Positions 1 through 64,000 of a stretch of DNA of 64,000 bases are shown one piece after another. Numbering within the stretch: the stretch's first letter is position 1; each line of letters opens with the position of its first letter. The translations under genes were made by a program, and so were the position numbers. The notes beneath the pieces were generated by a model. The model was not told the DNA's origin. It worked only from the letters and a program-made list of their open reading frames with translations, and made no database searches. This stretch comes from Spirosoma aureum (GTDB lineage: Bacteria; Bacteroidota; Bacteroidia; Cytophagales; Spirosomataceae), in NCBI RefSeq assembly GCF_011604685.1, contig NZ_CP050063.1, positions 8,834,243-8,898,242 of the forward strand, in the 5' to 3' direction.

Positions 1-2
1 CC

Positions 3-140
3 CAAAATACAATAGTACCACCCGGTTCAATCTACGCCGGAAATCCGGCCCGATACCTGAAAGCAGTTTCGCCCGAACAGGAAGAAATATTCATGCGTAC
101 TGCCAATAACTATGTCATGTACGCAGGTTGGTTTAAATAG
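3..140 (+). CDS. gamma-carbonic-anhydrase-like hexapeptide protein, C-terminal end only
   Basis: The open frame entering the window ends at a TAG at 138-140. The 45 visible residues carry a VPPGSIYAGNPAR motif, the typical last coil of left-handed beta-helix (hexapeptide) proteins, followed by an SPEQEEIF helix and a tail reading NNYVMYAGWFK. That combination matches the C-terminus of the gamma carbonic anhydrase / YrdA family. The metal-binding histidines lie outside the window, so enzyme activity cannot be judged. It could also be a hexapeptide acyltransferase. The next gene begins 89 bases downstream on the same strand. Confidence 0.7.
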   Translation, partial: QNTIVPPGSIYAGNPARYLKAVSPEQEEIFMRTANNYVMYAGWFK

Positions 141-229
141 GCTCATGGCAGCTAAAACGTCAGCATTATTGCTGCTCTGGCTACCGGTCAGCCCAGCGCA
201 AACTGAATCCTGCGTACCCTTCTCAGCAC

Positions 230-847
230 ATGGATGACTTTTTAATTTACCTCCGCTTGGGTTTCGACCATATTACGGACCCCAGTGGTTATGATCACAT
301 TTTATTTGTCATTGCCCTTTGCGCCGTTTATACACTCAGACAATGGCGACAGGTACTTATTTTAGTGACCGCTTTTACAATAGGTCATTCGATTACCTTA
401 GCGCTGGCTACACTCCAGCTCATTACCTACAAAACCGCGCTGATCGAATTACTGATCCCGATCACAATTCTTATCACAGCCATTACGAATTTCTTTTTTC
501 AGGAGACGAAATCGCGGTCGCTGGTTTCGTCGAAACAATCGGGACGTCCCTGGCGCTATGGATTGGCACTGGCATTCGGGCTGATTCACGGCATGGGATT
601 CTCCAATTATCTGCGTAGTCTGTTAGGTCGAGAAGCCGATATCGTTAAGCCATTACTAGCATTTAATATTGGGCTGGAACTTGGGCAACTGGTTATTGTC
701 AGTATCATACTGGCGATTGCCTATATCGTGCTTGACATACTCCGAAGCAGCCGACTTCGCTGGACACTGATTGTATCGGGTATGGTGGCCGGAATGGCTT
801 TATCGCTCATTATTAATAACGAGTATTTGAGCGAGTTACTGAAATAA
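230..847 (+). CDS. HupE/UreJ family membrane protein
   Basis: A 205-residue polytopic membrane protein. The N-terminus has the family signature GFDHITDPSGYDHILF (residues 11-26), followed by FTIGHSITLAL (about 49-59) and GLIHGMGF (about 117-124). These conserved His/Asp motifs lie in or next to predicted membrane segments and define the HupE/UreJ family, which has been linked to nickel or cobalt uptake for hydrogenase and urease. No hydrogenase, urease or metal-dependent partner is seen here, so the substrate is unknown. Many Bacteroidota carry such a gene alone. The ATG start places the signature at the extreme N-terminus, which is normal for the family. Confidence 0.85.
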   Translation: MDDFLIYLRLGFDHITDPSGYDHILFVIALCAVYTLRQWRQVLILVTAFTIGHSITLALATLQLITYKTALIELLIPITILITAITNFFFQETKSRSLVSSKQSGRPWRYGLALAFGLIHGMGFSNYLRSLLGREADIVKPLLAFNIGLELGQLVIVSIILAIAYIVLDILRSSRLRWTLIVSGMVAGMALSLIINNEYLSELLK

Positions 848-952
848 GATTACCGCTCCTCCTTTAGCACCTTATTCTCATCAAAATACAGATCGGGTAT
901 ACATCTTTTTTTTGTATTTTTAGCCCTTCTGTCAACAACTATAATCCAATTT

Positions 953-3349
953 ATGCAAAAGATAATTTTGCTGGTAACGAGTTTAACCATGTCAACATGG
1001 TATGCGCAAGCTCAGGCACCAACTCCTTCGACCCAACATGCCAACACGCGCTTTGAGCAGCTTGGGCCGATATTGCCTACACCCAACACATTTCGAACAG
1101 CCTCTGGTGCGCCCGGAAAGGATTATTATCAAAATCGTGCCGACTATGATATTAAAGCTACGCTCGACGATACCAATCAGAAAATAACTGCATCTGAAAC
1201 GATTACTTACCATAATAATTCGACGGATGCGCTTCCCTATATCTGGCTTCAGCTCGATCAGAATCTGTTCAAGCCTGATGCCACTGGCCGAACATCACAA
1301 ACCAATAGCATCAGTGCCGAACGCGGATCATCGTTTCAGCAACTGGGTGCCATGACGGCTCTCACTAATAAAGATTACGGGCAGAAAATCACTTCTGTTC
1401 GCGATCAGGCCGGGAAGCCAATTAAATATACCATTAACCAGACCATGATGCGGATCGATTTACCGCAGCCACTGGCACCAGGGAAATCGTTTGTCTTTTC
1501 AATCGACTGGAACTTCAAAATTGTTGACGTTAAAAGTGTTGGCGCCCGGTCGGGTTATGAATTCTTCCCAAAAGATGGCAATTACGTCTATGAAATTGCT
1601 CAATGGTTTCCACGGCTGTGTGCCTATAGCGATGTGACCGGCTGGCAAAACAAGCAGTTTCTGGGCCAGGGAGAATTCACGCTGATTTTTGGCAATTATA
1701 AAGTTGCACTGACAGTTCCCAACGACCATGTCGTTGGCGCTACCGGCGAACTTCAGAACCCAACACAGGTTCTGACCTCCACGCAGCAAAAACGCTGGAA
1801 CGAGGCAAAAGGTCGGGGCGATAAGCCGGGCGAAAATCCCGTGCAGATTGTGACACAGGCCGAAGCTGAAGCGGCCGAAAAAGCCAAGCCAGGTGATGTT
1901 AAAGGGACCAAAACCTGGATTTATAAGGCTGATAACGTCCGTGATTTTGCCTTTGCCAGCAGTCGGAAATTCATCTGGGATGCGCTTCAACCAAACGTAG
2001 AAGGGAAACGAGTTTGGGCAATGTCATTATACCCTAAAGAAGCCAATCCACTTTGGGGCCAGTATTCTACCCGACTTGTGGCCCATACGCTCCGCTCCTA
2101 CTCAAGTCGGACCATTGCTTATCCGTATCCAGTAGCCTACTCCGTTCACGGACCCGTTGGCGGCATGGAATATCCCATGATTTCGTTCAATGGCGCTCGC
2201 CCTGAGTCAGATGGCACCTATTCGGAGGGCACCAAAAATTTCCTCATTTCGGTCGTTATTCACGAGGTTGGGCATAACTTCTTTCCGATGATCGTCAACT
2301 CCGACGAACGGCAATGGTCGTGGATGGACGAAGGCTTAAACAGTTTTCTGGAGGGGCTAGCCTGTCTGGAATGGGATGCTGATTTCCCTGCACACGGTAT
2401 CGATCCTCAATATATTGTGCCGTATATGCAGCTCGATTCCACGCAACAGGTCTCAATCATGAGTAGCTCGGATAATATTCCGAGAAATACGTTCGGACCA
2501 AATGCCTATACAAAACCTGCTACGGCACTGAACATTCTTCGGGAGACGGTAATGGGCCGTGAGCTGTTCGATTATGCCTTTAAAGAATATGCCCGTCGGT
2601 GGGCCTTCAAATCGCCCGAGCCGGCCGATTTTTTCAGAACCTTGGAAGACGCATCGGGTGTTGACCTCGACTGGTTCTGGAAAGGCTGGTTCTTTAGCGT
2701 TCAGCCCGTTGATCAGTCGTTGGTAAAAGTTGATTGGTTTCAGACTAATTCGCAGAATCCGGAAATAACGAAGGCCGAAGCCCGGAAAGCGGCTCAACAA
2801 CGATTAAATACGATCAGCAAACAACGCGACGCGCTGAGCAAGGATGAGACCGTCGTTGCGCAGGACAGCAGCATGCGTGACTTCTACAATCGCTATGATC
2901 CCTATGCGGTTACCGATGAAGATCGCAAAAAGTATCAGGATTATCTGGCCTCGCTCTCGGCCGAAGAACGTCTACTGGCCGAAGCCGGTACAAATTTCTA
3001 CACACTGTCACTCAAAAATAAAGGCGGCATACCCATGCCGGTCATTGTCCGGATGGAGTTTGAAGACGGCACCGACTCAGTAGCTCGCTTTCCGGCCGAA
3101 ATCTGGCGCTTCAATGACGTATCGATTAAAAAAGTAATCGCAACGTCTAAGAAAGTGAAGCAATGGACGCTCGACCCTTATTATGAGATCGCAGACATCA
3201 ATACTGAAGACAATACGTTCCCGCCAATGGCACAGCCAACGCGCTTCCAGTTGTTTAAGCAACGACAGGGTGGAGGAGCAGCTGGACCTAATCCAATGCA
3301 GCAACAACGTCAACAATCACCGGCCAGGCAAGGAACCGGTCGAAATTAA
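953..3349 (+). CDS. secreted M1-family metallopeptidase (first of tandem pair)
   Basis: A 798-residue zinc metallopeptidase with an N-terminal signal peptide (about residues 1-20, ending AQAQA). The catalytic HEVGH motif is at about residues 437-441, followed after 18 residues by the third zinc ligand Glu in the segment WMDEGLN, the gluzincin pattern HExxH-x18-E. A GGMEYPM segment at about 403-409 stands where M1 aminopeptidases have the substrate-binding GxMEN motif. The C-terminus is Gln/Pro-rich and shows no type IX sorting domain. It probably acts in the periplasm or at the envelope on peptides. The paralogue starts 25 bases downstream, so the two are probably co-transcribed. The N-terminal mature region and the segment around residues 515-560 are nearly identical between the copies. 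Confidence 0.9.
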   Translation: MQKIILLVTSLTMSTWYAQAQAPTPSTQHANTRFEQLGPILPTPNTFRTASGAPGKDYYQNRADYDIKATLDDTNQKITASETITYHNNSTDALPYIWLQLDQNLFKPDATGRTSQTNSISAERGSSFQQLGAMTALTNKDYGQKITSVRDQAGKPIKYTINQTMMRIDLPQPLAPGKSFVFSIDWNFKIVDVKSVGARSGYEFFPKDGNYVYEIAQWFPRLCAYSDVTGWQNKQFLGQGEFTLIFGNYKVALTVPNDHVVGATGELQNPTQVLTSTQQKRWNEAKGRGDKPGENPVQIVTQAEAEAAEKAKPGDVKGTKTWIYKADNVRDFAFASSRKFIWDALQPNVEGKRVWAMSLYPKEANPLWGQYSTRLVAHTLRSYSSRTIAYPYPVAYSVHGPVGGMEYPMISFNGARPESDGTYSEGTKNFLISVVIHEVGHNFFPMIVNSDERQWSWMDEGLNSFLEGLACLEWDADFPAHGIDPQYIVPYMQLDSTQQVSIMSSSDNIPRNTFGPNAYTKPATALNILRETVMGRELFDYAFKEYARRWAFKSPEPADFFRTLEDASGVDLDWFWKGWFFSVQPVDQSLVKVDWFQTNSQNPEITKAEARKAAQQRLNTISKQRDALSKDETVVAQDSSMRDFYNRYDPYAVTDEDRKKYQDYLASLSAEERLLAEAGTNFYTLSLKNKGGIPMPVIVRMEFEDGTDSVARFPAEIWRFNDVSIKKVIATSKKVKQWTLDPYYEIADINTEDNTFPPMAQPTRFQLFKQRQGGGAAGPNPMQQQRQQSPARQGTGRN

Positions 3350-3374
3350 CCAAGAACTTAACTTCCAATAGACT

Positions 3375-5780
3375 ATGAGAAAAACAGTGTTGATGGCTGG
3401 TCTGACCCTTTGGTCGGCAGCTTTATTGGCCCAGGCCCCAACCGCTCCGACCCAAAACGCCAATACGCGTTTTGAACAGCTCGGGCCAACGCTGCCTACG
3501 CCAAACACCTTCCGTACGGCCGCTGGTGCACCTGGAAAAGACTATTTTCAGAATCGTGCCGATTATGACATCAAGGTCGAACTCGATGATGCGAATCAGA
3601 AAATTATCGGTACAGAAACCGTTACCTATCATAATAATTCAACCGATGAGCTGCCCTTCATCTGGCTTCAGCTCGACCAGAATCTATTCGCCAAAGGGTC
3701 GACTGGTAGTGTAACCCGCACAGGTGGCGTTAACGAAAGCGGAATGAGTTTCGCCCAGTTGCAGAATCTGACGTCTGTTCGCGAGCGCAGCAGCCAGCAG
3801 GCTACTGATAAGTATGGCTACAAGATTACTTCCGTTAAGGACTCGAAATCAGGCAGCCCGCTTAAATATACGATCAACCAAACCATGATGCGAATTGATC
3901 TGCCAGCCCCTTTGAAACCCGGTGCCAGCTATTCATTCAACGTAGACTGGAACTACTTCGTCACCGAATACTACGGTCGGAGCGGTATGGAGTTTTTCGC
4001 GAAAGATGGGAACTACAACTACTTCATTGCCCACTGGTTTCCCCGTTTGTGCGCGTATAACGACGTGAACGGCTGGCAGAACAAACAGTTTCTGGGTCAG
4101 GGCGAGTTTACCCTGATTTTTGGCAACTACAAAGTTGCCATTACTGCTCCCGGCGATCACATTGTTGGTGCAACAGGCGAGTGCCAGAACTATAAGCAGG
4201 TACTTTCGGCTACCCAACAGAAGCGTTTGGCACAAGCCGCTACGTCTAAAAACCCAGTTGTTATCGTGACGCAGGACGAAGCCGAGGCAGCTCTAAAAAC
4301 CAAACCAAGCGACAAGGTAAGCAAGAAGACGTGGGTGTTTGCCGCAACAAACGTACGCGATTTTGCTTTCACAAGTAGCCGTCGGTTTATTTGGGATGCT
4401 ATGCAGACCGATGTTTATGGCGATGGACGAAAAATCTGGTCGATGTCTTATTATGCCAAAGAAGGTAACCCGCTTTGGGGACAGTATTCGACACGCGTAG
4501 TTGAACACACGCTGAAATCATACGGAAATCGGACGATCAAATACCCCTATCCAGTAGCAATTTCTTGCCATGCCACGTCTGGTGGCGGTATGGAGTATCC
4601 CATGATTTCGTTCAATGGCGGTCGCCCGGAAGCCGATGGGACTTATTCTGAACAAACGAAAGCGGGTATGATCGGTGTGATTATTCACGAGGTTGGGCAT
4701 AACTTCTTCCCGATGATCGTCAACTCCGACGAACGGCAATGGACCTGGATGGACGAAGGGCTGAACACATTCTGTCAATACTTGGCTGAGAAAGAATGGG
4801 ATTACAATTTTCCAAGCCGCCGGGGCGAACCTCAATATATTGTCGACTACATGAAGTCCGACAAATCGGTGCTCTCGCCCATTATGACCTCGTCCGATAA
4901 CGTTATTAGCCTCGGCCCTAATGCGTACGCAAAACCTGCTACGGCACTGAACATTCTTCGGGAGACGGTAATGGGCCGTGAGCTGTTCGATTATGCCTTC
5001 AAAGAATATGCCCGTCGGTGGGCCTTCAAATCGCCCGAGCCGGCCGATTTCTTCAGAACCCTCGAAGATGCGTCGGGAGTTGACCTCGACTGGTTCTGGA
5101 AAGGCTGGTTTTACGGTGTTGAACCCGTCGATCAGGATCTTGTGGAAGTCGACTGGTTTAAAGTAGATGCCGGCGATCCGGTAGCAACAAAAGCGGCAGC
5201 AAAAGCCGAAGCCCAGCGTCGGGCCGGAACTATCAGCAAACAGCGTGATGCAGCCACCAAGGCAGAGACGGTTGTCGCGAAAGATTCGACCATGAAGGAT
5301 TTTTATAACAGCTACGATCCTTATGCCGTTACGGATACTGATAAAAAGAAATATCAGGATTATCTGGCAACGCTAAGCGAAGATGAACGCAAGTCCCTTG
5401 AAGCGAATGCTGGCACTAATTTTTATACCCTATCACTCAAGAACAAAGGTGGCATACCCATGCCGGTTATCATCCGGATGCAATTTGAAGACGGCACCGA
5501 CTCGGTAGCTCGTTTCCCGGCAGAAATCTGGCGCTTCAATGATGTATCTATCAAAAAGGTCATTGCTACTCCAAAGAAAGTGACTCAATGGACGCTGGAC
5601 CCGTATCAGGAGATTGCGGACATTGATGCTGAAAACAACTCGTTCCCGCGTGTAGCTCAGCCTACGCGCTTCCAGTTGTTCAAACAACAGCAACGGTTTG
5701 GTCCACAGGGGCCTAACCCGATGCAGCAACAGCGTCGGGCTACTCCGCCACCTGCTACCCAGGGAAGCGGCAAAAATTAA
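3375..5780 (+). CDS. secreted M1-family metallopeptidase (second of tandem pair)
   Basis: An 801-residue paralogue of the preceding gene with the same layout: signal peptide ending at LLAQA, an N-terminal beta domain, GGMEYPM, then HEVGH at about residues 438-442 with the third ligand Glu in WMDEGLN, and a Gln/Pro-rich tail. The catalytic residues are complete, so both copies should be active. The sequences differ mainly between about residues 100-165 and 270-330, which may affect substrate choice. The DNA over 4932-5050 is almost identical to 2512-2630 of the first copy, much closer than the rest, which suggests local gene conversion. No terminator is visible between the two genes. Downstream lie a heptad-repeat element and tRNA-Pro. 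Confidence 0.9.
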   Translation: MRKTVLMAGLTLWSAALLAQAPTAPTQNANTRFEQLGPTLPTPNTFRTAAGAPGKDYFQNRADYDIKVELDDANQKIIGTETVTYHNNSTDELPFIWLQLDQNLFAKGSTGSVTRTGGVNESGMSFAQLQNLTSVRERSSQQATDKYGYKITSVKDSKSGSPLKYTINQTMMRIDLPAPLKPGASYSFNVDWNYFVTEYYGRSGMEFFAKDGNYNYFIAHWFPRLCAYNDVNGWQNKQFLGQGEFTLIFGNYKVAITAPGDHIVGATGECQNYKQVLSATQQKRLAQAATSKNPVVIVTQDEAEAALKTKPSDKVSKKTWVFAATNVRDFAFTSSRRFIWDAMQTDVYGDGRKIWSMSYYAKEGNPLWGQYSTRVVEHTLKSYGNRTIKYPYPVAISCHATSGGGMEYPMISFNGGRPEADGTYSEQTKAGMIGVIIHEVGHNFFPMIVNSDERQWTWMDEGLNTFCQYLAEKEWDYNFPSRRGEPQYIVDYMKSDKSVLSPIMTSSDNVISLGPNAYAKPATALNILRETVMGRELFDYAFKEYARRWAFKSPEPADFFRTLEDASGVDLDWFWKGWFYGVEPVDQDLVEVDWFKVDAGDPVATKAAAKAEAQRRAGTISKQRDAATKAETVVAKDSTMKDFYNSYDPYAVTDTDKKKYQDYLATLSEDERKSLEANAGTNFYTLSLKNKGGIPMPVIIRMQFEDGTDSVARFPAEIWRFNDVSIKKVIATPKKVTQWTLDPYQEIADIDAENNSFPRVAQPTRFQLFKQQQRFGPQGPNPMQQQRRATPPPATQGSGKN

Positions 5781-5792
5781 GTAATCGTGCCC

Positions 5793-5856
5793 AATGGCTA
5801 GTGGTGTTTATAATTTACATCATTAGCCATTGTACATTATCCATTATCCATTACTT
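5793..5856. repeat. heptad-periodic inverted element upstream of tRNA-Pro
   Basis: A 7-nt period runs through the stretch, with units such as AATGGCT and AGTGGTG on the left, and ATTATCC (twice, 5836-5849) and ATTACTT on the right. AATGGCTA at 5793-5800 is the exact inverse complement of TAGCCATT at 5824-5831. The element fills the space between the second M1 gene and the tRNA, and its right end overlaps the tRNA promoter. It is the same type of element as those at 8456, 28294, 29547, 37951, 59686, 60927 and 62449. Confidence 0.6.
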
Positions 5857-5859
5857 TTG
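5830..5859 (+). promoter_or_regulatory. Bacteroidota-type promoter for tRNA-Pro
   Basis: TACTTTTG at 5852-5859 fits the Bacteroidota -7 consensus TAnnTTTG. ATTG ending at 5832 can serve as the -33 element with a 19-base spacer. The tRNA begins 11 bases after the -7 box, a sensible leader length for a tRNA. Confidence 0.6.
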
Positions 5860-5869
5860 CAATCCAATT

Positions 5870-5943
5870 CGGGATGTAGCGCAGTCCGGTAGCGTGCTTG
5901 CATGGGGTGCAAGAGGTCGTGGGTTCGAATCCCGCCTTCCCGA
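5870..5943 (+). tRNA. tRNA-Pro (anticodon GGG)
   Basis: The 74-base sequence folds as a cloverleaf. The acceptor stem is CGGGATG with CTTCCCG (one U-U mismatch), the anticodon stem CTTGC with GCAAG encloses the loop ATGGGGT (anticodon GGG, reading CCC and CCU proline codons), and the T arm is GTGGG TTCGAAT CCCGC. The discriminator base is A. CCA is not encoded. The C1-G72 pair is typical of proline tRNAs. A rho-independent terminator follows directly. Confidence 0.95.
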
Positions 5944-5950
5944 CACTACT

Positions 5951-5984
5951 AAAAAAGCCACCGAGCTCTCGGTGGCTTTTTTTT
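5951..5984 (+). terminator. rho-independent terminator after tRNA-Pro
   Basis: GCCACCGAG at 5957-5965 pairs with CTCGGTGGC at 5968-5976. It is preceded by six A and followed by eight T, a strong intrinsic terminator beginning eight bases after the tRNA end. Confidence 0.9.
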
Positions 5985-5992
5985 ATAAGATC

Positions 5993-6059
5993 AATTAAAA
6001 TAGTGCTAAACGAAAAAACCTGCTCTGAGCAGGTTTTTTCGTTTAGCACTATTTTAATT
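5993..6059. terminator. 67-bp perfect palindrome, probable bidirectional terminator
   Basis: Two 33-base arms are perfectly complementary around a single central base at 6026 and include internal A6 and T6 tracts. It lies between the tRNA terminator and the 3' end of the minus-strand small membrane gene, whose stop codon (6054-6056) is inside the right arm. It reads as a terminator on both strands. The arm length is well above that of an ordinary intrinsic terminator. Confidence 0.75.
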
Positions 6060-6311
6060 ACTTAGAGAAGGGTCTGGTTCATAGTCGACTAAGTCACGAA
6101 CAAACGATGTACCCTGCCATAATGACAATAATGCATGAGCCGTCAATGCCCCGCACACTACTGCAGCAATTATTAATAAAAAAGTAAAGAAAAGCCATTC
6201 CGCCAGGAGCCATCCTTTCGAAAATGTGACGAACCACTGGAAAAAATCGAAGGTAGTTACCCCCCAGGTGGTTAGCACAGTTGCTGCACGGATATAATAA
6301 ATGTACAACAT
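6054..6311 (-). CDS. small membrane protein of unknown function
   Basis: An 85-residue protein with two hydrophobic stretches (about 1-30 and 38-65) and an acidic C-terminal tail ending YEPDPSLSN. I do not recognise a family. It is supported as a gene by an ATG start, coding-like composition with Trp and Phe at the membrane borders, absence of another gene on either strand, and a strong palindromic terminator at its stop codon. No upstream promoter with a clean TAnnTTTG was found. It could still be a chance frame. Confidence 0.5.
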   Translation of the reverse strand: MLYIYYIRAATVLTTWGVTTFDFFQWFVTFSKGWLLAEWLFFTFLLIIAAVVCGALTAHALLSLWQGTSFVRDLVDYEPDPSLSN

Positions 6312-6927
6312 GGTATAAAAAAACTAATTGTCAATAGCAATAGGGTTTGAATTAACAAATCACCTTTCATTGAATTTATCCAATATTTAGTTTTTTTTAT
6401 AAATGCAAAAGAACAATTTTTAATTGATTTATCCCAACAATGAAAGTATATACGTTTTGGTAATCAGGTTGGATTTTCAGTAAACAAAAAATATTTTTTT
6501 ATCCATATGGAATCTTGCCAACAGTGGCATCTACAAGAAAGAGATAGCACATGGATTCCCCTTTACTGAAGATGCCTTAACAATTATTTTATGAACAAAG
6601 CCCCTCCATCTATCAACTTAGTGGTTTACCGCTCTTGGAAACGCCCAATATGGTACACTTGAAAAACAAGGTTTTACCGGTTAAAACATCAGTAAAGTGC
6701 AGATTTTACCCTTAAAGACCTGCCTAAGAAATTATTGATGGCTAATTTTAAGCAAAGAAAATTTGGCTAATACATTTGCGTTGTATTCGTCGGAAAAACC
6801 ATAGTTTTGTAGAGGTTTCGACGGCTTTCACTCAAATTTTTAACTGAACAAACCGAAAGAGTCTAAATTTTTTGCTTTTTTTACCGGGCAAACCAACTTT
6901 CAAATTTAACCCTACAGTCCAGTTCCA
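6312..6927. other. 616-bp AT-rich intergenic region between divergent genes
   Basis: No open frame longer than about 20 codons looks real here. The region separates the minus-strand small membrane gene from exbB. It is AT-rich with several A/T tracts (6371-6402, 6484-6500). Two -7-like boxes near its right end (TACATTTG at 6771-6778, TAGTTTTG at 6802-6809) probably drive exbB. The leader from the second box to the ATG would be about 110 bases, enough for post-transcriptional control, but I see no known riboswitch fold. Confidence 0.6.
6781..6809 (+). promoter_or_regulatory. probable promoter of the exbB-exbD-tonB operon
   Basis: TTG at 6781-6783, an 18-base spacer, then TAGTTTTG at 6802-6809, which matches the Bacteroidota -7 consensus TAnnTTTG. 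A second, nearer-upstream box TACATTTG (6771-6778) is an alternative. Identified by eye only. Confidence 0.5.
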
Positions 6928-7761
6928 ATGAAAACACAAACTCCTTCTCCAGCACCAGCCAAAGCAGCGGCACCAAAAAAGAAGTCAGGTGGCTTAAATC
7001 CCGCACTCGTAATTCCAGTTCTGCTGGTGATTGGTATCCTGACGTACATGTTCGTCTTTGGTGATGGCAGCCACTTTCAGGAAGGTGACAATACGAAAGA
7101 ACCACTACCCGGCGACTACTTCGGTACCGTATACAAGGGCGGCTTTATCGTACCGATTCTGTTTACCTGTTTCTTAACCGTATTGGTGTTCTCGATCGAA
7201 CGCTTTATCACCATCGGCCGTGCAAATGGCACTGGTTCGATTGATGACTTTGTCCGTAAGGTGAAGTCCCTGCTCGACCGCAATGAAGTAGCTGCGGCTA
7301 TTCAGGAGTGCGACAAGCAGAAAGGCTCTATCGGCAACGTTGTTAAAACAGCCTTGCTGAAATATCAACAACTGGCTACGGATACCCAGTTAGACAAAGA
7401 GCAAAAACTGGTAGCTCTGCAAAAAGAAGTGGAAGAAGCTACCACGCTCGAATTGCCAATGCTGGAAAAGAACCTGACGATCATCGCTACGCTGGCTTCG
7501 GTTTCTACACTGATCGCCCTGCTCGGAACGGTACTTGGTATGATCCGGGCCTTCGCAGCCATGGGTGCTACGGGTCAACCAGATACAGGTGCTCTTTCGA
7601 CGGGTATCTCTGAGGCCCTTGTAAACACGGCTCTTGGTATCGGTACTGCTGCTATTGCAACGATCATGTATAGCTACTTTACCAGCCGGATTGACGTTCT
7701 GACCTACAACATCGACGAAATCGGCCTGAGCATCCAGCAGAACTTTGCTGCTCACTATTAG
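6928..7761 (+). CDS. exbB: MotA/TolQ/ExbB proton channel family protein
   Basis: A 277-residue inner-membrane protein. A short Pro/Ala/Lys-rich cytoplasmic N-terminus precedes a membrane helix at about 23-44, a second helix (about 72-92) ending in the conserved SIERFITIGRA, a cytoplasmic domain, and two C-terminal helices with the family signature LIALLGTVLGMIRAF and TALGIGTAAIATIM. In the ExbB-ExbD-TonB complex it forms the channel pentamer that uses the proton gradient to energise TonB-dependent outer-membrane transporters. It is the first gene of a cluster with two exbD genes and tonB. An N-terminal helix before the canonical three is common in Bacteroidota. Confidence 0.95.
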   Translation: MKTQTPSPAPAKAAAPKKKSGGLNPALVIPVLLVIGILTYMFVFGDGSHFQEGDNTKEPLPGDYFGTVYKGGFIVPILFTCFLTVLVFSIERFITIGRANGTGSIDDFVRKVKSLLDRNEVAAAIQECDKQKGSIGNVVKTALLKYQQLATDTQLDKEQKLVALQKEVEEATTLELPMLEKNLTIIATLASVSTLIALLGTVLGMIRAFAAMGATGQPDTGALSTGISEALVNTALGIGTAAIATIMYSYFTSRIDVLTYNIDEIGLSIQQNFAAHY

Positions 7762-7782
7762 TCGAGACAGTGTATTTAAACC

Positions 7783-7808
7783 ACCTGCCCGGTTTAAACC
7801 GGGCAGGT
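7783..7808. other. 26-bp perfect palindrome between exbB and exbD
   Basis: ACCTGCCCGG at 7783-7792 and CCGGGCAGGT at 7799-7808 flank TTTAAA, making a complete palindrome in the 63-base gap. No T tract follows, so it is unlikely to be a full terminator. It may act as an attenuator or as a processing/stabilising hairpin that sets the exbB to exbD ratio, since ExbB is needed in excess. Confidence 0.6.
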
Positions 7809-7824
7809 AGAAACAAAATAACTC

Positions 7825-8451
7825 ATGCCAGCAGTTAAAATTAAACGTGCCAGTTCCACAGTGGACATGACGGCAATGTGCGACGTGGCGTTTCTGTTGC
7901 TGACGTTCTTTATCCTGACTGCCCAATTCCGGTCGCAGGATGCAGCAACCATCGAAACCCCGTCGTCGATCTCCGGCATTAAAGTTCCCGATAGTGATAT
8001 TATGACTATTGGACTCGGCCGGGATGGTAAAGTCTATTTCGGTATCGACAATGCACAGAACCGCATTGCCATGCTGGATAACATTGCTGCAGCGAAAGGT
8101 CTTACGTTCACCAACAATGAAAAGAAAGAGTTCTCGCTGATGTCAAACTTTGGATTACCCATTAATCAGTTAAAATCGTATCTGAGCCTACCTAAGGAAC
8201 AACAGGCAAAAGTCAAACAGCCTGGCATTCCGACTGATTCGACGGGTGCTGCTCCTACAAATGAACTGAAAGACTGGGTTTTCAATGCCCGTAAGGCTAA
8301 TAACGGACTACGAATTGCGCTGAAAGGTGATAACCTCGCTAAATTCCCCGAGTTCAAGAACGTATTAGCTACGCTTCAAGCGCAAAATATTAACAAATTC
8401 AACCTGATAACAGGAACAGAAGCTCCTCCAGCGGGTTGGAAAGCAGACTAA
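7825..8451 (+). CDS. exbD: ExbD/TolR family biopolymer transport protein (first copy)
   Basis: A 208-residue protein with a single N-terminal membrane helix (about 17-34) preceded by the family pattern VDMTAMCDVAFLLLTFFIL. Asp20 stands at the position of the proton-carrying Asp of ExbD. A periplasmic domain follows, longer than in proteobacterial ExbD (about 140 residues) because of an insertion. It works with ExbB and TonB. It is separated from exbB by a hairpin and from the second exbD by a heptad-repeat element. Confidence 0.93.
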   Translation: MPAVKIKRASSTVDMTAMCDVAFLLLTFFILTAQFRSQDAATIETPSSISGIKVPDSDIMTIGLGRDGKVYFGIDNAQNRIAMLDNIAAAKGLTFTNNEKKEFSLMSNFGLPINQLKSYLSLPKEQQAKVKQPGIPTDSTGAAPTNELKDWVFNARKANNGLRIALKGDNLAKFPEFKNVLATLQAQNINKFNLITGTEAPPAGWKAD

Positions 8452-8455
8452 CCAA

Positions 8456-8522
8456 GTTTGTGGTTCGTGGTTTACAGTTCTTCAATCGAACAATAAATCA
8501 CAAACTACAAACCACAAACAAA
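8456..8522. repeat. heptad-periodic inverted element between the exbD genes
   Basis: Four 7-nt units starting at 8456, 8463, 8470 and 8477 follow the pattern GTTnnnn (for example GTTTGTG, GTTCGTG). Four units starting at 8495, 8502, 8509 and 8516 follow the inverse pattern AAAnnAC or similar (for example AAACTAC, AAACCAC). The halves can pair as an imperfect stem of about 18 bp around a short spacer. It fills almost all of the 78-base gap between the two exbD genes. Confidence 0.7.
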
Positions 8523-8529
8523 ATAAGCC

Positions 8530-9066
8530 ATGGCAGAAATTAACACCGGTGGTGGTGGTGGTAAGCATGATGGTGGTAAGGTACGGTCCAAGAAGGCGTC
8601 TACCCGTGTGGATATGACGCCAATGGTAGACTTGGGCTTCCTTCTAATCACCTTTTTCATCTTAGCCACCACCTTGAGCAAGCCATCTTCGATGACGCTC
8701 AACGTACCGGATAAAACCAAAACAGAAGAAACGGAGCCAATCAAAGCCTCCAACGTAATGACGATCTTTCTCGGGAAAGACAATAAAGCCCACTATATTT
8801 TTGGTAAGGCTGCCAATGAAGATCCCGAAGTAAAGACTGTTGGCTACGGGTACGAATTCCGGCAGGCACTTCAGGAAAACGCAAAAAAAGTGGGTGGCGA
8901 AAAGTTTGTCGTCGTTATCAAGCCAACGAAACTATCAACTTACAAGAATATGGTTGATGTACTGGATGAAATGGCAATTACCAAACTTAAGCGTTACGCG
9001 CTGGTAGACCAGTTGACCGCGGACGAGAAGAAGCTGCTCAAAGACAAAGCAAAATTAGACACCTAA
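8530..9066 (+). CDS. exbD: ExbD/TolR family biopolymer transport protein (second copy)
   Basis: A 178-residue paralogue with a Gly/His/Lys-rich N-terminus, then VDMTPMVDLGFLLITFFIL (about 27-45), containing the conserved Asp34 at the start of the single membrane helix, and a periplasmic domain. Two dissimilar ExbD proteins in one operon are the rule in Bacteroidota TonB clusters and may form a heterodimer inside the ExbB pentamer. The stop codon is four bases from the tonB start, so the two are translationally close. Confidence 0.93.
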   Translation: MAEINTGGGGGKHDGGKVRSKKASTRVDMTPMVDLGFLLITFFILATTLSKPSSMTLNVPDKTKTEETEPIKASNVMTIFLGKDNKAHYIFGKAANEDPEVKTVGYGYEFRQALQENAKKVGGEKFVVVIKPTKLSTYKNMVDVLDEMAITKLKRYALVDQLTADEKKLLKDKAKLDT

Positions 9067-9070
9067 CACC

Positions 9071-9895
9071 ATGGCAGAACTAGAATCCCAGGCAACGCTC
9101 GATGATATCGTGTTTGCCAATCGGAACAAAGCATATGGTGCCTACGATCTGCGGAAATCGTATCCAAAGACCGTTACGCGTGCCTTAATTATTGGTGGTA
9201 TTCTGTTTACGCTTGGCGTACTGACACCGACCATCATTACGGCTTTGACCCCGGAAAAACAAGAGCAGGCAATGGTTGAGGTGGATCTGATGAAGCTCCC
9301 ACCACCGCCAATTGACCCGAATGAACCACCGCCACCGCCACCACCACCGGTCGAACTACCGAAGGTGAATACAGTGAAATTCCTTCCGCCGGAAGTAAAG
9401 CCGGATGAGGAAGTACCGGAAGAAACTCCGCCACCAGCCGTTGAAGAGCTTAAAGAAGCCGTTGCTGCTGAAAAAACCCAGGAAGGTGACCCGAATGCTG
9501 AGGAAGTAATTGCTGCTCCTGAAGCTTCGGCAGCCCCTACCAAAGTTGAAGCTGCTGTTGAAGCTGCACCGAAAGAAGAAGAAATCTTTACGGTCGTAGA
9601 ACAACAACCAGAATTCCAGGGTGGTATGGCCGCATTAGGCCAATACCTGAGCAAAAACCTTCGCTATCCGGCAGCCGCTCAGCGGGCCAACGTTTCAGGA
9701 CGTGTGTTCGTTAGCTTCGTTGTTAATACCGACGGTAGTATTCAGGACGTACAGGTGTTGAAAGGTCTGGGCTTCGGTACAGATGAAGAAGCACAGCGTG
9801 TGGTAAAGGGTATGCCAAAGTGGCGCCCAGGCAAACAGTCAGGCCGTCCAGTTCGGGTAAAGTATAATCTACCGATCAACTTCACGCTGGAATAA
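9071..9895 (+). CDS. tonB: TonB family energy transducer
   Basis: A 274-residue protein. Residues 1-32 are cytoplasmic (LDDIVFANRNKAYGAYDLRK, a common start in Bacteroidota TonB proteins), followed by a membrane helix at about 36-56, a proline-rich stretch at about 77-125 with poly-Pro runs, a Glu/Ala-rich spacer, and the TonB C-terminal domain at about 175-274 (NLRYPAAAQRANVSGRV, then FVVNTDGSI and MPKWRPGKQ). It spans the periplasm and transmits energy from ExbB/ExbD to TonB-dependent receptors such as SusC-like porins. The proline-rich codons give an apparent Gly/Ser-rich frame on the opposite strand that is not a gene. Confidence 0.95.
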   Translation: MAELESQATLDDIVFANRNKAYGAYDLRKSYPKTVTRALIIGGILFTLGVLTPTIITALTPEKQEQAMVEVDLMKLPPPPIDPNEPPPPPPPPVELPKVNTVKFLPPEVKPDEEVPEETPPPAVEELKEAVAAEKTQEGDPNAEEVIAAPEASAAPTKVEAAVEAAPKEEEIFTVVEQQPEFQGGMAALGQYLSKNLRYPAAAQRANVSGRVFVSFVVNTDGSIQDVQVLKGLGFGTDEEAQRVVKGMPKWRPGKQSGRPVRVKYNLPINFTLE

Positions 9896-9902
9896 TCAAT
9901 CT

Positions 9903-10124
9903 ATGCGCGGACAAAATCGAGGTCCAGAGAAGCTAACACTATACATTTCAGTACTAGCTTCGCTGGCATACTTGGGAGGAGGCATCGCACTGATTGCCTC
10001 CTCTCAGTCTTTTGGAGTGTTTCCTGAGACCGGATTTTTGCGGTATGGGTTAGCAACACTCCTGCTGATTTATGGAAGTTTTCGGGCTTATCGTGCCTAT
10101 CAAGGTTTTCGAGCAAATGATTAG
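9903..10124 (+). CDS. small two-helix membrane protein downstream of tonB
   Basis: A 73-residue protein with hydrophobic segments at about 13-33 and 45-62 and a basic N-terminus and C-terminus. It starts seven bases after the tonB stop and overlaps the next gene by eight bases, so translational coupling in the TonB operon is likely. I do not recognise a named family. The operon position suggests an accessory role for the TonB system or for the following lipoprotein, but that is inference. Confidence 0.65.
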   Translation: MRGQNRGPEKLTLYISVLASLAYLGGGIALIASSQSFGVFPETGFLRYGLATLLLIYGSFRAYRAYQGFRAND

Positions 10125-11049
10125 ATCAGGAATTGGAGGGTTCGCCCTTCTACTAGGATTGCTTGGCTGTGATAGTGGAAAGCCAGCTTTGGATAATCCA
10201 TCCAGAGGCTCTATCGTAATAGCAGCCGACGAGTCATTCCGGCCATTGGTTACCCAGTTAACGTCGGCCTACTCAGGCATTTATCCTGACGCCCATTTTA
10301 AAATAATTTATACGCCTGAACAGGAGGCAATTAACCTAATGCTAAAGGATAGCGCCCGGATTGCTTTTACGACCCGAATGCTATCGACCAACGAAAAGGC
10401 GGTTTTAAATCAACGGAAGATTGTCGGGTCAACAACCAAATTGGCCACCGATGGTGTAGCGCTTATAATCAACAAAGCCAACAACGATAGTTTGTTAACA
10501 ATGAGTGAGCTGAAACAGGTCTTCACCGGAAAGCTCGCTCAATGGTCGCAATTGAAAGATGGAAATCAGTCAGGTCCCATTACGCTGGTATTTGATAATA
10601 ATAACTCCAGTAATCTGGATTTTATCCTGCATACCTTCGGAATTACTGATGTTAGAGGGCTGCGCATTTTCACGACGAAATCAAACCGGGAGGTTATAGA
10701 TTTTGTCCGAAAGAATCCATCCGCATTAGGCTTTATTGGTGTAAACTGGATTAGTGACGGCGATGAACCACTCACGGCCGAGCTTTCTAAAGATCTGCGC
10801 GTTGTTGGTATTTCGTCAAAAGAGAACCCAACAAAACGAGCTGATTACTTTCAACCATTTCAGGAAGATTTAGGGATGCAGCGATATCCTTTACGAAGAC
10901 CTGTCTACGTACTGAGTCGTGAATCACATCCGGGGTTGGGTGGAGGGCTCGTAAATTACGTTATGCGGGATGCGGGGTCACTTATTATTTACAAACTTGG
11001 ACTCTGGCCTTCAATTGCTTATAATCGGGAGGTAAACCTCAGGAAATAA
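10117..11049 (+). CDS. PstS-like substrate-binding lipoprotein
   Basis: A 310-residue protein. The ATG at 10117 was chosen because it gives a lipoprotein signal (MIRSGIGGFALLLGLLGC) with a lipobox ending at Cys18. An earlier in-frame start would spoil it. The mature part resembles the PstS-like phosphate/anion-binding fold: IVIAADESFRPLV near the start, IAFTTRML, LATDGVALIINKAN, LTMSELKQVFTGKLAQW, and ALGFIGVNWI. No pstABC permease is nearby. In many Bacteroidota a PstS-like lipoprotein and a TPR protein follow exbB-exbD-exbD-tonB, and that order is kept here apart from one inserted opposite-strand gene. The ligand is unknown. Confidence 0.8.
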   Translation: MIRSGIGGFALLLGLLGCDSGKPALDNPSRGSIVIAADESFRPLVTQLTSAYSGIYPDAHFKIIYTPEQEAINLMLKDSARIAFTTRMLSTNEKAVLNQRKIVGSTTKLATDGVALIINKANNDSLLTMSELKQVFTGKLAQWSQLKDGNQSGPITLVFDNNNSSNLDFILHTFGITDVRGLRIFTTKSNREVIDFVRKNPSALGFIGVNWISDGDEPLTAELSKDLRVVGISSKENPTKRADYFQPFQEDLGMQRYPLRRPVYVLSRESHPGLGGGLVNYVMRDAGSLIIYKLGLWPSIAYNREVNLRK

Positions 11050-11100
11050 TATTGTGTTTTGAGACTACAATTCTTAGAGAGTTAGGTATACTTCTTTTTC

Positions 11101-11142
11101 TCCCCCATATGTTATGTTTGCTTTACATGTGGGGGATTTTTG
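11101..11142 (+). terminator. terminator of the tonB operon
   Basis: TCCCCCATATGT (11101-11112) and ACATGTGGGGGA (11125-11136) form a stem with one mismatch, followed by a run of T. It lies 50 bases past the PstS-like gene stop. Confidence 0.8.
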
Positions 11143-11268
11143 TATCCCAACTATCGCTACCTGACGTAGATACTAATTGCCTATTCACTACTGCACTGTA
11201 TCTATCCAAACTCACAGTAATTCACCCTTCAACGTTAAAGTTGAAGATAGTGGTGAAAATTGCTTCGA

Positions 11269-12708
11269 TTAGGGCATAGTAAGCAAATTACGATACGCAG
11301 GATGGTGCAATACAAAATCGGCCGCAAAAGCTTCTCCCTGTTTCGACCAGTGACCATCGCAACTGATGTATAAACTGGCTAAAGCGCCTTTATAAGTCAG
11401 AAAAGCTGGAGCAAGAGAAATAAAAGTAGCTCCATTTGTACGGCAGAAATCGGACAAAAGGGGATCAATTCGATTTTCGGCCCCTTGTTTCAATGCCGAA
11501 AGATCGGCCAAAGTAGGTAATGAGAGAATTAGTACTTGTTTTCCTTTGGCTTCTTTGATCAATTGGGTAAGCGACTGACGAACATATTGCCACTGCTCTT
11601 CATTAAATGACTGATATCTGGTCATCTGCCCACTTTGAAAGCTTTTAGCATTAGCTTCTCCCAATAGCCGAAACAAACTGGAATGAGCCAATAAATCAGC
11701 TTTTAGTTTATTGCCAAATGACAGTGAAGAATACAATGAATCAACAACTTTCAATACTTTCGAGTTAGTCTGATGACCACTAGACAGAGCCTGACTCGTA
11801 TTGGCCAGGCTATATTTAAGTGTATAATCAGGTGCTTTACCATGCCAGTAAGGTACATAACTTGGCCAATCTACACGCGTATAATCCTGTCGTTCATCTA
11901 GGATTTCAAAATCATTGGCAGGCAAAAAACCCACAATTACAATATCATGGTCGAACTGTTTGACAACTCCTTTGTACATGAGGAAATAATGAACAGGATT
12001 AGAGCCATTTACGGCAAAATTCAGATGTTCAGCCCCGGTCTCGCGTTCTAATATAGATGAGAATCGATAAGGCTCATTAACCAGATATCCTTCCATGAAC
12101 GAATCACCTACTATAGCTACTCGTTTTCTTTGCGGATATAAATTGGTTAAAGACCGTTCACGGTCCATAGCCCCAACAGAGTTATAGGAACGTTGAATCG
12201 AATCCCCTTCACAATTCACAAATCGATCATTACCATTTGGCAAATGAGAGCGCCCTGCTATTGGATTTAAATCTCCAGCCGGAAAGGGGCGAATTGCGAT
12301 AACACCCGGAGAAACATAAAATCGTCTAAATACAAATGGAGAGCTTTTGACAAGCTGTAGGCCTAATACTATATGCCCTATTGTCTCTAACAGCATCAGG
12401 AAAAAAAGGGCAGATAGTAAAGTAAGCGAAAGGTTTTGTATCAATTTATGCCGTGCTAGCAGCATTAAATGCAGAAAGAATCCAATTAGGGTAACTATTA
12501 TACTAAGTTTCGCAATATTTTTATAGGCGAAGTTGGCAACTAATCCATCTCCATTAGTGATAAAATTATCATATACATAACAGATTAGTAGTAGGCTTAA
12601 CGTTATAAGTATGATCAGCCCCCAAAATGTAAACGCTTTTTTTTGACGCGATATACGGAGAAGGTCTTTGTTCAGGGCAGGCAGTTCATCTGTCAATATC
12701 GTTTGCAT
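11269..12708 (-). CDS. membrane-anchored SGNH/GDSL-type hydrolase-like protein
   Basis: A 479-residue protein with three N-terminal membrane helices (about 26-48, 64-85, 92-115) followed by a soluble domain of the SGNH fold. The block I motif appears as VAIVGDSFMEGY (Ser203 as candidate nucleophile), and near the C-terminus DGHWSKQGEAFAADF supplies a candidate Asp/His pair. Such proteins are often acyl-group esterases or acyltransferase partners for cell-surface polysaccharides. No polysaccharide genes are adjacent. It is a single gene placed opposite to, and between, the TonB operon and the TPR gene, which suggests later insertion into that cluster. Confidence 0.7.
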   Translation of the reverse strand: MQTILTDELPALNKDLLRISRQKKAFTFWGLIILITLSLLLICYVYDNFITNGDGLVANFAYKNIAKLSIIVTLIGFFLHLMLLARHKLIQNLSLTLLSALFFLMLLETIGHIVLGLQLVKSSPFVFRRFYVSPGVIAIRPFPAGDLNPIAGRSHLPNGNDRFVNCEGDSIQRSYNSVGAMDRERSLTNLYPQRKRVAIVGDSFMEGYLVNEPYRFSSILERETGAEHLNFAVNGSNPVHYFLMYKGVVKQFDHDIVIVGFLPANDFEILDERQDYTRVDWPSYVPYWHGKAPDYTLKYSLANTSQALSSGHQTNSKVLKVVDSLYSSLSFGNKLKADLLAHSSLFRLLGEANAKSFQSGQMTRYQSFNEEQWQYVRQSLTQLIKEAKGKQVLILSLPTLADLSALKQGAENRIDPLLSDFCRTNGATFISLAPAFLTYKGALASLYISCDGHWSKQGEAFAADFVLHHPAYRNLLTMP

Positions 12709-13256
12709 TAGTTTTTATTTAAACGAAGTTGGACTGTATTTTCTGGGTTATTGAAATCCCCGAAATACAATTGACCCCAAAAACTATTTTCAGGTTCGTT
12801 CCAACATTCCGGTGTGTGATAGAAGAGTAGATGCTAGCTTTTAAAGCTTTATGCACAAAGCTAAGGTATCACTATTTACAATACCAAGTTTCTTCCTGCT
12901 ACAAGTATAAATTACTCAATCTAATGTTCACTCATATGTAATTAACAACAACAGTATAAACACAAAGGAAAAAGGCTATTCTGCTGTTTTCTGGTCATTA
13001 TGGCTACTGAACCACATTCATTTATGGCCTAACTAAAAATATTGTGAACGATCCGGAAATATATAATTCAAAAAAAATACCACATACGGGCATACAAATC
13101 CCCTATCTATATAGTTATGTGTAAAAAAGGCGGTGTTTGGCAGATCGCTAAACGGACAAACGTAAAAGCAAGTTTTTTGATTTAAAAGCAATTTTTTAGT
13201 TTTGCTAATTGTTTAATACTCACAAAACCTTTTTTCTAATTTCCAACCTGAAATAC
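12709..13256. other. 548-bp AT-rich intergenic region between divergent genes
   Basis: No convincing open frame. It contains a small palindrome AGCTTTTAAAGCT near 12837 and, at its right end, a good promoter for the TPR gene (13176-13204). The left part must hold the promoter of the minus-strand SGNH gene, but no clean TAnnTTTG could be picked on that strand. Confidence 0.55.
13176..13204 (+). promoter_or_regulatory. promoter of the TPR gene
   Basis: TTTG at 13176-13179, a 17-base spacer, then TAGTTTTG at 13197-13204: an excellent match to the Bacteroidota consensus. Transcription would start near 13211. This excludes the in-frame TTG at 13209 as the start codon and supports the ATG at 13257. 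Confidence 0.7.
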
Positions 13257-15026
13257 ATGATGAACAACCAGAAAAAATCGCTGTTGACCATCCTGTTCGT
13301 GGGGGCCATGACTGCTCCATTGATGGCGCAGGACGTCCAAACGGCACTGAAAGACGTGGAGGCTGAGCGATTTGCGAAAGCAGGCCAAACTCTTACGCAG
13401 TTAGCCACCAGTTCGCCATCGGCTGAGAATCAATTCTACCTGGGTTATTATTACCTGAGAAGTGGACAAATCGATCAGGCTAAAGCAGCTTTCGAAAAGG
13501 GAGCAGCTGCCGATGCTAAAAATCAATTAAATAATATTGGGCTGGCTGGCGTAGCCTTAGCAAAAAAAGATCGGGCCACGGCCAAAACGTTGATTGATAA
13601 TGCTATTTCCGCAACGAAGAGCAAAGATCAGAATGCGTTGATCCGGGCGGGTGAAATGTACACCCTGGAGGAAACAAATGATCCAGCAGAAGCGATTCGC
13701 CTACTCACCATTGCTGATGAAAAAGACAAAAAGAACGAAAACGCCGAGATCGAGATGCTTCTGGGCGATGCGTATTTTTTGAAAAATGATGGTGGTAATG
13801 CAATCTCAAAATATGAAAATGCATTAACGATTACGCCAAATCTGGCAGAGGCTAACTACAAAATTGGCCGGTTGTATCTCCGCGGGAAGAACTATGCAAA
13901 AGCACAGGAGTACTTTAAACTGGCCGTCCAGAACGATCCAGAGTTTGCCCCTACGTATCGGGCCTATGCCGATGCACTTGCCAACTCCCGTGCCTATAAA
14001 GCGGCTGCTACAAACTACGAACTGTACGTGCAGAAGAGTGGTACAACCGATCCAGAGCAATTGCTTGATGTAGCTCGTTACAAATTCCTGGCTCAGGATT
14101 ATCAGGGAGCCATTGCCTATCTCGACCAATTGAAAGGAAAGATCAACAACCCAATTATTGATCGGATGTATGGCTGGGCTTACTCGGCACTGGGTAAAAA
14201 CAATGAATCGGTCGAATCATTGAACCGGTTCATCTCGACCGCTCCTCAGAAAGTAATTTATGACGATTACAAGTATCTAGGACGGGCATATGCGCAACTA
14301 GGAACACCAGAAGGCGATTCGCTTAGCATTATTAACCTGGAGAAAGCAGCTCCTCAGGATACAACGGAGAATCTGTACCGTGAGATTGGCGAGAAGCTTT
14401 ACAAGACCAAGAAGTACGACAAGGCAGCAACGTATTACGCGAAGACGATCGCGAACGATAAAAAACCACAAAACAATGACTTCTTGTGGTTAGGTCTTGC
14501 CAATTATCAATATGCACCACGCGTAGGTCGGGATAGCACAGTAGCGCAGATGGACACTGCGCAGATTAAGCAGGTGAAGCAACAGTATTACCTACGAGCA
14601 GATTCGGCGTTTACACAAATGGCGCAACGAATTGAAGCAGATGGTAAGAAGTATCCATTAGCTTACTACTATCGTGCCGGCGCTAACTACTATGCTTACC
14701 CGAACGATAAGGAGAAAGCTGCTAGTTTAGCTGGTCCGCTTTATGAAAAATTCATTGAGCAGGCAATGGCTCCGGATTCTTCGGATAAAACGGACTATAA
14801 GAGATACTTAGTAACGTCTTATAAAGCCTTGGCCGGATTCAGTATTTTAAAGAAAGACGACGCCAAAGCGAAGGAGTATTTCGAAAAGGTGCTGGCCATT
14901 GATCCAAATGATGAAAGTGTGAAGAAAGCGCTGGAAGGCCCGAAAGAAGCACCAGCACCAGCTACTCCGGCTAAGCCTGCCGTTAAACCCAAGACTCCTG
15001 CCAAAAAGAGTACAGCCGGTAAATAA
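13257..15026 (+). CDS. exported tetratricopeptide-repeat protein
   Basis: A 589-residue protein. The ATG pair at 13257/13260 is followed by a signal peptide (KKSLLTILFVGAMTAPLMAQ). The mature part is made of TPR helices from about residue 20 to 560, with clear repeats such as AENQFYLGYYYLRSGQIDQA, AEANYKIGRLYLRGKNYAKA and ENLYREIGEKLYKTKKYDKA, then an Ala/Pro/Lys-rich tail. It is probably a periplasmic or outer-membrane scaffold. It sits beside the TonB cluster, where Bacteroidota usually carry such a TPR gene after the PstS-like gene, so a role in the same envelope system is plausible. Confidence 0.85.
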   Translation: MMNNQKKSLLTILFVGAMTAPLMAQDVQTALKDVEAERFAKAGQTLTQLATSSPSAENQFYLGYYYLRSGQIDQAKAAFEKGAAADAKNQLNNIGLAGVALAKKDRATAKTLIDNAISATKSKDQNALIRAGEMYTLEETNDPAEAIRLLTIADEKDKKNENAEIEMLLGDAYFLKNDGGNAISKYENALTITPNLAEANYKIGRLYLRGKNYAKAQEYFKLAVQNDPEFAPTYRAYADALANSRAYKAAATNYELYVQKSGTTDPEQLLDVARYKFLAQDYQGAIAYLDQLKGKINNPIIDRMYGWAYSALGKNNESVESLNRFISTAPQKVIYDDYKYLGRAYAQLGTPEGDSLSIINLEKAAPQDTTENLYREIGEKLYKTKKYDKAATYYAKTIANDKKPQNNDFLWLGLANYQYAPRVGRDSTVAQMDTAQIKQVKQQYYLRADSAFTQMAQRIEADGKKYPLAYYYRAGANYYAYPNDKEKAASLAGPLYEKFIEQAMAPDSSDKTDYKRYLVTSYKALAGFSILKKDDAKAKEYFEKVLAIDPNDESVKKALEGPKEAPAPATPAKPAVKPKTPAKKSTAGK

Positions 15027-15042
15027 TTTCACGGACTAATGA

Positions 15043-15086
15043 ATCAAATAAAAAGCGCAGGCGACCGTCTGCGCTTTTTATTTGAT
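15043..15086. terminator. strong terminator after the TPR gene
   Basis: Two perfect 18-base arms (15043-15060 and 15069-15086) include the GC core AGCGCAG/CTGCGCT and T/A tracts on both sides, with an 8-base loop. Confidence 0.9.
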
Positions 15087-15148
15087 TTCCAGTTAATAAA
15101 AACCTGTTACCCGTTTCCAGTGCGTATATTATTTTCCGGGCGGAATCG

Positions 15149-15156
15149 TAACTTTG
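15149..15156 (+). promoter_or_regulatory. -7 box of the adk promoter
   Basis: TAACTTTG matches TAnnTTTG. The -33 region is weak. Initiation near 15163 would leave a leader of about 40 bases before the ATG at 15202 and rules out the upstream in-frame TTG at 15154. Confidence 0.5.
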
Positions 15157-15201
15157 CGGGCGCAAATTTTTACCCAGACGACACTACCTTATAGAAGCCG
15201 T

Positions 15202-15780
15202 ATGCTTAACCTTGTACTGTTTGGCCCTCCAGGTGCTGGCAAAGGAACTCAGAGCGAGAAATTAATCCGCAAATACAATCTGGTTCATTTATCTACTGGC
15301 GATTTATTACGTTCTCAAATTGCTGCTGGTACAGAATTAGGGCAGAGGGCAAAGCAATTAATGGATCAGGGCTTGTTAGTACCAGATGAGGTAGTGATTG
15401 GCATGATTGAAAATAAGTTACAAGAGAATCAATCTGCCGCAGGATTCATTTTTGATGGATTTCCACGAACTGTTCCTCAGGCAGAAGCGCTGGATCTACT
15501 GCTGAATCAGCACGATACTCAGATTACGACCATGATTGCTCTCGTTGTAGACGATGAAGAGTTAACCCGGCGTTTATTGTTGCGAGGGCAAACCTCTGGC
15601 CGCCCAGATGATCAGAATGAAGAACTCATTCGACGGCGTGTTAAAGAATATAACGACAAAACTACCCCGGTAGCCGATTACTATAATCAGCAGGGAAAGT
15701 TTGCCGCCATCGATGGTATCGGTGATATTGAAACGATCTTCAGTCTTATCTGTAGTAAGATTGAGCAGGCCGTTAGTTAG
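15202..15780 (+). CDS. adk: adenylate kinase
   Basis: A 192-residue kinase that interconverts ATP plus AMP with two ADP. The P-loop GPPGAGKGT is at residues 8-16, the AMP-binding segment is HLSTGDLLRSQ, followed by FIFDGFPRTVPQAEAL, and the short LID reads GRPDDQNEELIRRRVKEY. The LID is of the short type without zinc-binding cysteines, normal for this phylum. The start was placed at ATG 15202 because it gives the standard N-terminus MLNLVLFGPPG and a promoter box covers the earlier start. obg follows 58 bases later on the same strand. Both are essential housekeeping genes. Confidence 0.97.
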   Translation: MLNLVLFGPPGAGKGTQSEKLIRKYNLVHLSTGDLLRSQIAAGTELGQRAKQLMDQGLLVPDEVVIGMIENKLQENQSAAGFIFDGFPRTVPQAEALDLLLNQHDTQITTMIALVVDDEELTRRLLLRGQTSGRPDDQNEELIRRRVKEYNDKTTPVADYYNQQGKFAAIDGIGDIETIFSLICSKIEQAVS

Positions 15781-15838
15781 ATTTTCGTTACTAACCCAGA
15801 AGAATACCTGAACTGTAGGTATAGGGAGTATATAACAT

Positions 15839-16849
15839 ATGGCTTCATCCAATTTTATTGACTACGTAAAAATAAACTGTCGTTCGGGCGCGGGCGGAGC
15901 TGGATCTGTTCACTTCCGACGCGAAAAGCATACCCCTAAAGGTGGCCCTGATGGCGGTGATGGTGGTCGGGGAGGCCATATTATTTTAAAAGGAAACGCT
16001 CAACTCTGGACGCTGCTTCACTTAAAATACCGCAAACACGTCAAAGCAGAGAACGGAACAGCCGGTGAAGGAGGCCGACGGAGCGGTGCGCAGGGGCAGG
16101 ACGTTATTTTAGAAGTACCACTGGGAACTATTGCCCGGAATCCCGATACAGGCAAGCAATTAGCTGAAATTACAGAAGACGGCCAAGAAATCATTCTGTT
16201 TCCTGGCGGCAGAGGTGGCTTAGGCAACGACCATTTTAAATCAGCCACCCAGCAGGCACCTGATTATGCTCAACCAGGAGAAGCAGGCCTTGAAGAATGG
16301 GTTGTTCTGGAATTAAAACTTCTGGCCGATGTTGGCCTGGTTGGCTTTCCTAATGCTGGTAAGTCCACGCTGTTATCTGTATTATCGGCAGCCCGGCCCG
16401 AAATTGCTGATTACCCCTTTACAACCCTTGTACCTAATTTAGGTGTCGTAGCGTATAGAGATTATAAATCGTTCGTAATGGCCGATATTCCGGGCATTAT
16501 AGAAGGAGCGTCTCAAGGGAAGGGGCTCGGTTTACGCTTTTTACGACATATTGAACGAAACTCGGTCCTTTTGTTCGTAATACCAGCCAATAGCGATGAT
16601 ATTCGTCAGGAGTATAATACGCTACTGAATGAATTACGTGAATATAATCCAGAATTGATGGATAAAGATCGCTTACTGGCTATCTCAAAAATAGATCTGG
16701 TTGACCAGAGTGACATCGCACGGATTAAAGAAACATTACCAAAGAAATTACCAGTAACATTTATATCGGCGGTCAGCCAACTTGGGTTAGATGAATTAAA
16801 GGACAGCATCTGGCAGCGCTTAACAGCAAATCCAGAGCCAGCCGAGTAA
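15839..16849 (+). CDS. obg: Obg family GTPase
   Basis: A 336-residue GTPase involved in 50S ribosome maturation and stress signalling. The N-terminal glycine-rich Obg fold spans residues 1-158 ([29 protein letters not shown]). The G domain follows with G1 GFPNAGKST, switch region YPFTTL, G3 [10 protein letters not shown] and G4-like SKID. The optional C-terminal OCT domain is absent, and the length matches the common short form in Bacteroidota. It lies directly after adk, a neighbourhood frequent in this group. Confidence 0.96.
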
Positions 16850-16911
16850 ATAGTTTCGAATTTAGTAAATCTGGCCGCCAAGAATACAACCTGGCCGCAT
16901 CTATACGCACT

Positions 16912-19881
16912 ATGAAACATATTTCGTTGGCCTGCTATCTGGCAGTGTGGCTTTTATTGCCAACTCTATTGATGGCTCAGATTCAAGTATCGTTTCCTAC
17001 TACCCGGGCTGTTTTTCAGCGTAATAATGCTAATCAGGCGATCATTAGGATCACCGGTTACTACTCGGCCGCGATCACACAGGTACAGGCCCGCGTACAG
17101 GCCCGTAACGGTCAAGGCACTACGGTAGACTGGCAGCCAATCCAGAATACGCCAAGTGGTGGAACGTATGCAGGCGATCTTACTGTATCGGGCGGTTGGT
17201 ATGATCTTCAGGTACGAGGTATGAACGGCGGTCAGCAAGTAGGTGAGGTCATTACGGTTGAACGCGTTGGTGTTGGAGAAGTATTTGTCATAGCCGGCCA
17301 ATCGAACGCGCAGGGCGTTCACTACAGTGCACCTGTCTCAACAGATGACCGGGTTAATTGTGTAAACTATAGATACCCTGACAACGGCTTCCCGAACGAT
17401 CCGCCCGTACCTCAATTCTCACACTTAGACAATGGGGCTGGTTTTACGATTGCCCCTCGTGGCATGGGAAGTTGGTGCTGGGGCCGCCTGGGTGATCTTT
17501 TGGCCAGTAGGCTGAACGTTCCGGTTATGTTTTTTAATGCAGCTTTTACGGGAACATCCGTTCGAAACTGGAGTGATAGTGCTCCAGCAGGTGGTGCGGC
17601 ATACGGGTATGGTGGATCACCCTATCCGGCCCGGCAACCTTATATAAACCTCAAAATTGCCTTACAGAATTATTGCAATATGCTTGGCATACGGGCTGTT
17701 TTATGGCACCAGGGCGAAGCTGACAATTTATTCAATACAACGACCCAAAGCTACGTCACCGACCTTCAGTTCGTTATTAATCAAACCCGACAGGATTTTG
17801 GCAGAAACGTTTCCTGGGTGGTTGCCAGAGCTTCTCATTATGATCCTTTAGGGCCCAGCAGCAAAATAATCGCGGCCCAGGATCAGGTTATTGCGACAAC
17901 GCCCAATGTATTTGCAGGTCCCGCAACAGACACCGTTCAGGTGCCACGTTATCGGGCGCCCCTTTTTGATCCTGATCGTGTTCATTTCGATTTTAATGGA
18001 TTAATCTCAGTCTCTAATCTTTGGAATAGTAGTTTAAGTGATGCCTTCTTCCAGACATCGACTCCTCATGGCCCCGCTTTGGCCCCAACGGTTACAGTAG
18101 CGTGTGCAGGCAATAACTTAACGTTCACAATTAATGGTAGTTATTCGTCCATTCAGTGGGAATCAGGCGAAACAACCCAAAGCATAACAAAAGGGCCCGG
18201 TACGCTATACCGAGCCAAGGTTAAAGATGCATTGGGGAATACACATTTTACCAGTTACCTCCGCGTTTCCGATACTCCAGTGGCCTCAATAGTCAGCAAT
18301 AGGCCACCTGCGATCTGTGATGGAAGTACGCTCGCTCTTACGGCTAATTACGATAATGTAACCTGGCTTAGTCAGCCCAACAATACCAGTGTTGCTTCAG
18401 GGAAAACATTCAATGCCAGCGCGGCAGGTGCCTATTCGGTTCGATACCGGGACGTCAGTGGCTGCGATTTTGTTTCAAATACCCTCCAGCTTACACTCAA
18501 TCCTCTTCCGGCAACGCCAACTATAACGAACAGTAAGCCAACTACCTTCTGTCAGGGCGATAATACTGTTTTACTGGCTTCCAGCGATAATGTAGTCTAT
18601 AATTGGAGTGATGGGCAGAAAACTAAGCAAATTACCGTCACTACATCAGGTTCCTATACGGCTACCGTAACCGATCAGAACGGTTGCACATCAAAACCAT
18701 CTAATGTGCTTCAGGTAGTATCCAATCCGTTGCCTGCGAAACCCACCATTGTGGCGAATGGTGCTACTACTTTCTGTGCAGACAGGAATGTTATATTGAC
18801 TGCTTCAACTGAAGCGGCCTATTTCTGGACAAATGGGCAGACGGTTCAGAGCCTGACCATTACTCAGTCTGGCGATTACTCCCTCACCACCAGGAATCAG
18901 TTTGGTTGCCCATCTGTGCCATCCGATATTGTTACAGTCAAGGTAAACCCGCTTCCTCCCACACCTTCCGTATCGGCTGGTGGAGCTACAACTTTCTGCG
19001 CAGGCAATAGTGTTGCTTTAAATGCAACATCGCCTTTCGACGTAGTCTGGTCAAGCGGGCAGGCGAGTAAAACAATTACGGTAAGTCAATCAGGCAATTA
19101 TGCAGCACAGGCTCGTGACCAGAATAGCTGTTTATCTGTCTTCTCGTCGGTTATCAATGTACGGGTGAATCCTTTACCTAACGCTCCAACCATCTTATCC
19201 AGTCGTTCTCCAACAATCTGCCAGGGAGATAGAGTAACATTTACCGTAGAGGGCCCCTATACAGTCTTCTGGTCAACCGGCGACTCCACCCGAAGCATTA
19301 CAACCGGGCAGGCAGGTAACTACTCCGCACGAGTTCGCGATGTAAATGGTTGTGTTTCGACACAATCAAATCCTACTGTTGTTGATGTTAAAGCGCTACC
19401 ACCTGCTCCAACCATAAATTCGATTGGAACTTATACGCTTGAAGCAGTTAGTTCGACCAATGGCGATCGTTTTCTGTGGCGTCGGGATAATGATTCTTTA
19501 GCCGTTCAAACTGCCATTATTAAAGCAGGAACATCAGGCAACTATACAGCCCGGTCATCGATCGTTTATTCAAATACACTCACGTGTTTCTCGTTACCTT
19601 CGGCAGCCTATCTGCTTACAATCGATCCAAGTTTTAATGGACTTAGCGTTTACCCAAACCCAAATCCAAATAAAATTGTCATTGTTGAAACCCAGCAAAA
19701 CCTAACAAACGCTACGCTCACGTTATATACGTTGACTGGCCAAAAAGTTCTGGTTCGAAACATTGCAGTATTTGATGAGCGGAAGCAACTTACCCTAACC
19801 GACTTACCAGCTGGTGTTTATATTCTACGAGTTGAAGCTTCTGGCTTTGCCGGGTCTAAACGAATTTTGCTCGGTTTGTAA
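16912..19881 (+). CDS. secreted SASA/SGNH esterase-like protein with repeats and T9SS sorting domain
   Basis: A 989-residue protein. Signal peptide 1-22. An N-terminal beta domain comes first, then a sialate-O-acetylesterase-like (SASA, carbohydrate esterase 6-type) SGNH domain at about 120-385: GQSNAQG (129-135, Ser131 candidate nucleophile), AVLWHQGEADN and DPDRVHFDFNGL with the Asp/His pair. About six Ig-like repeats of roughly 80 residues follow, each with an FCxGD-like opening and an SGxYxAxVxD close. A type A type IX secretion sorting domain occupies about 908-989 (YPNPNPNK, LYTLTGQKV, LPAGVYILRV). It is probably exported through the T9SS and anchored on the cell surface to deacetylate polysaccharides. 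Confidence 0.88.
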   Translation: MKHISLACYLAVWLLLPTLLMAQIQVSFPTTRAVFQRNNANQAIIRITGYYSAAITQVQARVQARNGQGTTVDWQPIQNTPSGGTYAGDLTVSGGWYDLQVRGMNGGQQVGEVITVERVGVGEVFVIAGQSNAQGVHYSAPVSTDDRVNCVNYRYPDNGFPNDPPVPQFSHLDNGAGFTIAPRGMGSWCWGRLGDLLASRLNVPVMFFNAAFTGTSVRNWSDSAPAGGAAYGYGGSPYPARQPYINLKIALQNYCNMLGIRAVLWHQGEADNLFNTTTQSYVTDLQFVINQTRQDFGRNVSWVVARASHYDPLGPSSKIIAAQDQVIATTPNVFAGPATDTVQVPRYRAPLFDPDRVHFDFNGLISVSNLWNSSLSDAFFQTSTPHGPALAPTVTVACAGNNLTFTINGSYSSIQWESGETTQSITKGPGTLYRAKVKDALGNTHFTSYLRVSDTPVASIVSNRPPAICDGSTLALTANYDNVTWLSQPNNTSVASGKTFNASAAGAYSVRYRDVSGCDFVSNTLQLTLNPLPATPTITNSKPTTFCQGDNTVLLASSDNVVYNWSDGQKTKQITVTTSGSYTATVTDQNGCTSKPSNVLQVVSNPLPAKPTIVANGATTFCADRNVILTASTEAAYFWTNGQTVQSLTITQSGDYSLTTRNQFGCPSVPSDIVTVKVNPLPPTPSVSAGGATTFCAGNSVALNATSPFDVVWSSGQASKTITVSQSGNYAAQARDQNSCLSVFSSVINVRVNPLPNAPTILSSRSPTICQGDRVTFTVEGPYTVFWSTGDSTRSITTGQAGNYSARVRDVNGCVSTQSNPTVVDVKALPPAPTINSIGTYTLEAVSSTNGDRFLWRRDNDSLAVQTAIIKAGTSGNYTARSSIVYSNTLTCFSLPSAAYLLTIDPSFNGLSVYPNPNPNKIVIVETQQNLTNATLTLYTLTGQKVLVRNIAVFDERKQLTLTDLPAGVYILRVEASGFAGSKRILLGL

Positions 19882-19891
19882 TATTATTGCC

Positions 19892-19967
19892 AAATATACC
19901 GTTCAATCATAAAATCCCCGGCAAAATTTGTATTTTGCCGGGGATTTTATGATTGAACGGTATATTT
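19892..19967. terminator. 76-bp palindrome with 36-bp perfect arms
   Basis: Arms 19892-19927 and 19932-19967 are perfectly complementary around the loop TTGT. The core is CCCCGGC/GCCGGGG flanked by A/T tracts. It lies ten bases after the first SASA gene and before its paralogue, so it should separate their transcripts. It is the longest perfect hairpin seen in the window. Confidence 0.85.
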
Positions 19968-20055
19968 AATAAGTAAGGTCTGATTGTTGCTATAAGAAAT
20001 AAATTACGCCTTGATCAGCATGCCTACTAGCAACAGGACTGAAGAAAACTGACAC

Positions 20056-22191
20056 ATGAAAAACTATTATATCCTGTACATTTTTCTGCTGTTTAGTCAG
20101 AGGGCTATGCTTCCCAATGCTAAAGCGCAGACTACCGGTCAGGCAATAAAGATCACGTATCCCGAAAGCCGGGCCATTTTCCAACGGGGAGCTGATAACA
20201 CGAGTACAATTTACGTATCGGGTAACTACTACCAGCCAGTTGATAGCGTCCAGGCTCGTGTTATTGCTGAGGTTGCAGGGCAAGGTATAAACACCGAGTG
20301 GGCTACCATCCAGCGAAATCCACAGGGAGGAATCTTTCAAAGCTCTATCCGGGCACAGGGTGGTTGGTATCGCCTGGAGATCCAGGCCTTTTCGGGAGGA
20401 GCCATAGTGGGTAGTGATGTCATCCGCAAAATTGGTGTTGGCGAAGTATTCATCATCACGGGTCAGTCAAATGCACAAGGTTTTCAGAACTTCGGTGCAG
20501 TAGGGGCAGCCGATGACCGGGTCAACTGCGTTACCTATGATAACTCGACCGCAAACTCGCTGGCCGATCCACCAGCCCCTTCCTTTCAGCAGCTTGGTGC
20601 TGCTTCACTGATTGGCCCCCGTGGCCAAAGTGCCTGGTGCTGGGGTGTACTGGGCGATTTAATTGCGAAACAATATAATGTTCCCGTCCTATTCATCAAT
20701 ACAGCCTGGGAAGCTACAATCATCAAAAACTGGGTAGAAAGTTCAAACAACCAGACAACCCTCAAGTGGTTTAATAGCCAGCCGTTTCCAGCTGGAATGC
20801 CTTACGCCAACTTACTGATCGCCCTTCGTTATTATTGCTCTCTTCAGGGATTACGCGCTGTTTTGTGGCAACAGGGCGAAAATGATAACTTTCCTATACA
20901 CTCCACGCGCAAAGTATACGCTGACGACATGCAGTATCTGATCAACAAAACGCGCTCAGATACAGATCGTTATCCGGCCTGGGTTCTGGCACGATCATCA
21001 TACAACACTGGCCAGGTAAGTGAAGACATTATTCAAGCCCAAAATGACGTTATCAACACCTATAACAACAATGTTTTTGCGGGCCCATTTACCGATAATA
21101 TTCAGATTCCCCGTTATGAAGGCGATGTTCACTTTGGTGGAGATGGCTTAAAGCAATTAGGGCAGGCCTGGTTCAACAGCCTGAATTCTATTTTCTTCGC
21201 AACATCGCGTCCATTAACACCACTCCCTTCACCCGCCATTAAGGTAACTTGTGCAGCCAATAACGCCTTGACAGTTACATTGCCTGATCTGTATAAATCT
21301 TATGTTTGGAACAGTGGGCAAACGACGCAAGCTATTACGATCAATAAGTCAGGAGTTTATCGCGCAACCCTGAAAGATAAATATGGAAATACCTATTTAT
21401 CACCCGCTATTGACGTCCAGGGCGTAATCCAGCCAACAGTTCCAACAATTTCGCTGAGTAAACAACCAGGGCAACCGGCCACTTCTCAGCAACAAATTTG
21501 TGCAGATTCGACGTTAACACTGGTAGCTTCTTCTTCCACGGGCAGTATTCCGGTATGGAGTACAGGCATTGCCAGCAGATCAATTACGGTAGGAACATCA
21601 GGGGTTTATTCGGCTCAGTCAGTAAATGTATATGGCTGTAAATCGGCACAATCACCAACCATCACATTAACGGCTCGTCCTAAATTACCGGCACCTACGG
21701 TCGAACAGGTAGGTACTTACTCGCTACAGGCAACGCTACCCACACCAACAGGTGGACAGATCGATCAGTTTGACTGGCGTCGGTCAGGCGAAGTTATTCC
21801 ACAGAATGGTCCAGTCGTAAAAGTTATTGTAAGCGGTAGTTATTCGGCTCGCGATAAAACGACATTCGCCTTGAATAATAGCTCAAATCTGACTTGTTAC
21901 TCCGACTACAGCGCGCCTAAAGAATTTACGTTCGATCAGACCACCGGCGGAGTAAGTGTATATCCAAATCCGTCAAACGATGGTGTTGTGACAATCGAAA
22001 CGATTGAAAACCTGAAAGACGCCCTTGTCGACGTTTTTTCATTAACAGGGCAGCAACTTTCATCATATGTGGTTCCAATTTTTGATGAGCGCAAATTGCT
22101 TAATTTATCGGGGCTTGCTCAGGGTGAATATATTATACGCGTTCGATCGGTGGGTTTTAACGTCTCCCGTCGTATTATCATCGCCCGATAG
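20056..22191 (+). CDS. secreted SASA/SGNH esterase-like protein with T9SS sorting domain (paralogue)
   Basis: A 711-residue paralogue of the preceding gene. It has a signal peptide (about 1-25), a beta domain with ESRAIFQRGADN matching TTRAVFQRNNAN of the first copy, an SGNH core with GQSNAQG at 136-142 (Ser138), AVLWQQGENDN and GDVHFGGDGL, then only two to three Ig-like repeats and a type A T9SS sorting domain at about 630-711 (VYPNPSNDG, VFSLTGQQL, LAQGEYIIRV). WQQGEND replaces WHQGEAD of the first copy, removing a conserved His of that block. Surface polysaccharide deacetylation is the likely role. The terminator between the copies suggests separate expression. Confidence 0.87.
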   Translation: MKNYYILYIFLLFSQRAMLPNAKAQTTGQAIKITYPESRAIFQRGADNTSTIYVSGNYYQPVDSVQARVIAEVAGQGINTEWATIQRNPQGGIFQSSIRAQGGWYRLEIQAFSGGAIVGSDVIRKIGVGEVFIITGQSNAQGFQNFGAVGAADDRVNCVTYDNSTANSLADPPAPSFQQLGAASLIGPRGQSAWCWGVLGDLIAKQYNVPVLFINTAWEATIIKNWVESSNNQTTLKWFNSQPFPAGMPYANLLIALRYYCSLQGLRAVLWQQGENDNFPIHSTRKVYADDMQYLINKTRSDTDRYPAWVLARSSYNTGQVSEDIIQAQNDVINTYNNNVFAGPFTDNIQIPRYEGDVHFGGDGLKQLGQAWFNSLNSIFFATSRPLTPLPSPAIKVTCAANNALTVTLPDLYKSYVWNSGQTTQAITINKSGVYRATLKDKYGNTYLSPAIDVQGVIQPTVPTISLSKQPGQPATSQQQICADSTLTLVASSSTGSIPVWSTGIASRSITVGTSGVYSAQSVNVYGCKSAQSPTITLTARPKLPAPTVEQVGTYSLQATLPTPTGGQIDQFDWRRSGEVIPQNGPVVKVIVSGSYSARDKTTFALNNSSNLTCYSDYSAPKEFTFDQTTGGVSVYPNPSNDGVVTIETIENLKDALVDVFSLTGQQLSSYVVPIFDERKLLNLSGLAQGEYIIRVRSVGFNVSRRIIIAR

Positions 22192-22217
22192 AAGTAAAGC
22201 AATACTCTTTTATACAT

Positions 22218-22249
22218 AAATAAGACCTTTTTCCGGAAAAGGTCTTATT
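22218..22249 (+). terminator. terminator after the second SASA gene
   Basis: AAATAAGACC at 22218-22227 and GGTCTTATTT at 22240-22249 close a stem extended by T and A tracts and a TTCCGG centre, followed by further T. Confidence 0.85.
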
Positions 22250-22292
22250 TTGTTTTACACCCAGCTGAGGATAAACGCAGAGTTGCTTGATC

Positions 22293-22323
22293 TTGAAAAA
22301 ACGATGGTTATTCTGTATCTTTG
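22293..22323 (+). promoter_or_regulatory. promoter of the nuo operon
   Basis: TTG at 22293-22295, a 20-base spacer and TATCTTTG at 22316-22323 fit the Bacteroidota consensus. Transcription would start near 22330, about 80 bases before the nuoA ATG. A second -7-like box, TACATTTG at 22380-22387, lies inside the leader. Confidence 0.5.
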
Positions 22324-22410
22324 GAAGATGTTCGGGCTAAGGTTCAATGGCAACTAAATGTGTCTATTGGTTTTATCGCTACATTTGCGCCGATATTTTC
22401 AATTCATTGT

Positions 22411-22782
22411 ATGAACGCAACCTACCTCCCGGCCGACTATCTGCCGGTGCTAATCCAGCTTGGTTTGGCCCTTGGTTTCATCGTCACAACGATGCTTGTA
22501 ACCCACTCAATTGGCCCCAAGCGTCATAGTCAAAAAAAGGACGATCCCTTTGAGTGTGGGATTCCTGTTCATGGTGATGCCCGTACCCCAATTTCCATCA
22601 AGTATTTCCTGATTGCTATCCTGTTCGTATTGTTCGATGTGGAAGTAATCTTTTTGTACCCATGGGCAGTAAATTTTAAAGGACTGGGTTTAACCGGTTT
22701 TATCGAAATGGTGCTGTTTATGGGCTTATTACTGGCGGGTTTCTATTACATCATCCGTAAGGGTGTTCTGAATTGGGAATAG
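22411..22782 (+). CDS. nuoA: NADH-quinone oxidoreductase subunit A
   Basis: A 123-residue membrane subunit of complex I with three helices. The conserved loop GPKRHSQKKDDPFECGIP carries the invariant Cys, followed by the conserved SIKYFLIAILFVLFDVEVIFLYPWA. The start is set at ATG 22411, which gives the normal length. The in-frame TTG at 22321 lies inside the promoter. First gene of nuoABCDEFGHIJ. Confidence 0.95.
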   Translation: MNATYLPADYLPVLIQLGLALGFIVTTMLVTHSIGPKRHSQKKDDPFECGIPVHGDARTPISIKYFLIAILFVLFDVEVIFLYPWAVNFKGLGLTGFIEMVLFMGLLLAGFYYIIRKGVLNWE

Positions 22783-22847
22783 GCCTCAACAAATGAATTT
22801 TCGAGCATATTTATTCGTTGTTATACTAAGCAAATACAACGTATCTT

Positions 22848-23393
22848 ATGGCAACTGACATTAAGCTGGCCGAAGCACCCGCGAGTTACGATGGACCGGG
22901 ATTTTCCGCCACTTCATTCGATAAAATTATTGGATTGGCTCGGGCAAATTCACTCTGGCCACTTCCATTTGCAACTTCCTGTTGTGGCATTGAGTTCATG
23001 TCAACCATGGCCTCAACCTTCGATCTGGCTCGCTTCGGGTCGGAGCGACCAAGTTTTTCACCTCGCCAGGCCGATATGCTATTGGTAGCCGGAACAATTG
23101 CTAAAAAGATGGGACCGGTTGTTAAGCAGGTGTATCTGCAAATGGCCGAACCACGCTGGGTAATTGCTATTGGAGCCTGTGCGTCAAGTGGTGGCATTTT
23201 CGATACGTATAGCGTGTTGCAAGGCATCGACCGCATAATTCCTGTCGATGTGTATGTACCGGGTTGTCCCCCTCGCCCCGAGCAGATTCTGGATGGCGTG
23301 ATGCAGGTGCAGGAACTCGCCAAGAACGAATCGCTGCGTCGTCGAAATACTGAAGAGTATCAGAAACTGCTGAATTCGTATAGCATACAATAA
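22848..23393 (+). CDS. nuoB: NADH-quinone oxidoreductase subunit B
   Basis: A 181-residue peripheral subunit carrying cluster N2, the last iron-sulfur cluster before quinone. The ligands are seen in FATSCCGIEFM (adjacent cysteines), GACASSGG and VPGCPPRPE. It starts 65 bases after nuoA and is followed by an octad-repeat element before nuoC. Confidence 0.96.
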   Translation: MATDIKLAEAPASYDGPGFSATSFDKIIGLARANSLWPLPFATSCCGIEFMSTMASTFDLARFGSERPSFSPRQADMLLVAGTIAKKMGPVVKQVYLQMAEPRWVIAIGACASSGGIFDTYSVLQGIDRIIPVDVYVPGCPPRPEQILDGVMQVQELAKNESLRRRNTEEYQKLLNSYSIQ

Positions 23394-23399
23394 ATAGTA

Positions 23400-23477
23400 A
23401 ATGAGTGAATGGGTGAACAAGCAACCAGCTTCTTTTTACTCATTCACTCATTCGCTCGTTCACTCATTCACTAATTG
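23400..23477. repeat. octad-periodic inverted element between nuoB and nuoC
   Basis: Left units of 8 nt start at 23400, 23408 and 23416 (AATGAGTG, AATGGGTG and a degenerate third). Right units start at 23438, 23446, 23454, 23462 and 23470, ACTCATTC three times with variants. The halves are inverse complements. This is the same architecture as the heptad elements but with an 8-nt step. The in-frame TTG at 23475 lies within it, so nuoC is taken to start at the ATG just after. Confidence 0.65.
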
Positions 23478-23480
23478 AAG

Positions 23481-23981
23481 ATGCTGACCAACGAAGAAGT
23501 TGCGCAGACCATTATTAATCAGTTTGGCGAGGCTGTCAGTGATTTTGATGATCCGTATGACCTGCTAACCTTTTCGACTACTCGGGAAACGATTATCCCG
23601 CTGATCACTTACCTAAAAGACCATCAGACATTTCAGGTTGGTTTTTTGACTGATATAACCGGCATACATTACCCGGATTCAGTGGGTAAAGAGTTTTGTG
23701 TAGTCTATCATCTACACAGTCTGACCAACAACTTCCGGTTGCGTGTCAAAGTCTTTCTGTCAGCAGATGATCTTCACATTCCGACTGCGAGTCCCGTTTT
23801 CGCTAGTGCAAACTGGATGGAACGCGAAACCTTCGACTTTTTTGGGATTATTTTCGATGGACACCCTGATTTGCGCCGAATCCTGAACATGGAGGAAATG
23901 GATTATTTCCCGATGCGCAAAGAATATCCACTCGAAGACGCCACCCGCGAAGATAAAATTGACGCATTGTTTGGACGATAA
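23481..23981 (+). CDS. nuoC: NADH-quinone oxidoreductase subunit C
   Basis: A 166-residue hydrophilic subunit (30-kDa family). The signature WMERETFDFFGIIFDGHPDLRRIL is at about residues 112-135, and the C-terminus FPMRKEYPLED is typical. Start at ATG 23481. nuoC and nuoD are separate genes here, not fused as in E. coli. Confidence 0.95.
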   Translation: MLTNEEVAQTIINQFGEAVSDFDDPYDLLTFSTTRETIIPLITYLKDHQTFQVGFLTDITGIHYPDSVGKEFCVVYHLHSLTNNFRLRVKVFLSADDLHIPTASPVFASANWMERETFDFFGIIFDGHPDLRRILNMEEMDYFPMRKEYPLEDATREDKIDALFGR

Positions 23982-23987
23982 ATACTG

Positions 23988-24043
23988 GCGAAAGAGCGAA
24001 TGCGTAAATACGCATTTACTCTTTCTCTCTTTTACTCTTTAAG
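23988..24043. repeat. octad-periodic inverted element between nuoC and nuoD
   Basis: 8-nt units start at 23988 (GCGAAAGA), 23996 (GCGAATGC) and 24004. Further units at 24012, 24020, 24028 and 24036 (for example TCTTTCTC, TCTTTTAC) have roughly inverse-complementary content. ATGCG and CGCAT at the centre can pair. It fills the gap and ends two bases before the nuoD ATG. Confidence 0.55.
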
Positions 24044-24045
24044 AA

Positions 24046-25278
24046 ATGGTTTCTGAAGATCTCGATATAGCCAACAAAAACCTGCCTGCCGAACAGGGTC
24101 CGGTTCAGTATGTTAATGAACTGACTACGCTCAATCTCGGTCCAACCCACCCAGCTACGCATGGTATTTTCCAGAACGTCCTTCAGATGGACGGGGAGAA
24201 AATTGTATCGAGCGAGCAGACGATCGGGTATATCCACCGGGCTTTCGAGAAAATTGCCGAGCGTCGCCCGTTCTACCAGATTACAACGCTTACCGATCGG
24301 ATGAACTACTGTTCGTCGCCCATTAACAACATGGGTTGGCACATGACAGTCGAAAAATTACTGGGCATCGACATACCGAAACGAGCCCAATACATCCGCG
24401 TCATTCTGATGGAATTGGCCCGGATTGCTGATCACGTCGTTTGTAATGGCATTTTAGGTGTTGATACAGGAGCTTTTACTGGCTTTTTGTATATCTATCA
24501 GGAGCGTGAAAACATTTACGAAATTTACGAAGAGATCTGTGGAGCTCGTTTAACAACTAATATGGGTCGAATTGGTGGCATGGAGCGAGACCTCTCTCCT
24601 ACTGCCATCCGTAAGATTAAAGAGCTGCTGGTACGTTTCCCCAAAATATTACGCGAGTTTGAAAATCTGTTTAATCGCAACCGGATTTTCATGGATCGCG
24701 TCATAAACGTTGGGTCAATTTCGGCAGAACGCGCCCTCAGCTATGGCTTTACTGGCCCAAACCTACGAGCCGCTGGTGTTGATTACGACGTTCGTGTTAT
24801 GAACCCGTATTCATCCTATCAGGACTTTGAGTTTGACATTCCTGTCGGACAAAGTGGCGATACCTATGACCGGTTCATGGTTCGGAATGAAGAAATGTGG
24901 CAAAGTCTTCGGATTATTCAGCAGGCGATGGACAACCTGCCTGAGGGTCCTTATTATGCCGACGCTCCTCAATATTACTTACCGCCAAAGCAGGAAGTCT
25001 ATAAAAACATGGAAGCCCTCATCTATCACTTCAAGATTGTGATGGGCGAGATCGATGCACCCGTTGGTGAAGTTTATCACGCTGTTGAGGGCGGTAACGG
25101 CGAACTTGGCTTCTATCTGATCAGCGATGGAGGTCGCGCACCATACCGCCTACACTTCCGTCGTCCATGTTTTATCTATTACCAGGCTTACCCGGAAATG
25201 TGTAAAGGCCTCACGCTATCTGATGCCATTGTCATTATGAGTAGTATGAATGTCATTGCAGGTGAGTTAGATGCATAG
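24046..25278 (+). CDS. nuoD: NADH-quinone oxidoreductase subunit D
   Basis: A 410-residue subunit (49-kDa family) that forms part of the quinone site. It shows LNLGPTHPATHGIF near residue 28, the quinone-pocket His region, IGYIHRAFEKIAE, and the terminal SMNVIAGELDA region including the conserved Asp and Arg residues. The full family length is present. nuoE follows after 15 bases. Confidence 0.96.
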   Translation: MVSEDLDIANKNLPAEQGPVQYVNELTTLNLGPTHPATHGIFQNVLQMDGEKIVSSEQTIGYIHRAFEKIAERRPFYQITTLTDRMNYCSSPINNMGWHMTVEKLLGIDIPKRAQYIRVILMELARIADHVVCNGILGVDTGAFTGFLYIYQERENIYEIYEEICGARLTTNMGRIGGMERDLSPTAIRKIKELLVRFPKILREFENLFNRNRIFMDRVINVGSISAERALSYGFTGPNLRAAGVDYDVRVMNPYSSYQDFEFDIPVGQSGDTYDRFMVRNEEMWQSLRIIQQAMDNLPEGPYYADAPQYYLPPKQEVYKNMEALIYHFKIVMGEIDAPVGEVYHAVEGGNGELGFYLISDGGRAPYRLHFRRPCFIYYQAYPEMCKGLTLSDAIVIMSSMNVIAGELDA

Positions 25279-25293
25279 TACAGTTTTCAGTTT

Positions 25294-25797
25294 ATGAGCA
25301 CGACTGTTGAAAATAAACCGGTGGTTTTTACCCCAGAGCGTTTAACGAAAGCGCAGGAAATTATTGCCAATTATCCTGAAGGGCGGCAGAAGTCAGCGCT
25401 ATTGCCGCTGCTTCATCTGCTACAGGAGCAGGAAGGCTGGACCAGTCCCGAAGGTATGGACTACGTAGCCCGGCTGCTTGGCATCCAGCCAATTGAGGTT
25501 TATGAGGTAGCAACATTCTACACCATGTACCACATTGACCCGGTCGGTAAGCATGTTATTGAGTATTGTCGTACAGGTCCATGTTGCCTGATGGGTGGCG
25601 AAGAGGTGTATGCCCATCTGAAACAACGCCTTGGTATCGACACTGGCCAGACAACCGTCGACGGACAGTTTACGCTCAAAGAAGTTGAGTGCCTTGCCGC
25701 CTGTGGAATGGGCCCAGTGTTTCAGATTCGTGAAAAATACTATATGAATTTGACGAACGAGCGTGTAGACGAGATCATTGACGAGTTGTCGAAGTAA
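25294..25797 (+). CDS. nuoE: NADH-quinone oxidoreductase subunit E
   Basis: A 167-residue 24-kDa-family subunit binding the [2Fe-2S] cluster N1a. The ligands are in YCRTGPCCLMGG and ECLAACGMGP. The start codon follows two heptad units (CAGTTTT, CAGTTTA), which look like a half copy of the repeat elements found elsewhere in this operon. nuoF starts four bases after the stop. Confidence 0.95.
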   Translation: MSTTVENKPVVFTPERLTKAQEIIANYPEGRQKSALLPLLHLLQEQEGWTSPEGMDYVARLLGIQPIEVYEVATFYTMYHIDPVGKHVIEYCRTGPCCLMGGEEVYAHLKQRLGIDTGQTTVDGQFTLKEVECLAACGMGPVFQIREKYYMNLTNERVDEIIDELSK

Positions 25798-25800
25798 CCC

Positions 25801-27141
25801 ATGGCTACCAAAATACTGACCGAACATATTAACGTTCCCGGCATCGAAACCTTCGATGTATACCGGAAACAGGGCGGCTATACGGCCGTTGAGAAAGCAC
25901 TTAAAACAATGACCCCCGAAGCCATTGTTGAAGAAGTGAAAAAAGCGGGCGTACGTGGCCGTGGTGGCGCTGGTTTCCCGATGGGTATGAAATGGAGCTT
26001 TCTGGCCAAGCCGGAGGGCGTTCCGCGGTATCTTGTCTGCAACGCCGACGAATCGGAGCCCGGAACGTTCAAAGACCATTACCTGATGAAACACATTCCT
26101 CACTTATTGATTGAAGGAATGATTGTTTCATCATTTGCGCTCGGAGCCAATAAGTCGTTCATCTATGTTCGGGGTGAACTGATGTACGTTATCCGCATTC
26201 TCGAAAAAGCCATTGCCGAAGCAAAAGCAAAAGGTTTTTTGGGTAAAAATATTTTAGGTACGGGCTATGACCTCGAACTGGTCGTACAACCAGGTGGTGG
26301 AGCCTACATTTGTGGTGAAGAAACAGCCCTGCTCGAATCGCTCGAAGGCAAACGGGGTAATCCGCGGAACAAGCCGCCCTTTCCGGCGGTCAAGGGTTTA
26401 TATCAATGCCCGACCGTAGTCAATAACGTAGAATCGATTGCAACCGCAGCGTGGATTGTCAATAACGGTGGGGATGCTTATGCCGCCATCGGCATTGGCA
26501 GAAGTACGGGTACAAAATTAATTTCAGCATCAGGTCATATTAACAAGCCGGGCGTTTACGAAATTGAATTGGGTGTTCCGGTCGAGGATTTTATTTATGC
26601 CGATGAATGGTGTGGTGGAATTCGGCCAGGCCATAAATTCAAAGCACTGGTAGCCGGTGGTTCTTCTGTTCCCATTTTACCCGCTAATCTGGCTCTAACG
26701 CTCGCCAACGGCGATAAGCGACTGATGACTTATGAGTCGCTGTCGGATGGTGGATTTGCGACGGGTACAATGCTGGGTTCCGGTGGTTTTATCGTCTTCG
26801 ATGAAACATCCTGCATTGTTCGTAATACCTGGAATTTCTCCCGCTTCTATCACCACGAGTCCTGCGGTCAGTGTAGTCCCTGCCGCGAGGGTACGGGCTG
26901 GATGGAGAAAGTTCTGCACCGGATTGAATATGGGCACGGCCATCAGCAGGATATTGACCTGCTGGTCGATGTAGCCAAGAAAATAGAAGGGAATACCATT
27001 TGCCCGCTTGGCGATGCGGCCGCCTGGCCTGTTGCCAGCGCGATCCGGCATTTCCGTGATGAGTTCCAATGGCATATTGACAATCCTTCAGAAGCAACTC
27101 AGCCCGGCGCTGTTTATCGGGGCGATATGGCTCTGGTATAA
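25801..27141 (+). CDS. nuoF: NADH-quinone oxidoreductase subunit F
   Basis: A 446-residue NADH-binding subunit. The NADH motif GRGGAGFPMGMKW is at about residues 51-63, the FMN site reads YLVCNADESEPGTFKD, and the [4Fe-4S] N3 ligands are in ESCGQCSPCREG with a fourth Cys in TICPLGDAAAW. Complete. Confidence 0.97.
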   Translation: MATKILTEHINVPGIETFDVYRKQGGYTAVEKALKTMTPEAIVEEVKKAGVRGRGGAGFPMGMKWSFLAKPEGVPRYLVCNADESEPGTFKDHYLMKHIPHLLIEGMIVSSFALGANKSFIYVRGELMYVIRILEKAIAEAKAKGFLGKNILGTGYDLELVVQPGGGAYICGEETALLESLEGKRGNPRNKPPFPAVKGLYQCPTVVNNVESIATAAWIVNNGGDAYAAIGIGRSTGTKLISASGHINKPGVYEIELGVPVEDFIYADEWCGGIRPGHKFKALVAGGSSVPILPANLALTLANGDKRLMTYESLSDGGFATGTMLGSGGFIVFDETSCIVRNTWNFSRFYHHESCGQCSPCREGTGWMEKVLHRIEYGHGHQQDIDLLVDVAKKIEGNTICPLGDAAAWPVASAIRHFRDEFQWHIDNPSEATQPGAVYRGDMALV

Positions 27142-27207
27142 ATCTAGTGCGGCTGAAAAGCTGCAAACCAATTAATACTGAGCGGTTTTCGGCCGCAATA
27201 CTGATAT

Positions 27208-28290
27208 ATGGAAGACGTAAAGCCGCAACTGTTGAAAGTCACTATCGACGGAATCGAAGTCGAGGTGGAACCGGGAACGACCATTTTGCAGGCCGCCCGC
27301 AAGATCGGCCCGGATGTGGCTCCTCCTGCCATGTGCTACTATCAGCCATTGAAAGGTAGTGGCGGTAAATGCCGGGCTTGTCTGGTTCGGGTGGCAGCGG
27401 GTTCTGCTAAAGATCCACGACCCATGCCTAAACTAGTGGCGTCGTGTCTGACGGCGGTACAGGACGGAATGGTTGTTGAAAATACCACGAATCCGCAGGT
27501 CATTGATGCGCGGAACGGAATCGTTGAGTTTTTACTCCTGAACCACCCGCTCGACTGTCCGGTATGCGATCAGGCAGGCGAATGTGATCTCCAGAACTTT
27601 GCCTTCGATCACGGTAAGGTTACGACACGTTACGAAGAGGATCGCCGGACGTTCGAGAAACACGACATTGGGCCCTTCATACAGCTTCACATGACGCGTT
27701 GCATTCTATGCTACCGTTGTGTTTATACTGCCGACCAGATTACCGAAAAACGCGTTCATGGTGTATTAGGGCGTGGTGATGCTTCTGAAATTGGAACTTA
27801 CATCGAGAAAGCCATTGACAATGATTTCTCGGGTAATGTTATCGATGTTTGCCCGGTAGGTGCGCTGACGGATAAAACGTACCGGTTCAAGAATCGCGTA
27901 TGGTTCTCGAAACCTGTCGATGCTCACCGCGACTGCCCAACCTGCTCAGGGAAAGTAACGCTCTGGTATCGGGGTGAAGAGGTGATTCGCGTAACGGCCC
28001 GCAAAAACGAGTGGAACGAGGTAACGGAGTTTATCTGCAATACCTGCCGCTTCGAAACCAAAAAAACCAGCGACTGGACGATTGAAGGGCCGACAAAAAT
28101 CTCACGCAGTTCTGTAATTTCGGCCAATAAGTACCGGGCTGACACCATAAAGCCAAGTTTCGGTCAACGGCTGGCAGCGGCAGAGTATAAGCCCATTGAT
28201 GATGAGCGCGATACGTCGCAATTGACAATTCAACAATTACCACCCGAGCGTTTTGCGAAGTTGCCATCGGCAATGGAACCCGAACCTTGA
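27208..28290 (+). CDS. nuoG: NADH-quinone oxidoreductase subunit G, short form
   Basis: A 360-residue protein holding only the N-terminal electron-transfer part of NuoG: a [2Fe-2S] ferredoxin domain (MCYYQPLKGSGGKCRACLVRV, VASCLTAV), the His-Cys3 motif LNHPLDCPVCDQAGECDLQ, the [4Fe-4S] motif CILCYRCVY with DVCPVGAL, and a further CPTC...CNTC pair at about 245-275. The molybdopterin-like domain that makes usual NuoG 700-900 residues long is missing. The stop is followed by a repeat element and nuoH, so this is a compact gene form and not a break. Short forms occur in several Bacteroidota. Confidence 0.9.
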   Translation: MEDVKPQLLKVTIDGIEVEVEPGTTILQAARKIGPDVAPPAMCYYQPLKGSGGKCRACLVRVAAGSAKDPRPMPKLVASCLTAVQDGMVVENTTNPQVIDARNGIVEFLLLNHPLDCPVCDQAGECDLQNFAFDHGKVTTRYEEDRRTFEKHDIGPFIQLHMTRCILCYRCVYTADQITEKRVHGVLGRGDASEIGTYIEKAIDNDFSGNVIDVCPVGALTDKTYRFKNRVWFSKPVDAHRDCPTCSGKVTLWYRGEEVIRVTARKNEWNEVTEFICNTCRFETKKTSDWTIEGPTKISRSSVISANKYRADTIKPSFGQRLAAAEYKPIDDERDTSQLTIQQLPPERFAKLPSAMEPEP

Positions 28291-28293
28291 GTA

Positions 28294-28370
28294 GTTTATA
28301 GTTAACTAGTTTACGGTTCTCCTAATTGGTATTTGCCAGTAAGTATAACCGAAAACTATAAACCGAAACG
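28294..28370. repeat. heptad-periodic inverted element between nuoG and nuoH
   Basis: The left half has units at 28294 (GTTTATA), 28301 (one base longer), 28309 (GTTTACG) and 28316. The right half has AACCGAA at 28347, AACTATA at 28354 and AACCGAA at 28361. The right units are inverse complements of GTTTATA-like words, so the halves can pair. It fills the gap before nuoH. Confidence 0.65.
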
Positions 28371-28377
28371 TTCACCA

Positions 28378-29544
28378 ATGGACCTAACCATATTAATCGT
28401 TAAAGGAATCATTATCCTCGTTATTTTCGGGATAACGCTCCTCATTGCGACCTACTCCACTTACGCCGAGCGTAAGGTGGCCGCATTTCTGCAAGACCGC
28501 ATCGGCCCCAATCGTGCGGGACCCTGGGGCCTGCTTCAGCCAATTGCCGATGCTGGAAAGATGTTCTTCAAAGAAGATTTCATTCCATCGCAGGCTAGCA
28601 AATGGCTATTTATCCTGGGACCATGCCTGGCTATGTTAACAGCCCTGATGTCGAGTTCGGTTATTCCATTTGCCGATAGTATCAGGTTCGCCTGGAATAA
28701 AGTAAACTACGAAATTCCGGTACAAGCCATCGAAATTAACATTGGTGTGTTGTACATTTTTGGCGTCGTGTCGCTGGGTGTTTATGGCATTATGGTTGGA
28801 GGCTGGGCTTCGAACAACAAGTTTTCGCTATTGGGCGCTATTCGGGCAGCCTCTCAGAACATTAGCTACGAGATTGCGCTGGGTCTGTCGATGATTGCTA
28901 TTTTGATGATGACGGGTTCATTGTCGGTTCGGGCGATCGTTGCCGAGCAAGCCAGTTTCTTCGAGTGGAACGTGTTTACCCAGCCACTCGGCTTTGTTAT
29001 CTTCCTGACCTGCGCCTTTGCTGAATGTAACCGTACACCATTCGACCTGCCCGAGTGCGAAACGGAGCTTGTTGGCGGCTACCATACTGAATATAGCTCC
29101 ATGAAACTTGGCTTTTATCTGTTTGCTGAGTACATCAACATGTTCGTTTCATCCGCGTTCATCTCGGCGCTCTATTTCGGTGGTTTCCATTATCCATTTA
29201 TGAACGAAGTAGGATCAGCGTTAGAAAAATCACTGGGAGCTATAGCTGGTCATAACCTGGCAACGGCAATCCAGTTTGTTGTTTTCTTCGGGAAGATCTT
29301 CTTCTTCATCTTCTTTTTCATGTGGGTTCGCTGGACACTACCACGGTTCCGTTACGACCAACTGATGAACCTGGGCTGGAAGACATTCATTCCGCTCTCC
29401 ATCCTGAATGTTGTCGTAACTGGCGCAGGTTTGCTGTATAACTTTAAGTATGCAACCTGGCTTATCGCCATTGTGATGATCGTTTTGGCAGTAATGTCTA
29501 CTGCCCGTGCGCCGAAACAAGCAGTTATTCCACAACGGTCTTAA
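28378..29544 (+). CDS. nuoH: NADH-quinone oxidoreductase subunit H
   Basis: A 388-residue, eight-helix membrane subunit lining the quinone channel. Signatures are YAERKVAAFLQDRIGPNRAG near residue 24 and FAECNRTPFDLPECETELVGGYH at about 215-237. Start at ATG 28378, because the in-frame TTG 15 codons upstream lies in the repeat element. Confidence 0.96.
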   Translation: MDLTILIVKGIIILVIFGITLLIATYSTYAERKVAAFLQDRIGPNRAGPWGLLQPIADAGKMFFKEDFIPSQASKWLFILGPCLAMLTALMSSSVIPFADSIRFAWNKVNYEIPVQAIEINIGVLYIFGVVSLGVYGIMVGGWASNNKFSLLGAIRAASQNISYEIALGLSMIAILMMTGSLSVRAIVAEQASFFEWNVFTQPLGFVIFLTCAFAECNRTPFDLPECETELVGGYHTEYSSMKLGFYLFAEYINMFVSSAFISALYFGGFHYPFMNEVGSALEKSLGAIAGHNLATAIQFVVFFGKIFFFIFFFMWVRWTLPRFRYDQLMNLGWKTFIPLSILNVVVTGAGLLYNFKYATWLIAIVMIVLAVMSTARAPKQAVIPQRS

Positions 29545-29546
29545 TA

Positions 29547-29613
29547 GTTTATGGTTTTCAGTTTTCAGTGTAGCCGATGGTTCATCACTGAAAACTGAAA
29601 ATCGAAAACGGAC
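29547..29613. repeat. heptad-periodic inverted element between nuoH and nuoI
   Basis: This is the clearest copy. Units at 29547 (GTTTATG), 29554 and 29561 (both GTTTTCA) are answered by 29586 (CACTGAA), 29593 (AACTGAA), 29600 and 29607. TTTTCAGTTTTCAGTG at 29555-29570 is an exact inverse complement of 29585-29600 or nearly so, giving a stem of about 16 bp that extends with mismatches. Confidence 0.75.
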
Positions 29614-29618
29614 AAAAC

Positions 29619-30185
29619 ATGCAACTAACCAATCGCTCCAAACAAGTCAGCAATAAGGAAATGACGCTGGCGGAGAAGATGTATCTGCCTGCCGTTGTTG
29701 GTGGACTGGCCATCACAATTCGTCACTTTTTCCGGAAAAAGCCGACGATTCAATACCCGGAGGTAAAAAAATACCTCGGCCCCGTTTACCGCGGGCATCA
29801 TATTCTGAAGCGCGACGAGCAGGGCCGTGAACGCTGTACAGCTTGCGGTTTATGCGCCGTTGCCTGCCCAGCCGAAGCCATCTCGATGGTAGCTGCCGAG
29901 CGTAAAAAGGGAGAAGAAAACCTGTATCGTGAAGAGAAATACGCAGCTGTTTACGAAATCAACATGCTACGTTGCATCTTCTGCGGCCTATGCGAAGAAG
30001 CGTGTCCCAAACAGGCTGTTTACCTCCGTCACGATCGAATGGTGCCTGTTTTTCAGGAGCGCGACGAAGTGATTTATGGAAAAGAGCGGCTCGTCGAAAA
30101 GATGGATGACCGCTATATTCGGGTTGCTAACTCAGAAGTGAAAGCCACGCCAACAGAACCTAGCCTGACGCGGGCTGCTACCTAG
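29619..30185 (+). CDS. nuoI: NADH-quinone oxidoreductase subunit I
   Basis: A 188-residue ferredoxin-like subunit with two [4Fe-4S] motifs, CTACGLCAVACPAEA and CIFCGLCEEACPKQA (N6a and N6b), at about 74-88 and 119-133. nuoJ follows 38 bases downstream. Confidence 0.96.
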   Translation: MQLTNRSKQVSNKEMTLAEKMYLPAVVGGLAITIRHFFRKKPTIQYPEVKKYLGPVYRGHHILKRDEQGRERCTACGLCAVACPAEAISMVAAERKKGEENLYREEKYAAVYEINMLRCIFCGLCEEACPKQAVYLRHDRMVPVFQERDEVIYGKERLVEKMDDRYIRVANSEVKATPTEPSLTRAAT

Positions 30186-30223
30186 CCAATCATCTCCACC
30201 ATCGTTCTTCATTCACCTGAACT

Positions 30224-30778
30224 ATGACAGAATTTATAAATTTCTTTAAAGCCCTTACTCCTACTGGCTATCTGTTCCTGCTTCTGACAGCCATTACACT
30301 GTTTAGTGCAATTGGCGTTGTAACAGCTCGGAATCCGATCTACAGCGTTCTGGCACTGATTGCCACGTTTTTTTGCCTGTCAGGCCATTACATTTTGTTG
30401 AATGCCCAATTTCTGGCAGCGGTCAACATTATCGTGTATGCGGGTGCGATTATGGTCTTGTTTCTGTTCACCATCATGTTCCTGAACCTACGGAAGGATG
30501 ACGAAGAATCGAAGACGAATCTCACTAAGATGGCTTCCGTTGTTGTAGGCGGTTTACTAATGGTGATGCTCATTACTATTTTCCGGGCTAAAAGCGCACA
30601 GGTCCCTACCGTTAATCCGGTGTCATTTAGTGCTAAAACGGGCCTGGTCGAGAACTTGGGCAACCTTCTTTATAGCGATTATATTCTGCCCTTCGAATTG
30701 GCGTCGGTCCTGTTTCTGGTCGCTATGGTTGGCGCCGTTATGCTGGGCAAGCGCGAAGCAGGCGACCGACATTTCTAG
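30224..30778 (+). CDS. nuoJ: NADH-quinone oxidoreductase subunit J
   Basis: A 184-residue membrane subunit with five helices. ARNPIYSVLALIATFFCLSG and NIIVYAGAIMVLFLFTIMFL are the conserved segments (TM3 pi-bulge region). It is the last nuo gene: a terminator follows 50 bases later and the next gene is an unrelated esterase, so nuoK, L, M and N are not in this operon. Confidence 0.93.
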   Translation: MTEFINFFKALTPTGYLFLLLTAITLFSAIGVVTARNPIYSVLALIATFFCLSGHYILLNAQFLAAVNIIVYAGAIMVLFLFTIMFLNLRKDDEESKTNLTKMASVVVGGLLMVMLITIFRAKSAQVPTVNPVSFSAKTGLVENLGNLLYSDYILPFELASVLFLVAMVGAVMLGKREAGDRHF

Positions 30779-30827
30779 CCTTACAGGTCTACTTTCAGGG
30801 TTTATACGATTTATCGAATTTGATTTT

Positions 30828-30857
30828 AATAGCCGCTTAGAAAGCGGCTATTTTTAT
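30828..30857 (+). terminator. terminator of the nuo operon
   Basis: AATAGCCGCTT and AAGCGGCTATT form an 11-bp stem with a short loop, followed by a T tract, ending the nuoA-J transcript. Confidence 0.88.
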
Positions 30858-30977
30858 GAAAGGTAAGTGTGCTTAAAAAGTATATTATTCGATCATTTAA
30901 CTTCCTGAAACGTACATAGCCACATATAGCTCCTTAACTTCAAAGCCGGGCAATTGCTCACTATATACTTTTAACCT

Positions 30978-31847
30978 ATGCTTCGCTTCAGCTGCCTTTT
31001 TATTCTTTTCGGAATCGGTACTTCATTTGCCCAAAAGCCACTACTAACCGACTCCATTTTGGTAGAAGGTCATTATCGAACCTTCCATTTCCTTAAACCG
31101 CCGAAACCCAATTCAACATTAATTTTTGTGCTGCATGGTTCGGGAGGAGACGGGTTGGGCATTCAAAAAGGAGCCGGCAAACTGGAGGAAAAATCAGATA
31201 CTGAAAACCTCTTGCTTGTCTATCCAGACGGCTACAAACGTTACTGGAATGAATGTAGAAAAACGGCTAATTCGGCGGCTAACCTGGAGAATATCGACGA
31301 AAATACTTTCTTCGGAGAAATGATCACCTATTTCGATGCGAAATACAAAATCAATGCAAAGCAGATTTTTGCCATAGGCACATCGGGAGGTGGCCATATG
31401 GCCTATAAGCTTGCTCTAACCATGCCCGAAAAGTTTCGGGCCATATCCGCGCTGATCGCGAACCTTCCGGACACAAACAATCTGGATTGCCCCGAGAAAC
31501 GAGTTCCGATTCCCGTCATGATTGTCAACGGCACCGACGACAAAGTTAATCCCTACAATGGTGGAGAGGTTATTACCGGAACGATTAGCCTGGGCCTCGT
31601 TCGATCCACCGACCGCACGTTCAGTTACTGGGCCTCCCTCGCAGGCTATCAGAATAAACCACTAAAGGAAACCCTTCCTGACACTGACCCAGCCGATGGA
31701 AAAACGATTGAGCGGTATACCTACAAATTAAAGGGCAAACCCGAAATCACGCTGCTAAAAGTCCTTGGAGGCAAACATGACTACCCCAACGATATAAATG
31801 TTTATCTCGAATCCTGGAATTTCTTTAAACGGCAACTGATTCCCTGA
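30978..31847 (+). CDS. secreted alpha/beta-hydrolase esterase (LpqC/PHB-depolymerase type)
   Basis: A 289-residue protein with a signal peptide (1-19, ending SFAQ). The oxyanion segment LHGSGGDG is at about residues 52-59 and the nucleophile elbow is IGTSGGGHMAYKL (Ser candidate at about residue 137). The acid is probably Asp in NGTDDKVNP and the base His in GGKHDYP. The layout fits extracellular esterases of the LpqC / poly(3-hydroxybutyrate) depolymerase group, which includes feruloyl and acetylxylan esterases. The substrate cannot be read from the sequence. Single gene between the nuo operon and the thiolase. Confidence 0.8.
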   Translation: MLRFSCLFILFGIGTSFAQKPLLTDSILVEGHYRTFHFLKPPKPNSTLIFVLHGSGGDGLGIQKGAGKLEEKSDTENLLLVYPDGYKRYWNECRKTANSAANLENIDENTFFGEMITYFDAKYKINAKQIFAIGTSGGGHMAYKLALTMPEKFRAISALIANLPDTNNLDCPEKRVPIPVMIVNGTDDKVNPYNGGEVITGTISLGLVRSTDRTFSYWASLAGYQNKPLKETLPDTDPADGKTIERYTYKLKGKPEITLLKVLGGKHDYPNDINVYLESWNFFKRQLIP

Positions 31848-31974
31848 GGCCACTTTTCGTAGTTCAACAGGCCAGTGCATTTTCTAAAAAACTCCACCTA
31901 ATGTGTGCAGCAGAAAACAATAGTGCGTTCAGGCCAACCGTCTAACCGGCAACATTAATTTATAGTCAATCAGG

Positions 31975-31992
31975 TAGTATGCTTGCATAATA
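31975..31992. promoter_or_regulatory. palindromic operator upstream of the thiolase gene
   Basis: TAGTATGC, two bases, GCATAATA: an inverted repeat close to TAGTATGCnnGCATACTA, which recurs twice before the acyl-CoA dehydrogenase gene (33366-33383 and 33414-33431). A near -7 sequence (TAATTTTTG, one base too long) overlaps its right edge, so a bound repressor would block transcription. The size fits a TetR-type operator. No regulator gene is in the window. Confidence 0.6.
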
Positions 31993-32078
31993 ATTTTTGT
32001 TCAGGCTGTAATTATTCCCGTAAAAATTGAGTTATTGCAGTGAGTTTCCTGCTTAACCAGTAATCAACAGTCTGTTTT

Positions 32079-33257
32079 ATGGACGCATACATTGTAGCCG
32101 GATATCGTACTGCCGTGAGTAAAGCCCCACGCGGAGGTCTCCGTTTCACTCGCCCCGACGATCTGGCGGCTGAAGTCATTAAGCATTTAATCAGTCAGGT
32201 TCCTAATTTTGATCCTGCCCGCGTTGAAGACCTTATCGTTGGAAACGCCGTACCCGAAGCTGAGCAGGGCATGCAGATCGCCCGTTATATTGCCTTATTA
32301 TCGCTGCCAAACAGTGTGCCGGGTATGACCATCAATCGCTATTGCGGTTCTGGACTTGAAGCCATCGCTATTGCATCCGCCAAGATTCATGCTGGTCTGG
32401 CAGACTGCATCATAGCCGGTGGTACTGAGTCAATGTCACTTGTCCCGGTAATGGGCTGGAAAACAGCCTTGAATTACGAAATCGCGAAGGCACATCCTGA
32501 CTATTATATTGGTATGGGTTTAACGGCCGAGCAGGTTGCTCAGCAGTTTAAGATTAGCCGTGACGCACAGGATGAATTCGCCCTTGAATCCCATCAAAAA
32601 GCGCTGGCCGCTCAGAAAGACGGAAAGTTTGCGGATGAGATTGTTCCAATTAAGGTGAGCGAAACCTATTTCGACTCAGAAAGCAATAAAAAGAAAACCC
32701 GCGAATGGACCGTTGCTCAGGACGAAGGGCCACGCAAGGATACCAGTGCCGAAGGACTGGCGAGATTGAAACCTGTTTTCACCGCAGGCGGATCGGTAAC
32801 GGCGGGTAATTCATCGCAGACTTCAGACGGAGCAGCTTTTGTCATCGTTATGTCGGAGCGGCTTGTCAATGAATTGAACCTGCAACCCATTGCCCGAATG
32901 GTTTCCTATGCCACGGCCGGTGTTGAGCCCCGCATTATGGGTATTGGTCCTGTAGCGGCCATCCCGATCGCCTTGCAAAAGGCAGGGCTGAAGCAGGATG
33001 ACATTGAGCTGATTGAGCTAAATGAGGCTTTTGCAGCCCAGTCTCTGGCAGTTATTCAGGAATTAGGCCTGGACCGAAGTAAGATTAATCCGAACGGCGG
33101 AGCCATTGCGCTTGGGCATGCACTTGGTTCGACAGGTGCCCGGCTATCCGTGCAATTGCTGAACGAAATGCGCCGTCGCAATCAAAAATACGGTATGGTC
33201 TCCGCCTGCGTAGGCGGAGGACAAGGGGTTGCTGGTATTTTCGAGCGCCTGAATTAA
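32079..33257 (+). CDS. fadA: acetyl-CoA C-acyltransferase (thiolase)
   Basis: A 392-residue thiolase that cleaves 3-ketoacyl-CoA in beta-oxidation. The acylated Cys89 is in [23 protein letters not shown] precedes the catalytic His in [16 protein letters not shown], and the second Cys is in [15 protein letters not shown]. The full length is present. It is followed by a terminator, so it is transcribed apart from the acyl-CoA dehydrogenase gene, but the shared operator implies common control. The partner hydratase/dehydrogenase gene is not in the window. A biosynthetic acetyl-CoA acetyltransferase is less likely given the neighbour. Confidence 0.9.
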
Positions 33258-33297
33258 CTCGTCATATTACGCTAAATAGCTAGAAACCTGGCCAATG

Positions 33298-33334
33298 AAC
33301 ATCCCGAAAGTTCACAACTTTCGGGATGTTTTCG
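33298..33334 (+). terminator. terminator after the thiolase gene
   Basis: Two perfect 15-base arms (33298-33312 and 33316-33330) with loop CAC and a following T tract. Confidence 0.9.
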
Positions 33335-33365
33335 TTTAAGCGTATTTCTATTTGCAAATTATTAT

Positions 33366-33431
33366 TAGTATGCTTGCATACTACTTTTTAAATGATTTTC
33401 TTTGTTTAAGAATTAGTATGCACGCATAATA
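33366..33431. promoter_or_regulatory. two palindromic operators upstream of the acyl-CoA dehydrogenase gene
   Basis: TAGTATGC TT GCATACTA at 33366-33383 has perfect 8-base arms. TAGTATGC AC GCATAATA at 33414-33431 has one mismatch. Their centres are 48 bp apart, and the second lies 14 bases before the ATG. A TTTG at 33401-33404 between them may be the -33 element. The same word lies before the thiolase gene at 31975. Paired sites could allow cooperative binding or looping by a TetR-type fatty-acid regulator (inference). Confidence 0.65.
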
Positions 33432-33444
33432 ACCTCCTTTCGAT

Positions 33445-35259
33445 ATGATTTCGACAGAACCCAAAGCCTCCATTAAAGGTGGCGAATTTCTGATCAAAGA
33501 AACTGAAGCGGCACACGTTTTTATTCCTGAAGAATTTACTGAAGAACAACAGATGATTGCCGCCAGCAGTCGCGAATTTCTGGAACGCGAAATCTGGCCT
33601 CGCCTGAATGAAATTGATAATGCCAAGTCGCCCGAGCTGATTTCATCGCTGATGGACAAGGCAGGTGAACTGGGCTTACTCGGAACATCCGTACCTGAGG
33701 AGTTTGGTGGTTTCGGCATGAACTTTAACACGTCTATGCTGGTAGCCGAAGTGACGGGCGCAGGTCATTCGTTCTCGGTCGCGTTATCAGCCCACACCGG
33801 TATTGGTACCTTGCCGATCGTTTACTACGGCAACGACGATCAAAAATCGAAGTATTTACCCAAGCTGGCAACGGGCGAATGGAAAGCGGCTTACTGCCTG
33901 ACGGAACCAGACTCAGGCTCAGACGCCAATTCGGGTAAAATGAAAGCTACGTTGACTGAAGACGGTAAATTCTACGTGCTGAACGGTCAGAAAATGTGGA
34001 TTACCAACGGAGGTTTTGCGGACCTGTATATTGTTTTCGCCAAAATAGACGATGGCAGTGGCCAAACCGATAAAAACCTGTCCGCATTTATTGTCGAGCG
34101 CGCCTATGAAGGCATTACGATGAATGAACCGGAGCACAAGATGGGGATTAAAGGTTCTGACACCCGTCAGATCTTCTTCAACGATGTGAAAGTGCCCGTT
34201 GAAAACCTGCTATCTGAACGTGGTAACGGTTTCAAAATCGCCGTAAATATTCTGAATATTGGTCGGATTAAACTGGGAATTGCCGCTGTTGGTGGTTCAA
34301 AAGAAGTCATTAATCACGCCATTCGGTACGCAAACGAGCGGAAGCAATTCAAAACGCCAATTTCGCAGTTTGGGGCTATTAAGCACAAATTGGCAGAAAT
34401 GGCACTGAAAGTATATGCTTCCGAGACAGCCAGTTATCGTGCCGGACAGAATATTGATGACCTGATCGAAGATTTTAAAAGTCAGGGTCTGGAAGATGGT
34501 CCGGCTAAGTTGAAAGCCCTGGAACAATTTGCCATCGAATGTGCCATCATGAAAGTACACGGCTCCGAAGTACTCGACTACGTTGTCGATGAAGGAGTAC
34601 AGGTATATGGCGGGATGGGCTATTCAGCCGATGCGCCGATGGATCGCTCCTACCGCGATGCTCGTATCAATCGAATCTTCGAAGGAACCAACGAGATTAA
34701 CCGGATGCTGGTTGTTGACATGCTGTTAAAGCGTGCCATGAAAGGTGAACTTGATTTAATGGGTCCGGCTATGGCTGTAGCTAAAGAGATCATGTCGATT
34801 CCGGATTTCAACTCGGAGGAAGAAGAAGGACTTTTCGTTGCCGAGAAAAAAGTACTTCGAAATCTGAAAAAAGCAGCCCTCATGGTAGCTGGTGCTGCCG
34901 TACAGAAATTCATGATGAACCTATCGAACGAGCAGGAAATTCTGATGAATGTTGCCGATATGGCCATCGAAATTTATGTGGCCGAATCGGTACTGCTACG
35001 CGTTGAAAAGCTCATTGGCATCAAAGGTGAAGATGCAGTTGCCTTACAAAAGCAAATGGCAACGATCTATTTGCACGAAGCTGTCGAGAAAGTAAATAAT
35101 GCCGGACGAGCAGCGATCACTTCCTTTGCTGAAGGCGATGAACTACGTGGAATGTTGATGGGATTGAAACGGTTCACTAAAATCGAGCCGATGAATCTCA
35201 AGGATGCCCGTCGTCAGATTGCCGATGCGATCATTGCCCAGAACAAATATATTTTCTGA
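33445..35259 (+). CDS. acyl-CoA dehydrogenase, long form
   Basis: A 604-residue flavoprotein catalysing the first step of beta-oxidation. It shows AYCLTEPDSGSDANS (flavin/substrate loop), MWITNGGFADLYIVFAK, and the block VQVYGGMGYSADAPMDRSYRDARINRIFEGTNEINR, here given in pieces: GGMGYSADAPMDRSYRD then IFEGTNEINR containing the catalytic Glu region. The C-terminal extension of about 180 residues beyond a standard 380-residue enzyme is typical of Bacteroidota and VLCAD-like forms. Operators shared with the thiolase gene support a fatty-acid degradation regulon. Confidence 0.92.
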   Translation: MISTEPKASIKGGEFLIKETEAAHVFIPEEFTEEQQMIAASSREFLEREIWPRLNEIDNAKSPELISSLMDKAGELGLLGTSVPEEFGGFGMNFNTSMLVAEVTGAGHSFSVALSAHTGIGTLPIVYYGNDDQKSKYLPKLATGEWKAAYCLTEPDSGSDANSGKMKATLTEDGKFYVLNGQKMWITNGGFADLYIVFAKIDDGSGQTDKNLSAFIVERAYEGITMNEPEHKMGIKGSDTRQIFFNDVKVPVENLLSERGNGFKIAVNILNIGRIKLGIAAVGGSKEVINHAIRYANERKQFKTPISQFGAIKHKLAEMALKVYASETASYRAGQNIDDLIEDFKSQGLEDGPAKLKALEQFAIECAIMKVHGSEVLDYVVDEGVQVYGGMGYSADAPMDRSYRDARINRIFEGTNEINRMLVVDMLLKRAMKGELDLMGPAMAVAKEIMSIPDFNSEEEEGLFVAEKKVLRNLKKAALMVAGAAVQKFMMNLSNEQEILMNVADMAIEIYVAESVLLRVEKLIGIKGEDAVALQKQMATIYLHEAVEKVNNAGRAAITSFAEGDELRGMLMGLKRFTKIEPMNLKDARRQIADAIIAQNKYIF

Positions 35260-35289
35260 TCGGGAAACCAACTGTCAGATTTGATGGGT

Positions 35290-35324
35290 AAAGAACCTCA
35301 CTTCGAAATAAGTGAGGTTCTTTT
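35290..35324 (+). terminator. terminator after the acyl-CoA dehydrogenase gene
   Basis: AAAGAACCTCACTT and AAGTGAGGTTCTTT form a 14-bp perfect stem with a 6-base loop and a T tract. Confidence 0.9.
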
Positions 35325-35386
35325 GTTTAGGTAGATAACTTTCGAGGGTGTCTTTTCTAATTGAGTTACATAAAATCAACTCAGTT

Positions 35387-36511
35387 ATGCAACCAACCTC
35401 CCTTTCGCGTAGAAACTTCCTGGCGGGCCTCGGCGCATCGGCTCTTGCACTACCCGCTCTGACCGATGTGTTCGGCAATCCGATTCAGTCTGATTCACCA
35501 AATCAGGGCAGAAAATTAGGCATTGCCTTAGTTGGACTGGGGTATTATAGCAAAAACCTATTAGCGCCAGCGTTGCAGCAAACCCAAAATTGTCGGCTGG
35601 CAGGTATTGTAACAGGTACTCCTTCAAAAGTTGAAGAATGGAAACAGAAGTATAACATTCCACAAGCGAATGTGTACGACTATAAAACATTCGATCGCAT
35701 CGCCGACAACAAAGACATCGATGTCGTGTATGTTGTGTTGCCTAATTCAATGCACGAGGAATTTGTTGTTCGGGCAGCTCAGGCGGGCAAACACGTCATT
35801 TGTGAGAAGCCTATGGCCATTACGCCCAAAGCGTGTCAGAACATGATAGACGCCTGTAAAAAGGCAAATAAGCAACTGGCCATCGGTTATCGCCTTCACT
35901 ATGAACCATTTACAAAAGAAGTAATGCGACTTGGCCAGGAGAAAGTTTTTGGTCCTGTCAAATTCGTGGAAAGTAGCGATGGTTTTCGGAGTGGTGACCC
36001 CAATCAGTGGCGTTTAAAGAAAAGTATGGCTGGTGGTGGTCCTCTGATGGATGTAGGCATCTACGCCATACAAGGAGCGCGCTACGTAACGGGTGAGGAA
36101 CCAATTTCAGTGACAGCCCAGTTTGCGCCTAAAACGGATCCACAAAAGTTTAAGGATGTTGAAGAAGCAATGTTCTGGCAGTTTCAATTTCCAAGTGGGG
36201 CAATGTCCAATTCGACAACCAGCTATGCAGCCGGTGTGGAACGGCTTTACGCTTCCTGCGAAAAAGGATGGTTTGAATTAGCCCCTGCGTTTGGTTACGG
36301 ACCACTCAAAGGCCGCACAAGTAAAGGCCCCATTGAGCAACCCGTTGTCAATCATCAGGCTGCACATATGGATGGTGTGTGTAAAGATTTACTGGATGGC
36401 AAAAACCTACCCGATCACATTACTGGTGAAGAGGGACTGCGGGATGTCAAGTTGTTAGAGGCCATTTATCAGGCAGCAGAAACCGGCCGAAAAATTCAAT
36501 TAAAATCGTAG
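35387..36511 (+). CDS. Tat-exported Gfo/Idh/MocA family oxidoreductase
   Basis: A 374-residue NAD(P)-dependent sugar oxidoreductase. ATG 35387 gives a twin-arginine signal, SLSRRNFLAGLGASALALPAL, which indicates folded export to the periplasm. The Rossmann motif is IALVGLGYYSKNLLAPAL, and the nicotinamide/catalytic motif is CEKPMA at about 145. A C-terminal alpha/beta domain (GGGPLMDVGIYAIQGARYV) follows. It resembles glucose-fructose oxidoreductase-like enzymes that keep their cofactor tightly bound outside the cytoplasm. The substrate is unknown. It is a single gene bounded by strong terminators. Confidence 0.87.
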   Translation: MQPTSLSRRNFLAGLGASALALPALTDVFGNPIQSDSPNQGRKLGIALVGLGYYSKNLLAPALQQTQNCRLAGIVTGTPSKVEEWKQKYNIPQANVYDYKTFDRIADNKDIDVVYVVLPNSMHEEFVVRAAQAGKHVICEKPMAITPKACQNMIDACKKANKQLAIGYRLHYEPFTKEVMRLGQEKVFGPVKFVESSDGFRSGDPNQWRLKKSMAGGGPLMDVGIYAIQGARYVTGEEPISVTAQFAPKTDPQKFKDVEEAMFWQFQFPSGAMSNSTTSYAAGVERLYASCEKGWFELAPAFGYGPLKGRTSKGPIEQPVVNHQAAHMDGVCKDLLDGKNLPDHITGEEGLRDVKLLEAIYQAAETGRKIQLKS

Positions 36512-36526
36512 TAATCAACTTATTAA

Positions 36527-36597
36527 TCAATAAACACCAAAGCTATCAATAAGGCCAGAGTAAACACGGCCTTATTGATAGCTTTGGTGTTTATTGA
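36527..36597. terminator. 71-bp palindrome with 30-bp perfect arms
   Basis: Arms 36527-36556 and 36568-36597 are perfect inverse complements around an 11-base loop. It lies between the convergent oxidoreductase and anmK genes, 15 bases after the former stop, and probably terminates both transcripts. Confidence 0.85.
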
Positions 36598-36752
36598 GCC
36601 ACCGTGTGCGGTTATCCAATGGCTTTCCTCGGACTGAATCAACATGAAAATAGCCGCGCCATGGTGGATTCGTATTGCCCGTTTTCGTCCTCACCGTGTC
36701 GGTTTTTAGAAACCAATGCTACGTCACTGGATCACCTGCTTGACAGACGAAT

Positions 36753-37946
36753 TCACCTCGGAAAACTTACTTTCCCCATCGACACGGTTGGCACGCCCTG
36801 CCGGTCGCCAAAGGAGGTTGTCCCCCCAGCAAGACTCTCATTCGCCAGTACGGCAAACAATACGGCTTCTTTAGCATCGCCATTGATGCCTAGCTTGTTA
36901 GTCGAGTCGAACTGGCAACCCGGCAACAATTTTTGGATCGCTCCGGTTAGCATCGGGTTATGCATACCTCCACCACTCATATAGATGTGCGTTTCGTCTT
37001 CGTGTATAACGCGTCGGATGGCACTGCCAATCGTGATGGCACTAAACTGAACAAGTGTTGCCATCAGGTCGGCAGATGACAGATCGGACGTCTGACTTCT
37101 GGTCTGTGCTTCTTGCACGTAAGCCACATTGAAGACTTCCGGACCAGTGGTTTTAGGAAAAGGTGCGTCAAAAAATGGATTATTTTTGAGCGAATTGAGT
37201 AAAGCATCATTCACCTTGCCACTGGCAGCAAGCTGGCCGTCTTCATCGTATGGCTTATTCAACAACCGTCGGGCGTAGGCATCCAGAAGCGTATTACCAG
37301 GCCCTGTATCGGTCGTGAATACTTTACTGGCATCCTCATCAGCAGGTAGGTAGGTAAAATTAGCAATACCGCCCATGTTGAGCAGGATTCGGTTCTCACC
37401 CTTTTTAGAAAACATAAAATAATCGCCGTAAACAGCCAATGGCGCTCCTTCTCCGCCCATTGCTACGTGCTTCTGTCGAAAGTCGCTAAATGTGATAATA
37501 CCCGTAGTAGCCGCTATATGGTCTCCATCACCAATCTGAAGCGTGGCATTGGGAAACCTATCATGCCGGTGCTGACTTCTGGGGGCATGATAAACTGTTT
37601 GGCCATGACTGGCGACGATATCAACGGCATCTGGTTCAATTTCCCACGCATGCAGGCAATCAAGAATCAGTTGGCCGTGTAGCCGACCGATATAAGGGTT
37701 CAATAAACACAACCGCTCGAAGTCAATTTCACGTTTGGCAAAGATGGTTCGAATCTCCTCTTTAAAATCGTCGTTATAGGGTATGGTCGTAAAACGGTCG
37801 AGCACAACTGCTGTAGCGGGTCCACTACCTGAAATTCGGCACAGAGCAATATCGAGTCCGTCGAGCGAAGTACCAGACATTAAACCAATAATCCGACGTT
37901 CGGGTTTTGTAGCAATATCATAGAGATGTTGAATCTGCGGGTTCAT
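36753..37946 (-). CDS. anmK: anhydro-N-acetylmuramic acid kinase
   Basis: A 397-residue sugar kinase that converts 1,6-anhydro-MurNAc and ATP to MurNAc-6-phosphate in cell-wall recycling. N-terminal GLMSGTSLDGLD, then SHGQTVYH, the ATP loops LNMGGIANFTYLP and DTGPGNTLLDAY, and MSGGGMHNPML near the C-terminus are all family motifs. Length is normal. The divergent fructosamine-kinase-like gene starts 123 bases away across a heptad element. The 155 bases between its stop and the palindrome at 36597 hold no gene. Confidence 0.94.
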   Translation of the reverse strand: MNPQIQHLYDIATKPERRIIGLMSGTSLDGLDIALCRISGSGPATAVVLDRFTTIPYNDDFKEEIRTIFAKREIDFERLCLLNPYIGRLHGQLILDCLHAWEIEPDAVDIVASHGQTVYHAPRSQHRHDRFPNATLQIGDGDHIAATTGIITFSDFRQKHVAMGGEGAPLAVYGDYFMFSKKGENRILLNMGGIANFTYLPADEDASKVFTTDTGPGNTLLDAYARRLLNKPYDEDGQLAASGKVNDALLNSLKNNPFFDAPFPKTTGPEVFNVAYVQEAQTRSQTSDLSSADLMATLVQFSAITIGSAIRRVIHEDETHIYMSGGGMHNPMLTGAIQKLLPGCQFDSTNKLGINGDAKEAVLFAVLANESLAGGTTSFGDRQGVPTVSMGKVSFPR

Positions 37947-37950
37947 ACAA

Positions 37951-38063
37951 GTTTGTGATTTATAATCTATAGTTTATGGTTGTAATTGCCCGGATCTTGT
38001 AGCGTACCAGTTTTTTTACTGATTACAGCGAAAATCCGAAAACCATTAACCGGAAACCGAAAG
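37951..38063. repeat. heptad-periodic inverted element in the anmK / kinase divergent region
   Basis: Five left units start at 37951, 37958, 37965, 37972 and 37979 (for example GTTTGTG, GTTTATG). Five right units start at 38029, 38036, 38043, 38050 and 38057 (for example CCGAAAA, CCGGAAA). TTTATGGTT pairs with AACCATTAA. About 43 bases of non-periodic sequence separate the halves. This is the only copy lying between divergent genes, so it covers both promoters or leaders. Confidence 0.65.
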
Positions 38064-38068
38064 TAAGC

Positions 38069-38950
38069 ATGAATTTCTGGGGTGACGAACAATTTTCCTT
38101 TTTTGAAAGCATTCTGTTTTCGGCGCTTGGCCAGCCGGTAGAGGTCATAGAAACCCAATTTTTGTCTGGGGGTGATATCAACACGGCTGCGCAGGTATTT
38201 TCTTCGGAAGGTGTTTTTTTCATTAAATGGAATCATACCGACCAGCAGGATATGTTCGAAACTGAAGCCCGTGGTCTTGATTTACTCCGCCAAACCGACG
38301 CCCTGCACATACCGCAGGTAATTGGGTATGGTCAACAGCTCGATAAATCGTACCTGATTCTTGAATACATCGATCCAGGCTCACCCGCTAAAAATTATTG
38401 GGAATCGCTGGGTCAGGCATTGGCGGTGATGCATTCTCATACACAAACCAAATTCGGCTTAAATTTCAGTAACTACATTGGCTCACTACCCCAGACCAAC
38501 ACACTTACGGTTAATGGGGCCGATTTCTTTTTTGAGCAACGCTTGCTCCCTCAGGCCGGTCTGGCGCTGTATAAAGGCTTACTATCAAAAACGGCCTACG
38601 ACGCTCTATTTCGATTGCAGGCTCGTTTGCCCGAATTAATTCCTAATGAGCGCCCTGCCCTCCTTCATGGCGATTTATGGTCGGGAAATGTGATGGTGAC
38701 CGAGGCCGGTCAACCCGCATTAATTGACCCATCGGTCTACTATGGTTTCCGCGAAGCCGAGTTGGCTTTTACTAAATTATTTGGCGGATTTGCCCAACGC
38801 TTCTACGAAGCATATGACGAGGCTTTCCCACTTTTGGACGGTTTCAATGACCGGGTGGCTATCTATAATCTTTATCCATTGCTGGTCCATGTGAATCTGT
38901 TTGGCTCCGGATACGTTAGCGGTGTGGAGCGTGTGTTAAATCAGTTTTAA
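38069..38950 (+). CDS. fructosamine kinase / ketosamine-3-kinase family protein
   Basis: A 293-residue protein of the aminoglycoside-phosphotransferase-like fold. The catalytic loop is LLHGDLWSGNVMV (about 201-213) and the metal-binding Asp is in ALIDPSVYYGFREAELAF. ILEYIDPGSP is the hinge. The family phosphorylates ketosamines to remove early glycation products from proteins. Start ATG 38069 gives normal length. A downstream helicase gene on the same strand is probably independent. Confidence 0.9.
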   Translation: MNFWGDEQFSFFESILFSALGQPVEVIETQFLSGGDINTAAQVFSSEGVFFIKWNHTDQQDMFETEARGLDLLRQTDALHIPQVIGYGQQLDKSYLILEYIDPGSPAKNYWESLGQALAVMHSHTQTKFGLNFSNYIGSLPQTNTLTVNGADFFFEQRLLPQAGLALYKGLLSKTAYDALFRLQARLPELIPNERPALLHGDLWSGNVMVTEAGQPALIDPSVYYGFREAELAFTKLFGGFAQRFYEAYDEAFPLLDGFNDRVAIYNLYPLLVHVNLFGSGYVSGVERVLNQF

Positions 38951-39068
38951 ACTTACTCAATTGCATGTCTCCGCACCAGTGGCCTCTAGGCGCTGGTTAA
39001 CTACACAGTCGTCATTCACTAGTTTGGCGATCATAACACCGATAGCACCTTGCTGTTGGCTATACTAC

Positions 39069-40484
39069 ATGGAAATTACGTCTTTCGAGCAATTTGAGCT
39101 TAACCGACAGTTGCTCAATGCGATTGCCGATCTCGGTTATACAGAACCAACACCCATTCAGCAGAAGACCATTCCGCTGAGTTTGGGCAATCATGATGTA
39201 CTGGGCATTGCGCAGACGGGTACCGGCAAAACAGCAGCTTACCTGTTACCCCTGCTCATGAAAATAAAATACGCACAAGGTACAGTTCCGCGTGCGCTCA
39301 TTCTGGCCCCTACCCGCGAACTCGTGATGCAGATCAACGAAGCAGTAAGCGAATTGGGAAAGTACACTGACTTGCGGCACCTTGCTTTGTATGGCGGGCT
39401 TGGCCCTAAAACGCAGATTGAGACCCTTCGCAAAGGGGTCGATTTGCTTGTAGCAACTCCTGGTCGCTTTATGGACCTGTACCGAATGGGCGAAATTGTC
39501 ACGAAAGATATTCGGACAATGATTCTCGATGAAGCTGACAAGATGATGGATATGGGCTTTATGCCCCAAATTCGATCCATTCTCGAAGTGATACCAACAA
39601 AGCGCCAAAACCTCTTATTTTCAGCTACATTCGGCGGGCGCGTAGAACGGCTTTCGTCAGAATTTCTGGAAGCTCCGATCAAGATAGAAGTAACACCTCA
39701 GGCTTCAACGGCCGAAATGGTGAATCAGGTACTCTATGAAGTGCCAAACTTCCGGACGAAGATCAACCTGCTTGATTATCTGATCAATAAAGATGCTTTT
39801 CAACGGGTTATCATCTTCGCCCGCTCAAAAACTACCGCTGAAAATATTTATAAGTTTCTGGCACGGAAAGTGGTCGAAACTGATAAGATTCGGGTCATTC
39901 ACGCTAACAAGGGCCAGAATACACGAATTAATTCGATGGAGGCCTTCAAAGAAGGAAATATTCAGGTGCTGGTTGCCACGGATGTGGCTTCAAGGGGAAT
40001 TGATGTAATCGAAGTAAGTCACGTTATTAATTTCGATGTTCCACTTATTTACGAAGATTACGTTCACCGAATTGGACGAACAGGGCGCGCGAATCATACC
40101 GGTGAAGCGATCACATTTATGACAATTGCGGAGGAATATCACATACAGAAGATTGAAAAGATCATTCGTATGACCATTCCCCGGCAACCTTTACCGGGCC
40201 TGGTTGAGGTTGTTGAAACGCCTTTCGACGAACAGCAGGCTATGTTGCGCGAAATTGACGAGCAACGTCGGAAAGAAGATCCAACCTTTTTGGGCGCCTT
40301 CCACGAAAAAAAAGGGAAAAATACGCCTAGTGGAAAAGATCGATTAAAGGCAAAATCTAAAATGACGGGTGCCAAGAAACCCGCATCACGAGCCGCAGGG
40401 CCACGTTCTGGCGCATCGGTGCGTAAATCAGGGGGGGCAACTGGTGGAACAAAACGCCCGGGGGCACGGGGAGGCCGTCGGTAG
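39069..40484 (+). CDS. DEAD-box ATP-dependent RNA helicase
   Basis: A 471-residue helicase. Q motif FEQFELNRQLLNAIADLGYTEPTPIQ (in part), Walker A AQTGTGKTAAYLLP, PTRELV, TPGRFMDL, DEAD box ILDEADKMMDMGF, SAT motif FSATFGG, RGIDV and HRIGRTGRA are all present. A Lys/Arg/Gly-rich C-terminal tail (about 400-471) probably binds RNA. Start at ATG 39069, since the frame upstream of it is not helicase-like. Likely role in ribosome assembly or RNA decay, as for RhlE proteins. Confidence 0.95.
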   Translation: MEITSFEQFELNRQLLNAIADLGYTEPTPIQQKTIPLSLGNHDVLGIAQTGTGKTAAYLLPLLMKIKYAQGTVPRALILAPTRELVMQINEAVSELGKYTDLRHLALYGGLGPKTQIETLRKGVDLLVATPGRFMDLYRMGEIVTKDIRTMILDEADKMMDMGFMPQIRSILEVIPTKRQNLLFSATFGGRVERLSSEFLEAPIKIEVTPQASTAEMVNQVLYEVPNFRTKINLLDYLINKDAFQRVIIFARSKTTAENIYKFLARKVVETDKIRVIHANKGQNTRINSMEAFKEGNIQVLVATDVASRGIDVIEVSHVINFDVPLIYEDYVHRIGRTGRANHTGEAITFMTIAEEYHIQKIEKIIRMTIPRQPLPGLVEVVETPFDEQQAMLREIDEQRRKEDPTFLGAFHEKKGKNTPSGKDRLKAKSKMTGAKKPASRAAGPRSGASVRKSGGATGGTKRPGARGGRR

Positions 40485-40553
40485 TATCAAAACAATGTAC
40501 TAACTTGGATTCCCCATTCGTTTTACCGTAATACCAGCAGTGTGTTAGTTAGT

Positions 40554-41357
40554 ATGAACGTCCGGATGAATCTGGTGCAGTGGAGTTTGGTAATGGTGCC
40601 ATTTATATCGTTGGCTCAACCCAAACAGCTTATAACGTCGGCGCGGCCCAATACTGCCCGTACGGTAAGCAGCACAGCAACTGTAACTGAACGGCAGCAG
40701 TCAAAAGCTGAAATTACTACGGATAATGCCGCGTCAGAAGCAACTGGCGATGTGAATACGTTGCCTCTTTTCGGCGAACGGGCTAAAACAGCCGTGCAGA
40801 TCGATCAGGAAATTCACTTTCTGAACGATTGTGACCGAAATTTTGCCAGTCGGTCCGAAGCCAGTGATTTTTTTGCTGCCCGTGGCTGGGACTACATCAC
40901 CAGTGGTCAACTGGATACGGCTGCCCATCGCTTCAATTTGTCCTGGTTGCTCAATGACCGAAATGCGGATGCCTATTGGGGACTGGGTGTCGTCTGCTAT
41001 CAGAAGGAAAATCTCACTGATGCCATTCGAATGCTTAAGAAAGGCTTAGCTGTAGAAGATACGAATACAGTGCTGATGACCGACCTGGCAACTGTGCAGA
41101 TTAAACAGTTTCAGGAAAAAGCTGAACAGGATGTTCTGATGGAAGCTGAACAGAATCTGCAAAAATCACTGGCGATCGGGCCGGCCAATGCGGTATCTTT
41201 CCAGAAGCTTTCTTTAGTGAACTTCCTGAAAGCCGATTACGAAAAGGCCTGGGAATATTTTCATCAGGCACGTAGTCTTGATCTTTCTGTGCTGGATCTT
41301 AATTTTTTAAACGAACTGCTGACCAAACGTCCTGACCCAAAAGGCGTATTTAAGTAG
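40554..41357 (+). CDS. exported TPR protein of unknown role
   Basis: A 267-residue protein with a signal peptide (about 1-22, ending SLAQ), a Ser/Thr/Ala-rich linker, and TPR-like repeats from about residue 110 (WDYITSGQLDTAAHRFNLSW, DAYWGLGVVCYQKENLTDA, VSFQKLSLVNFLKADYEKA). ATG 40554 was preferred to an upstream GTG. It converges with the MORN-like gene, with only 13 bases between stops and no clear hairpin. Confidence 0.7.
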   Translation: MNVRMNLVQWSLVMVPFISLAQPKQLITSARPNTARTVSSTATVTERQQSKAEITTDNAASEATGDVNTLPLFGERAKTAVQIDQEIHFLNDCDRNFASRSEASDFFAARGWDYITSGQLDTAAHRFNLSWLLNDRNADAYWGLGVVCYQKENLTDAIRMLKKGLAVEDTNTVLMTDLATVQIKQFQEKAEQDVLMEAEQNLQKSLAIGPANAVSFQKLSLVNFLKADYEKAWEYFHQARSLDLSVLDLNFLNELLTKRPDPKGVFK

Positions 41358-41370
41358 CAATTACCCGCCC

Positions 41371-42402
41371 CTAATTTTCCGTTTCTTCTTCCTGGATTAC
41401 TTTTTCCTTGGCACGCTCGAAGGTTACTTTCCCTTTTTCGTCCCACTCGCTGATTGTATACGGCTCAAAATCAGTATCCCACTGATCGCTGGCATATTGA
41501 GAAAGCTTTTTGCGCATTCGGCGTCCGCTTGGACTAATTGGATAAAACTCCGTCCAGCGGCCAATTTTTACACCGTTGTCATATTTGCCTTCTTCAGCGA
41601 GTAACCCGTTCTCGTGAAAAGCCATGTAGGTGCCCTTAATTTTACCATACTCGACGGGTATAATTTCTTTCACCTTCCTGTGAGTCGAGTCGTAAAATGT
41701 TATTCTCGATTCAGCAGGAATGCCTTTGTCCCAGTGACTTTTATCAGTAAGCATAAAGTGGGAATCATATTTTTCCCATCGGCCGTTTTTCATGCCAGCA
41801 TAATAGTAACCCTCTTCTATCAAATCGCCGTTCTGGTATCGCTTATAGGGGCCATGCAATAACAACCCGTTGCCTTCATCCTTTATTATTGAGCTCGAAA
41901 CCCGGCCACTCCGCTGATAATAGCGGTATACATCGCGCACATAGGGCAGCGGTTTGGCAGCATCATTATCTTTCAGTATGTGAAACTCCTCAACAATAGT
42001 CCGGTCGCCACTCCCGATTTTAGTATAGGCTTTAATCATGGTTAAGCCTTCATATTCATTTTTCGATACCTTTTTCTTGTCTTTTTTCTCCGACTTTAGC
42101 TTCTTTAACTGTTTTATTTTTAAGCCAAGGTCAGGCATGGCATCAGAAACCAGTGCTTCTTTATCACCCTTCAGTTTAGATAGATATTCTTCTTTCTTCT
42201 CTTTGAGCGCCGACATGGATGGCAGGCCAAGTGATGAAGTGACTGACGAAAACGACGTACCTGGCGATCCTGAAGGAGCCAGTACTGGTTTCGCAGCCGT
42301 TGTCAGTGAAGCCGGTTGCGAAGTTTGAACCTGCGCAAACGATGTTCCTATTTTAAAAAATAAGACAACAACAAGAAAACGTTTAAATAATAAAACGAAC
42401 AT
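41371..42402 (-). CDS. exported MORN-repeat-like protein
   Basis: A 343-residue protein with a signal peptide (about 1-23, ending SFAQ), a Lys-rich coiled region at about 60-110, then several MORN-like units: KRYQNGDLIEEGYYYAGMKN, GRWEKYDSHF, GTYMAFHENGLLAEEGKYDN and GVKIGRWTEFY. Such repeats form beta-hairpin rods. Many Bacteroidota carry similar exported proteins of unknown function. It is divergent from the fucose synthase gene. Confidence 0.7.
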   Translation of the reverse strand: MFVLLFKRFLVVVLFFKIGTSFAQVQTSQPASLTTAAKPVLAPSGSPGTSFSSVTSSLGLPSMSALKEKKEEYLSKLKGDKEALVSDAMPDLGLKIKQLKKLKSEKKDKKKVSKNEYEGLTMIKAYTKIGSGDRTIVEEFHILKDNDAAKPLPYVRDVYRYYQRSGRVSSSIIKDEGNGLLLHGPYKRYQNGDLIEEGYYYAGMKNGRWEKYDSHFMLTDKSHWDKGIPAESRITFYDSTHRKVKEIIPVEYGKIKGTYMAFHENGLLAEEGKYDNGVKIGRWTEFYPISPSGRRMRKKLSQYASDQWDTDFEPYTISEWDEKGKVTFERAKEKVIQEEETEN

Positions 42403-42426
42403 AATCAGGACAAACGATTGATGCCT

Positions 42427-42443
42427 TAAGTTTGTTAAGTTTG
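42427..42443 (+). promoter_or_regulatory. tandem -7 boxes upstream of the GDP-fucose synthase gene
   Basis: TAAGTTTG occurs twice, at 42427-42434 and 42436-42443, both matching TAnnTTTG. TTG at 42418-42420 could serve the second with a short 15-base spacer. They face the fcl gene, whose GTG start is at 42518. Confidence 0.4.
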
Positions 42444-42517
42444 CAACGCTTGGTTATATAGTATTATTTTGTAAATCCATTACCGGACTATCCGGCATTC
42501 GTATATAAACAAAGATC

Positions 42518-43459
42518 GTGGAAAAAAAGGCTCGCATTTACGTTGCCGGACACCGGGGGATGGTCGGTTCAGCTATTGTTCGCAAGTTACATGCCGAAGG
42601 GTATGAAAATATAATTACCCGCACGTCATCTCAATTAGATCTACGAAATCAGGCGGCTGTAGCCAGTTTTTTCGCCGAAGAAAAGCCCGATTTCGTGTTT
42701 CTGGCAGCTGCCAAAGTTGGGGGCATTATGGCCAATAACATTTATCGTGCTGAGTTTCTTTACGATAACCTGTTAATTGAGTCGAACATTATTCATAGTG
42801 CCTACGAAACAGGGGTTACCAAGTTGCTATTTCTGGGTTCGTCGTGTATCTACCCCAAAATGGCTCCGCAACCACTCAAAGAAGAGTATTTGCTGAGCGG
42901 TTTTCTGGAACCGACCAATGAACCTTATGCCATCGCCAAAATTACAGGTATTAAACTCTGTGAAGCTTACAGAAGTCAGTATGGCTGTAATTTTATTTCA
43001 GCTATGCCAACAAATTTATATGGCCCCAATGATAACTACGACTTACAGGGATCGCACGTATTGCCAGCTCTGATTCGTAAGTTCCATGAAGCCAAAATCA
43101 ATGATCAGCCATCGGTCGAAGTTTGGGGTACAGGCTCACCAAAACGTGAATTCCTCCATGCCGATGACCTTGCCGACGCTTGCTTTTACCTGATGGAGCA
43201 TTATAACGATGAGCTGTTTGTGAACATAGGTACGGGCGAAGACGTAACCATCCGTGAACTGGCCGAAATGGTCAAAGAAACGGTTGGCTTTGAAGGCGAG
43301 TTACGCTGGAATACTGATAAACCGGATGGCACTCCACGTAAACTCATGGATGTTTCGCGGCTTCACGCGATGGGCTGGAAACATACAACCGAGCTTCGCG
43401 AAGGAATAGAGCGTACCTATCAGGATTTTCTGGCGAACGAGGTTCTGTACGTCGAGTAG
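42518..43459 (+). CDS. fcl: GDP-L-fucose synthase
   Basis: A 313-residue short-chain dehydrogenase/epimerase that makes GDP-L-fucose from GDP-4-keto-6-deoxymannose. NADPH motif [14 protein letters not shown] near residue 11, [20 protein letters not shown] with the catalytic Ser and Cys region, YAIAKITG (YxxxK) at about 140 and [12 protein letters not shown]. Start is GTG at 42518. Its product feeds fucosylated surface glycans. The GDP-mannose dehydratase gene is not adjacent. Confidence 0.94.
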
Positions 43460-43471
43460 ACTAATTTATAT

Positions 43472-43507
43472 TTAGTAGCCGGTCTGATGTCTCAAACCGG
43501 CTACTAA
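43472..43507. terminator. bidirectional terminator between convergent genes
   Basis: TTAGTAGCCGGT (43472-43483) and ACCGGCTACTAA (43496-43507) pair perfectly over 12 bp between the fcl stop and the end of the minus-strand acetyltransferase gene. Confidence 0.75.
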
Positions 43508-43513
43508 GTATTG

Positions 43514-44146
43514 CTACAGCTTGCTGGCCGGATTACCGAATACGGTCGTGTTGGCCCCAACGTTCTCTACGACCACTGAGCCCGCTCCAATGCGGGCATT
43601 CTTCCCGATGGTCACCCCGGCAATGATCGTCGCTCCTGTGCCAATAAAAGCCCCTTCTTCAACGATCACACCGCTGTTTATTATACTTCCCGTTCCAACC
43701 TGAACGTAGTCGCCAAGTTTAGCCTGGCTCTCGATAACGGCCCCCGATTGAATGATACAATGCTGGCCAACGCTGGCAAATGGGTTTACGACAGCTCGGG
43801 CAGCAATCAGGTTTCCGTGACCAATTGTTGCCATTCGTGATACAACTGCACTTTCATGAATGGCATTAACAGGCTGAACCTTACGCCGTTCGTTCAGCAT
43901 CTTGACTAGCCGTTTACGAACACGTCCGTCACCAATCGCAACGAACGCTTCGCATTTCTGACCAATAAGCTTTAGAAAGCCATCGTCGTCGGTTTCGCCT
44001 AATACAGAGACTTCTCCGAATTCTTTGCCATGCAATTCTTTATTGTCATCCAGAAGGCCGTATACGACCACGTTATTACGCTGGAATAGATCTAAAGCGG
44101 TCAGGCCTAGGCTCCCGGCTCCGAAAATAAGCACTGGATTCTCCAT
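43514..44146 (-). CDS. NeuD/PglD-like sugar O- or N-acyltransferase
   Basis: A 210-residue protein with an N-terminal Rossmann-like half (VLIFGAGSLGLTALDLF) and a C-terminal left-handed beta-helix made of hexapeptide repeats (about 95-205), ending IGAGSVVVENVGANTTVFGNPA. This two-part layout is that of NeuD/PglD acyltransferases that modify nucleotide sugars using acetyl-CoA. Position next to GDP-fucose synthase suggests a role in surface glycan synthesis. The acceptor is unknown. Confidence 0.87.
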   Translation of the reverse strand: MENPVLIFGAGSLGLTALDLFQRNNVVVYGLLDDNKELHGKEFGEVSVLGETDDDGFLKLIGQKCEAFVAIGDGRVRKRLVKMLNERRKVQPVNAIHESAVVSRMATIGHGNLIAARAVVNPFASVGQHCIIQSGAVIESQAKLGDYVQVGTGSIINSGVIVEEGAFIGTGATIIAGVTIGKNARIGAGSVVVENVGANTTVFGNPASKL

Positions 44147-44258
44147 TTATCGTATTGTATTAAGTCAATGTAAAGAACTATCCAATAAGGACATTAATGT
44201 TGGCAATTTGGTAACATTTGGATAAATCTTACTTCATACATGAAAGGTAAATTCGTCC

Positions 44259-45086
44259 ATGAAATCAAGTACGCAGTTTCGCACAATCGTGCTCTCTGAC
44301 ATTCATCTTGGCACCGCTGGATCGAAAGCTAAAGAGGCTACCGAATTTCTGCGAAATTACTCCTGTCAGAAGCTTATTCTCAATGGTGATATCATTGATG
44401 GCTGGCAACTGAAACAGTATGGTACCTGGAAAAAGAAACATACTGCTTTTTTTAAAACGGTTTTAAAGCAAATCGTTCACTACGATACAAAAGTCATTTA
44501 TCTACGCGGTAATCATGACGACTTTCTGGACCAGATAATGCCGCTTAAAGTGGGTAAGAATTTTTCGATACGCAAAGATTACACGCTCGCTTCCGGAACC
44601 AAAAAGTTTTACGTCACTCATGGTGATGTTTTTGACTCCATTACGTCGCAAATGAAATGGCTGGCTTATCTGGGCGATCTGGGCTATACATTTTTGCTTT
44701 GGGTCAATAAATTTTATAATCAATATCGCTCCTGGCGTGGCTTGCCGTATTACTCTCTTTCCCAACAGATTAAAGGACGAATTAAACAGGCTGTCAGCTA
44801 TATCTCCGATTACGAACAAAAACTCACCGAATTAGCTCGGGCCCGAAACTGCGATGGCATTATCTGCGGACACATTCACCAGCCAGCCATCCACAACTTC
44901 GATGGTATCATTTATATGAACTCCGGCGACTGGGTCGAATCCCTTAGCGCCCTCGTTGAAGATCACGATGGTAACTGGAGCTTACTCTACTACACGTCGG
45001 ATGTGGATGAAGACGAAGAAGAAAAGACTCTTACGAATGGCGCCAAAACAAGAATTGATCCAGTACTGAGTGTTCAGGCCGATTAA
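44259..45086 (+). CDS. LpxH-like metallophosphoesterase
   Basis: A 275-residue calcineurin-like phosphoesterase. The metal ligands are in VLSDIHLGTAG, LNGDIIDGW, LRGNHDD, VTHGD and ICGHIHQPAIH, in the order expected. Spacing and length resemble the UDP-2,3-diacylglucosamine hydrolase (LpxH) group of lipid A synthesis, although several Bacteroidota paralogues have no assigned substrate. It is followed after 10 bases by a glycosyltransferase, forming a two-gene unit that may act on a lipid-linked sugar (inference). Confidence 0.82.
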   Translation: MKSSTQFRTIVLSDIHLGTAGSKAKEATEFLRNYSCQKLILNGDIIDGWQLKQYGTWKKKHTAFFKTVLKQIVHYDTKVIYLRGNHDDFLDQIMPLKVGKNFSIRKDYTLASGTKKFYVTHGDVFDSITSQMKWLAYLGDLGYTFLLWVNKFYNQYRSWRGLPYYSLSQQIKGRIKQAVSYISDYEQKLTELARARNCDGIICGHIHQPAIHNFDGIIYMNSGDWVESLSALVEDHDGNWSLLYYTSDVDEDEEEKTLTNGAKTRIDPVLSVQAD

Positions 45087-45096
45087 CATCATACTC

Positions 45097-46242
45097 ATGC
45101 GCGTTTTATTTTTAGTACAGGGAGAAGGACGAGGCCATTTAACCCAGGCATTATCACTGGCACAGATCCTGAATATAGCCGGCCATGAAGTCATAGGAGC
45201 GCTCGTGGGCGTCACAGCCGAAAGAGGTGTTCCAGCGTTTTTTAGTGATAAATTTACGGCACCAATCACACCAATATTCAGTCCTGGGCTGGTTTATAAT
45301 GCGGGTACGAATGAACTCGAACCCGGTAAGACAACAATTCAGGCAATTCGGTATGCCCGCCCTTTCTGGCGTAGCCTAAAGCAGGTCCGGGATACGATTG
45401 AAACACAACGACCAGACGTAGTTGTCAATTTCTATGAAATGCTGGGAGGCTTAACCTATGCATTCCTTCGCCCCTCGGTGCCGATGATTTGTATTGCTCA
45501 TCAGTACTTCGCTTTCCATTCCAATTTTCAGCGGCCAAAAGGTCAGTGGTTCTACCGGCAGGCGTTCAAATTAAACACTCGACTAACCTGTTTCAGAGCG
45601 CATGAATTACTAGCGTTATCGTTCGATAAACAGGCCGATGAACCGAGCCAGCGTATTCGCGTTGTTCCGCCACTGCTCCGCCAGGAAATCACGGATATGA
45701 AGCCATCAACGGGCGATTTTTTATTGGCCTATGTAACACAGCCCGGTTTGAAAGTTGAACTGATGAAAGCACATCAGCAACATCCTGAAGTCAGGATGGA
45801 CGGCTTTCATTCGGGTGTGACCGTTCCTGACGAAGTGATTGATGATACATTAACCTACCATGCAATTGACGGAAAACGGTTTCTGGATTTTATGTCGCGC
45901 TGTAAGGCCATTGTGACAACAGCAGGTTTTGAGTCAGTATGTGAAGCGGCTTACCTGGGTAAGCCCGCACTTATGATTCCTCAACCAAATCATTTCGAGC
46001 AGTCCTGTAACGCAATCGATGGACAGCGGGCAGGTGTTGGCATTGCTTCTGACCGATTTGACCTCGACCAGTTATTAGATTATTTGCCCCGTTATGATGC
46101 TCAGGTCAGTGAGCGTTTTCGGGCGTGGCACGCGCAAGGCTATTTTCTATTTCTAGCGGCATTGAACCGGGCTATAGCACCTAAACGCAAATCGCACGGA
46201 GGGTTCTTCCGGACGCGGGTCAGGCATATTTTACGGTCATAA
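45097..46242 (+). CDS. GT28/MurG-like glycosyltransferase family protein
   Basis: A 381-residue GT-B-type protein. GEGRGHLTQALSLAQIL at the N-terminus is the typical first loop of MurG/UGT-like enzymes. The C-terminal donor site region reads IVTTAGFESVCEAAYLGKPALMIPQPNHFEQSCNA (in part), matching MJ1255-like transferases. ATG 45097 was chosen over a GTG nine codons upstream because the latter overlaps the preceding gene. Acceptor and donor are unknown. Confidence 0.82.
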   Translation: MRVLFLVQGEGRGHLTQALSLAQILNIAGHEVIGALVGVTAERGVPAFFSDKFTAPITPIFSPGLVYNAGTNELEPGKTTIQAIRYARPFWRSLKQVRDTIETQRPDVVVNFYEMLGGLTYAFLRPSVPMICIAHQYFAFHSNFQRPKGQWFYRQAFKLNTRLTCFRAHELLALSFDKQADEPSQRIRVVPPLLRQEITDMKPSTGDFLLAYVTQPGLKVELMKAHQQHPEVRMDGFHSGVTVPDEVIDDTLTYHAIDGKRFLDFMSRCKAIVTTAGFESVCEAAYLGKPALMIPQPNHFEQSCNAIDGQRAGVGIASDRFDLDQLLDYLPRYDAQVSERFRAWHAQGYFLFLAALNRAIAPKRKSHGGFFRTRVRHILRS

Positions 46243-46258
46243 CCGCTCATGCCTTATC

Positions 46259-46335
46259 AGGCCTTTCGCCAGGAGCCGTGCCACGGTTACTGCTACTAAT
46301 GTGATAACCATGGCACGGCTCCTGGCGAAAGGCCT
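46259..46335. terminator. 77-bp palindrome with 31-bp arms
   Basis: Arms 46259-46289 and 46305-46335 are inverse complements with one mismatch and a 15-base loop. They are unusually GC-rich and have no T tract. The element lies between convergent genes and reaches into the stop codon of the minus-strand epimerase gene (46334-46336). Confidence 0.8.
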
Positions 46336-47155
46336 ACTTATACAGAAATAACAAAGGGTCTGGATAAAGGAAGGGATATTCTATAGCGTTCAGCAATTTG
46401 TCCGGGCTGATAATTTTGTAATCGACCGGTTTTTCAGGCTCAACAAACGTTGGCAGATCATACCCAAAATCTGCGCAACTTTTGCGGTAGATTGCCTCGC
46501 GTGTAGGATGTATTGGAGCGACGGCGTTAAAAATCCCAGTGTTTTTTTGCAGAATTAACGCGTTTAAGATACCAACTGCATCGTCACGGTGCAGGTAATT
46601 AACCGGAACGGCCCCACTATCTACCGTTTTTCCGGCAATATATTTACCAGGAATTCGATCATAGCCCATCAATCCTCCACATCGGAGAATCGTTACGGAC
46701 CGATCTGGTTCAAGTTCCTGTACCAACAGTTCAGCCATAACTAAAGCTGGAGCCGACGATTGTTCGGGTTCTGTTACATCGGTTTCCGTGACAACCCGGT
46801 TCAACTCAGGGTAAACAGACGTTGAGCTTACATAAATAACATGGTTTATTGACGATTGCCGAATGCTATCCACCAGATAACGTATCTGCTTTGGGTGAAA
46901 GTCATCACCCATTCGTGCCGCCTTGGGCGGTATATCAATAAGGAGTGTATCTGCCTGCAGCAATGTGGAAAGGTTGCCAACTGGCTCAGGATTTAGCTGC
47001 AATTGACTCGCATCTATTCCTTTCCGGCGCAATAAAACTGCCTTTTCAGCAGATGTAGTGCTTCCTTTTACGCGGTGACCTGCACTTACCAGTCGCTCAG
47101 CCAGAGGCAACCCTATCCATCCACAGCCAATTATCGAAACCGTTTCCTGATTCAT
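46334..47155 (-). CDS. NAD(P)-dependent epimerase/dehydratase-like protein (YeeZ type)
   Basis: A 273-residue Rossmann protein. N-terminal VSIIGCGWIGLPLAERL binds the dinucleotide, VIYVSSTSVYP is the SDR Ser region, and the substrate part contains LLRCGGLMGYDRIPGKYI. The extended-SDR YxxxK pair is not clear, as in YeeZ-like members, so catalysis is uncertain. Its start overlaps the stop of the beta-barrel gene by one base, making it the fourth gene of the sigma-factor operon. Confidence 0.78.
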   Translation of the reverse strand: MNQETVSIIGCGWIGLPLAERLVSAGHRVKGSTTSAEKAVLLRRKGIDASQLQLNPEPVGNLSTLLQADTLLIDIPPKAARMGDDFHPKQIRYLVDSIRQSSINHVIYVSSTSVYPELNRVVTETDVTEPEQSSAPALVMAELLVQELEPDRSVTILRCGGLMGYDRIPGKYIAGKTVDSGAVPVNYLHRDDAVGILNALILQKNTGIFNAVAPIHPTREAIYRKSCADFGYDLPTFVEPEKPVDYKIISPDKLLNAIEYPFLYPDPLLFLYK

Positions 47156-48162
47156 TAAAACGTTATGCCAAAGCTCAATGTGCGCACGTCTGGACCTTTC
47201 CCTTCCTGGAAAACCGGATTTAGGTCATATTTAACAAATAGACTCGTGCGCACAATACCTATATGCCCAACTAAACCGTAGCGAAAATCATTCAGGTAAA
47301 AATTGGAATGTTCATGCTCTTTGTCGTTGCTCTGGCGCTTGATCTTTGTATAGCTATCCAGTCGGTAACCAATAAATCCACCCACACCCAGATGAAAAAC
47401 CTTACGACCTGATCCGTTATAGAAGCTTATACGGGGCACAACCGGCAGTTGCAGAGCAAAAGTTGTTAGCTTGCTTTTTTTCAGTTGCTCTGGATATTGG
47501 TTGAATTCAACCTGCGCTGTCCCCTTCTGAGCTACCACATTATTTTCAAACATATAGTTGTTCCAGGACGCTTCAAGCGCATAGTACAGGCTAAACTTTG
47601 CCCGCTTACCATTTATCAATGTTGGTCGCTGTGAAAAAGCAACGGCAAAGTACCGTGAACCCAACGGCTTTAACGAATATAAATCACTTGGGTAAGCAGC
47701 AACCGCAGACTGATTTAGAAACGTATTGAGGCCAATCTGAAAATCGATGCCCCGCGACCATGAGTTGATACCCCGCCTGACTGTCGACCGTTTATAATCC
47801 CGGCGATTTCGTAAGGAATCAGATTGGGTCGTATCGCTGGTATTTATTACAATCGATACGCCATCTTTCTTCTTCGTAACTACCAATACAGTATCCTTCA
47901 AATACCGACCACCGTCCTGAGAAATCGCCGTTTCTCCACCCGGCACAGAATCGAGCTTCATGCTCATCTCACGGACAATCTTATTAAGATCATAGCTGGA
48001 TAGTGCCTGTATTGAGGCTTTATCCGGCGCATAAATGACGAGTCGGGTACGGTTAGCAAACCGGATTACCAGCGAATCGGCCAGGTGTTCGGGGGCTGCC
48101 TGAACACTATACGATGCTATAAGTAAAATTGCCGAAGCAATCAGTCTCAGCATACTTTTCAT
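47155..48162 (-). CDS. outer-membrane beta-barrel protein of unknown function
   Basis: A 335-residue protein with a signal peptide (about 1-22, ending VQAAP), an N-terminal domain rich in polar beta segments (about 30-130), then a barrel-like region with alternating hydrophobic residues (FQIGLNTFLNQ, FSLYYALEASWNNYMF, VFHLGVGGFIGYRL, LFVKYDLNPVF) ending in Phe. It overlaps the anti-sigma-like gene by four bases and is therefore likely to be translationally coupled. It may be the envelope sensor or target of that sigma system (inference). Confidence 0.7.
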   Translation of the reverse strand: MKSMLRLIASAILLIASYSVQAAPEHLADSLVIRFANRTRLVIYAPDKASIQALSSYDLNKIVREMSMKLDSVPGGETAISQDGGRYLKDTVLVVTKKKDGVSIVINTSDTTQSDSLRNRRDYKRSTVRRGINSWSRGIDFQIGLNTFLNQSAVAAYPSDLYSLKPLGSRYFAVAFSQRPTLINGKRAKFSLYYALEASWNNYMFENNVVAQKGTAQVEFNQYPEQLKKSKLTTFALQLPVVPRISFYNGSGRKVFHLGVGGFIGYRLDSYTKIKRQSNDKEHEHSNFYLNDFRYGLVGHIGIVRTSLFVKYDLNPVFQEGKGPDVRTLSFGITF

Positions 48163-49094
48163 TGTTTCGCTGATTTATCTTTTTCAATACTATGTTTCAG
48201 ACCGCTATAGGCCCGGCCAAGCAGACCGCTTTCATTATCGCCATTATCACCTCTGGCAAAGACTTCACCCTGTTTAAACCGTTTTACCTGCTGCCACAGA
48301 TGGCCTGCTTTATTTTCCTTTTCAGGCTTATCATTGGTAGCTACCACCGCTTTCGCTTTCTCCTCTATAGCCGATTTTGCAGCCTCACGAGCCGCAACCA
48401 GTGCTTCAGGTTCAGCAATCGTAACGACCAGACCACGTTCTGACGTTGGTACTGTTTTTACAGCAGCGATGACTGGTTGATCGGTAAGCGTTGGCTGCGC
48501 TGATGCAACAGAACTTATCGTAACATTTTCTTCTTTCGCTTTATTGTCAACGGGTTTGACCTGCGCCAAAACTGATTCGTTTGTTGCTGTTTTCGCGATT
48601 TCAGCGTCGACTTTATCCGACATAACCTTACGGCTACTTTGAGCTTTCTCTACGCTGCTACTCTTAACAGAATGAGCTGCAAAGTGCTGCTCCGTATCGG
48701 TTGATTGACTCACCTTGTCAATCGTGGATGGCTCCTCTACAGTTGCATTAGGCATTGCCTTCTCCGAATGCCCGGCCTTTACGGGCATCGATTGCCTATT
48801 CTTACGTTCCTTAACTGGTTTATTCGTGGCAACTTCGGCCCCGCCTACTTTCGTTGCATTGCCTGATGGCCAATAAAGCCAGCCGAATAAGCATACCAAT
48901 AACAAACAGGCTGCAGCAGCCGTATAGCCATAAACAGCAGGATTTCGCCAGAATACGACTTTAGCTTCCGGCTTTTGTTGCCCCAACCGTGCCTGTAGCC
49001 GCGCAAAGCCATCAGAGCCAGGCGACAATGACATATTACCCAATTTACGGGCAAACAGGTCATCAATTGGAGGCTTTTCGGTATGTTTTTTCAT
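48159..49094 (-). CDS. single-pass membrane protein, probable anti-sigma factor
   Basis: A 311-residue protein. A cytoplasmic N-terminus (1-50) contains DDLFARKLGNMSLSPGSDGF, then one membrane helix at about 53-75, then a long low-complexity Ala/Val/Lys/Glu region in the periplasm and a C-terminal amphipathic segment. Start at ATG 49094, which overlaps the sigma-factor gene by 32 bases. A longer frame would run deep inside it. No zinc anti-sigma motif is visible. The call rests on the one-helix topology and the operon order sigma, anti-sigma, barrel. Confidence 0.6.
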   Translation of the reverse strand: MKKHTEKPPIDDLFARKLGNMSLSPGSDGFARLQARLGQQKPEAKVVFWRNPAVYGYTAAAACLLLVCLFGWLYWPSGNATKVGGAEVATNKPVKERKNRQSMPVKAGHSEKAMPNATVEEPSTIDKVSQSTDTEQHFAAHSVKSSSVEKAQSSRKVMSDKVDAEIAKTATNESVLAQVKPVDNKAKEENVTISSVASAQPTLTDQPVIAAVKTVPTSERGLVVTIAEPEALVAAREAAKSAIEEKAKAVVATNDKPEKENKAGHLWQQVKRFKQGEVFARGDNGDNESGLLGRAYSGLKHSIEKDKSAKQ

Positions 49095-49674
49095 AGTGTT
49101 CGGTCTGTCCCCGGCGTCCCGGTTCCTGTTCCAGTTTTCGTAAATTCGCTTGCAACATAGTTCGGGCACGGCTTAACTGTGATTTCGACGTTCCCTCCGA
49201 AATGCCTAGCATCTCGGCAATTTCAGCATGTGCATACCCTTCAATCGCATACAGGTTAAAAATTGTCCGGTAGCCATCGGGTAGTTGATTGACCATACGC
49301 AGCAATTCATTTTCATTGAGAGCCGTATCGGCCCACTCATAGTCAGGCTCGACGGTTACCTCTTCAATGGGTATCTCCTGTCGCCATTGTTTGTTCTTCC
49401 GAAGAAACATCAGCGATTCAGTCACCATGATTCGCCGAATCCAACCCTCGAAACTACCATCCTCCCGAAACTGGCTGATCTTTTCAAACACACGCATAAA
49501 CCCATCCAACATAACTTCTTCGGCGTCATCACGGTTAGCGCAGTAGCGTGTGCATACTGCCAGCATTTTACCCGCAAACCGTTCATAAACGACCTTGTGA
49601 GCACGGCCTTCGCCACGCTTCAAGGCAGCAATCAGCTGCGATTCGGTCGTAAAAAACGGTATAAGTCGGAGCAT
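49063..49674 (-). CDS. ECF-type RNA polymerase sigma factor
   Basis: A 203-residue sigma-70 family protein. Region 2 spans about 25-90 (YCANRDDAEEVMLDGFMRVFEK and FEGWIRRIMVTES), and region 4 spans about 125-185 (LPDGYRTIFNLYAIEGYAHAEIAEMLGISEGTSKSQLSRAR) with its helix-turn-helix. No region 3, as for ECF factors. First gene of a four-gene overlapping minus-strand operon. An upstream -7-like TATCTTGC on the same strand differs by one base from the consensus. Confidence 0.93.
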   Translation of the reverse strand: MLRLIPFFTTESQLIAALKRGEGRAHKVVYERFAGKMLAVCTRYCANRDDAEEVMLDGFMRVFEKISQFREDGSFEGWIRRIMVTESLMFLRKNKQWRQEIPIEEVTVEPDYEWADTALNENELLRMVNQLPDGYRTIFNLYAIEGYAHAEIAEMLGISEGTSKSQLSRARTMLQANLRKLEQEPGRRGQTEHYEKTYRKASN

Positions 49675-49740
49675 ATTTGTTTAGGTTCACTGGCAAGATG
49701 CAAGATAGTGTAGAGCAGGTTGCATGGCTACTAAAAAAAA

Positions 49741-49805
49741 TTAACAAAGAGGCACAAAACTTACAGTTTGAATTCCCTTCTGCAAGTTTTGTGCCTCTTT
49801 GTTAA
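49741..49805 (-). terminator. terminator of the cytochrome oxidase cluster
   Basis: Arms 49741-49765 and 49781-49805 (25 bases, one mismatch, 15-base loop). On the minus strand the hairpin is followed by eight U, so it ends the long respiratory transcript just before the sigma-factor operon. Confidence 0.9.
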
Positions 49806-49820
49806 TGCTAAAAACGCTTA

Positions 49821-50198
49821 TTATAGCCCTTTTACATATTTTATTCCCGCTACATAATGCAACCAGATAACGCGTGATATTCGGAAGTTGATCGGTGCAA
49901 TCAGCACCATAATCGGAGCCACAACTGCCGCGTAAACCCATCCTTCGGGATCACCGGCAAAATAGAATAGCATAAACCCAATGACTAAAGCAACTCCACC
50001 CGATATGGCGTAGCTTACATACATGGCTCCAATAAAATAACCCGGTTCAACTTCGTAGCGCAAGCCGCAGTGCGGACAATGCTCATACATCTCGTCGAAG
50101 CCTCTTGGCGAGTAGAAGGGTCTTTTAAAAATTTTCCCTTGTCTACATCTGGGACAAAGCCCGTTTAACGCGGCCTGTAATTTCGAGACGTCTTTCAT
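49821..50198 (-). CDS. DUF983 family membrane protein
   Basis: A 125-residue protein with a zinc-ribbon-like start (GLCPRCRQGKIF and EHCPHCGLRYE) and two membrane helices (about 57-80 and 85-105). DUF983 proteins are often found next to cytochrome oxidase genes in Bacteroidota and Alphaproteobacteria and may help in oxidase assembly. Start ATG 50198 overlaps the preceding gene by 56 bases. A longer frame would start even deeper inside that gene. Confidence 0.85.
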   Translation of the reverse strand: MKDVSKLQAALNGLCPRCRQGKIFKRPFYSPRGFDEMYEHCPHCGLRYEVEPGYFIGAMYVSYAISGGVALVIGFMLFYFAGDPEGWVYAAVVAPIMVLIAPINFRISRVIWLHYVAGIKYVKGL

Positions 50199-50424
50199 GC
50201 TCCCGTTTACTATTTCGATACCACAAGTAGCCGATTGACGCAACAATGAGGTAGGGAACCATTAACAGATATAAAATACCAAAATTCAACTCCGAAGCAA
50301 CGACACTACGGCCGTTGCTTACCGTGCTTTCGACCGTTCCACGACACATGGCACACTGTGCCATCAAATCTGGCGTAACAGCAACCAGAATAATCAGAAT
50401 TAACCACACTTTCCAACTTCTCAT
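50143..50424 (-). CDS. small exported/membrane protein of the oxidase cluster
   Basis: A 93-residue protein with an N-terminal hydrophobic signal (about 5-22), AQCAMCRGTVES with a CxxC pair right after it, a second membrane helix at about 47-68 (ILYLLMVPYLIVASIGYLW) and a basic tail. The CxxC in the periplasm suggests metal handling or thiol chemistry in oxidase assembly (inference). I do not recognise a named family, but the position between DUF420 and DUF983 genes supports it as real. Confidence 0.65.
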   Translation of the reverse strand: MRSWKVWLILIILVAVTPDLMAQCAMCRGTVESTVSNGRSVVASELNFGILYLLMVPYLIVASIGYLWYRNSKREHERRLEITGRVKRALSQM

Positions 50425-50437
50425 AGTCTTTTCCGAG

Positions 50438-50980
50438 TTAATGGATATAATACGGTTTAATCATAAGATAGACAACTACGCCTGTAATACTAACATACAG
50501 CCAGATTGGAAACGTATATTTTACAATCTGTTTATGCTTTTGGATTTGGCCGCTCAGCGCAAAATATACCGCCCGCAACACAAACCAGACGACCACGACT
50601 GACAGCACAATGTGAGATATCAGCAAAAAGTAGTACACTGGCCGTACCCATCCTTGTCCACCAAATGGCGTCGATTCGTTTGTTAAATGGTATAACACGT
50701 AGCTCACCAGAAATAATGAACCCAGTGTAAAGGCCGACAACATCGTACGTTTGTGGGCCTCAACGTTTTTTTGCCGAATAAAATATAGACCTACAAGCAG
50801 CAATACTGAGGTTATAGAGTTAATAATCCCGTTGATATGCGGTAAGTACGTTGTCCAATCGCCAAGATCAACCTTTTGGCGAATACCTAAAAGTACAGCT
50901 ACGGCAATCGGAATGGCTAACGATAAGATGTTAATAATCCGGTTGGCTTTTTGCTCCTGAAGAGGCTGCAGCGTTTCCAT
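50438..50980 (-). CDS. DUF420 family membrane protein
   Basis: A 180-residue protein with four to five membrane helices and the family's conserved His residues in YLPHINGIINS, NVEAHKRTMLSAF and LISHIVLSVV. DUF420 (CtaG/Cox assembly-associated) genes cluster with cytochrome oxidase in Bacteroidota and Firmicutes. The function is probably heme or copper-centre assembly, not proven. Confidence 0.88.
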   Translation of the reverse strand: METLQPLQEQKANRIINILSLAIPIAVAVLLGIRQKVDLGDWTTYLPHINGIINSITSVLLLVGLYFIRQKNVEAHKRTMLSAFTLGSLFLVSYVLYHLTNESTPFGGQGWVRPVYYFLLISHIVLSVVVVWFVLRAVYFALSGQIQKHKQIVKYTFPIWLYVSITGVVVYLMIKPYYIH

Positions 50981-50992
50981 AATAAAGAGAGG

Positions 50993-51703
50993 TTATTCTT
51001 TGCCGTAAATATCCAGCAATACGCGAATTTCAAGGACCATTCGGTCGACGTCTTCTTTGTCAGTTCCGTCATAAAATCCTCTGACAATGCCCTGTTTATC
51101 TACTAATACCAACTTTTGACTATGAATAAAAGTTTCGTCGGGTTTACCTTCTCTGACTCCTTTATCGACAGCCGGTAGATAGTAGCCATGCATTGCCAAA
51201 TCATAAATTTCAGTCTTACTTCCCGTTAAAAAATACCATCTACCTTGAATAGCTTCGTATTTACGAGCATACGCTTTAAGCTGTTCTGGGCGATCATGTT
51301 CCGGATCAACGGTATGCGATAAAAAGACGATGTCCGGATTATTGACGAAGATGTCCTGTACGCGGGTGAGCTGAGATGAAATCTTAGGGCAGATTGTCCC
51401 GCAACGCGTAAAGAAGAAGTCAGCAACGTAAATCTTGTCCTTTACAACAGATTGGTCCACAGTTTTTCCGTCCTGATCAATCAACTTGAATGGCGGAATG
51501 TGATTGTAGATCGTATCTACTATCTCACGCCCATCTGCCAGTTTTACCTTACCCATCAGGGGCTCTCCTTTGGCAGAATCTATTTTAGGCAGATAGCGAG
51601 GCAGGACGTAGTGGTTCTGGGTCCCAAACCGCAGGAATAAATACAGCAAAGCCGGGACCAGCAGCGTAGCAAGCAGGATCCCGGCTTTTCGAGTGGCCGT
51701 CAT
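50993..51703 (-). CDS. SCO1/SenC family copper chaperone
   Basis: A 236-residue thioredoxin-fold protein with one N-terminal membrane helix (about 9-26). The copper-binding CxxxC is in FFTRCGTICPKIS, and the distal His is in LSHTVDPEHD. It inserts copper into the CuA site of oxidase subunit II. The location just downstream of the subunit genes agrees. Confidence 0.93.
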   Translation of the reverse strand: MTATRKAGILLATLLVPALLYLFLRFGTQNHYVLPRYLPKIDSAKGEPLMGKVKLADGREIVDTIYNHIPPFKLIDQDGKTVDQSVVKDKIYVADFFFTRCGTICPKISSQLTRVQDIFVNNPDIVFLSHTVDPEHDRPEQLKAYARKYEAIQGRWYFLTGSKTEIYDLAMHGYYLPAVDKGVREGKPDETFIHSQKLVLVDKQGIVRGFYDGTDKEDVDRMVLEIRVLLDIYGKE

Positions 51704-51706
51704 AAC

Positions 51707-52030
51707 TTAACGCAATTCAAAAATTGAACCGCCTTCGGTCAATAATGCAATAAGCAACCAGATGATAAAAATCACAGGAATGACAATCGCCCAGATCAGG
51801 CTTTTCACTTCGTGTTTCAGGTGCATAAATTCGCCCACGATGTAGAACGCTTTGACGAGCGTCATCAAGACGAAAATAGACGTTCTGAAGCCACCAGCTT
51901 TCATAAAATAAGCCAATGTAAATTCAAATGCCGTGATAACGGAAAGAATGGTAAATGTGCGCCAGATAACACCTGTATTTGCTGGTGGGATTTCACCAAC
52001 CTCATGGGTTCCGTGTGAATGATCAGACAT
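51707..52030 (-). CDS. cytochrome c oxidase subunit IV-like protein
   Basis: A 107-residue protein with three membrane helices (about 25-45, 50-70, 78-98) and His-rich N-terminus (SDHSHGTHEVGE). It matches the prokaryotic subunit IV (caa3 type) by size, helices and the segment VGEFMHLKHEVKSLIWAIV. Adjacent to subunit III, three bases before the SCO1 gene. Confidence 0.85.
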   Translation of the reverse strand: MSDHSHGTHEVGEIPPANTGVIWRTFTILSVITAFEFTLAYFMKAGGFRTSIFVLMTLVKAFYIVGEFMHLKHEVKSLIWAIVIPVIFIIWLLIALLTEGGSIFELR

Positions 52031-52042
52031 GATAATAGATGA

Positions 52043-52840
52043 TTAGACCAGATAAAAGAAGGTGAAAACGAATACCCAAACCAGGTCGACAAAGTGCCAG
52101 TAAAGACCAACTTTTTCAACCATTTCGTAATGACCGCGACGATCATAAAGACCCGTTGCTGCCCGGTAGAAGATCAGAACATTCAGTACAACACCACTAA
52201 ATACGTGCGTTCCGTGGAAACCGGTAATAAAGAAAAACAGGTCGGCAAAAGCCGGAGGGCCGTATTGATTCTCAACCAGATTTGCGCCAAAAATTGTACG
52301 CTGGATAGTTTGTCCGTTAACAAGTTCGCTGATGGTCGTGCCCGTTTCGGTACCATGAATAAAGTGGCTCCATTCCCAGGCCTGACTCCCTAAAAAGGTC
52401 AGACCACCCAGAATTGTCCATAACATGTACTTTTCTACATCTGCGCGATCCATCCGGTGGCCCGCTTCAACAGCGAGTACCATTGTAACGCTACTGAAGA
52501 TGAGAATAAAGGTCATGATTCCGACAAAAATCAGCGGCAAATCAATTCCATGCAGAAACGGTACTGAGTTATAAACCTTTTCGGGGGTTGGCCAGTAAAG
52601 ATTCGAAAACTTGAAGACTTCCCCGTAAATGGCTGGGTCCCAGGCTGGGTAGCTATATCGAATCAGACCGTACGTTACCAGCAGGGCTGAGAACGTGAAC
52701 GTATCGGAAATCAGAAAGAACCACATCATCAGCTTGCCGTAGCTCACTTTCATCGGTTCAACTCCACCCATCCAGGTCTTTTTTTCGAATATTTGATCCG
52801 AGTCTGTAGTCAGGGTATCGTGGGTTACAGTAGCCGCCAT
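52043..52840 (-). CDS. coxC: cytochrome c oxidase subunit III (first copy)
   Basis: A 265-residue membrane protein with about five to six helices. The conserved subunit III C-terminal part is seen in GFHGTHVFSGVVLNVLIF and EKVGLYWHFVDLVWVFVFTFFYLV. It stabilises the catalytic subunit. A second, shorter subunit III gene lies 15 bases upstream in the same operon. Confidence 0.92.
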   Translation of the reverse strand: MAATVTHDTLTTDSDQIFEKKTWMGGVEPMKVSYGKLMMWFFLISDTFTFSALLVTYGLIRYSYPAWDPAIYGEVFKFSNLYWPTPEKVYNSVPFLHGIDLPLIFVGIMTFILIFSSVTMVLAVEAGHRMDRADVEKYMLWTILGGLTFLGSQAWEWSHFIHGTETGTTISELVNGQTIQRTIFGANLVENQYGPPAFADLFFFITGFHGTHVFSGVVLNVLIFYRAATGLYDRRGHYEMVEKVGLYWHFVDLVWVFVFTFFYLV

Positions 52841-52855
52841 GCGTCTAATAGATTA

Positions 52856-53446
52856 TCAATGAAAATAGACTAAAAAGAAAAACAAATACAACCACAAAAC
52901 GTCTAAAAAATGCCAGTAAGTAGCGGCAATTTCCAGTTGATTTAAGCTTTTTGCGTGAATCCGAAGTCTGAAAGCTGCTACCAGCGAAAAAATTAATACG
53001 ATCAGACCCGAAATCAGGTGGAATGCGTGCAATCCCGTAAATATATACATGAAAGAGCCAGCCGGGTTACCAACAAAAAATACATTTTGATTGACTAACT
53101 CAACCCATCCCTGAAACTGCATGTACAGAAAAGCAACTCCAAGTGCAAAAGTAATAGTTATCGCTGTCTTCAGACTCCCGAAGTTATCTTTTTTTGCAGC
53201 CAGATAAGCCCAATGCATGGTCAGGCTGCTTATAACTAAAACAATTGAACTATATGAGAAAACAGATGGTATCGTGTATTCCATCCAGTTCCCTTCAGCA
53301 CGACGAACCAGATAGGCACTGGTCATGGCCGCAAAAAGCATGATAATACTTACTATGAACAACCAGAGAATAAACTTTCTGGGGTTCATTGAGAGCGTTT
53401 CTTCTGGCTCTTCAATAATAGCAATGTTATTCGCTAGATCACTCAT
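52856..53446 (-). CDS. coxC: cytochrome c oxidase subunit III (second copy)
   Basis: A 196-residue, five-helix subunit III. TGLHAFHLISGLIVLIFSLVAAF and EIAATYWHFLDVLWLYLFFFLVYFH (in part) are typical. Two subunit III genes in a row are common in Bacteroidota. Both keep the YWHF motif and may form distinct parts of one enzyme or serve as alternatives. Confidence 0.92.
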   Translation of the reverse strand: MSDLANNIAIIEEPEETLSMNPRKFILWLFIVSIIMLFAAMTSAYLVRRAEGNWMEYTIPSVFSYSSIVLVISSLTMHWAYLAAKKDNFGSLKTAITITFALGVAFLYMQFQGWVELVNQNVFFVGNPAGSFMYIFTGLHAFHLISGLIVLIFSLVAAFRLRIHAKSLNQLEIAATYWHFLDVLWLYLFFFLVYFH

Positions 53447-53452
53447 GATTCC

Positions 53453-54331
53453 TTAAACTTTGTCTAACAGGTAAACAATCTGCACAACAGGCAGATACAG
53501 CAGCGAGCCAAACATCATCTGTAAAGCAGCTTTATCTGTACAGGTCCTCATTAAGTGAAACGTCTGCGCCAGAAACAAGATTCCGCCAATCATCGCGACC
53601 AGAGCTGAATTAATACCTGTCATTCCAAGCAAATAGGGCAACCAGCCTACTGGGACCAGAAACAGGGTATAAATCATGATCCGAAAGGCGGTATCAGCAT
53701 TTTTACCACTACCTGGCATCATTTGAATTCCAGCTTTTTTGTATTCATCAAATGCCAGCCAGCCAATTGCCCAGAAATGCGGGAATTGCCAGAAAAACTG
53801 AATGGCAAACAGAATACCAGGAGCCCAACCGAAGTGGTTTGTTGCGGCTACCCACCCAATCATTGGCGGGAAAGCACCTGGTAAAGCCCCGACAAATACG
53901 GCAATCTGACCCTTACGCTTTAGTGGTGTATATACGAACCCGTATAGCAATAATGATAGCACCGCCAGAGCTGCTGCCCGAATGTTAAAGACCTCAACAA
54001 ACAAATAACAGGCAATGCTAAATAATAGGAATGCAAAAACTGCGGCTTCATTTACTGACAATCGTCCCGTCGGTAATGGTCGAACTGCCGTTCGCTTCAT
54101 TAGTTTATCAGAATCTTTTTCAATAATCTGATTAATGATATTAGCGGCTCCGGTAATTGCAATAGAAGCGATGACCAGAATGGCAATTTTCCACCAGTTT
54201 ACCTGATCAGCCGCCAGACAATAACCAAACACACCGGAAAAGACAACTGCCAGTGTGAGTTTTAATTTGATTAATTCAATGTATGCTTTAGCCTTTGCGT
54301 TAATCCCGCTCAGCGCAATCGTTTTTTCCAT
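53453..54331 (-). CDS. ctaB: protoheme IX farnesyltransferase (heme O synthase)
   Basis: A 292-residue UbiA-family membrane enzyme that adds a farnesyl tail to heme B. The prenyl-diphosphate site is AANIINQIIEKDSDKLMKRT with the Asp-rich motif, and the second loop reads AIGWLAFDEYKKAGIQMMP. Nine helices are predicted. It lies two bases from ctaA, the next enzyme of the pathway. Confidence 0.95.
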   Translation of the reverse strand: MEKTIALSGINAKAKAYIELIKLKLTLAVVFSGVFGYCLAADQVNWWKIAILVIASIAITGAANIINQIIEKDSDKLMKRTAVRPLPTGRLSVNEAAVFAFLLFSIACYLFVEVFNIRAAALAVLSLLLYGFVYTPLKRKGQIAVFVGALPGAFPPMIGWVAATNHFGWAPGILFAIQFFWQFPHFWAIGWLAFDEYKKAGIQMMPGSGKNADTAFRIMIYTLFLVPVGWLPYLLGMTGINSALVAMIGGILFLAQTFHLMRTCTDKAALQMMFGSLLYLPVVQIVYLLDKV

Positions 54332-54332
54332 A

Positions 54333-55340
54333 CTACACGTTCAATACATGCGACAGGTCAATGTCCCTTTTCGTAGAAATAAGACTCGGTGTCAACACTA
54401 ACCACGCAACGAATTGCAATCCTACAATTACTATAGCCAATACTAAGTGAATAGGCTGGGCCGCAGCTGGTACCTCCAGATAGGCCATTATTACTCCTGT
54501 TGCAATTTCAACCAGAACCAGTATTACCAAACTGGTTGCGATACCTGATAGCCACTCATTCTTACTAAAACGACGAAGCTGATAAATAACTCCAATATGC
54601 AGGGCCAACACTACGAGTGAAAACGAACGGTGAATATAGAACGCCCAATCCAGGCTACCAATCCAATTCGACCGTTGATCGTAGCCTAATCGCTTTACTG
54701 CTTCGTCGAGCGTTTCCCGAACTATTGTACCCAGTAAAACTTGCCCTAACGTCAATAGCATTGTCACTAATAAAAGTGATCCGAGCGCTTGGGTCTCATT
54801 TTTTATCGGATGAGGTGGGCTTGAGCGAATAAAGACGAACAGGAGTGAGAAAACTACTAAAATGGCCAGGAATAGATGAAGTGAAATCATGTATTGCGCC
54901 AATTCCGTAGCTACTACACGTGAACCAAGCCATCCATTCGCGCCTATCAAAAGAAACGCAACAACGCTACCAATAAAAACAGCTTTATCTCTTCGTAAAT
55001 AAGGAACTGAAGCGATCAGCGTAGCAAATACGAAAAAACCAGACAAGACGCCCAGTAATCGATTAGCATATTCAATCCAGGTCTTAACGGCGTTAAACTC
55101 AACTTCACCTTTCAGTTTCGCGCCGTAAATCTCCTGATAATTTGGTGGCAATTGAGATAATTCTGTTGGCGGAACCCAACGGCCAAAGCATTTTGGCCAG
55201 TCAGGACAGCCCATTCCGGAGCCTGTACCTCTAACAATACCTCCCGCCAGAATGAGCAGATAGATAATCAGTATAGTTAGAAGCGCTAGACTCCGGAATC
55301 GTTGCCCGTTTTTATTAATGAGGTTGCTTGAACTGGTCAT
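54333..55340 (-). CDS. ctaA: heme A synthase
   Basis: A 335-residue COX15/CtaA-type protein with eight helices that oxidises heme O to heme A. It carries GGIVRGTGSGMGCPDWPKCFG with the conserved Cys pair, His ligands in ISLHLFLAILVV, FYIHRSFSLVVLALHIG and PIHLVLAIVIVG. The ATG overlaps the end of the subunit I gene by 26 bases. Confidence 0.93.
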   Translation of the reverse strand: MTSSSNLINKNGQRFRSLALLTILIIYLLILAGGIVRGTGSGMGCPDWPKCFGRWVPPTELSQLPPNYQEIYGAKLKGEVEFNAVKTWIEYANRLLGVLSGFFVFATLIASVPYLRRDKAVFIGSVVAFLLIGANGWLGSRVVATELAQYMISLHLFLAILVVFSLLFVFIRSSPPHPIKNETQALGSLLLVTMLLTLGQVLLGTIVRETLDEAVKRLGYDQRSNWIGSLDWAFYIHRSFSLVVLALHIGVIYQLRRFSKNEWLSGIATSLVILVLVEIATGVIMAYLEVPAAAQPIHLVLAIVIVGLQFVAWLVLTPSLISTKRDIDLSHVLNV

Positions 55341-57198
55341 TCAGGTTCTGTGCCTCAATCTCTTTCTCCAACGAAATCAACTCATTCTCATGCGGAAGGT
55401 TCGACTCAGGAGTTTGTGAGTATGGTACGTTTTGGGGGATGAAATCATCCTTTGCCCCTGGCTTGCTATAATCGTATGGCCAGCGATAAACGGCAGGAAT
55501 TTCGCCCGGCCAGTTTCCATGACCTGGGTTAATTGGTGCTGTCCACTCCAGCGTATTCGATTTCCACGGATTTTGCGGAGCTTTCCTCCCTTTGATCAGA
55601 CTGTGAACAAAGTTGTAGATGAAGATCCATTGAGCCGCGAAGGTGAAGATAGCCGCAAGACTAATGAAGCTATTCATGTCAGCGAAGATGTTTTTCGTGA
55701 AATCATAGCTCGTAAAGGCATAATATCGACGCGGGAAACCGGCGATACCGATATAGTGCATCGGAAAGAACACCAGGTAGATGCCGATAAATGTCAACCA
55801 GAAGTGAATGTAGCCAAGCTTTTCATTCATCATCCGACCAAACATTTTAGGGAACCAGTGATATACCCCGGCTAACAGACCAAATGCAGAAGCAGCACCC
55901 ATCACAAGGTGGAAGTGAGCTACGACAAAATATGTATCGTGCAACTGGATATCCAATGCTGAGTTACCCAGAATAAGTCCGGTTAAGCCACCTGAAATAA
56001 AGAACGATACCAGACCGATTGAGAATAACATTGCCGGAGTGAACCGGATATTACCACGCCAAAGGGTTGTAATGTAGTTAAACGCTTTTACAGCCGATGG
56101 TACAGCAATGATCAGCGTTAAGAACATGAAGATCGAACCGAGGAAAGGGTTCATACCCGTCACGAACATATGGTGCGCCCACACGATAAAGGCCAGGAAG
56201 GCTATACCCATCATAGACGCGATCATAGCGCGATATCCGAAGATCGGTTTACGTGAATTTGTAGCAATGATCTCCGAAGTCATACCAAGCGCAGGGAGCA
56301 GTACGATATATACTTCAGGGTGACCCAGGAACCAGAACAGGTGCTGGAACAGAATTGGGCTACCACCTACGTTTGGCAATGCTTCTCCCTTTATATAAAT
56401 CTCGGATAAATAGAAGCTTGTACCAAAACTACGGTCGAAGATTAGCAATAGCGCGGCTGACAAAAGAACCGGGAAAGAAATCAGACCAAGAACCGCCGTC
56501 AGGAAGAATGCCCAGATGGTCAGCGGTAATTTGCTGAATGACATTCCACGTGTGCGTAGGTTGATAACTGTCGTAATGTAGTTAATACCACCCAATAGCT
56601 GCGACACAATGAATAGCGCCATACTGACCAGCCACAATGTCATCCCTAATTCTGAACCTTTATGTGCCTGTGGTAATGCACTCAATGGTGGATATACAAC
56701 CCAACCACCCGCAGCCGGACCTGTTTCAATAAACAGTGACGACAGCATCAGTACACTTGCCAGGAAGAAGAACCAATAGGAGAGCATATTTAGGAAGCCA
56801 GACGCCATGTCACGGGCACCGACCTGCAACGGAATCAGGAAGTTTGAGAATGTACCGCTCAAACCGGCCGTTAGCACGAAGAATACCATGATCGTTCCGT
56901 GCATGGTTACCAGTGCGAGGTAAAAGTCCTGATCTAATTTGCCAGCCTCATTAATCCAGCCACCGAGAATTGGTCGTAAGAATTCCAGCTTCATAGCGGG
57001 GAAACCCAGCTGAAGTCGGAACATTACAGACAAGCTGATCCCAATAATGGACCAGAAGATACCTGAGATCAAATATTGCTTGGCAATTGTCTTATGATCT
57101 TCAGAAAAAATGTATTTGCGCCAAAAACTTTGCGGCTCATGGTGATCATGCTCTTCTACATGAGCCACAGTTGCCGAATTAGCTGATACAGTCGCCAT
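55315..57198 (-). CDS. coxA: cytochrome c oxidase subunit I
   Basis: A 627-residue catalytic subunit (heme A, heme a3, CuB) with 12 or more helices. Motifs include TMHGTIMVFFV, WFLGHPEVYIVLLPALG (CuB His and cross-linked Tyr), the paired His of AHHMFVTGMN and HDTYFVVAHFHLVMG (heme a3/heme a ligands). The HPEVY and K-channel region is of the A-type family. N-terminal and C-terminal tails are His/Glu-rich. Confidence 0.97.
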   Translation of the reverse strand: MATVSANSATVAHVEEHDHHEPQSFWRKYIFSEDHKTIAKQYLISGIFWSIIGISLSVMFRLQLGFPAMKLEFLRPILGGWINEAGKLDQDFYLALVTMHGTIMVFFVLTAGLSGTFSNFLIPLQVGARDMASGFLNMLSYWFFFLASVLMLSSLFIETGPAAGGWVVYPPLSALPQAHKGSELGMTLWLVSMALFIVSQLLGGINYITTVINLRTRGMSFSKLPLTIWAFFLTAVLGLISFPVLLSAALLLIFDRSFGTSFYLSEIYIKGEALPNVGGSPILFQHLFWFLGHPEVYIVLLPALGMTSEIIATNSRKPIFGYRAMIASMMGIAFLAFIVWAHHMFVTGMNPFLGSIFMFLTLIIAVPSAVKAFNYITTLWRGNIRFTPAMLFSIGLVSFFISGGLTGLILGNSALDIQLHDTYFVVAHFHLVMGAASAFGLLAGVYHWFPKMFGRMMNEKLGYIHFWLTFIGIYLVFFPMHYIGIAGFPRRYYAFTSYDFTKNIFADMNSFISLAAIFTFAAQWIFIYNFVHSLIKGRKAPQNPWKSNTLEWTAPINPGHGNWPGEIPAVYRWPYDYSKPGAKDDFIPQNVPYSQTPESNLPHENELISLEKEIEAQNLNDQFKQPH

Positions 57199-57226
57199 AG
57201 TATTTGGTTACTTGTGAGTTTAAAGA

Positions 57227-58348
57227 TTAACGGATCGTAGCACGGGCTACCGATACCCCACCACCTTGCTTAATTGATGCTGTTACACTGTCGGCCGGAG
57301 CAGCAGCTGCATCGGCAGGCAAATACTTGGCGGCTTTTGCTTTCAGATTAGCCGGAATACGAACTGCCAGTTCAGGAGTCGATGAAAGTAGTGGCTTTTG
57401 CTGTTTGCACCAGGCTTGCCAGGAGGCTTCATCTTCTACAATTAAACGTATACGCATAGAGAAGTGGCCCTGACCACAAACTTCCGTACAGGCAATCTCA
57501 TACCCGAAATTCTGATCGCCGGTAATGTTACGCATTTCATCCGTCGTCTTATCCGCTACAAACCAGAACCGAGTTGGCATACCTGGTACGGCATCCATTT
57601 TCACGCGTAAATGCGGGATAAAGACACTGTGCAATACATCGCGGGCCCTGATTTTTAACAATACAGGTTTTCCAACGGGGATGTGAAGCTCTGATGTAGA
57701 AACAAAATCATCGAACGACGCTTCATCCGTATAATCAATTCCAGTCTCATTGTTGTTGTCAATGAGCTTATAATTGTAAGAGCCGAGTTTGTTATTATCA
57801 ACACCTGGGTAGCGAACAATCCAGTTGAATTGTTTTCCTACAATCTCAAATACCTGCGCATCAGTAGGTGCCTCTGCCATAATATCACGCCATGCCCGCC
57901 AGCCGGTGAATACCATGACTGCCATTACAATAGCGGGAATAACCGTCCAGATTAACTCAAGCTTATGGTTTTCTGGATAATAAGCAGCTTTACGTCCTTC
58001 TTTATGCTGATAGAGCCATGAGAAGATAAATAAAAGCGCATTCGTAACAACGAAGGCTACAGTAATGATAGCCATCGAAAGCCAGAACAGGAAATCTGTC
58101 CGTCGTCCATGAGGAGATGAAGCTTCTGGCAGGAAATACTGGCGTGCGTATAAAAATGACCACACGGCTCCGATTAATCCAACCACAAAAAAGATCATGA
58201 ACATAGCTCCATTGATCTTGTTGCTTAATCCAATCCGACCTTCTTCGGCTGGCCCCGATGCATTCTTCACGACGGTGGCTATCCGGGAAACTACCAAAGC
58301 AGCCAATCCCAGAAAGATTACCGATAATAAAGCGACTATATAAACCAT
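57227..58348 (-). CDS. coxB: cytochrome c oxidase subunit II
   Basis: A 373-residue subunit with three membrane helices (an extra N-terminal one, about 1-20, then about 48-68 and 88-112) and a periplasmic cupredoxin domain. CuA ligands are in RDVLHSVFIPHLRVKMD and ACTEVCGQGHFSMRI. No C-terminal heme c domain is fused, so a separate cytochrome c or the ACIII heme subunits must deliver electrons. The C-terminal tail is Ala/Lys-rich. Confidence 0.95.
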   Translation of the reverse strand: MVYIVALLSVIFLGLAALVVSRIATVVKNASGPAEEGRIGLSNKINGAMFMIFFVVGLIGAVWSFLYARQYFLPEASSPHGRRTDFLFWLSMAIITVAFVVTNALLFIFSWLYQHKEGRKAAYYPENHKLELIWTVIPAIVMAVMVFTGWRAWRDIMAEAPTDAQVFEIVGKQFNWIVRYPGVDNNKLGSYNYKLIDNNNETGIDYTDEASFDDFVSTSELHIPVGKPVLLKIRARDVLHSVFIPHLRVKMDAVPGMPTRFWFVADKTTDEMRNITGDQNFGYEIACTEVCGQGHFSMRIRLIVEDEASWQAWCKQQKPLLSSTPELAVRIPANLKAKAAKYLPADAAAAPADSVTASIKQGGGVSVARATIR

Positions 58349-58367
58349 TTTGTGAGCGGGTTATTGA

Positions 58368-59677
58368 TTAAATGTCGTGGTGTAAGGATTCCTCCAGCAT
58401 TGGGTGATTCTTTGGAATCAAATTGGCTTTCGACAGTTGCGATGAAAGTGTCCACATGAAACCACAGGCAAAAATCAGAATCATACCGAATTCAATCGGT
58501 CCAAAACCACCGTGTTCCCCTACCGTTCCCGGCATGATGTTGGTGTAGAAATCAAAATAGTGACCTATAATGATTCCCCATGCAGCCAATTTCAGGAAAA
58601 TATACGTACGTTTTGCATCCCGTGTCATCAAAACCAGGAATGGAAAAACAAAGTTTAAGAAAATGTTTATGAAAAACGGGGCTTTGTAAATACCGCCGAA
58701 ACCGCTGAAACGCTCCCGATAATAAATGGTTTCTTCGGGAAGGTTGGCGTAATAGATCAGCATAAACTGGGCAAACCATACATAAGTCCAGAAAATACTG
58801 AAGGCAAACATAAACTTACCTAAATCGTGTAGATGGCTCTCGTTAACGATCTTCAGATAACCTTGTTCTTTTAACGTTACAACGGTCAGTGTAATGATAG
58901 CCAATCCTGTAACGTGCCAGCTTGCCAGTGTATACCAGCCAAACATGGTGCTGAACCAGTGCGTATCGATAGACATCACAAAATCCCATGCCGATGTCGA
59001 TGATGTTACACCAAATACAAGCAGAAAGGCAGTGCCCCATTTAATACTTTTCTCGTAGTATTCCGTACCACCTTCCAGATCTTCCTGCAATGAGAAGTTC
59101 CGTATTTTCAGCCATAGGAAATACCAAAGTCCAAAATAGGCAATAATACGGCCCAGGTAGAATGGCGTATTCAAAAACCCTGACTTGCCATTAATGATCG
59201 GATCAAACTCAGGGCTGCTCTTGTCAAAAAGCGCTGGATTAGTCCAGTGGAATAAATCATGACCAGCCAGAAAAAACACAGCTAGAATGGCAATTCCTGC
59301 AAATGGTAAAAAAGCGGGCATTGCTTCAGGAATACGCTTAAAAGCGGATGACCAGCCTGCCTGAGCCAGATAGTTATAGGAAATGAAAAACAGGCCAATA
59401 ACGGATGCTCCAGCGAAATAGACCGCATTCAGCCAGACATTGGCCCACAAGCGATTCGTCCACTTATAAGCGTGGTGCCCTGCTTCATGGCCCTCATGCG
59501 CACCAGCACATGAACAACTTCGTGAGTCTCATGAGAACCAGCACCCGATGCCAATAAGTACGCGCCGATTGCCACCAGCGCCACTCCGGCTCCGATGCCG
59601 ATCAGTAGTCGACGCTTGGATTCCGCAGTAAATTCAAATTCTTCGTCTAACGACGGTATTGCGTGAGCCGATGCCAT
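58368..59677 (-). CDS. actF: alternative complex III subunit ActF (frameshifted)
   Basis: The reading starts at ATG 59677 (ASAHAIPSLDEEFEF, then a membrane helix) and continues to about 59505, where one base is missing. The second frame then reads AHEGHEAGHHAYKWTNRLWANVWLNAVYF (in part) to the stop at 58368. Corrected length is about 436 residues with about ten membrane helices, including FFISYNYLAQAGW, SAWDFVMSIDTHWFSTMFGWY and MLIYYANLPEETIYY. That matches ActF, a quinol-oxidising membrane subunit of ACIII. The continuous homology across the break suggests a sequence error and not a true mutation. Confidence 0.85.
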
Positions 59678-59685
59678 TTTTTAAA

Positions 59686-59750
59686 AGTTTGCAGTTGCCA
59701 ATAGGCGGTAGGTACTTTCTGCTGACTAGCAACTGATTACTGCCTACTAA
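59686..59750. repeat. heptad-periodic inverted element between actE and actF
   Basis: Plus-strand units start at 59686 (AGTTTGC), 59693 (AGTTGCC), 59700 and 59707, and then at 59723, 59730 (CAACTGA), 59737 and 59744 (CTACTAA). CAGTTGC at 59692-59698 pairs with GCAACTG at 59729-59735. Same architecture as in the nuo and exbD gaps. Confidence 0.6.
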
Positions 59751-59754
59751 AAAT

Positions 59755-60380
59755 TTATCCTTGTTGCAATTTGTGTACGTACTGCACAATTTTCCACCGA
59801 TCTTCAGGCGTAATCTGTGATCCGTGTGGCCACATCCGGCCCTTTCCGTGTGTAATCACATGGAAAATATGACCGTCGTTCATGGTTTTATAAGCATCCG
59901 TCGAATAATTCGGAACGCCTTTATACTCTTTACCAACCAGGCCATCGCCTTTACCACCTTCACCGTGACAGTGCGAGCAGTAACGGGTATATAAAACCTT
60001 TCCTTCATCCAGTGTTTTATCAGTCTGAGGAATTGGGTTTGTCAAGGTCCGCTCCGCGATCGAAATGCTATCGGCGGGAATGTTATAAATCATCAAGTCT
60101 GTTGATGCACTGTCGCCACTTCCAAATTTAGTATGGTAGTTCGGGCGAGACACCGTTCCTTAGCAGGCAGACGCATGTTCAGGCCGTTTTCCTTTACGTT
60201 AATCGTATTGGACCGAACCTGACGATACGGTTCATACCCAACAGCATCGTACATGTTTGGGGCGAATTCAAGGCCAGGATTATCATGACCACGTTTACAG
60301 GAAGTTCCTGCAAACAACAGTCCAACGATAGCCAACGCCGTTACGCTTGTATGTTTAGTTATCATTCTCATCCTGACCAT
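59755..60380 (-). CDS. actE: alternative complex III subunit ActE, monoheme cytochrome c lipoprotein (frameshifted)
   Basis: Starting at ATG 60378-60380, a lipoprotein signal ends at AGTSC. EFAPNMYDAVGYEPYRQV follows, a segment conserved in ActE. Near 60150 one G appears to be missing (AAGGAACGG in place of AAGGGAACGG on the coding strand). The second frame continues SRPNYHTKFG to the heme motif YCSHCHGEGGKGDG and MWPHGSQITPEDRW. Corrected length is about 208 residues. The start overlaps the actD stop (TAATG). Confidence 0.83.
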
Positions 60381-60912
60381 TAAAACTGCTTAACGTTAAC
60401 TTCTGCAGCGCCCGACTTTCTCAAAATCTGCTCTATATCACCTTCACCAATCGTGTTTTTGCTCAGATCAATGGCCATTGCAAACTTATTATCGGTAGTT
60501 CTGAGGTCATACATTAAGGGTTTCACTGTTGGGCCAAGACCGTTCGATACCAGAAAAGTACCAACCATGCCAGGGCGCAAAAAAGTACCGTTAATTCAAA
60601 GATAATCGGCACATAAATGATCGGCGAATAGGAATCTTTACCCCCAACAATCATTGGCCAGTCAAAACCTTCCGTATAGAAGGTCAGCAAAAGCGCTGTC
60701 GTCGTGCCCGACAAAGCAAATAGGAAAGCGGCAATTCCTAGCCGGGAGCGTGGGTGTCCAAGTGCAACGTCTAATCCGTGGATCGGAAAAGGCGAATAGA
60801 CTTCATGAATACGTACACCTTCTTTTTTGATATCCTTAACGGCTTTCAGTACCACATCATCATCATCGAAGATGCCTACCAAGAATTTACCGTTACCATT
60901 TACATCTGACAT
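60380..60912 (-). CDS. actD: alternative complex III subunit ActD (DUF3341, frameshifted)
   Basis: From ATG 60912, GKFLVGIFDDDDVVLKAVKDI and YSPFPIHGLDVALGH are conserved ActD segments, followed by two membrane helices. A one-base deletion near 60571 (after the codons for FCALA) moves the frame. The other frame continues MVGTFLVSNGLGPTVKPLMYD to the stop at 60380. Corrected length is about 177 residues. ActD is a small membrane subunit without cofactor. Confidence 0.83.
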
Positions 60913-60926
60913 GATCAGTGATTATT

Positions 60927-60980
60927 GTTTGAGGTTTATAGCTCGACGTTTATAGTTTACGGCTACAAACGTCGAGCCGC
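60927..60980. repeat. heptad-periodic inverted element between actC and actD
   Basis: Units start at 60927 (GTTTGAG), 60934 (GTTTATA), 60941 (GCTCGAC), 60948 (GTTTATA), 60955 and 60962. GCTCGACGTTT at 60941-60951 is the exact inverse complement of AAACGTCGAGC at 60967-60977. The element occupies most of the gap between the actD start and the actC stop. Confidence 0.65.
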
Positions 60981-61005
60981 CCGGCTACCCGGCTCGAACT
61001 AGTTT

Positions 61006-62427
61006 TTATTCTACGCCTTTATTAAACGTTGGATTCGCCACGCGCTCGCCTTTGGCAACTCCCGATACAGACACGGGTAATTTTTCAGAAGACGATTTAA
61101 TGACGGTTTTCACTTCAGCCATGTTCACTACCGGCAAAAACTTGGAGAACAGCAGGAACAGCGTGAAGAATAAACCAAACGAGAAATATAGTCGCTGATG
61201 TCGAATAAAGTTGGGTGGAACATCGCCCAGCTTGATGGCAGGTAATCGCGGTGCAGGGAGGTAACGATAATTACGAAACGCTCAAACCACATACCGATGT
61301 TCACAACTACCGATAACGTAAAGGTCCAGACAATACTCCGACGGATAGCCCGCGACCAGAAAACTGCGGTGTAATTACATTGCAGGTCATCATAGCCCAG
61401 TAAGCCCACCAATATGGTCCGGTGGCACGGTTTATGAAAGCATAGCTTTCAAATTCAACGCCAGAATACCAGGCAATGAAGAACTCAGTCAATACGCCAC
61501 CCCTACAATAGAGCCGGTCAGCGTAATAACTTTATTCATCGACTCAATGTGCTCCAGTGTAATGTAATCTTCCAGTTTGAAAACGACGCGAATGATCAGA
61601 ACCAGGTTTTGCACCATGGCAAACCCCGAGAAGATAGCACCTGCAACGAAATAGGGCGGGAAGATGGTGGTGTGCCAGCCAGGAATAACCGACGTGGCAA
61701 AGTCCATACTTACAATGGTGTGTACTGACAGTACCAATGGAGTAGAAAGACCGGCCAGGATCAAGCTCATGTATTCGTAGCGTGCCATGTTTTAGCTGAA
61801 CCATTCCAACCCAGCGCGAAAGCACCGTAGATATAACGAGATACTTTGCTACGGGCACGGTCGCGGATGGTAGCCAGGTCAGGTACCAGACCCATGTACC
61901 AGAATACCAGCGATACGGTAAATAGGTACTAATGGCAAATACGTCCCAAACCAAGCGGAGACTTAAAGTTTACCCAAAGTGAGCCAAATGTGTTTGGCAG
62001 CGGTAATGCCCAGTAGGCCAGCCAGGGCCGCCCCATGTGCATCAGAATAAACGATGCTGCACAAATAACGGCAAAGATGGTCATAGCTTCGGCAGCCCGG
62101 TTAACAGCTGTCCGCCATTTTGGCGGAACAGCAGCAGAATGGCTGAGATCAGCGTACCAGCGTGACAATACCGACCCACCATACGAAGTTGGTGATGTCC
62201 CACGCCCAACCGACTGTTTTATTCAAGCCCCATACACAAGGCCTTCCCACCAGGTCCAGAACACGCAGGCGGTTCCGTAGAGTAGCACAATCACCGAGAT
62301 GGTAAAGGCAATCGTCCACTCGCGGGTGGGGCTTCCCTCAACCTGTCTGCTGATATCTCTGTCACGTCGGCATAGGTCTTGCCACCGGTGACCAGGGGAG
62401 TTCTTACGGTGATGTTACATGCGACAT
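61006..62427 (-). CDS. actC: alternative complex III subunit ActC (NrfD-like, many frameshifts)
   Basis: Fragments in all three minus frames join into one NrfD-type quinol-binding membrane protein of about 475 residues. In order they read [152 protein letters not shown] and [20 protein letters not shown], ending NPTFNKGVE at 61006. At least ten single-base shifts are needed. The probable start is ATG 62427, itself followed by a shift. Intact conserved motifs argue for sequence errors. Confidence 0.8.
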
Positions 62428-62448
62428 ATACTTACTTTTTTATTTTTC

Positions 62449-62531
62449 GATTTGCGATGTACAACTTACGGTTTGTGGCATCACGATGTTTAAAAACACC
62501 GCAACTAGTGACCATAAGTCATAAGTTTATT
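62449..62531. repeat. heptad-periodic element between actB and actC
   Basis: Plus-strand units start at 62449 (GATTTGC), 62456 (GATGTAC), 62463 and 62470. After a spacer, further units start at 62497 (CACCGCA), 62504, 62511 (ACCATAA), 62518 (GTCATAA) and 62525. The 7-nt period is clear, but the two halves pair less well than in other copies. The right end reaches the actB stop at 62530. Confidence 0.5.
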
Positions 62532-64000
62532 ATGCCTGCGATTCCTGACGAGCTTCCTGCTTTAGTGCTTCGTCTTTATTCCGAATTTTGGTCAGATACG
62601 AGATTTGTGGTCTCACGTTGATCTCTTCAAGAACATGGAAAGCCCGGCCTTTCAGTTCGGTTTCCAGTGTTTTGGAAATCGTACTTTCCGGGTTATTCAT
62701 ATCGCCGAATATGATCGCATCTGTTGGGCAAGCCTGAGCACAAGCCGTTTGAATTTCGTCGGGCATTGGCCGACGGCGTTCTTTTTTGGCGGTCAACTTG
62801 CCTTCCTGAATACGCTGTACGCAGAATGAACATTTCTCGATTACACCCCGTGACCGAACGGTTACGTCCGGATTAATGGCCATCTTACGAGGTCATTGTT
62901 GAAGTTGTAATCGAAATTATCATTATCGAAGTACTTGAACCAGTTAAATCGACGTACTTTATACGGACAGTTGTTGGCGCAATAACGTGTACCTACACAA
63001 CGGTTATAGGTCATTTGATTAAGACCTTCCGTACTGTGAGTTGTTGCAAGAACTGGGCAAACCGTTTCGCAGGGAGCATTGCTACAGTGCTGGCAAAGCA
63101 TTGGCTGGAATGTTACTTCGGGATTCGCCGATGCAACTTCCAGTTCTTTCAGATTTTCGGGATCAGCATCGCTGCTATAGTAGCGGTCAATACGAATCCA
63201 GTGCATCTCACGTCGGTTTATTACTTCCTGACGGCCAACAACAGCAATGTTATTCTCTGACTGGCAACTAATTACGCAGGCATTACAACCAATACAGGAG
63301 TTCAGGTCAATGACCATACCCCATGAATGGTTAGGCTTACCGTAGCCATTCCAAAGCGATATATCCGTAGGTGTTTTTGGACCTTCAGACGTTACCACTC
63401 TTGGCTCATAACGACCTGCCATTGGGTTCTTCTGGTATTCGGCAAGGATTGATTCCTGCAAAACAGCCTTACGGCCCATCACCGTATCATGCGTTTGCGT
63501 TTGTGGCAACCTCCCGTGAACCGCCCGCTTTATCTACTTTCGCACTAAAAGACGAGTAGGAAATATAACCATTAGCAATTTTCGCGAAAGGAAACGCATT
63601 TTTTACGACCCATTGGCCGATTTACCCGCTTTTCACGGCCGTAGCCAATCGCCACTGAAACCGTATCATCGGCCTGGCCTGGCTGTATCAAACAGGTAAT
63701 TCAACCGATTTTCCATCGGCAGACACGGTTACCAGATCATTCTGAGCAAGCCCTAAGTCATGAGCTGTTTTTTGCGAAATGGCCGCGTAGTTATCCCAGC
63801 AAGCTTTCGTTACAGGATCAGGCATCTCCTGTAGCCAGGGATTATTAGCTGTAGAACCCGTACCAATACCTACTTTCTCATACAAGGCCAGTTCGATACC
63901 CGTTGTTGGCTTATAACGCTGAGCAATGCCAGCGGCAGCCTGGGCAATGTTTCCGGCAAACGAAGCGCCACAGCAACGGCAGCTGCTTTGCCAGGTTCAA
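62530..64000 (-). CDS. actB: alternative complex III subunit ActB, C-terminal part (frameshifted, cut by window end)
   Basis: The minus-strand sequence reads from molybdopterin-oxidoreductase-like segments ([23 protein letters not shown] at about 63838-63770, in pieces) into the iron-sulfur domain: [46 protein letters not shown] and, after a shift near 62880, [13 protein letters not shown] with [10 protein letters not shown], ending [10 protein letters not shown] at 62530. These are the [3Fe-4S]/[4Fe-4S] ligand sets of ActB. Several further single-base shifts occur near 63508, 63640 and 63685. The N-terminal part lies beyond the window. Confidence 0.82.

Follow-up and report, generated by a model that had tools for sequence, protein, structure and literature searches.

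Hairpins of repeated 7- and 8-nt words in the gene spacers of Spirosoma aureum and its relatives

Spacer elements in the window

In this genome, spacers often carry a hairpin, each arm of which strings together similar words of 7 or 8 letters. Within the window analysed here, a stretch of 64,000 nt, the clearest case is the plus-strand GTTTATG/GTTTTCA element of the nuoH/nuoI gap (29545..29618; lag 7 z 12.4, fold z -6.6), flanked by genes with PF00146 and Fer4. On the same strand, a GTTTGTG-class element (8452..8529; lag 7 z 7.2, fold z -6.5) separates two exbD genes, both carrying PF02472, and an element of the TAATGGA/CATTATC class (5781..5869; lag 7 z 9.1, fold z -4.9) lies between a protein gene and a tRNA-Pro gene (5870-5944) that forms the 3' boundary of the gap, which was tested as 5781-5875 and thus takes in the first 6 nt of the tRNA. 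Two plus-strand members of an 8-nt class, missed in the preliminary description of this DNA, are of the GAGTGAATGAG class (23394..23480; lag 8 z 14.4, fold z -6.2), with a nuoB-like gene (PF01058) as upstream neighbour, and of the GGCGAAAGAGCGAA class (23982..24045; lag 8 z 12.6, fold z -5.0), with the 49-kDa subunit gene (PF00346) downstream. The plus strand also holds a half-form, CAGTTTTCAGTTT (25279..25293), which at 15 nt and two units is too short to judge (lag 7 p 0.063), and an imperfect GTTT-type hairpin in the nuoG/nuoH gap (28291..28377; fold z -2.9) with a non-significant lag 7 (p 0.169).

Four elements are assigned to the minus strand: a 7-nt element in a divergent gap (37947..38068; lag 7 z 4.8, fold z -2.8) and, in a minus-strand gene row, a 7-nt element of AGTNNNC type (59678..59754; lag 7 z 5.5, fold z only -1.2) and another 7-nt element (62425..62529; lag 7 z 4.3, fold z -3.5). 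The fourth is a hairpin of GCTCGAC/GTTT words and mixed period (60913..61010; z 3.0, 3.4 and 7.3 at lags 7, 8 and 14, fold z -4.7). At the Rfam gathering score, the sole match in the whole window was the tRNA, and the elements match no known Rfam RNA.

The preliminary description had named nine gaps and ascribed to them a 7-nt period, inverted halves that can fold into an imperfect hairpin, and a location almost only between genes of one operon. With 300 dinucleotide shuffles for each gap (lowest attainable p 0.003), the period holds in seven of the nine, with p 0.003 at 5793, 8456, 29547, 37951 and 59686, 0.007 at 62449 and 0.013 at 60927, but not at 28294, and 25282 is the half-form mentioned above. 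The period at 60927 is not a clean 7-mer, because lag 8 is equally significant (p 0.013) and lag 14 is strongest. Folding is likewise borne out in seven gaps (fold z -2.8 to -6.6), with 59686 weak and no hairpin at 25282. Most gaps do lie within operons, except that 5793 ends at the tRNA-Pro gene and 37951 is divergent. The 7-nt step itself is real, but an 8-nt step occurs as well.

Periodicity across genomes

The genome scan covered N-free gaps of 30-250 nt, with z>4 as the call. An excess over shuffles at lag 7, which the preliminary description had expected genome-wide, is present: among 430 gaps in the sample of this bacterium's genome (G000), 36 were called at lag 7, 20 at lag 14, 16 at lag 8 and 12 at lag 4, compared to 2-7 at each remaining lag (5, 6, 9-13, 15). 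G021, about 95% identical to G000, gave 20, 21, 21 and 8 calls at lags 7, 14, 8 and 4 among 370 gaps (others 0-5), and its counts are not independent of those of G000 since the two are near relatives. The corresponding figures for the 169 gaps of G003 were 23, 15, 12 and 8 (others 0-4). A sliding lag-7 score on the raw window found one place at a strict threshold and three at a looser one; scoring local segments against shuffles of each gap proved necessary. A separate listing, made without a shuffled control, comprises at least 119 stretches, 80 of them classified.

Turnover at orthologous gaps

At nuoH/nuoI, the period is retained with different words in 14 of 32 genomes (3 of 35 gaps, being under 30 nt, were dropped; nuoG/nuoH was missing in 1 of 35). 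Outer ends are conserved and interior arms differ both there (L021 vs L023; L025 vs L026) and at exbD/exbD (L222 vs L227). The preliminary description had counted orthologous gaps lacking both period and inversion as evidence against such an element, and this is partly what is seen: at exbD/exbD, 14 of 21 genomes carry an unrelated old spacer with neither, and elsewhere elements replace it, at three or more places on the tree (the 20-nt gap of G027 was excluded from z tests). The view that the architecture is kept and the words are free is supported by word turnover at orthologous gaps, but a GTTTNNR skeleton with fixed polarity limits that freedom. Spacers beside essential genes (nuo, exbD) can thus be wholly different between related species, and the hairpin often returns. 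The recurrence of the design in related species with its words rewritten points to a copying process that would overwrite gaps.

Concerted changes between two near relatives

Orthologous gaps in G021 were located for 312 of the 430 gaps of G000 (118 had no located orthologue), and 28 of them hold periodic hairpins, so that the evidence from both-arm changes rests on small counts. Two non-periodic gaps below 0.8 identity were left out of the pair counts. In periodic hairpins, 14 of 879 pairs changed on both arms, against 2.5 under independence and 4.3 with shifted partners, and 11 of the 14 keep pairing; with G021 as reference, the count was 12 of 844 against 3.3, of which 10 keep pairing. Concerted two-arm changes above chance, as expected of quasi-palindromes maintained by template switching, make this the best fit among the three causes proposed in the preliminary description. 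Non-periodic hairpins show an excess too (53 vs 21.4; 36 vs 17.4 with the other reference), about 2.5-fold over control in ordinary hairpins and 3-fold in periodic ones, which implies either that the process is not special to periodic elements or that selection contributes.

For example, the element at A index 211499 differs by three base pairs changed on both sides, and its G000 and G021 versions are both near-perfect palindromes; at A index 681287, G000 carries a compact, near-perfect palindrome, and its G021 counterpart is imperfect and longer. Adjacent double changes were found in only one of the 10 periodic elements that carry double changes. Over the roughly 5% divergence, periodic elements are mostly static: their identity (0.941) is similar to that of other gaps, and in 19 of 28 the two copies have the same length; slippage is therefore not seen often.

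A proposed self-templating origin

Our preferred reading, in which belief and doubt are about evenly balanced, is that the elements are self-templating quasi-palindromes in co-directional spacers, maintained by arm-to-arm template switching and 7/8-nt slippage and tolerated or used as intercistronic hairpins. An element would take over an ordinary spacer, as comparison shows at one gap, with the direction read from the tree. Polymerase slippage by 7 or 8 nt may then lengthen or trim an arm, which would make each arm a degenerate tandem array; the excess of heptamers in bacteria has been linked to polymerase slippage as a hypothesis (PMC4692102). One arm would next template the other by template switching in a DNA hairpin, a step supported by the concerted changes, such that arms would change together, remain complementary, homogenise within an element and drift between elements. 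It is documented that hairpins can be created and fixed by template switching (PMC8794818). In the transcript, the hairpin would span the spacer, beginning just past the stop codon and ending shortly ahead of the next start, and there it is presumably tolerated and probably used, possibly affecting translation or stability of the next gene. Such spacers could serve as a natural system for arm-to-arm template switching, and the long-standing question of why 7 nt is the favoured repeat length in bacteria can be put to the test by comparing close strains.

Word families, polarity and mobility

Template switching alone predicts no polarity, no genome-specific words and no shared apex motifs. The main word class is GTTTNNR, and across three genomes 75 of the 79 periodic hairpins in co-directional gaps have a G-rich 5' arm and a C-rich 3' arm, a polarity far above that of ordinary hairpins. 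Counting overlapping and two-strand matches, the GTTT..AAAC orientation occurs 13 times in G000 and 32 times in six relatives (backward control 0), and the reversed AAAC..GTTT 0 times in G000 and twice in two relatives (own backward control 0-3 in a few genomes). The likeliest addition to self-templating, which would account for polarity and for the few word families per genome, is that words are copied from other elements in the genome.

Dispersed mobile palindromes of REP or MITE type, copied in trans into spacers, offer a possible but doubtful alternative. Word families are sharply genome-specific: with overlapping matches included, the 8-nt GAGYGAAW pattern occurs 83 times per strand in G003, 47 times in G004 and 6 times in G000, and 0 times in G006, G007 and G009. 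Copies of the apex motif GGCTGACGCA, on either strand, sit between different arms, and those in the G003 sample all fall in scored gaps (6/6), four of the six in periodic hairpins. In addition, G000 and G004 have one exbD/exbD word class in common, with old-spacer genomes between them on the tree. Against mobility, the Y1 (RAYT-type) transposase, present in 29 of 36 genomes of the genus, is absent from G000 and G021 (E 0.001) and from G002 despite its 28 GAGYGAAW matches, and no target duplications or fixed termini stood out in a non-systematic look at aligned gaps. RAYT-driven spread was rejected after no clear flanking copies appeared, for ungapped stems, at 12 Y1 loci of relatives, as was the apex core CCATYCGGCAG..TGCGYCAGCC as mobile unit, which matched just 6 times, in 4 of the 36 genomes.

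Placement and a possible RNA role

Periodic elements are enriched in co-directional gaps of G000 and G003 combined (53/446 vs 7/153 other gaps, p 0.0078; length-matched, 42/246 vs 3/65, p 0.0094); in G003 alone, the enrichment is not significant. They cover most of the spacer, and stems begin a median of 2-4 nt past the stop codon and end a median of 8-15 nt ahead of the start. Stops in all three frames occur within 45 nt in 33, 35 and 26%, against 12-14% in shuffled sequence. Paired sites change less often than unpaired ones (0.053 vs 0.064). These observations are consistent with an RNA hairpin under selection that sets expression ratios or couples translation of neighbours, for which any folding sequence would suffice, and coupling by RNA unfolding is an established model (PMC12548453). 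As an account of the elements, this is nevertheless rather doubtful. Non-periodic hairpins share both the stop/start geometry and a similar rate difference, a period of 7 or 8 nt would not be expected from selection on folding, and the hairpin is dispensable at a given site, with most exbD/exbD gaps examined lacking it. Fold z falls below -3 in just 16 of 34 nuoG/nuoH and 14 of 32 nuoH/nuoI gaps, compared to 95 of 313 co-directional gaps overall. G-U tolerance, considered as a sign of RNA selection, was set aside as inconsistent, with G-U-keeping transitions at 19 vs 14 under one reference and 23 vs 7 (p 0.005) under the other. The review of coupling also reports that structure just past the stop codon correlates negatively with coupling (PMC12548453). 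Of the stems that could be scored in sets of 30 and 23, with stems too near the gap end left out, none carries a terminator T-run (at least 6 T in 8 nt), and this test is weak because convergent hairpins carry one in just 2/34 and 1/14. Should the hairpins act on translation, operons would contain in them tuning parts that evolve fast.

An unlikely, broader proposal is a polarity-bound self-copying DNA (G-rich 5', C-rich 3', 7/8-nt step) that would overwrite operon spacers in many bacterial phyla, with lineage-own words on shared skeletons such as GTTTNNR and a step set by the footprint of a copying enzyme. A binding array for a repeat protein reading 7 nt per module, also raised in the preliminary description, would explain the regular step but gains no support here and is very improbable, given that words vary within and between elements and one gene row has 7-nt and 8-nt classes side by side. 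G-quadruplexes have been proposed for the Xanthomonas and Nostoc heptamers, whose G-rich strand has the same orientation at ORF edges as here (PMC4692102). They can hardly be credited for the present elements, as direct reading of the GTTTDYR, GAGYGAAW and AAGTTGTA words found no GGG tracts or quadruplex potential.

Relation to known repeats

The preliminary description knew of no such element in Bacteroidota, and in the literature searched no description of the inverted-half design was found for that phylum; however, Xanthomonas is known to have degenerate heptamers in inverted arrangement (PMC4692102), and some Bacteroidetes have heptamer repeats (PMC4679880). The Xanthomonas and Nostoc repeats are GGGAATC and GGGGA(C/T)T heptamers; inverted pairs number 70 in one Xanthomonas genome and 75 in another, and are few in Nostoc. 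The repeats are degenerate, mostly intergenic and mostly between co-oriented ORFs, and mostly lie between the same genes in relatives with varying length and sequence (PMC4692102). The elements described here share the 7-nt period beyond chance and the intergenic position between co-oriented ORFs. Unlike those G-rich, quadruplex-forming repeats, they include several classes without G-tracts and an 8-nt class, and their arms are often paired.

TAACTGA repeats, reported in Beggiatoaceae, Cyanobacteria and five Bacteroidetes, with horizontal transfer and a post-transcriptional regulator proposed, are also 7-nt, intergenic and mostly just upstream of start codons, and resemble AAACTGA units in 3' arms here; they differ in having a fixed word and direct repeats with one indirect case (PMC4679880). 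REP/RAYT systems likewise comprise intergenic palindromes, with CGTC repeats reported in some Bacteroidetes, but are defined by a short conserved palindrome tagged at one end with GTAG or CGTC (PMC3733652); the arms of the elements here share no alignable sequence, a motif with GCGTCAGCC that recurs in G003 lies at the apex, and no RAYT-type gene was found in G000 or G021. Template-switch hairpins share with the self-templating reading a mechanism that creates and repairs stems but were shown in rRNA and microRNA genes rather than in tandem-unit spacers (PMC8794818). The present findings bring separate reports of 7-nt repeats, from cyanobacteria, Xanthomonas and Beggiatoaceae, under a single architecture whose polarity rule can be tested. 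The P6b stem of the Nostoc trnL intron, although inside a group I intron, is similarly built of pairing-keeping 7-nt motifs, with one class replacing the other (PMC4476775).

Relation to known heptameric repeats

The intergenic hairpins with arms of tandem 7- or 8-nt words are a real and widespread feature, and they belong, as a variant, with the known heptameric intergenic repeats. What they add is a class with 8-nt units, a strong polarity of the arms, the replacement of spacers, and signs that one arm is copied from the other. Cyanobacterial STRR have been the subject of earlier papers. TAACTGA heptamers have been reported from hosts that include five Bacteroidetes (MacGregor 2015, PMC4679880), 7-nt stem motifs from Nostoc (Kaasalainen 2015, PMC4476775), and heptamer families are mentioned in a survey of prokaryote satellites (PMC6749651). 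The preliminary description knew of no described element of this design in Bacteroidota; the inverted-half design was indeed not found for Bacteroidota in searches of open-access literature, outside which most subscription journals lie, but inverted heptamers as such were already described in Rehm 2015 (PMC4692102).

Periodicity across genomes and within the window

Lags of 4 to 15 nt were scored against shuffles in gaps of 30-250 nt, delimited by our own simple gene caller and not by the annotation, with a threshold of z > 4. In the sample from Spirosoma aureum (G000; 864 kb, 430 gaps), lags 7, 14, 8 and 4 exceeded this threshold in 36, 20, 16 and 12 gaps, respectively, and each remaining lag from 5 to 15 did so in 2-7 gaps. 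Corresponding numbers were 20, 21, 21 and 8 (others 0-5) in G021 (800 kb, 370 gaps), a close relative whose sample shares history with that of S. aureum, and 23, 15, 12 and 8 (others 0-4) in the compared genome G003 (400 kb, 169 gaps). Given this excess in all three samples, the 7-nt and the 8-nt step are both real; some of the excess at lag 4 probably reflects a sub-period of the 8-nt words.

Within the window, the terminal part of one 8.9-Mb contig (G000:C1:8834243-8898242), a local segment score for each gap was compared with dinucleotide-preserving shuffles of that gap. Seven of the nine gaps originally named as 7-nt periodic were so at lag 7 (p 0.003 to 0.013); the gap at 28294 was not (p 0.169), and the 15-nt half at 25282 (p 0.063) is too short for testing a period. 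Two 8-nt elements missing from that list lie in the nuo gene row, at 23394-23480 (lag 8 z 14.4) and 23982-24045 (z 12.6). Pfam supports the exbD/exbD and nuoH/nuoI adjacencies, as well as a NuoB-like gene and a 49-kDa subunit gene. Long near-perfect hairpins at 36512-36600 and 49675-49800 are without a 7- or 8-nt period, and the gaps holding them have fold z of -7.7 and -6.4. Relative to G021, positions 60000-64000 (the contig's final 4 kb) have 18 bases missing and few substitutions (136), and their ORFs are split into short pieces, reflecting either contig-end sequencing errors or decaying genes.

Word classes

The commonest class in the window has GTTTNNR in the 5' arm and its complement in the 3' arm. 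This exact pattern gave 13 matches in G000 (backward control 0) and 32 in relatives, in 6 of 18 genomes, all six of the same genus; the reversed polarity (AAAC first) had no match in G000 and only 2 elsewhere, in two relatives. GTTTNNR-type matches occurred in 36 of 395 Bacteroidota genomes. Of these 36, 19 come from a single further genus, represented by 23 genomes in all, with mainly GTTTCAR/GTTTAAR words among its matches listed; backward controls were mostly but not always 0, and that of one genome (G423) equalled its match count. An uncontrolled scan of a named collection gave at least 119 stretches. Among the 80 stretches listed, 83 elements were placed: 48 in co-directional, 10 in convergent and 7 in divergent gaps, 2 inside an ORF of at least 120 aa, and 16 undecided. 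Sources among the matches listed included Flavobacterium, Spirosoma, Fibrella, cyanobacteria, Acidobacteria and Desulfobacterales; the commonest NNR among these matches was CAG/CAA in Flavobacterium, TCA in Acidobacteria and TGA in four cyanobacteria, numbers being small except for Flavobacterium.

For the 8-nt class GAGYGAAW, matches per strand (overlaps counted) numbered 83 in G003 and 6 in G000, while three relatives and six genomes from other families had none. Another, AAGTTGTA, occupies the nuoG/H gap of four relatives, and the 7-nt classes GGAGTGA and TAATGRA were also seen. Several relatives (loci L027, L036, L041 and L092) instead have their nuoG/H gap filled by a double palindrome of another kind, resembling GTGGTGTCGGGTTC..GAACCCGACACCAC.

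Turnover at orthologous gaps

Orthologous gaps were drawn from 35 genomes of the genus, which are not independent. The nuoH/nuoI gap had a 7-nt period, with differing words, in 14 of 32 testable cases, compared with 31 of 313 co-directional gaps genome-wide; among 34 nuoG/nuoH gaps, 6 had a period at lag 7 and 4 at lag 8. The exbD/exbD gap was covered in 21 genomes, a set without 15 of the 35 genomes that had a match. A similar spacer of 44-66 nt, showing neither hairpin nor period, is kept in 14 of the 21; another 6 have an unrelated sequence of 72-102 nt that is predicted to fold into a hairpin (fold z -2.7 to -7.8), and 3 of these exceed z 4 for a period; the remaining genome has a 20-nt gap. 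In a FastTree phylogeny of nuoH+nuoI, in which some branches have low support, the old spacer is present on both sides of the midpoint root, and elements appear in no fewer than three separate parts of the tree (G004; G005; G019 with G000 and G021). The preliminary description named two outcomes that would refute it, and one of these, orthologous gaps of near relatives without period and inversion alike, can indeed occur, as at exbD/exbD. The old spacer (..GATTTTCACCACGCGAATCTGTTAAGAAAAC; L215-L221 and others) is well conserved in the 14 genomes though non-coding, and may have a role of its own.

Placement and polarity

Periodic hairpins occupied 30 of 313 co-directional versus 4 of 117 other gaps in G000, 26 of 263 versus 2 of 107 in G021, and 23 of 133 versus 3 of 36 in G003, the last alone not significant. 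Pooling G000 and G003 gave 53 of 446 versus 7 of 153 (p 0.0078), and length-matched gaps from both gave 42 of 246 versus 3 of 65 (p 0.0094). In gaps of up to 130 nt (n = 24, 23 and 18 for G000, G021 and G003), the median distance from the stop to the stem is 2, 3 and 4 nt and that from the stem to the next start 9, 8 and 15 nt, and non-periodic hairpins of short gaps are placed similarly. At least six T in the next 8 nt followed none of the scorable periodic stems, a weak test, as few convergent hairpins show such a run. Within the 45 nt that follow the stop codon, every frame contains a further stop in 33, 35 and 26% of cases, against 12, 14 and 14% after shuffling; because the period is not divisible by three, any word that includes a stop will produce this as a side effect.

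In periodic co-directional hairpins, G exceeded C in the 5' arm in 28 of 30 (G000), 26 of 26 (G021) and 21 of 23 (G003), versus 49 of 71, 45 of 72 and 19 of 25 non-periodic ones. Across the three samples, pooled periodic 5' arms had G 0.33-0.34 and C 0.11-0.12, and 3' arms G 0.15-0.16 and C 0.27-0.28; the bias of non-periodic arms was weak (5' G 0.27-0.28, C 0.20; 3' G 0.24-0.25, C 0.22-0.23). GC skew in periodic gaps was about +0.39 after the stop and lay between -0.35 and -0.62 over the final 45 nt; in other gaps, it was near 0 after the stop (-0.05 to 0.08), intermediate thereafter, and between -0.16 and -0.40 over the final 15 nt. Xanthomonas and Nostoc heptamers are reported to have their G-rich strand oriented in the same way at ORF edges (Rehm and colleagues, PMC4692102).

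Origin of the elements

Identity between G000 and G021 is about 95%, and an orthologue was located for 312 of 430 gaps. The 28 periodic hairpins were conserved like other gaps (median identity 0.941) and of equal length in 19 of 28, so element turnover is slow at this distance. With G000 as reference, both members of a base pair changed in 14 of 879 pairs within periodic hairpins, versus 2.5 expected under independence and 4.3 from a shifted-partner control (2-6 nt), and pairing was kept in 11 of 14; with G021 as reference, the figures were 12 of 844 versus 3.3, with pairing kept in 10 of 12. Non-periodic hairpins showed a smaller excess (53 versus 21.4; 36 versus 17.4). In the clearest case, at G000 index 211499, the two versions differ in one block (GGT/ACC against GCC/GGC; two pairs) and in a further pair (A-T against G-C); both are near-perfect palindromes. 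Such two-arm changes fit template switching, a documented way of creating and maintaining hairpins that is also reported to give asymmetric pairs, with G-C and U-A favoured (PMC8794818); only the G-C half of that asymmetry fits the elements here. Arm-to-arm copying is supported but not proven.

Copying in trans stays a serious rival, or addition, to local copying, because words shared genome-wide and apex motifs combined with different arms exceed what the latter accounts for. Against it, no REP-type transposase was found in G000 or G021, although 29 of the 36 genomes from the genus carry one. Two apex motifs rich in GC, GGCTGACGCA and CCATCCGGCAG, are found repeatedly at the tips of hairpins whose arm words differ (G003 gaps; L209-L214), and all six copies of the former in the G003 sample, on either strand, fall in scored gaps, four of the six in periodic hairpins.
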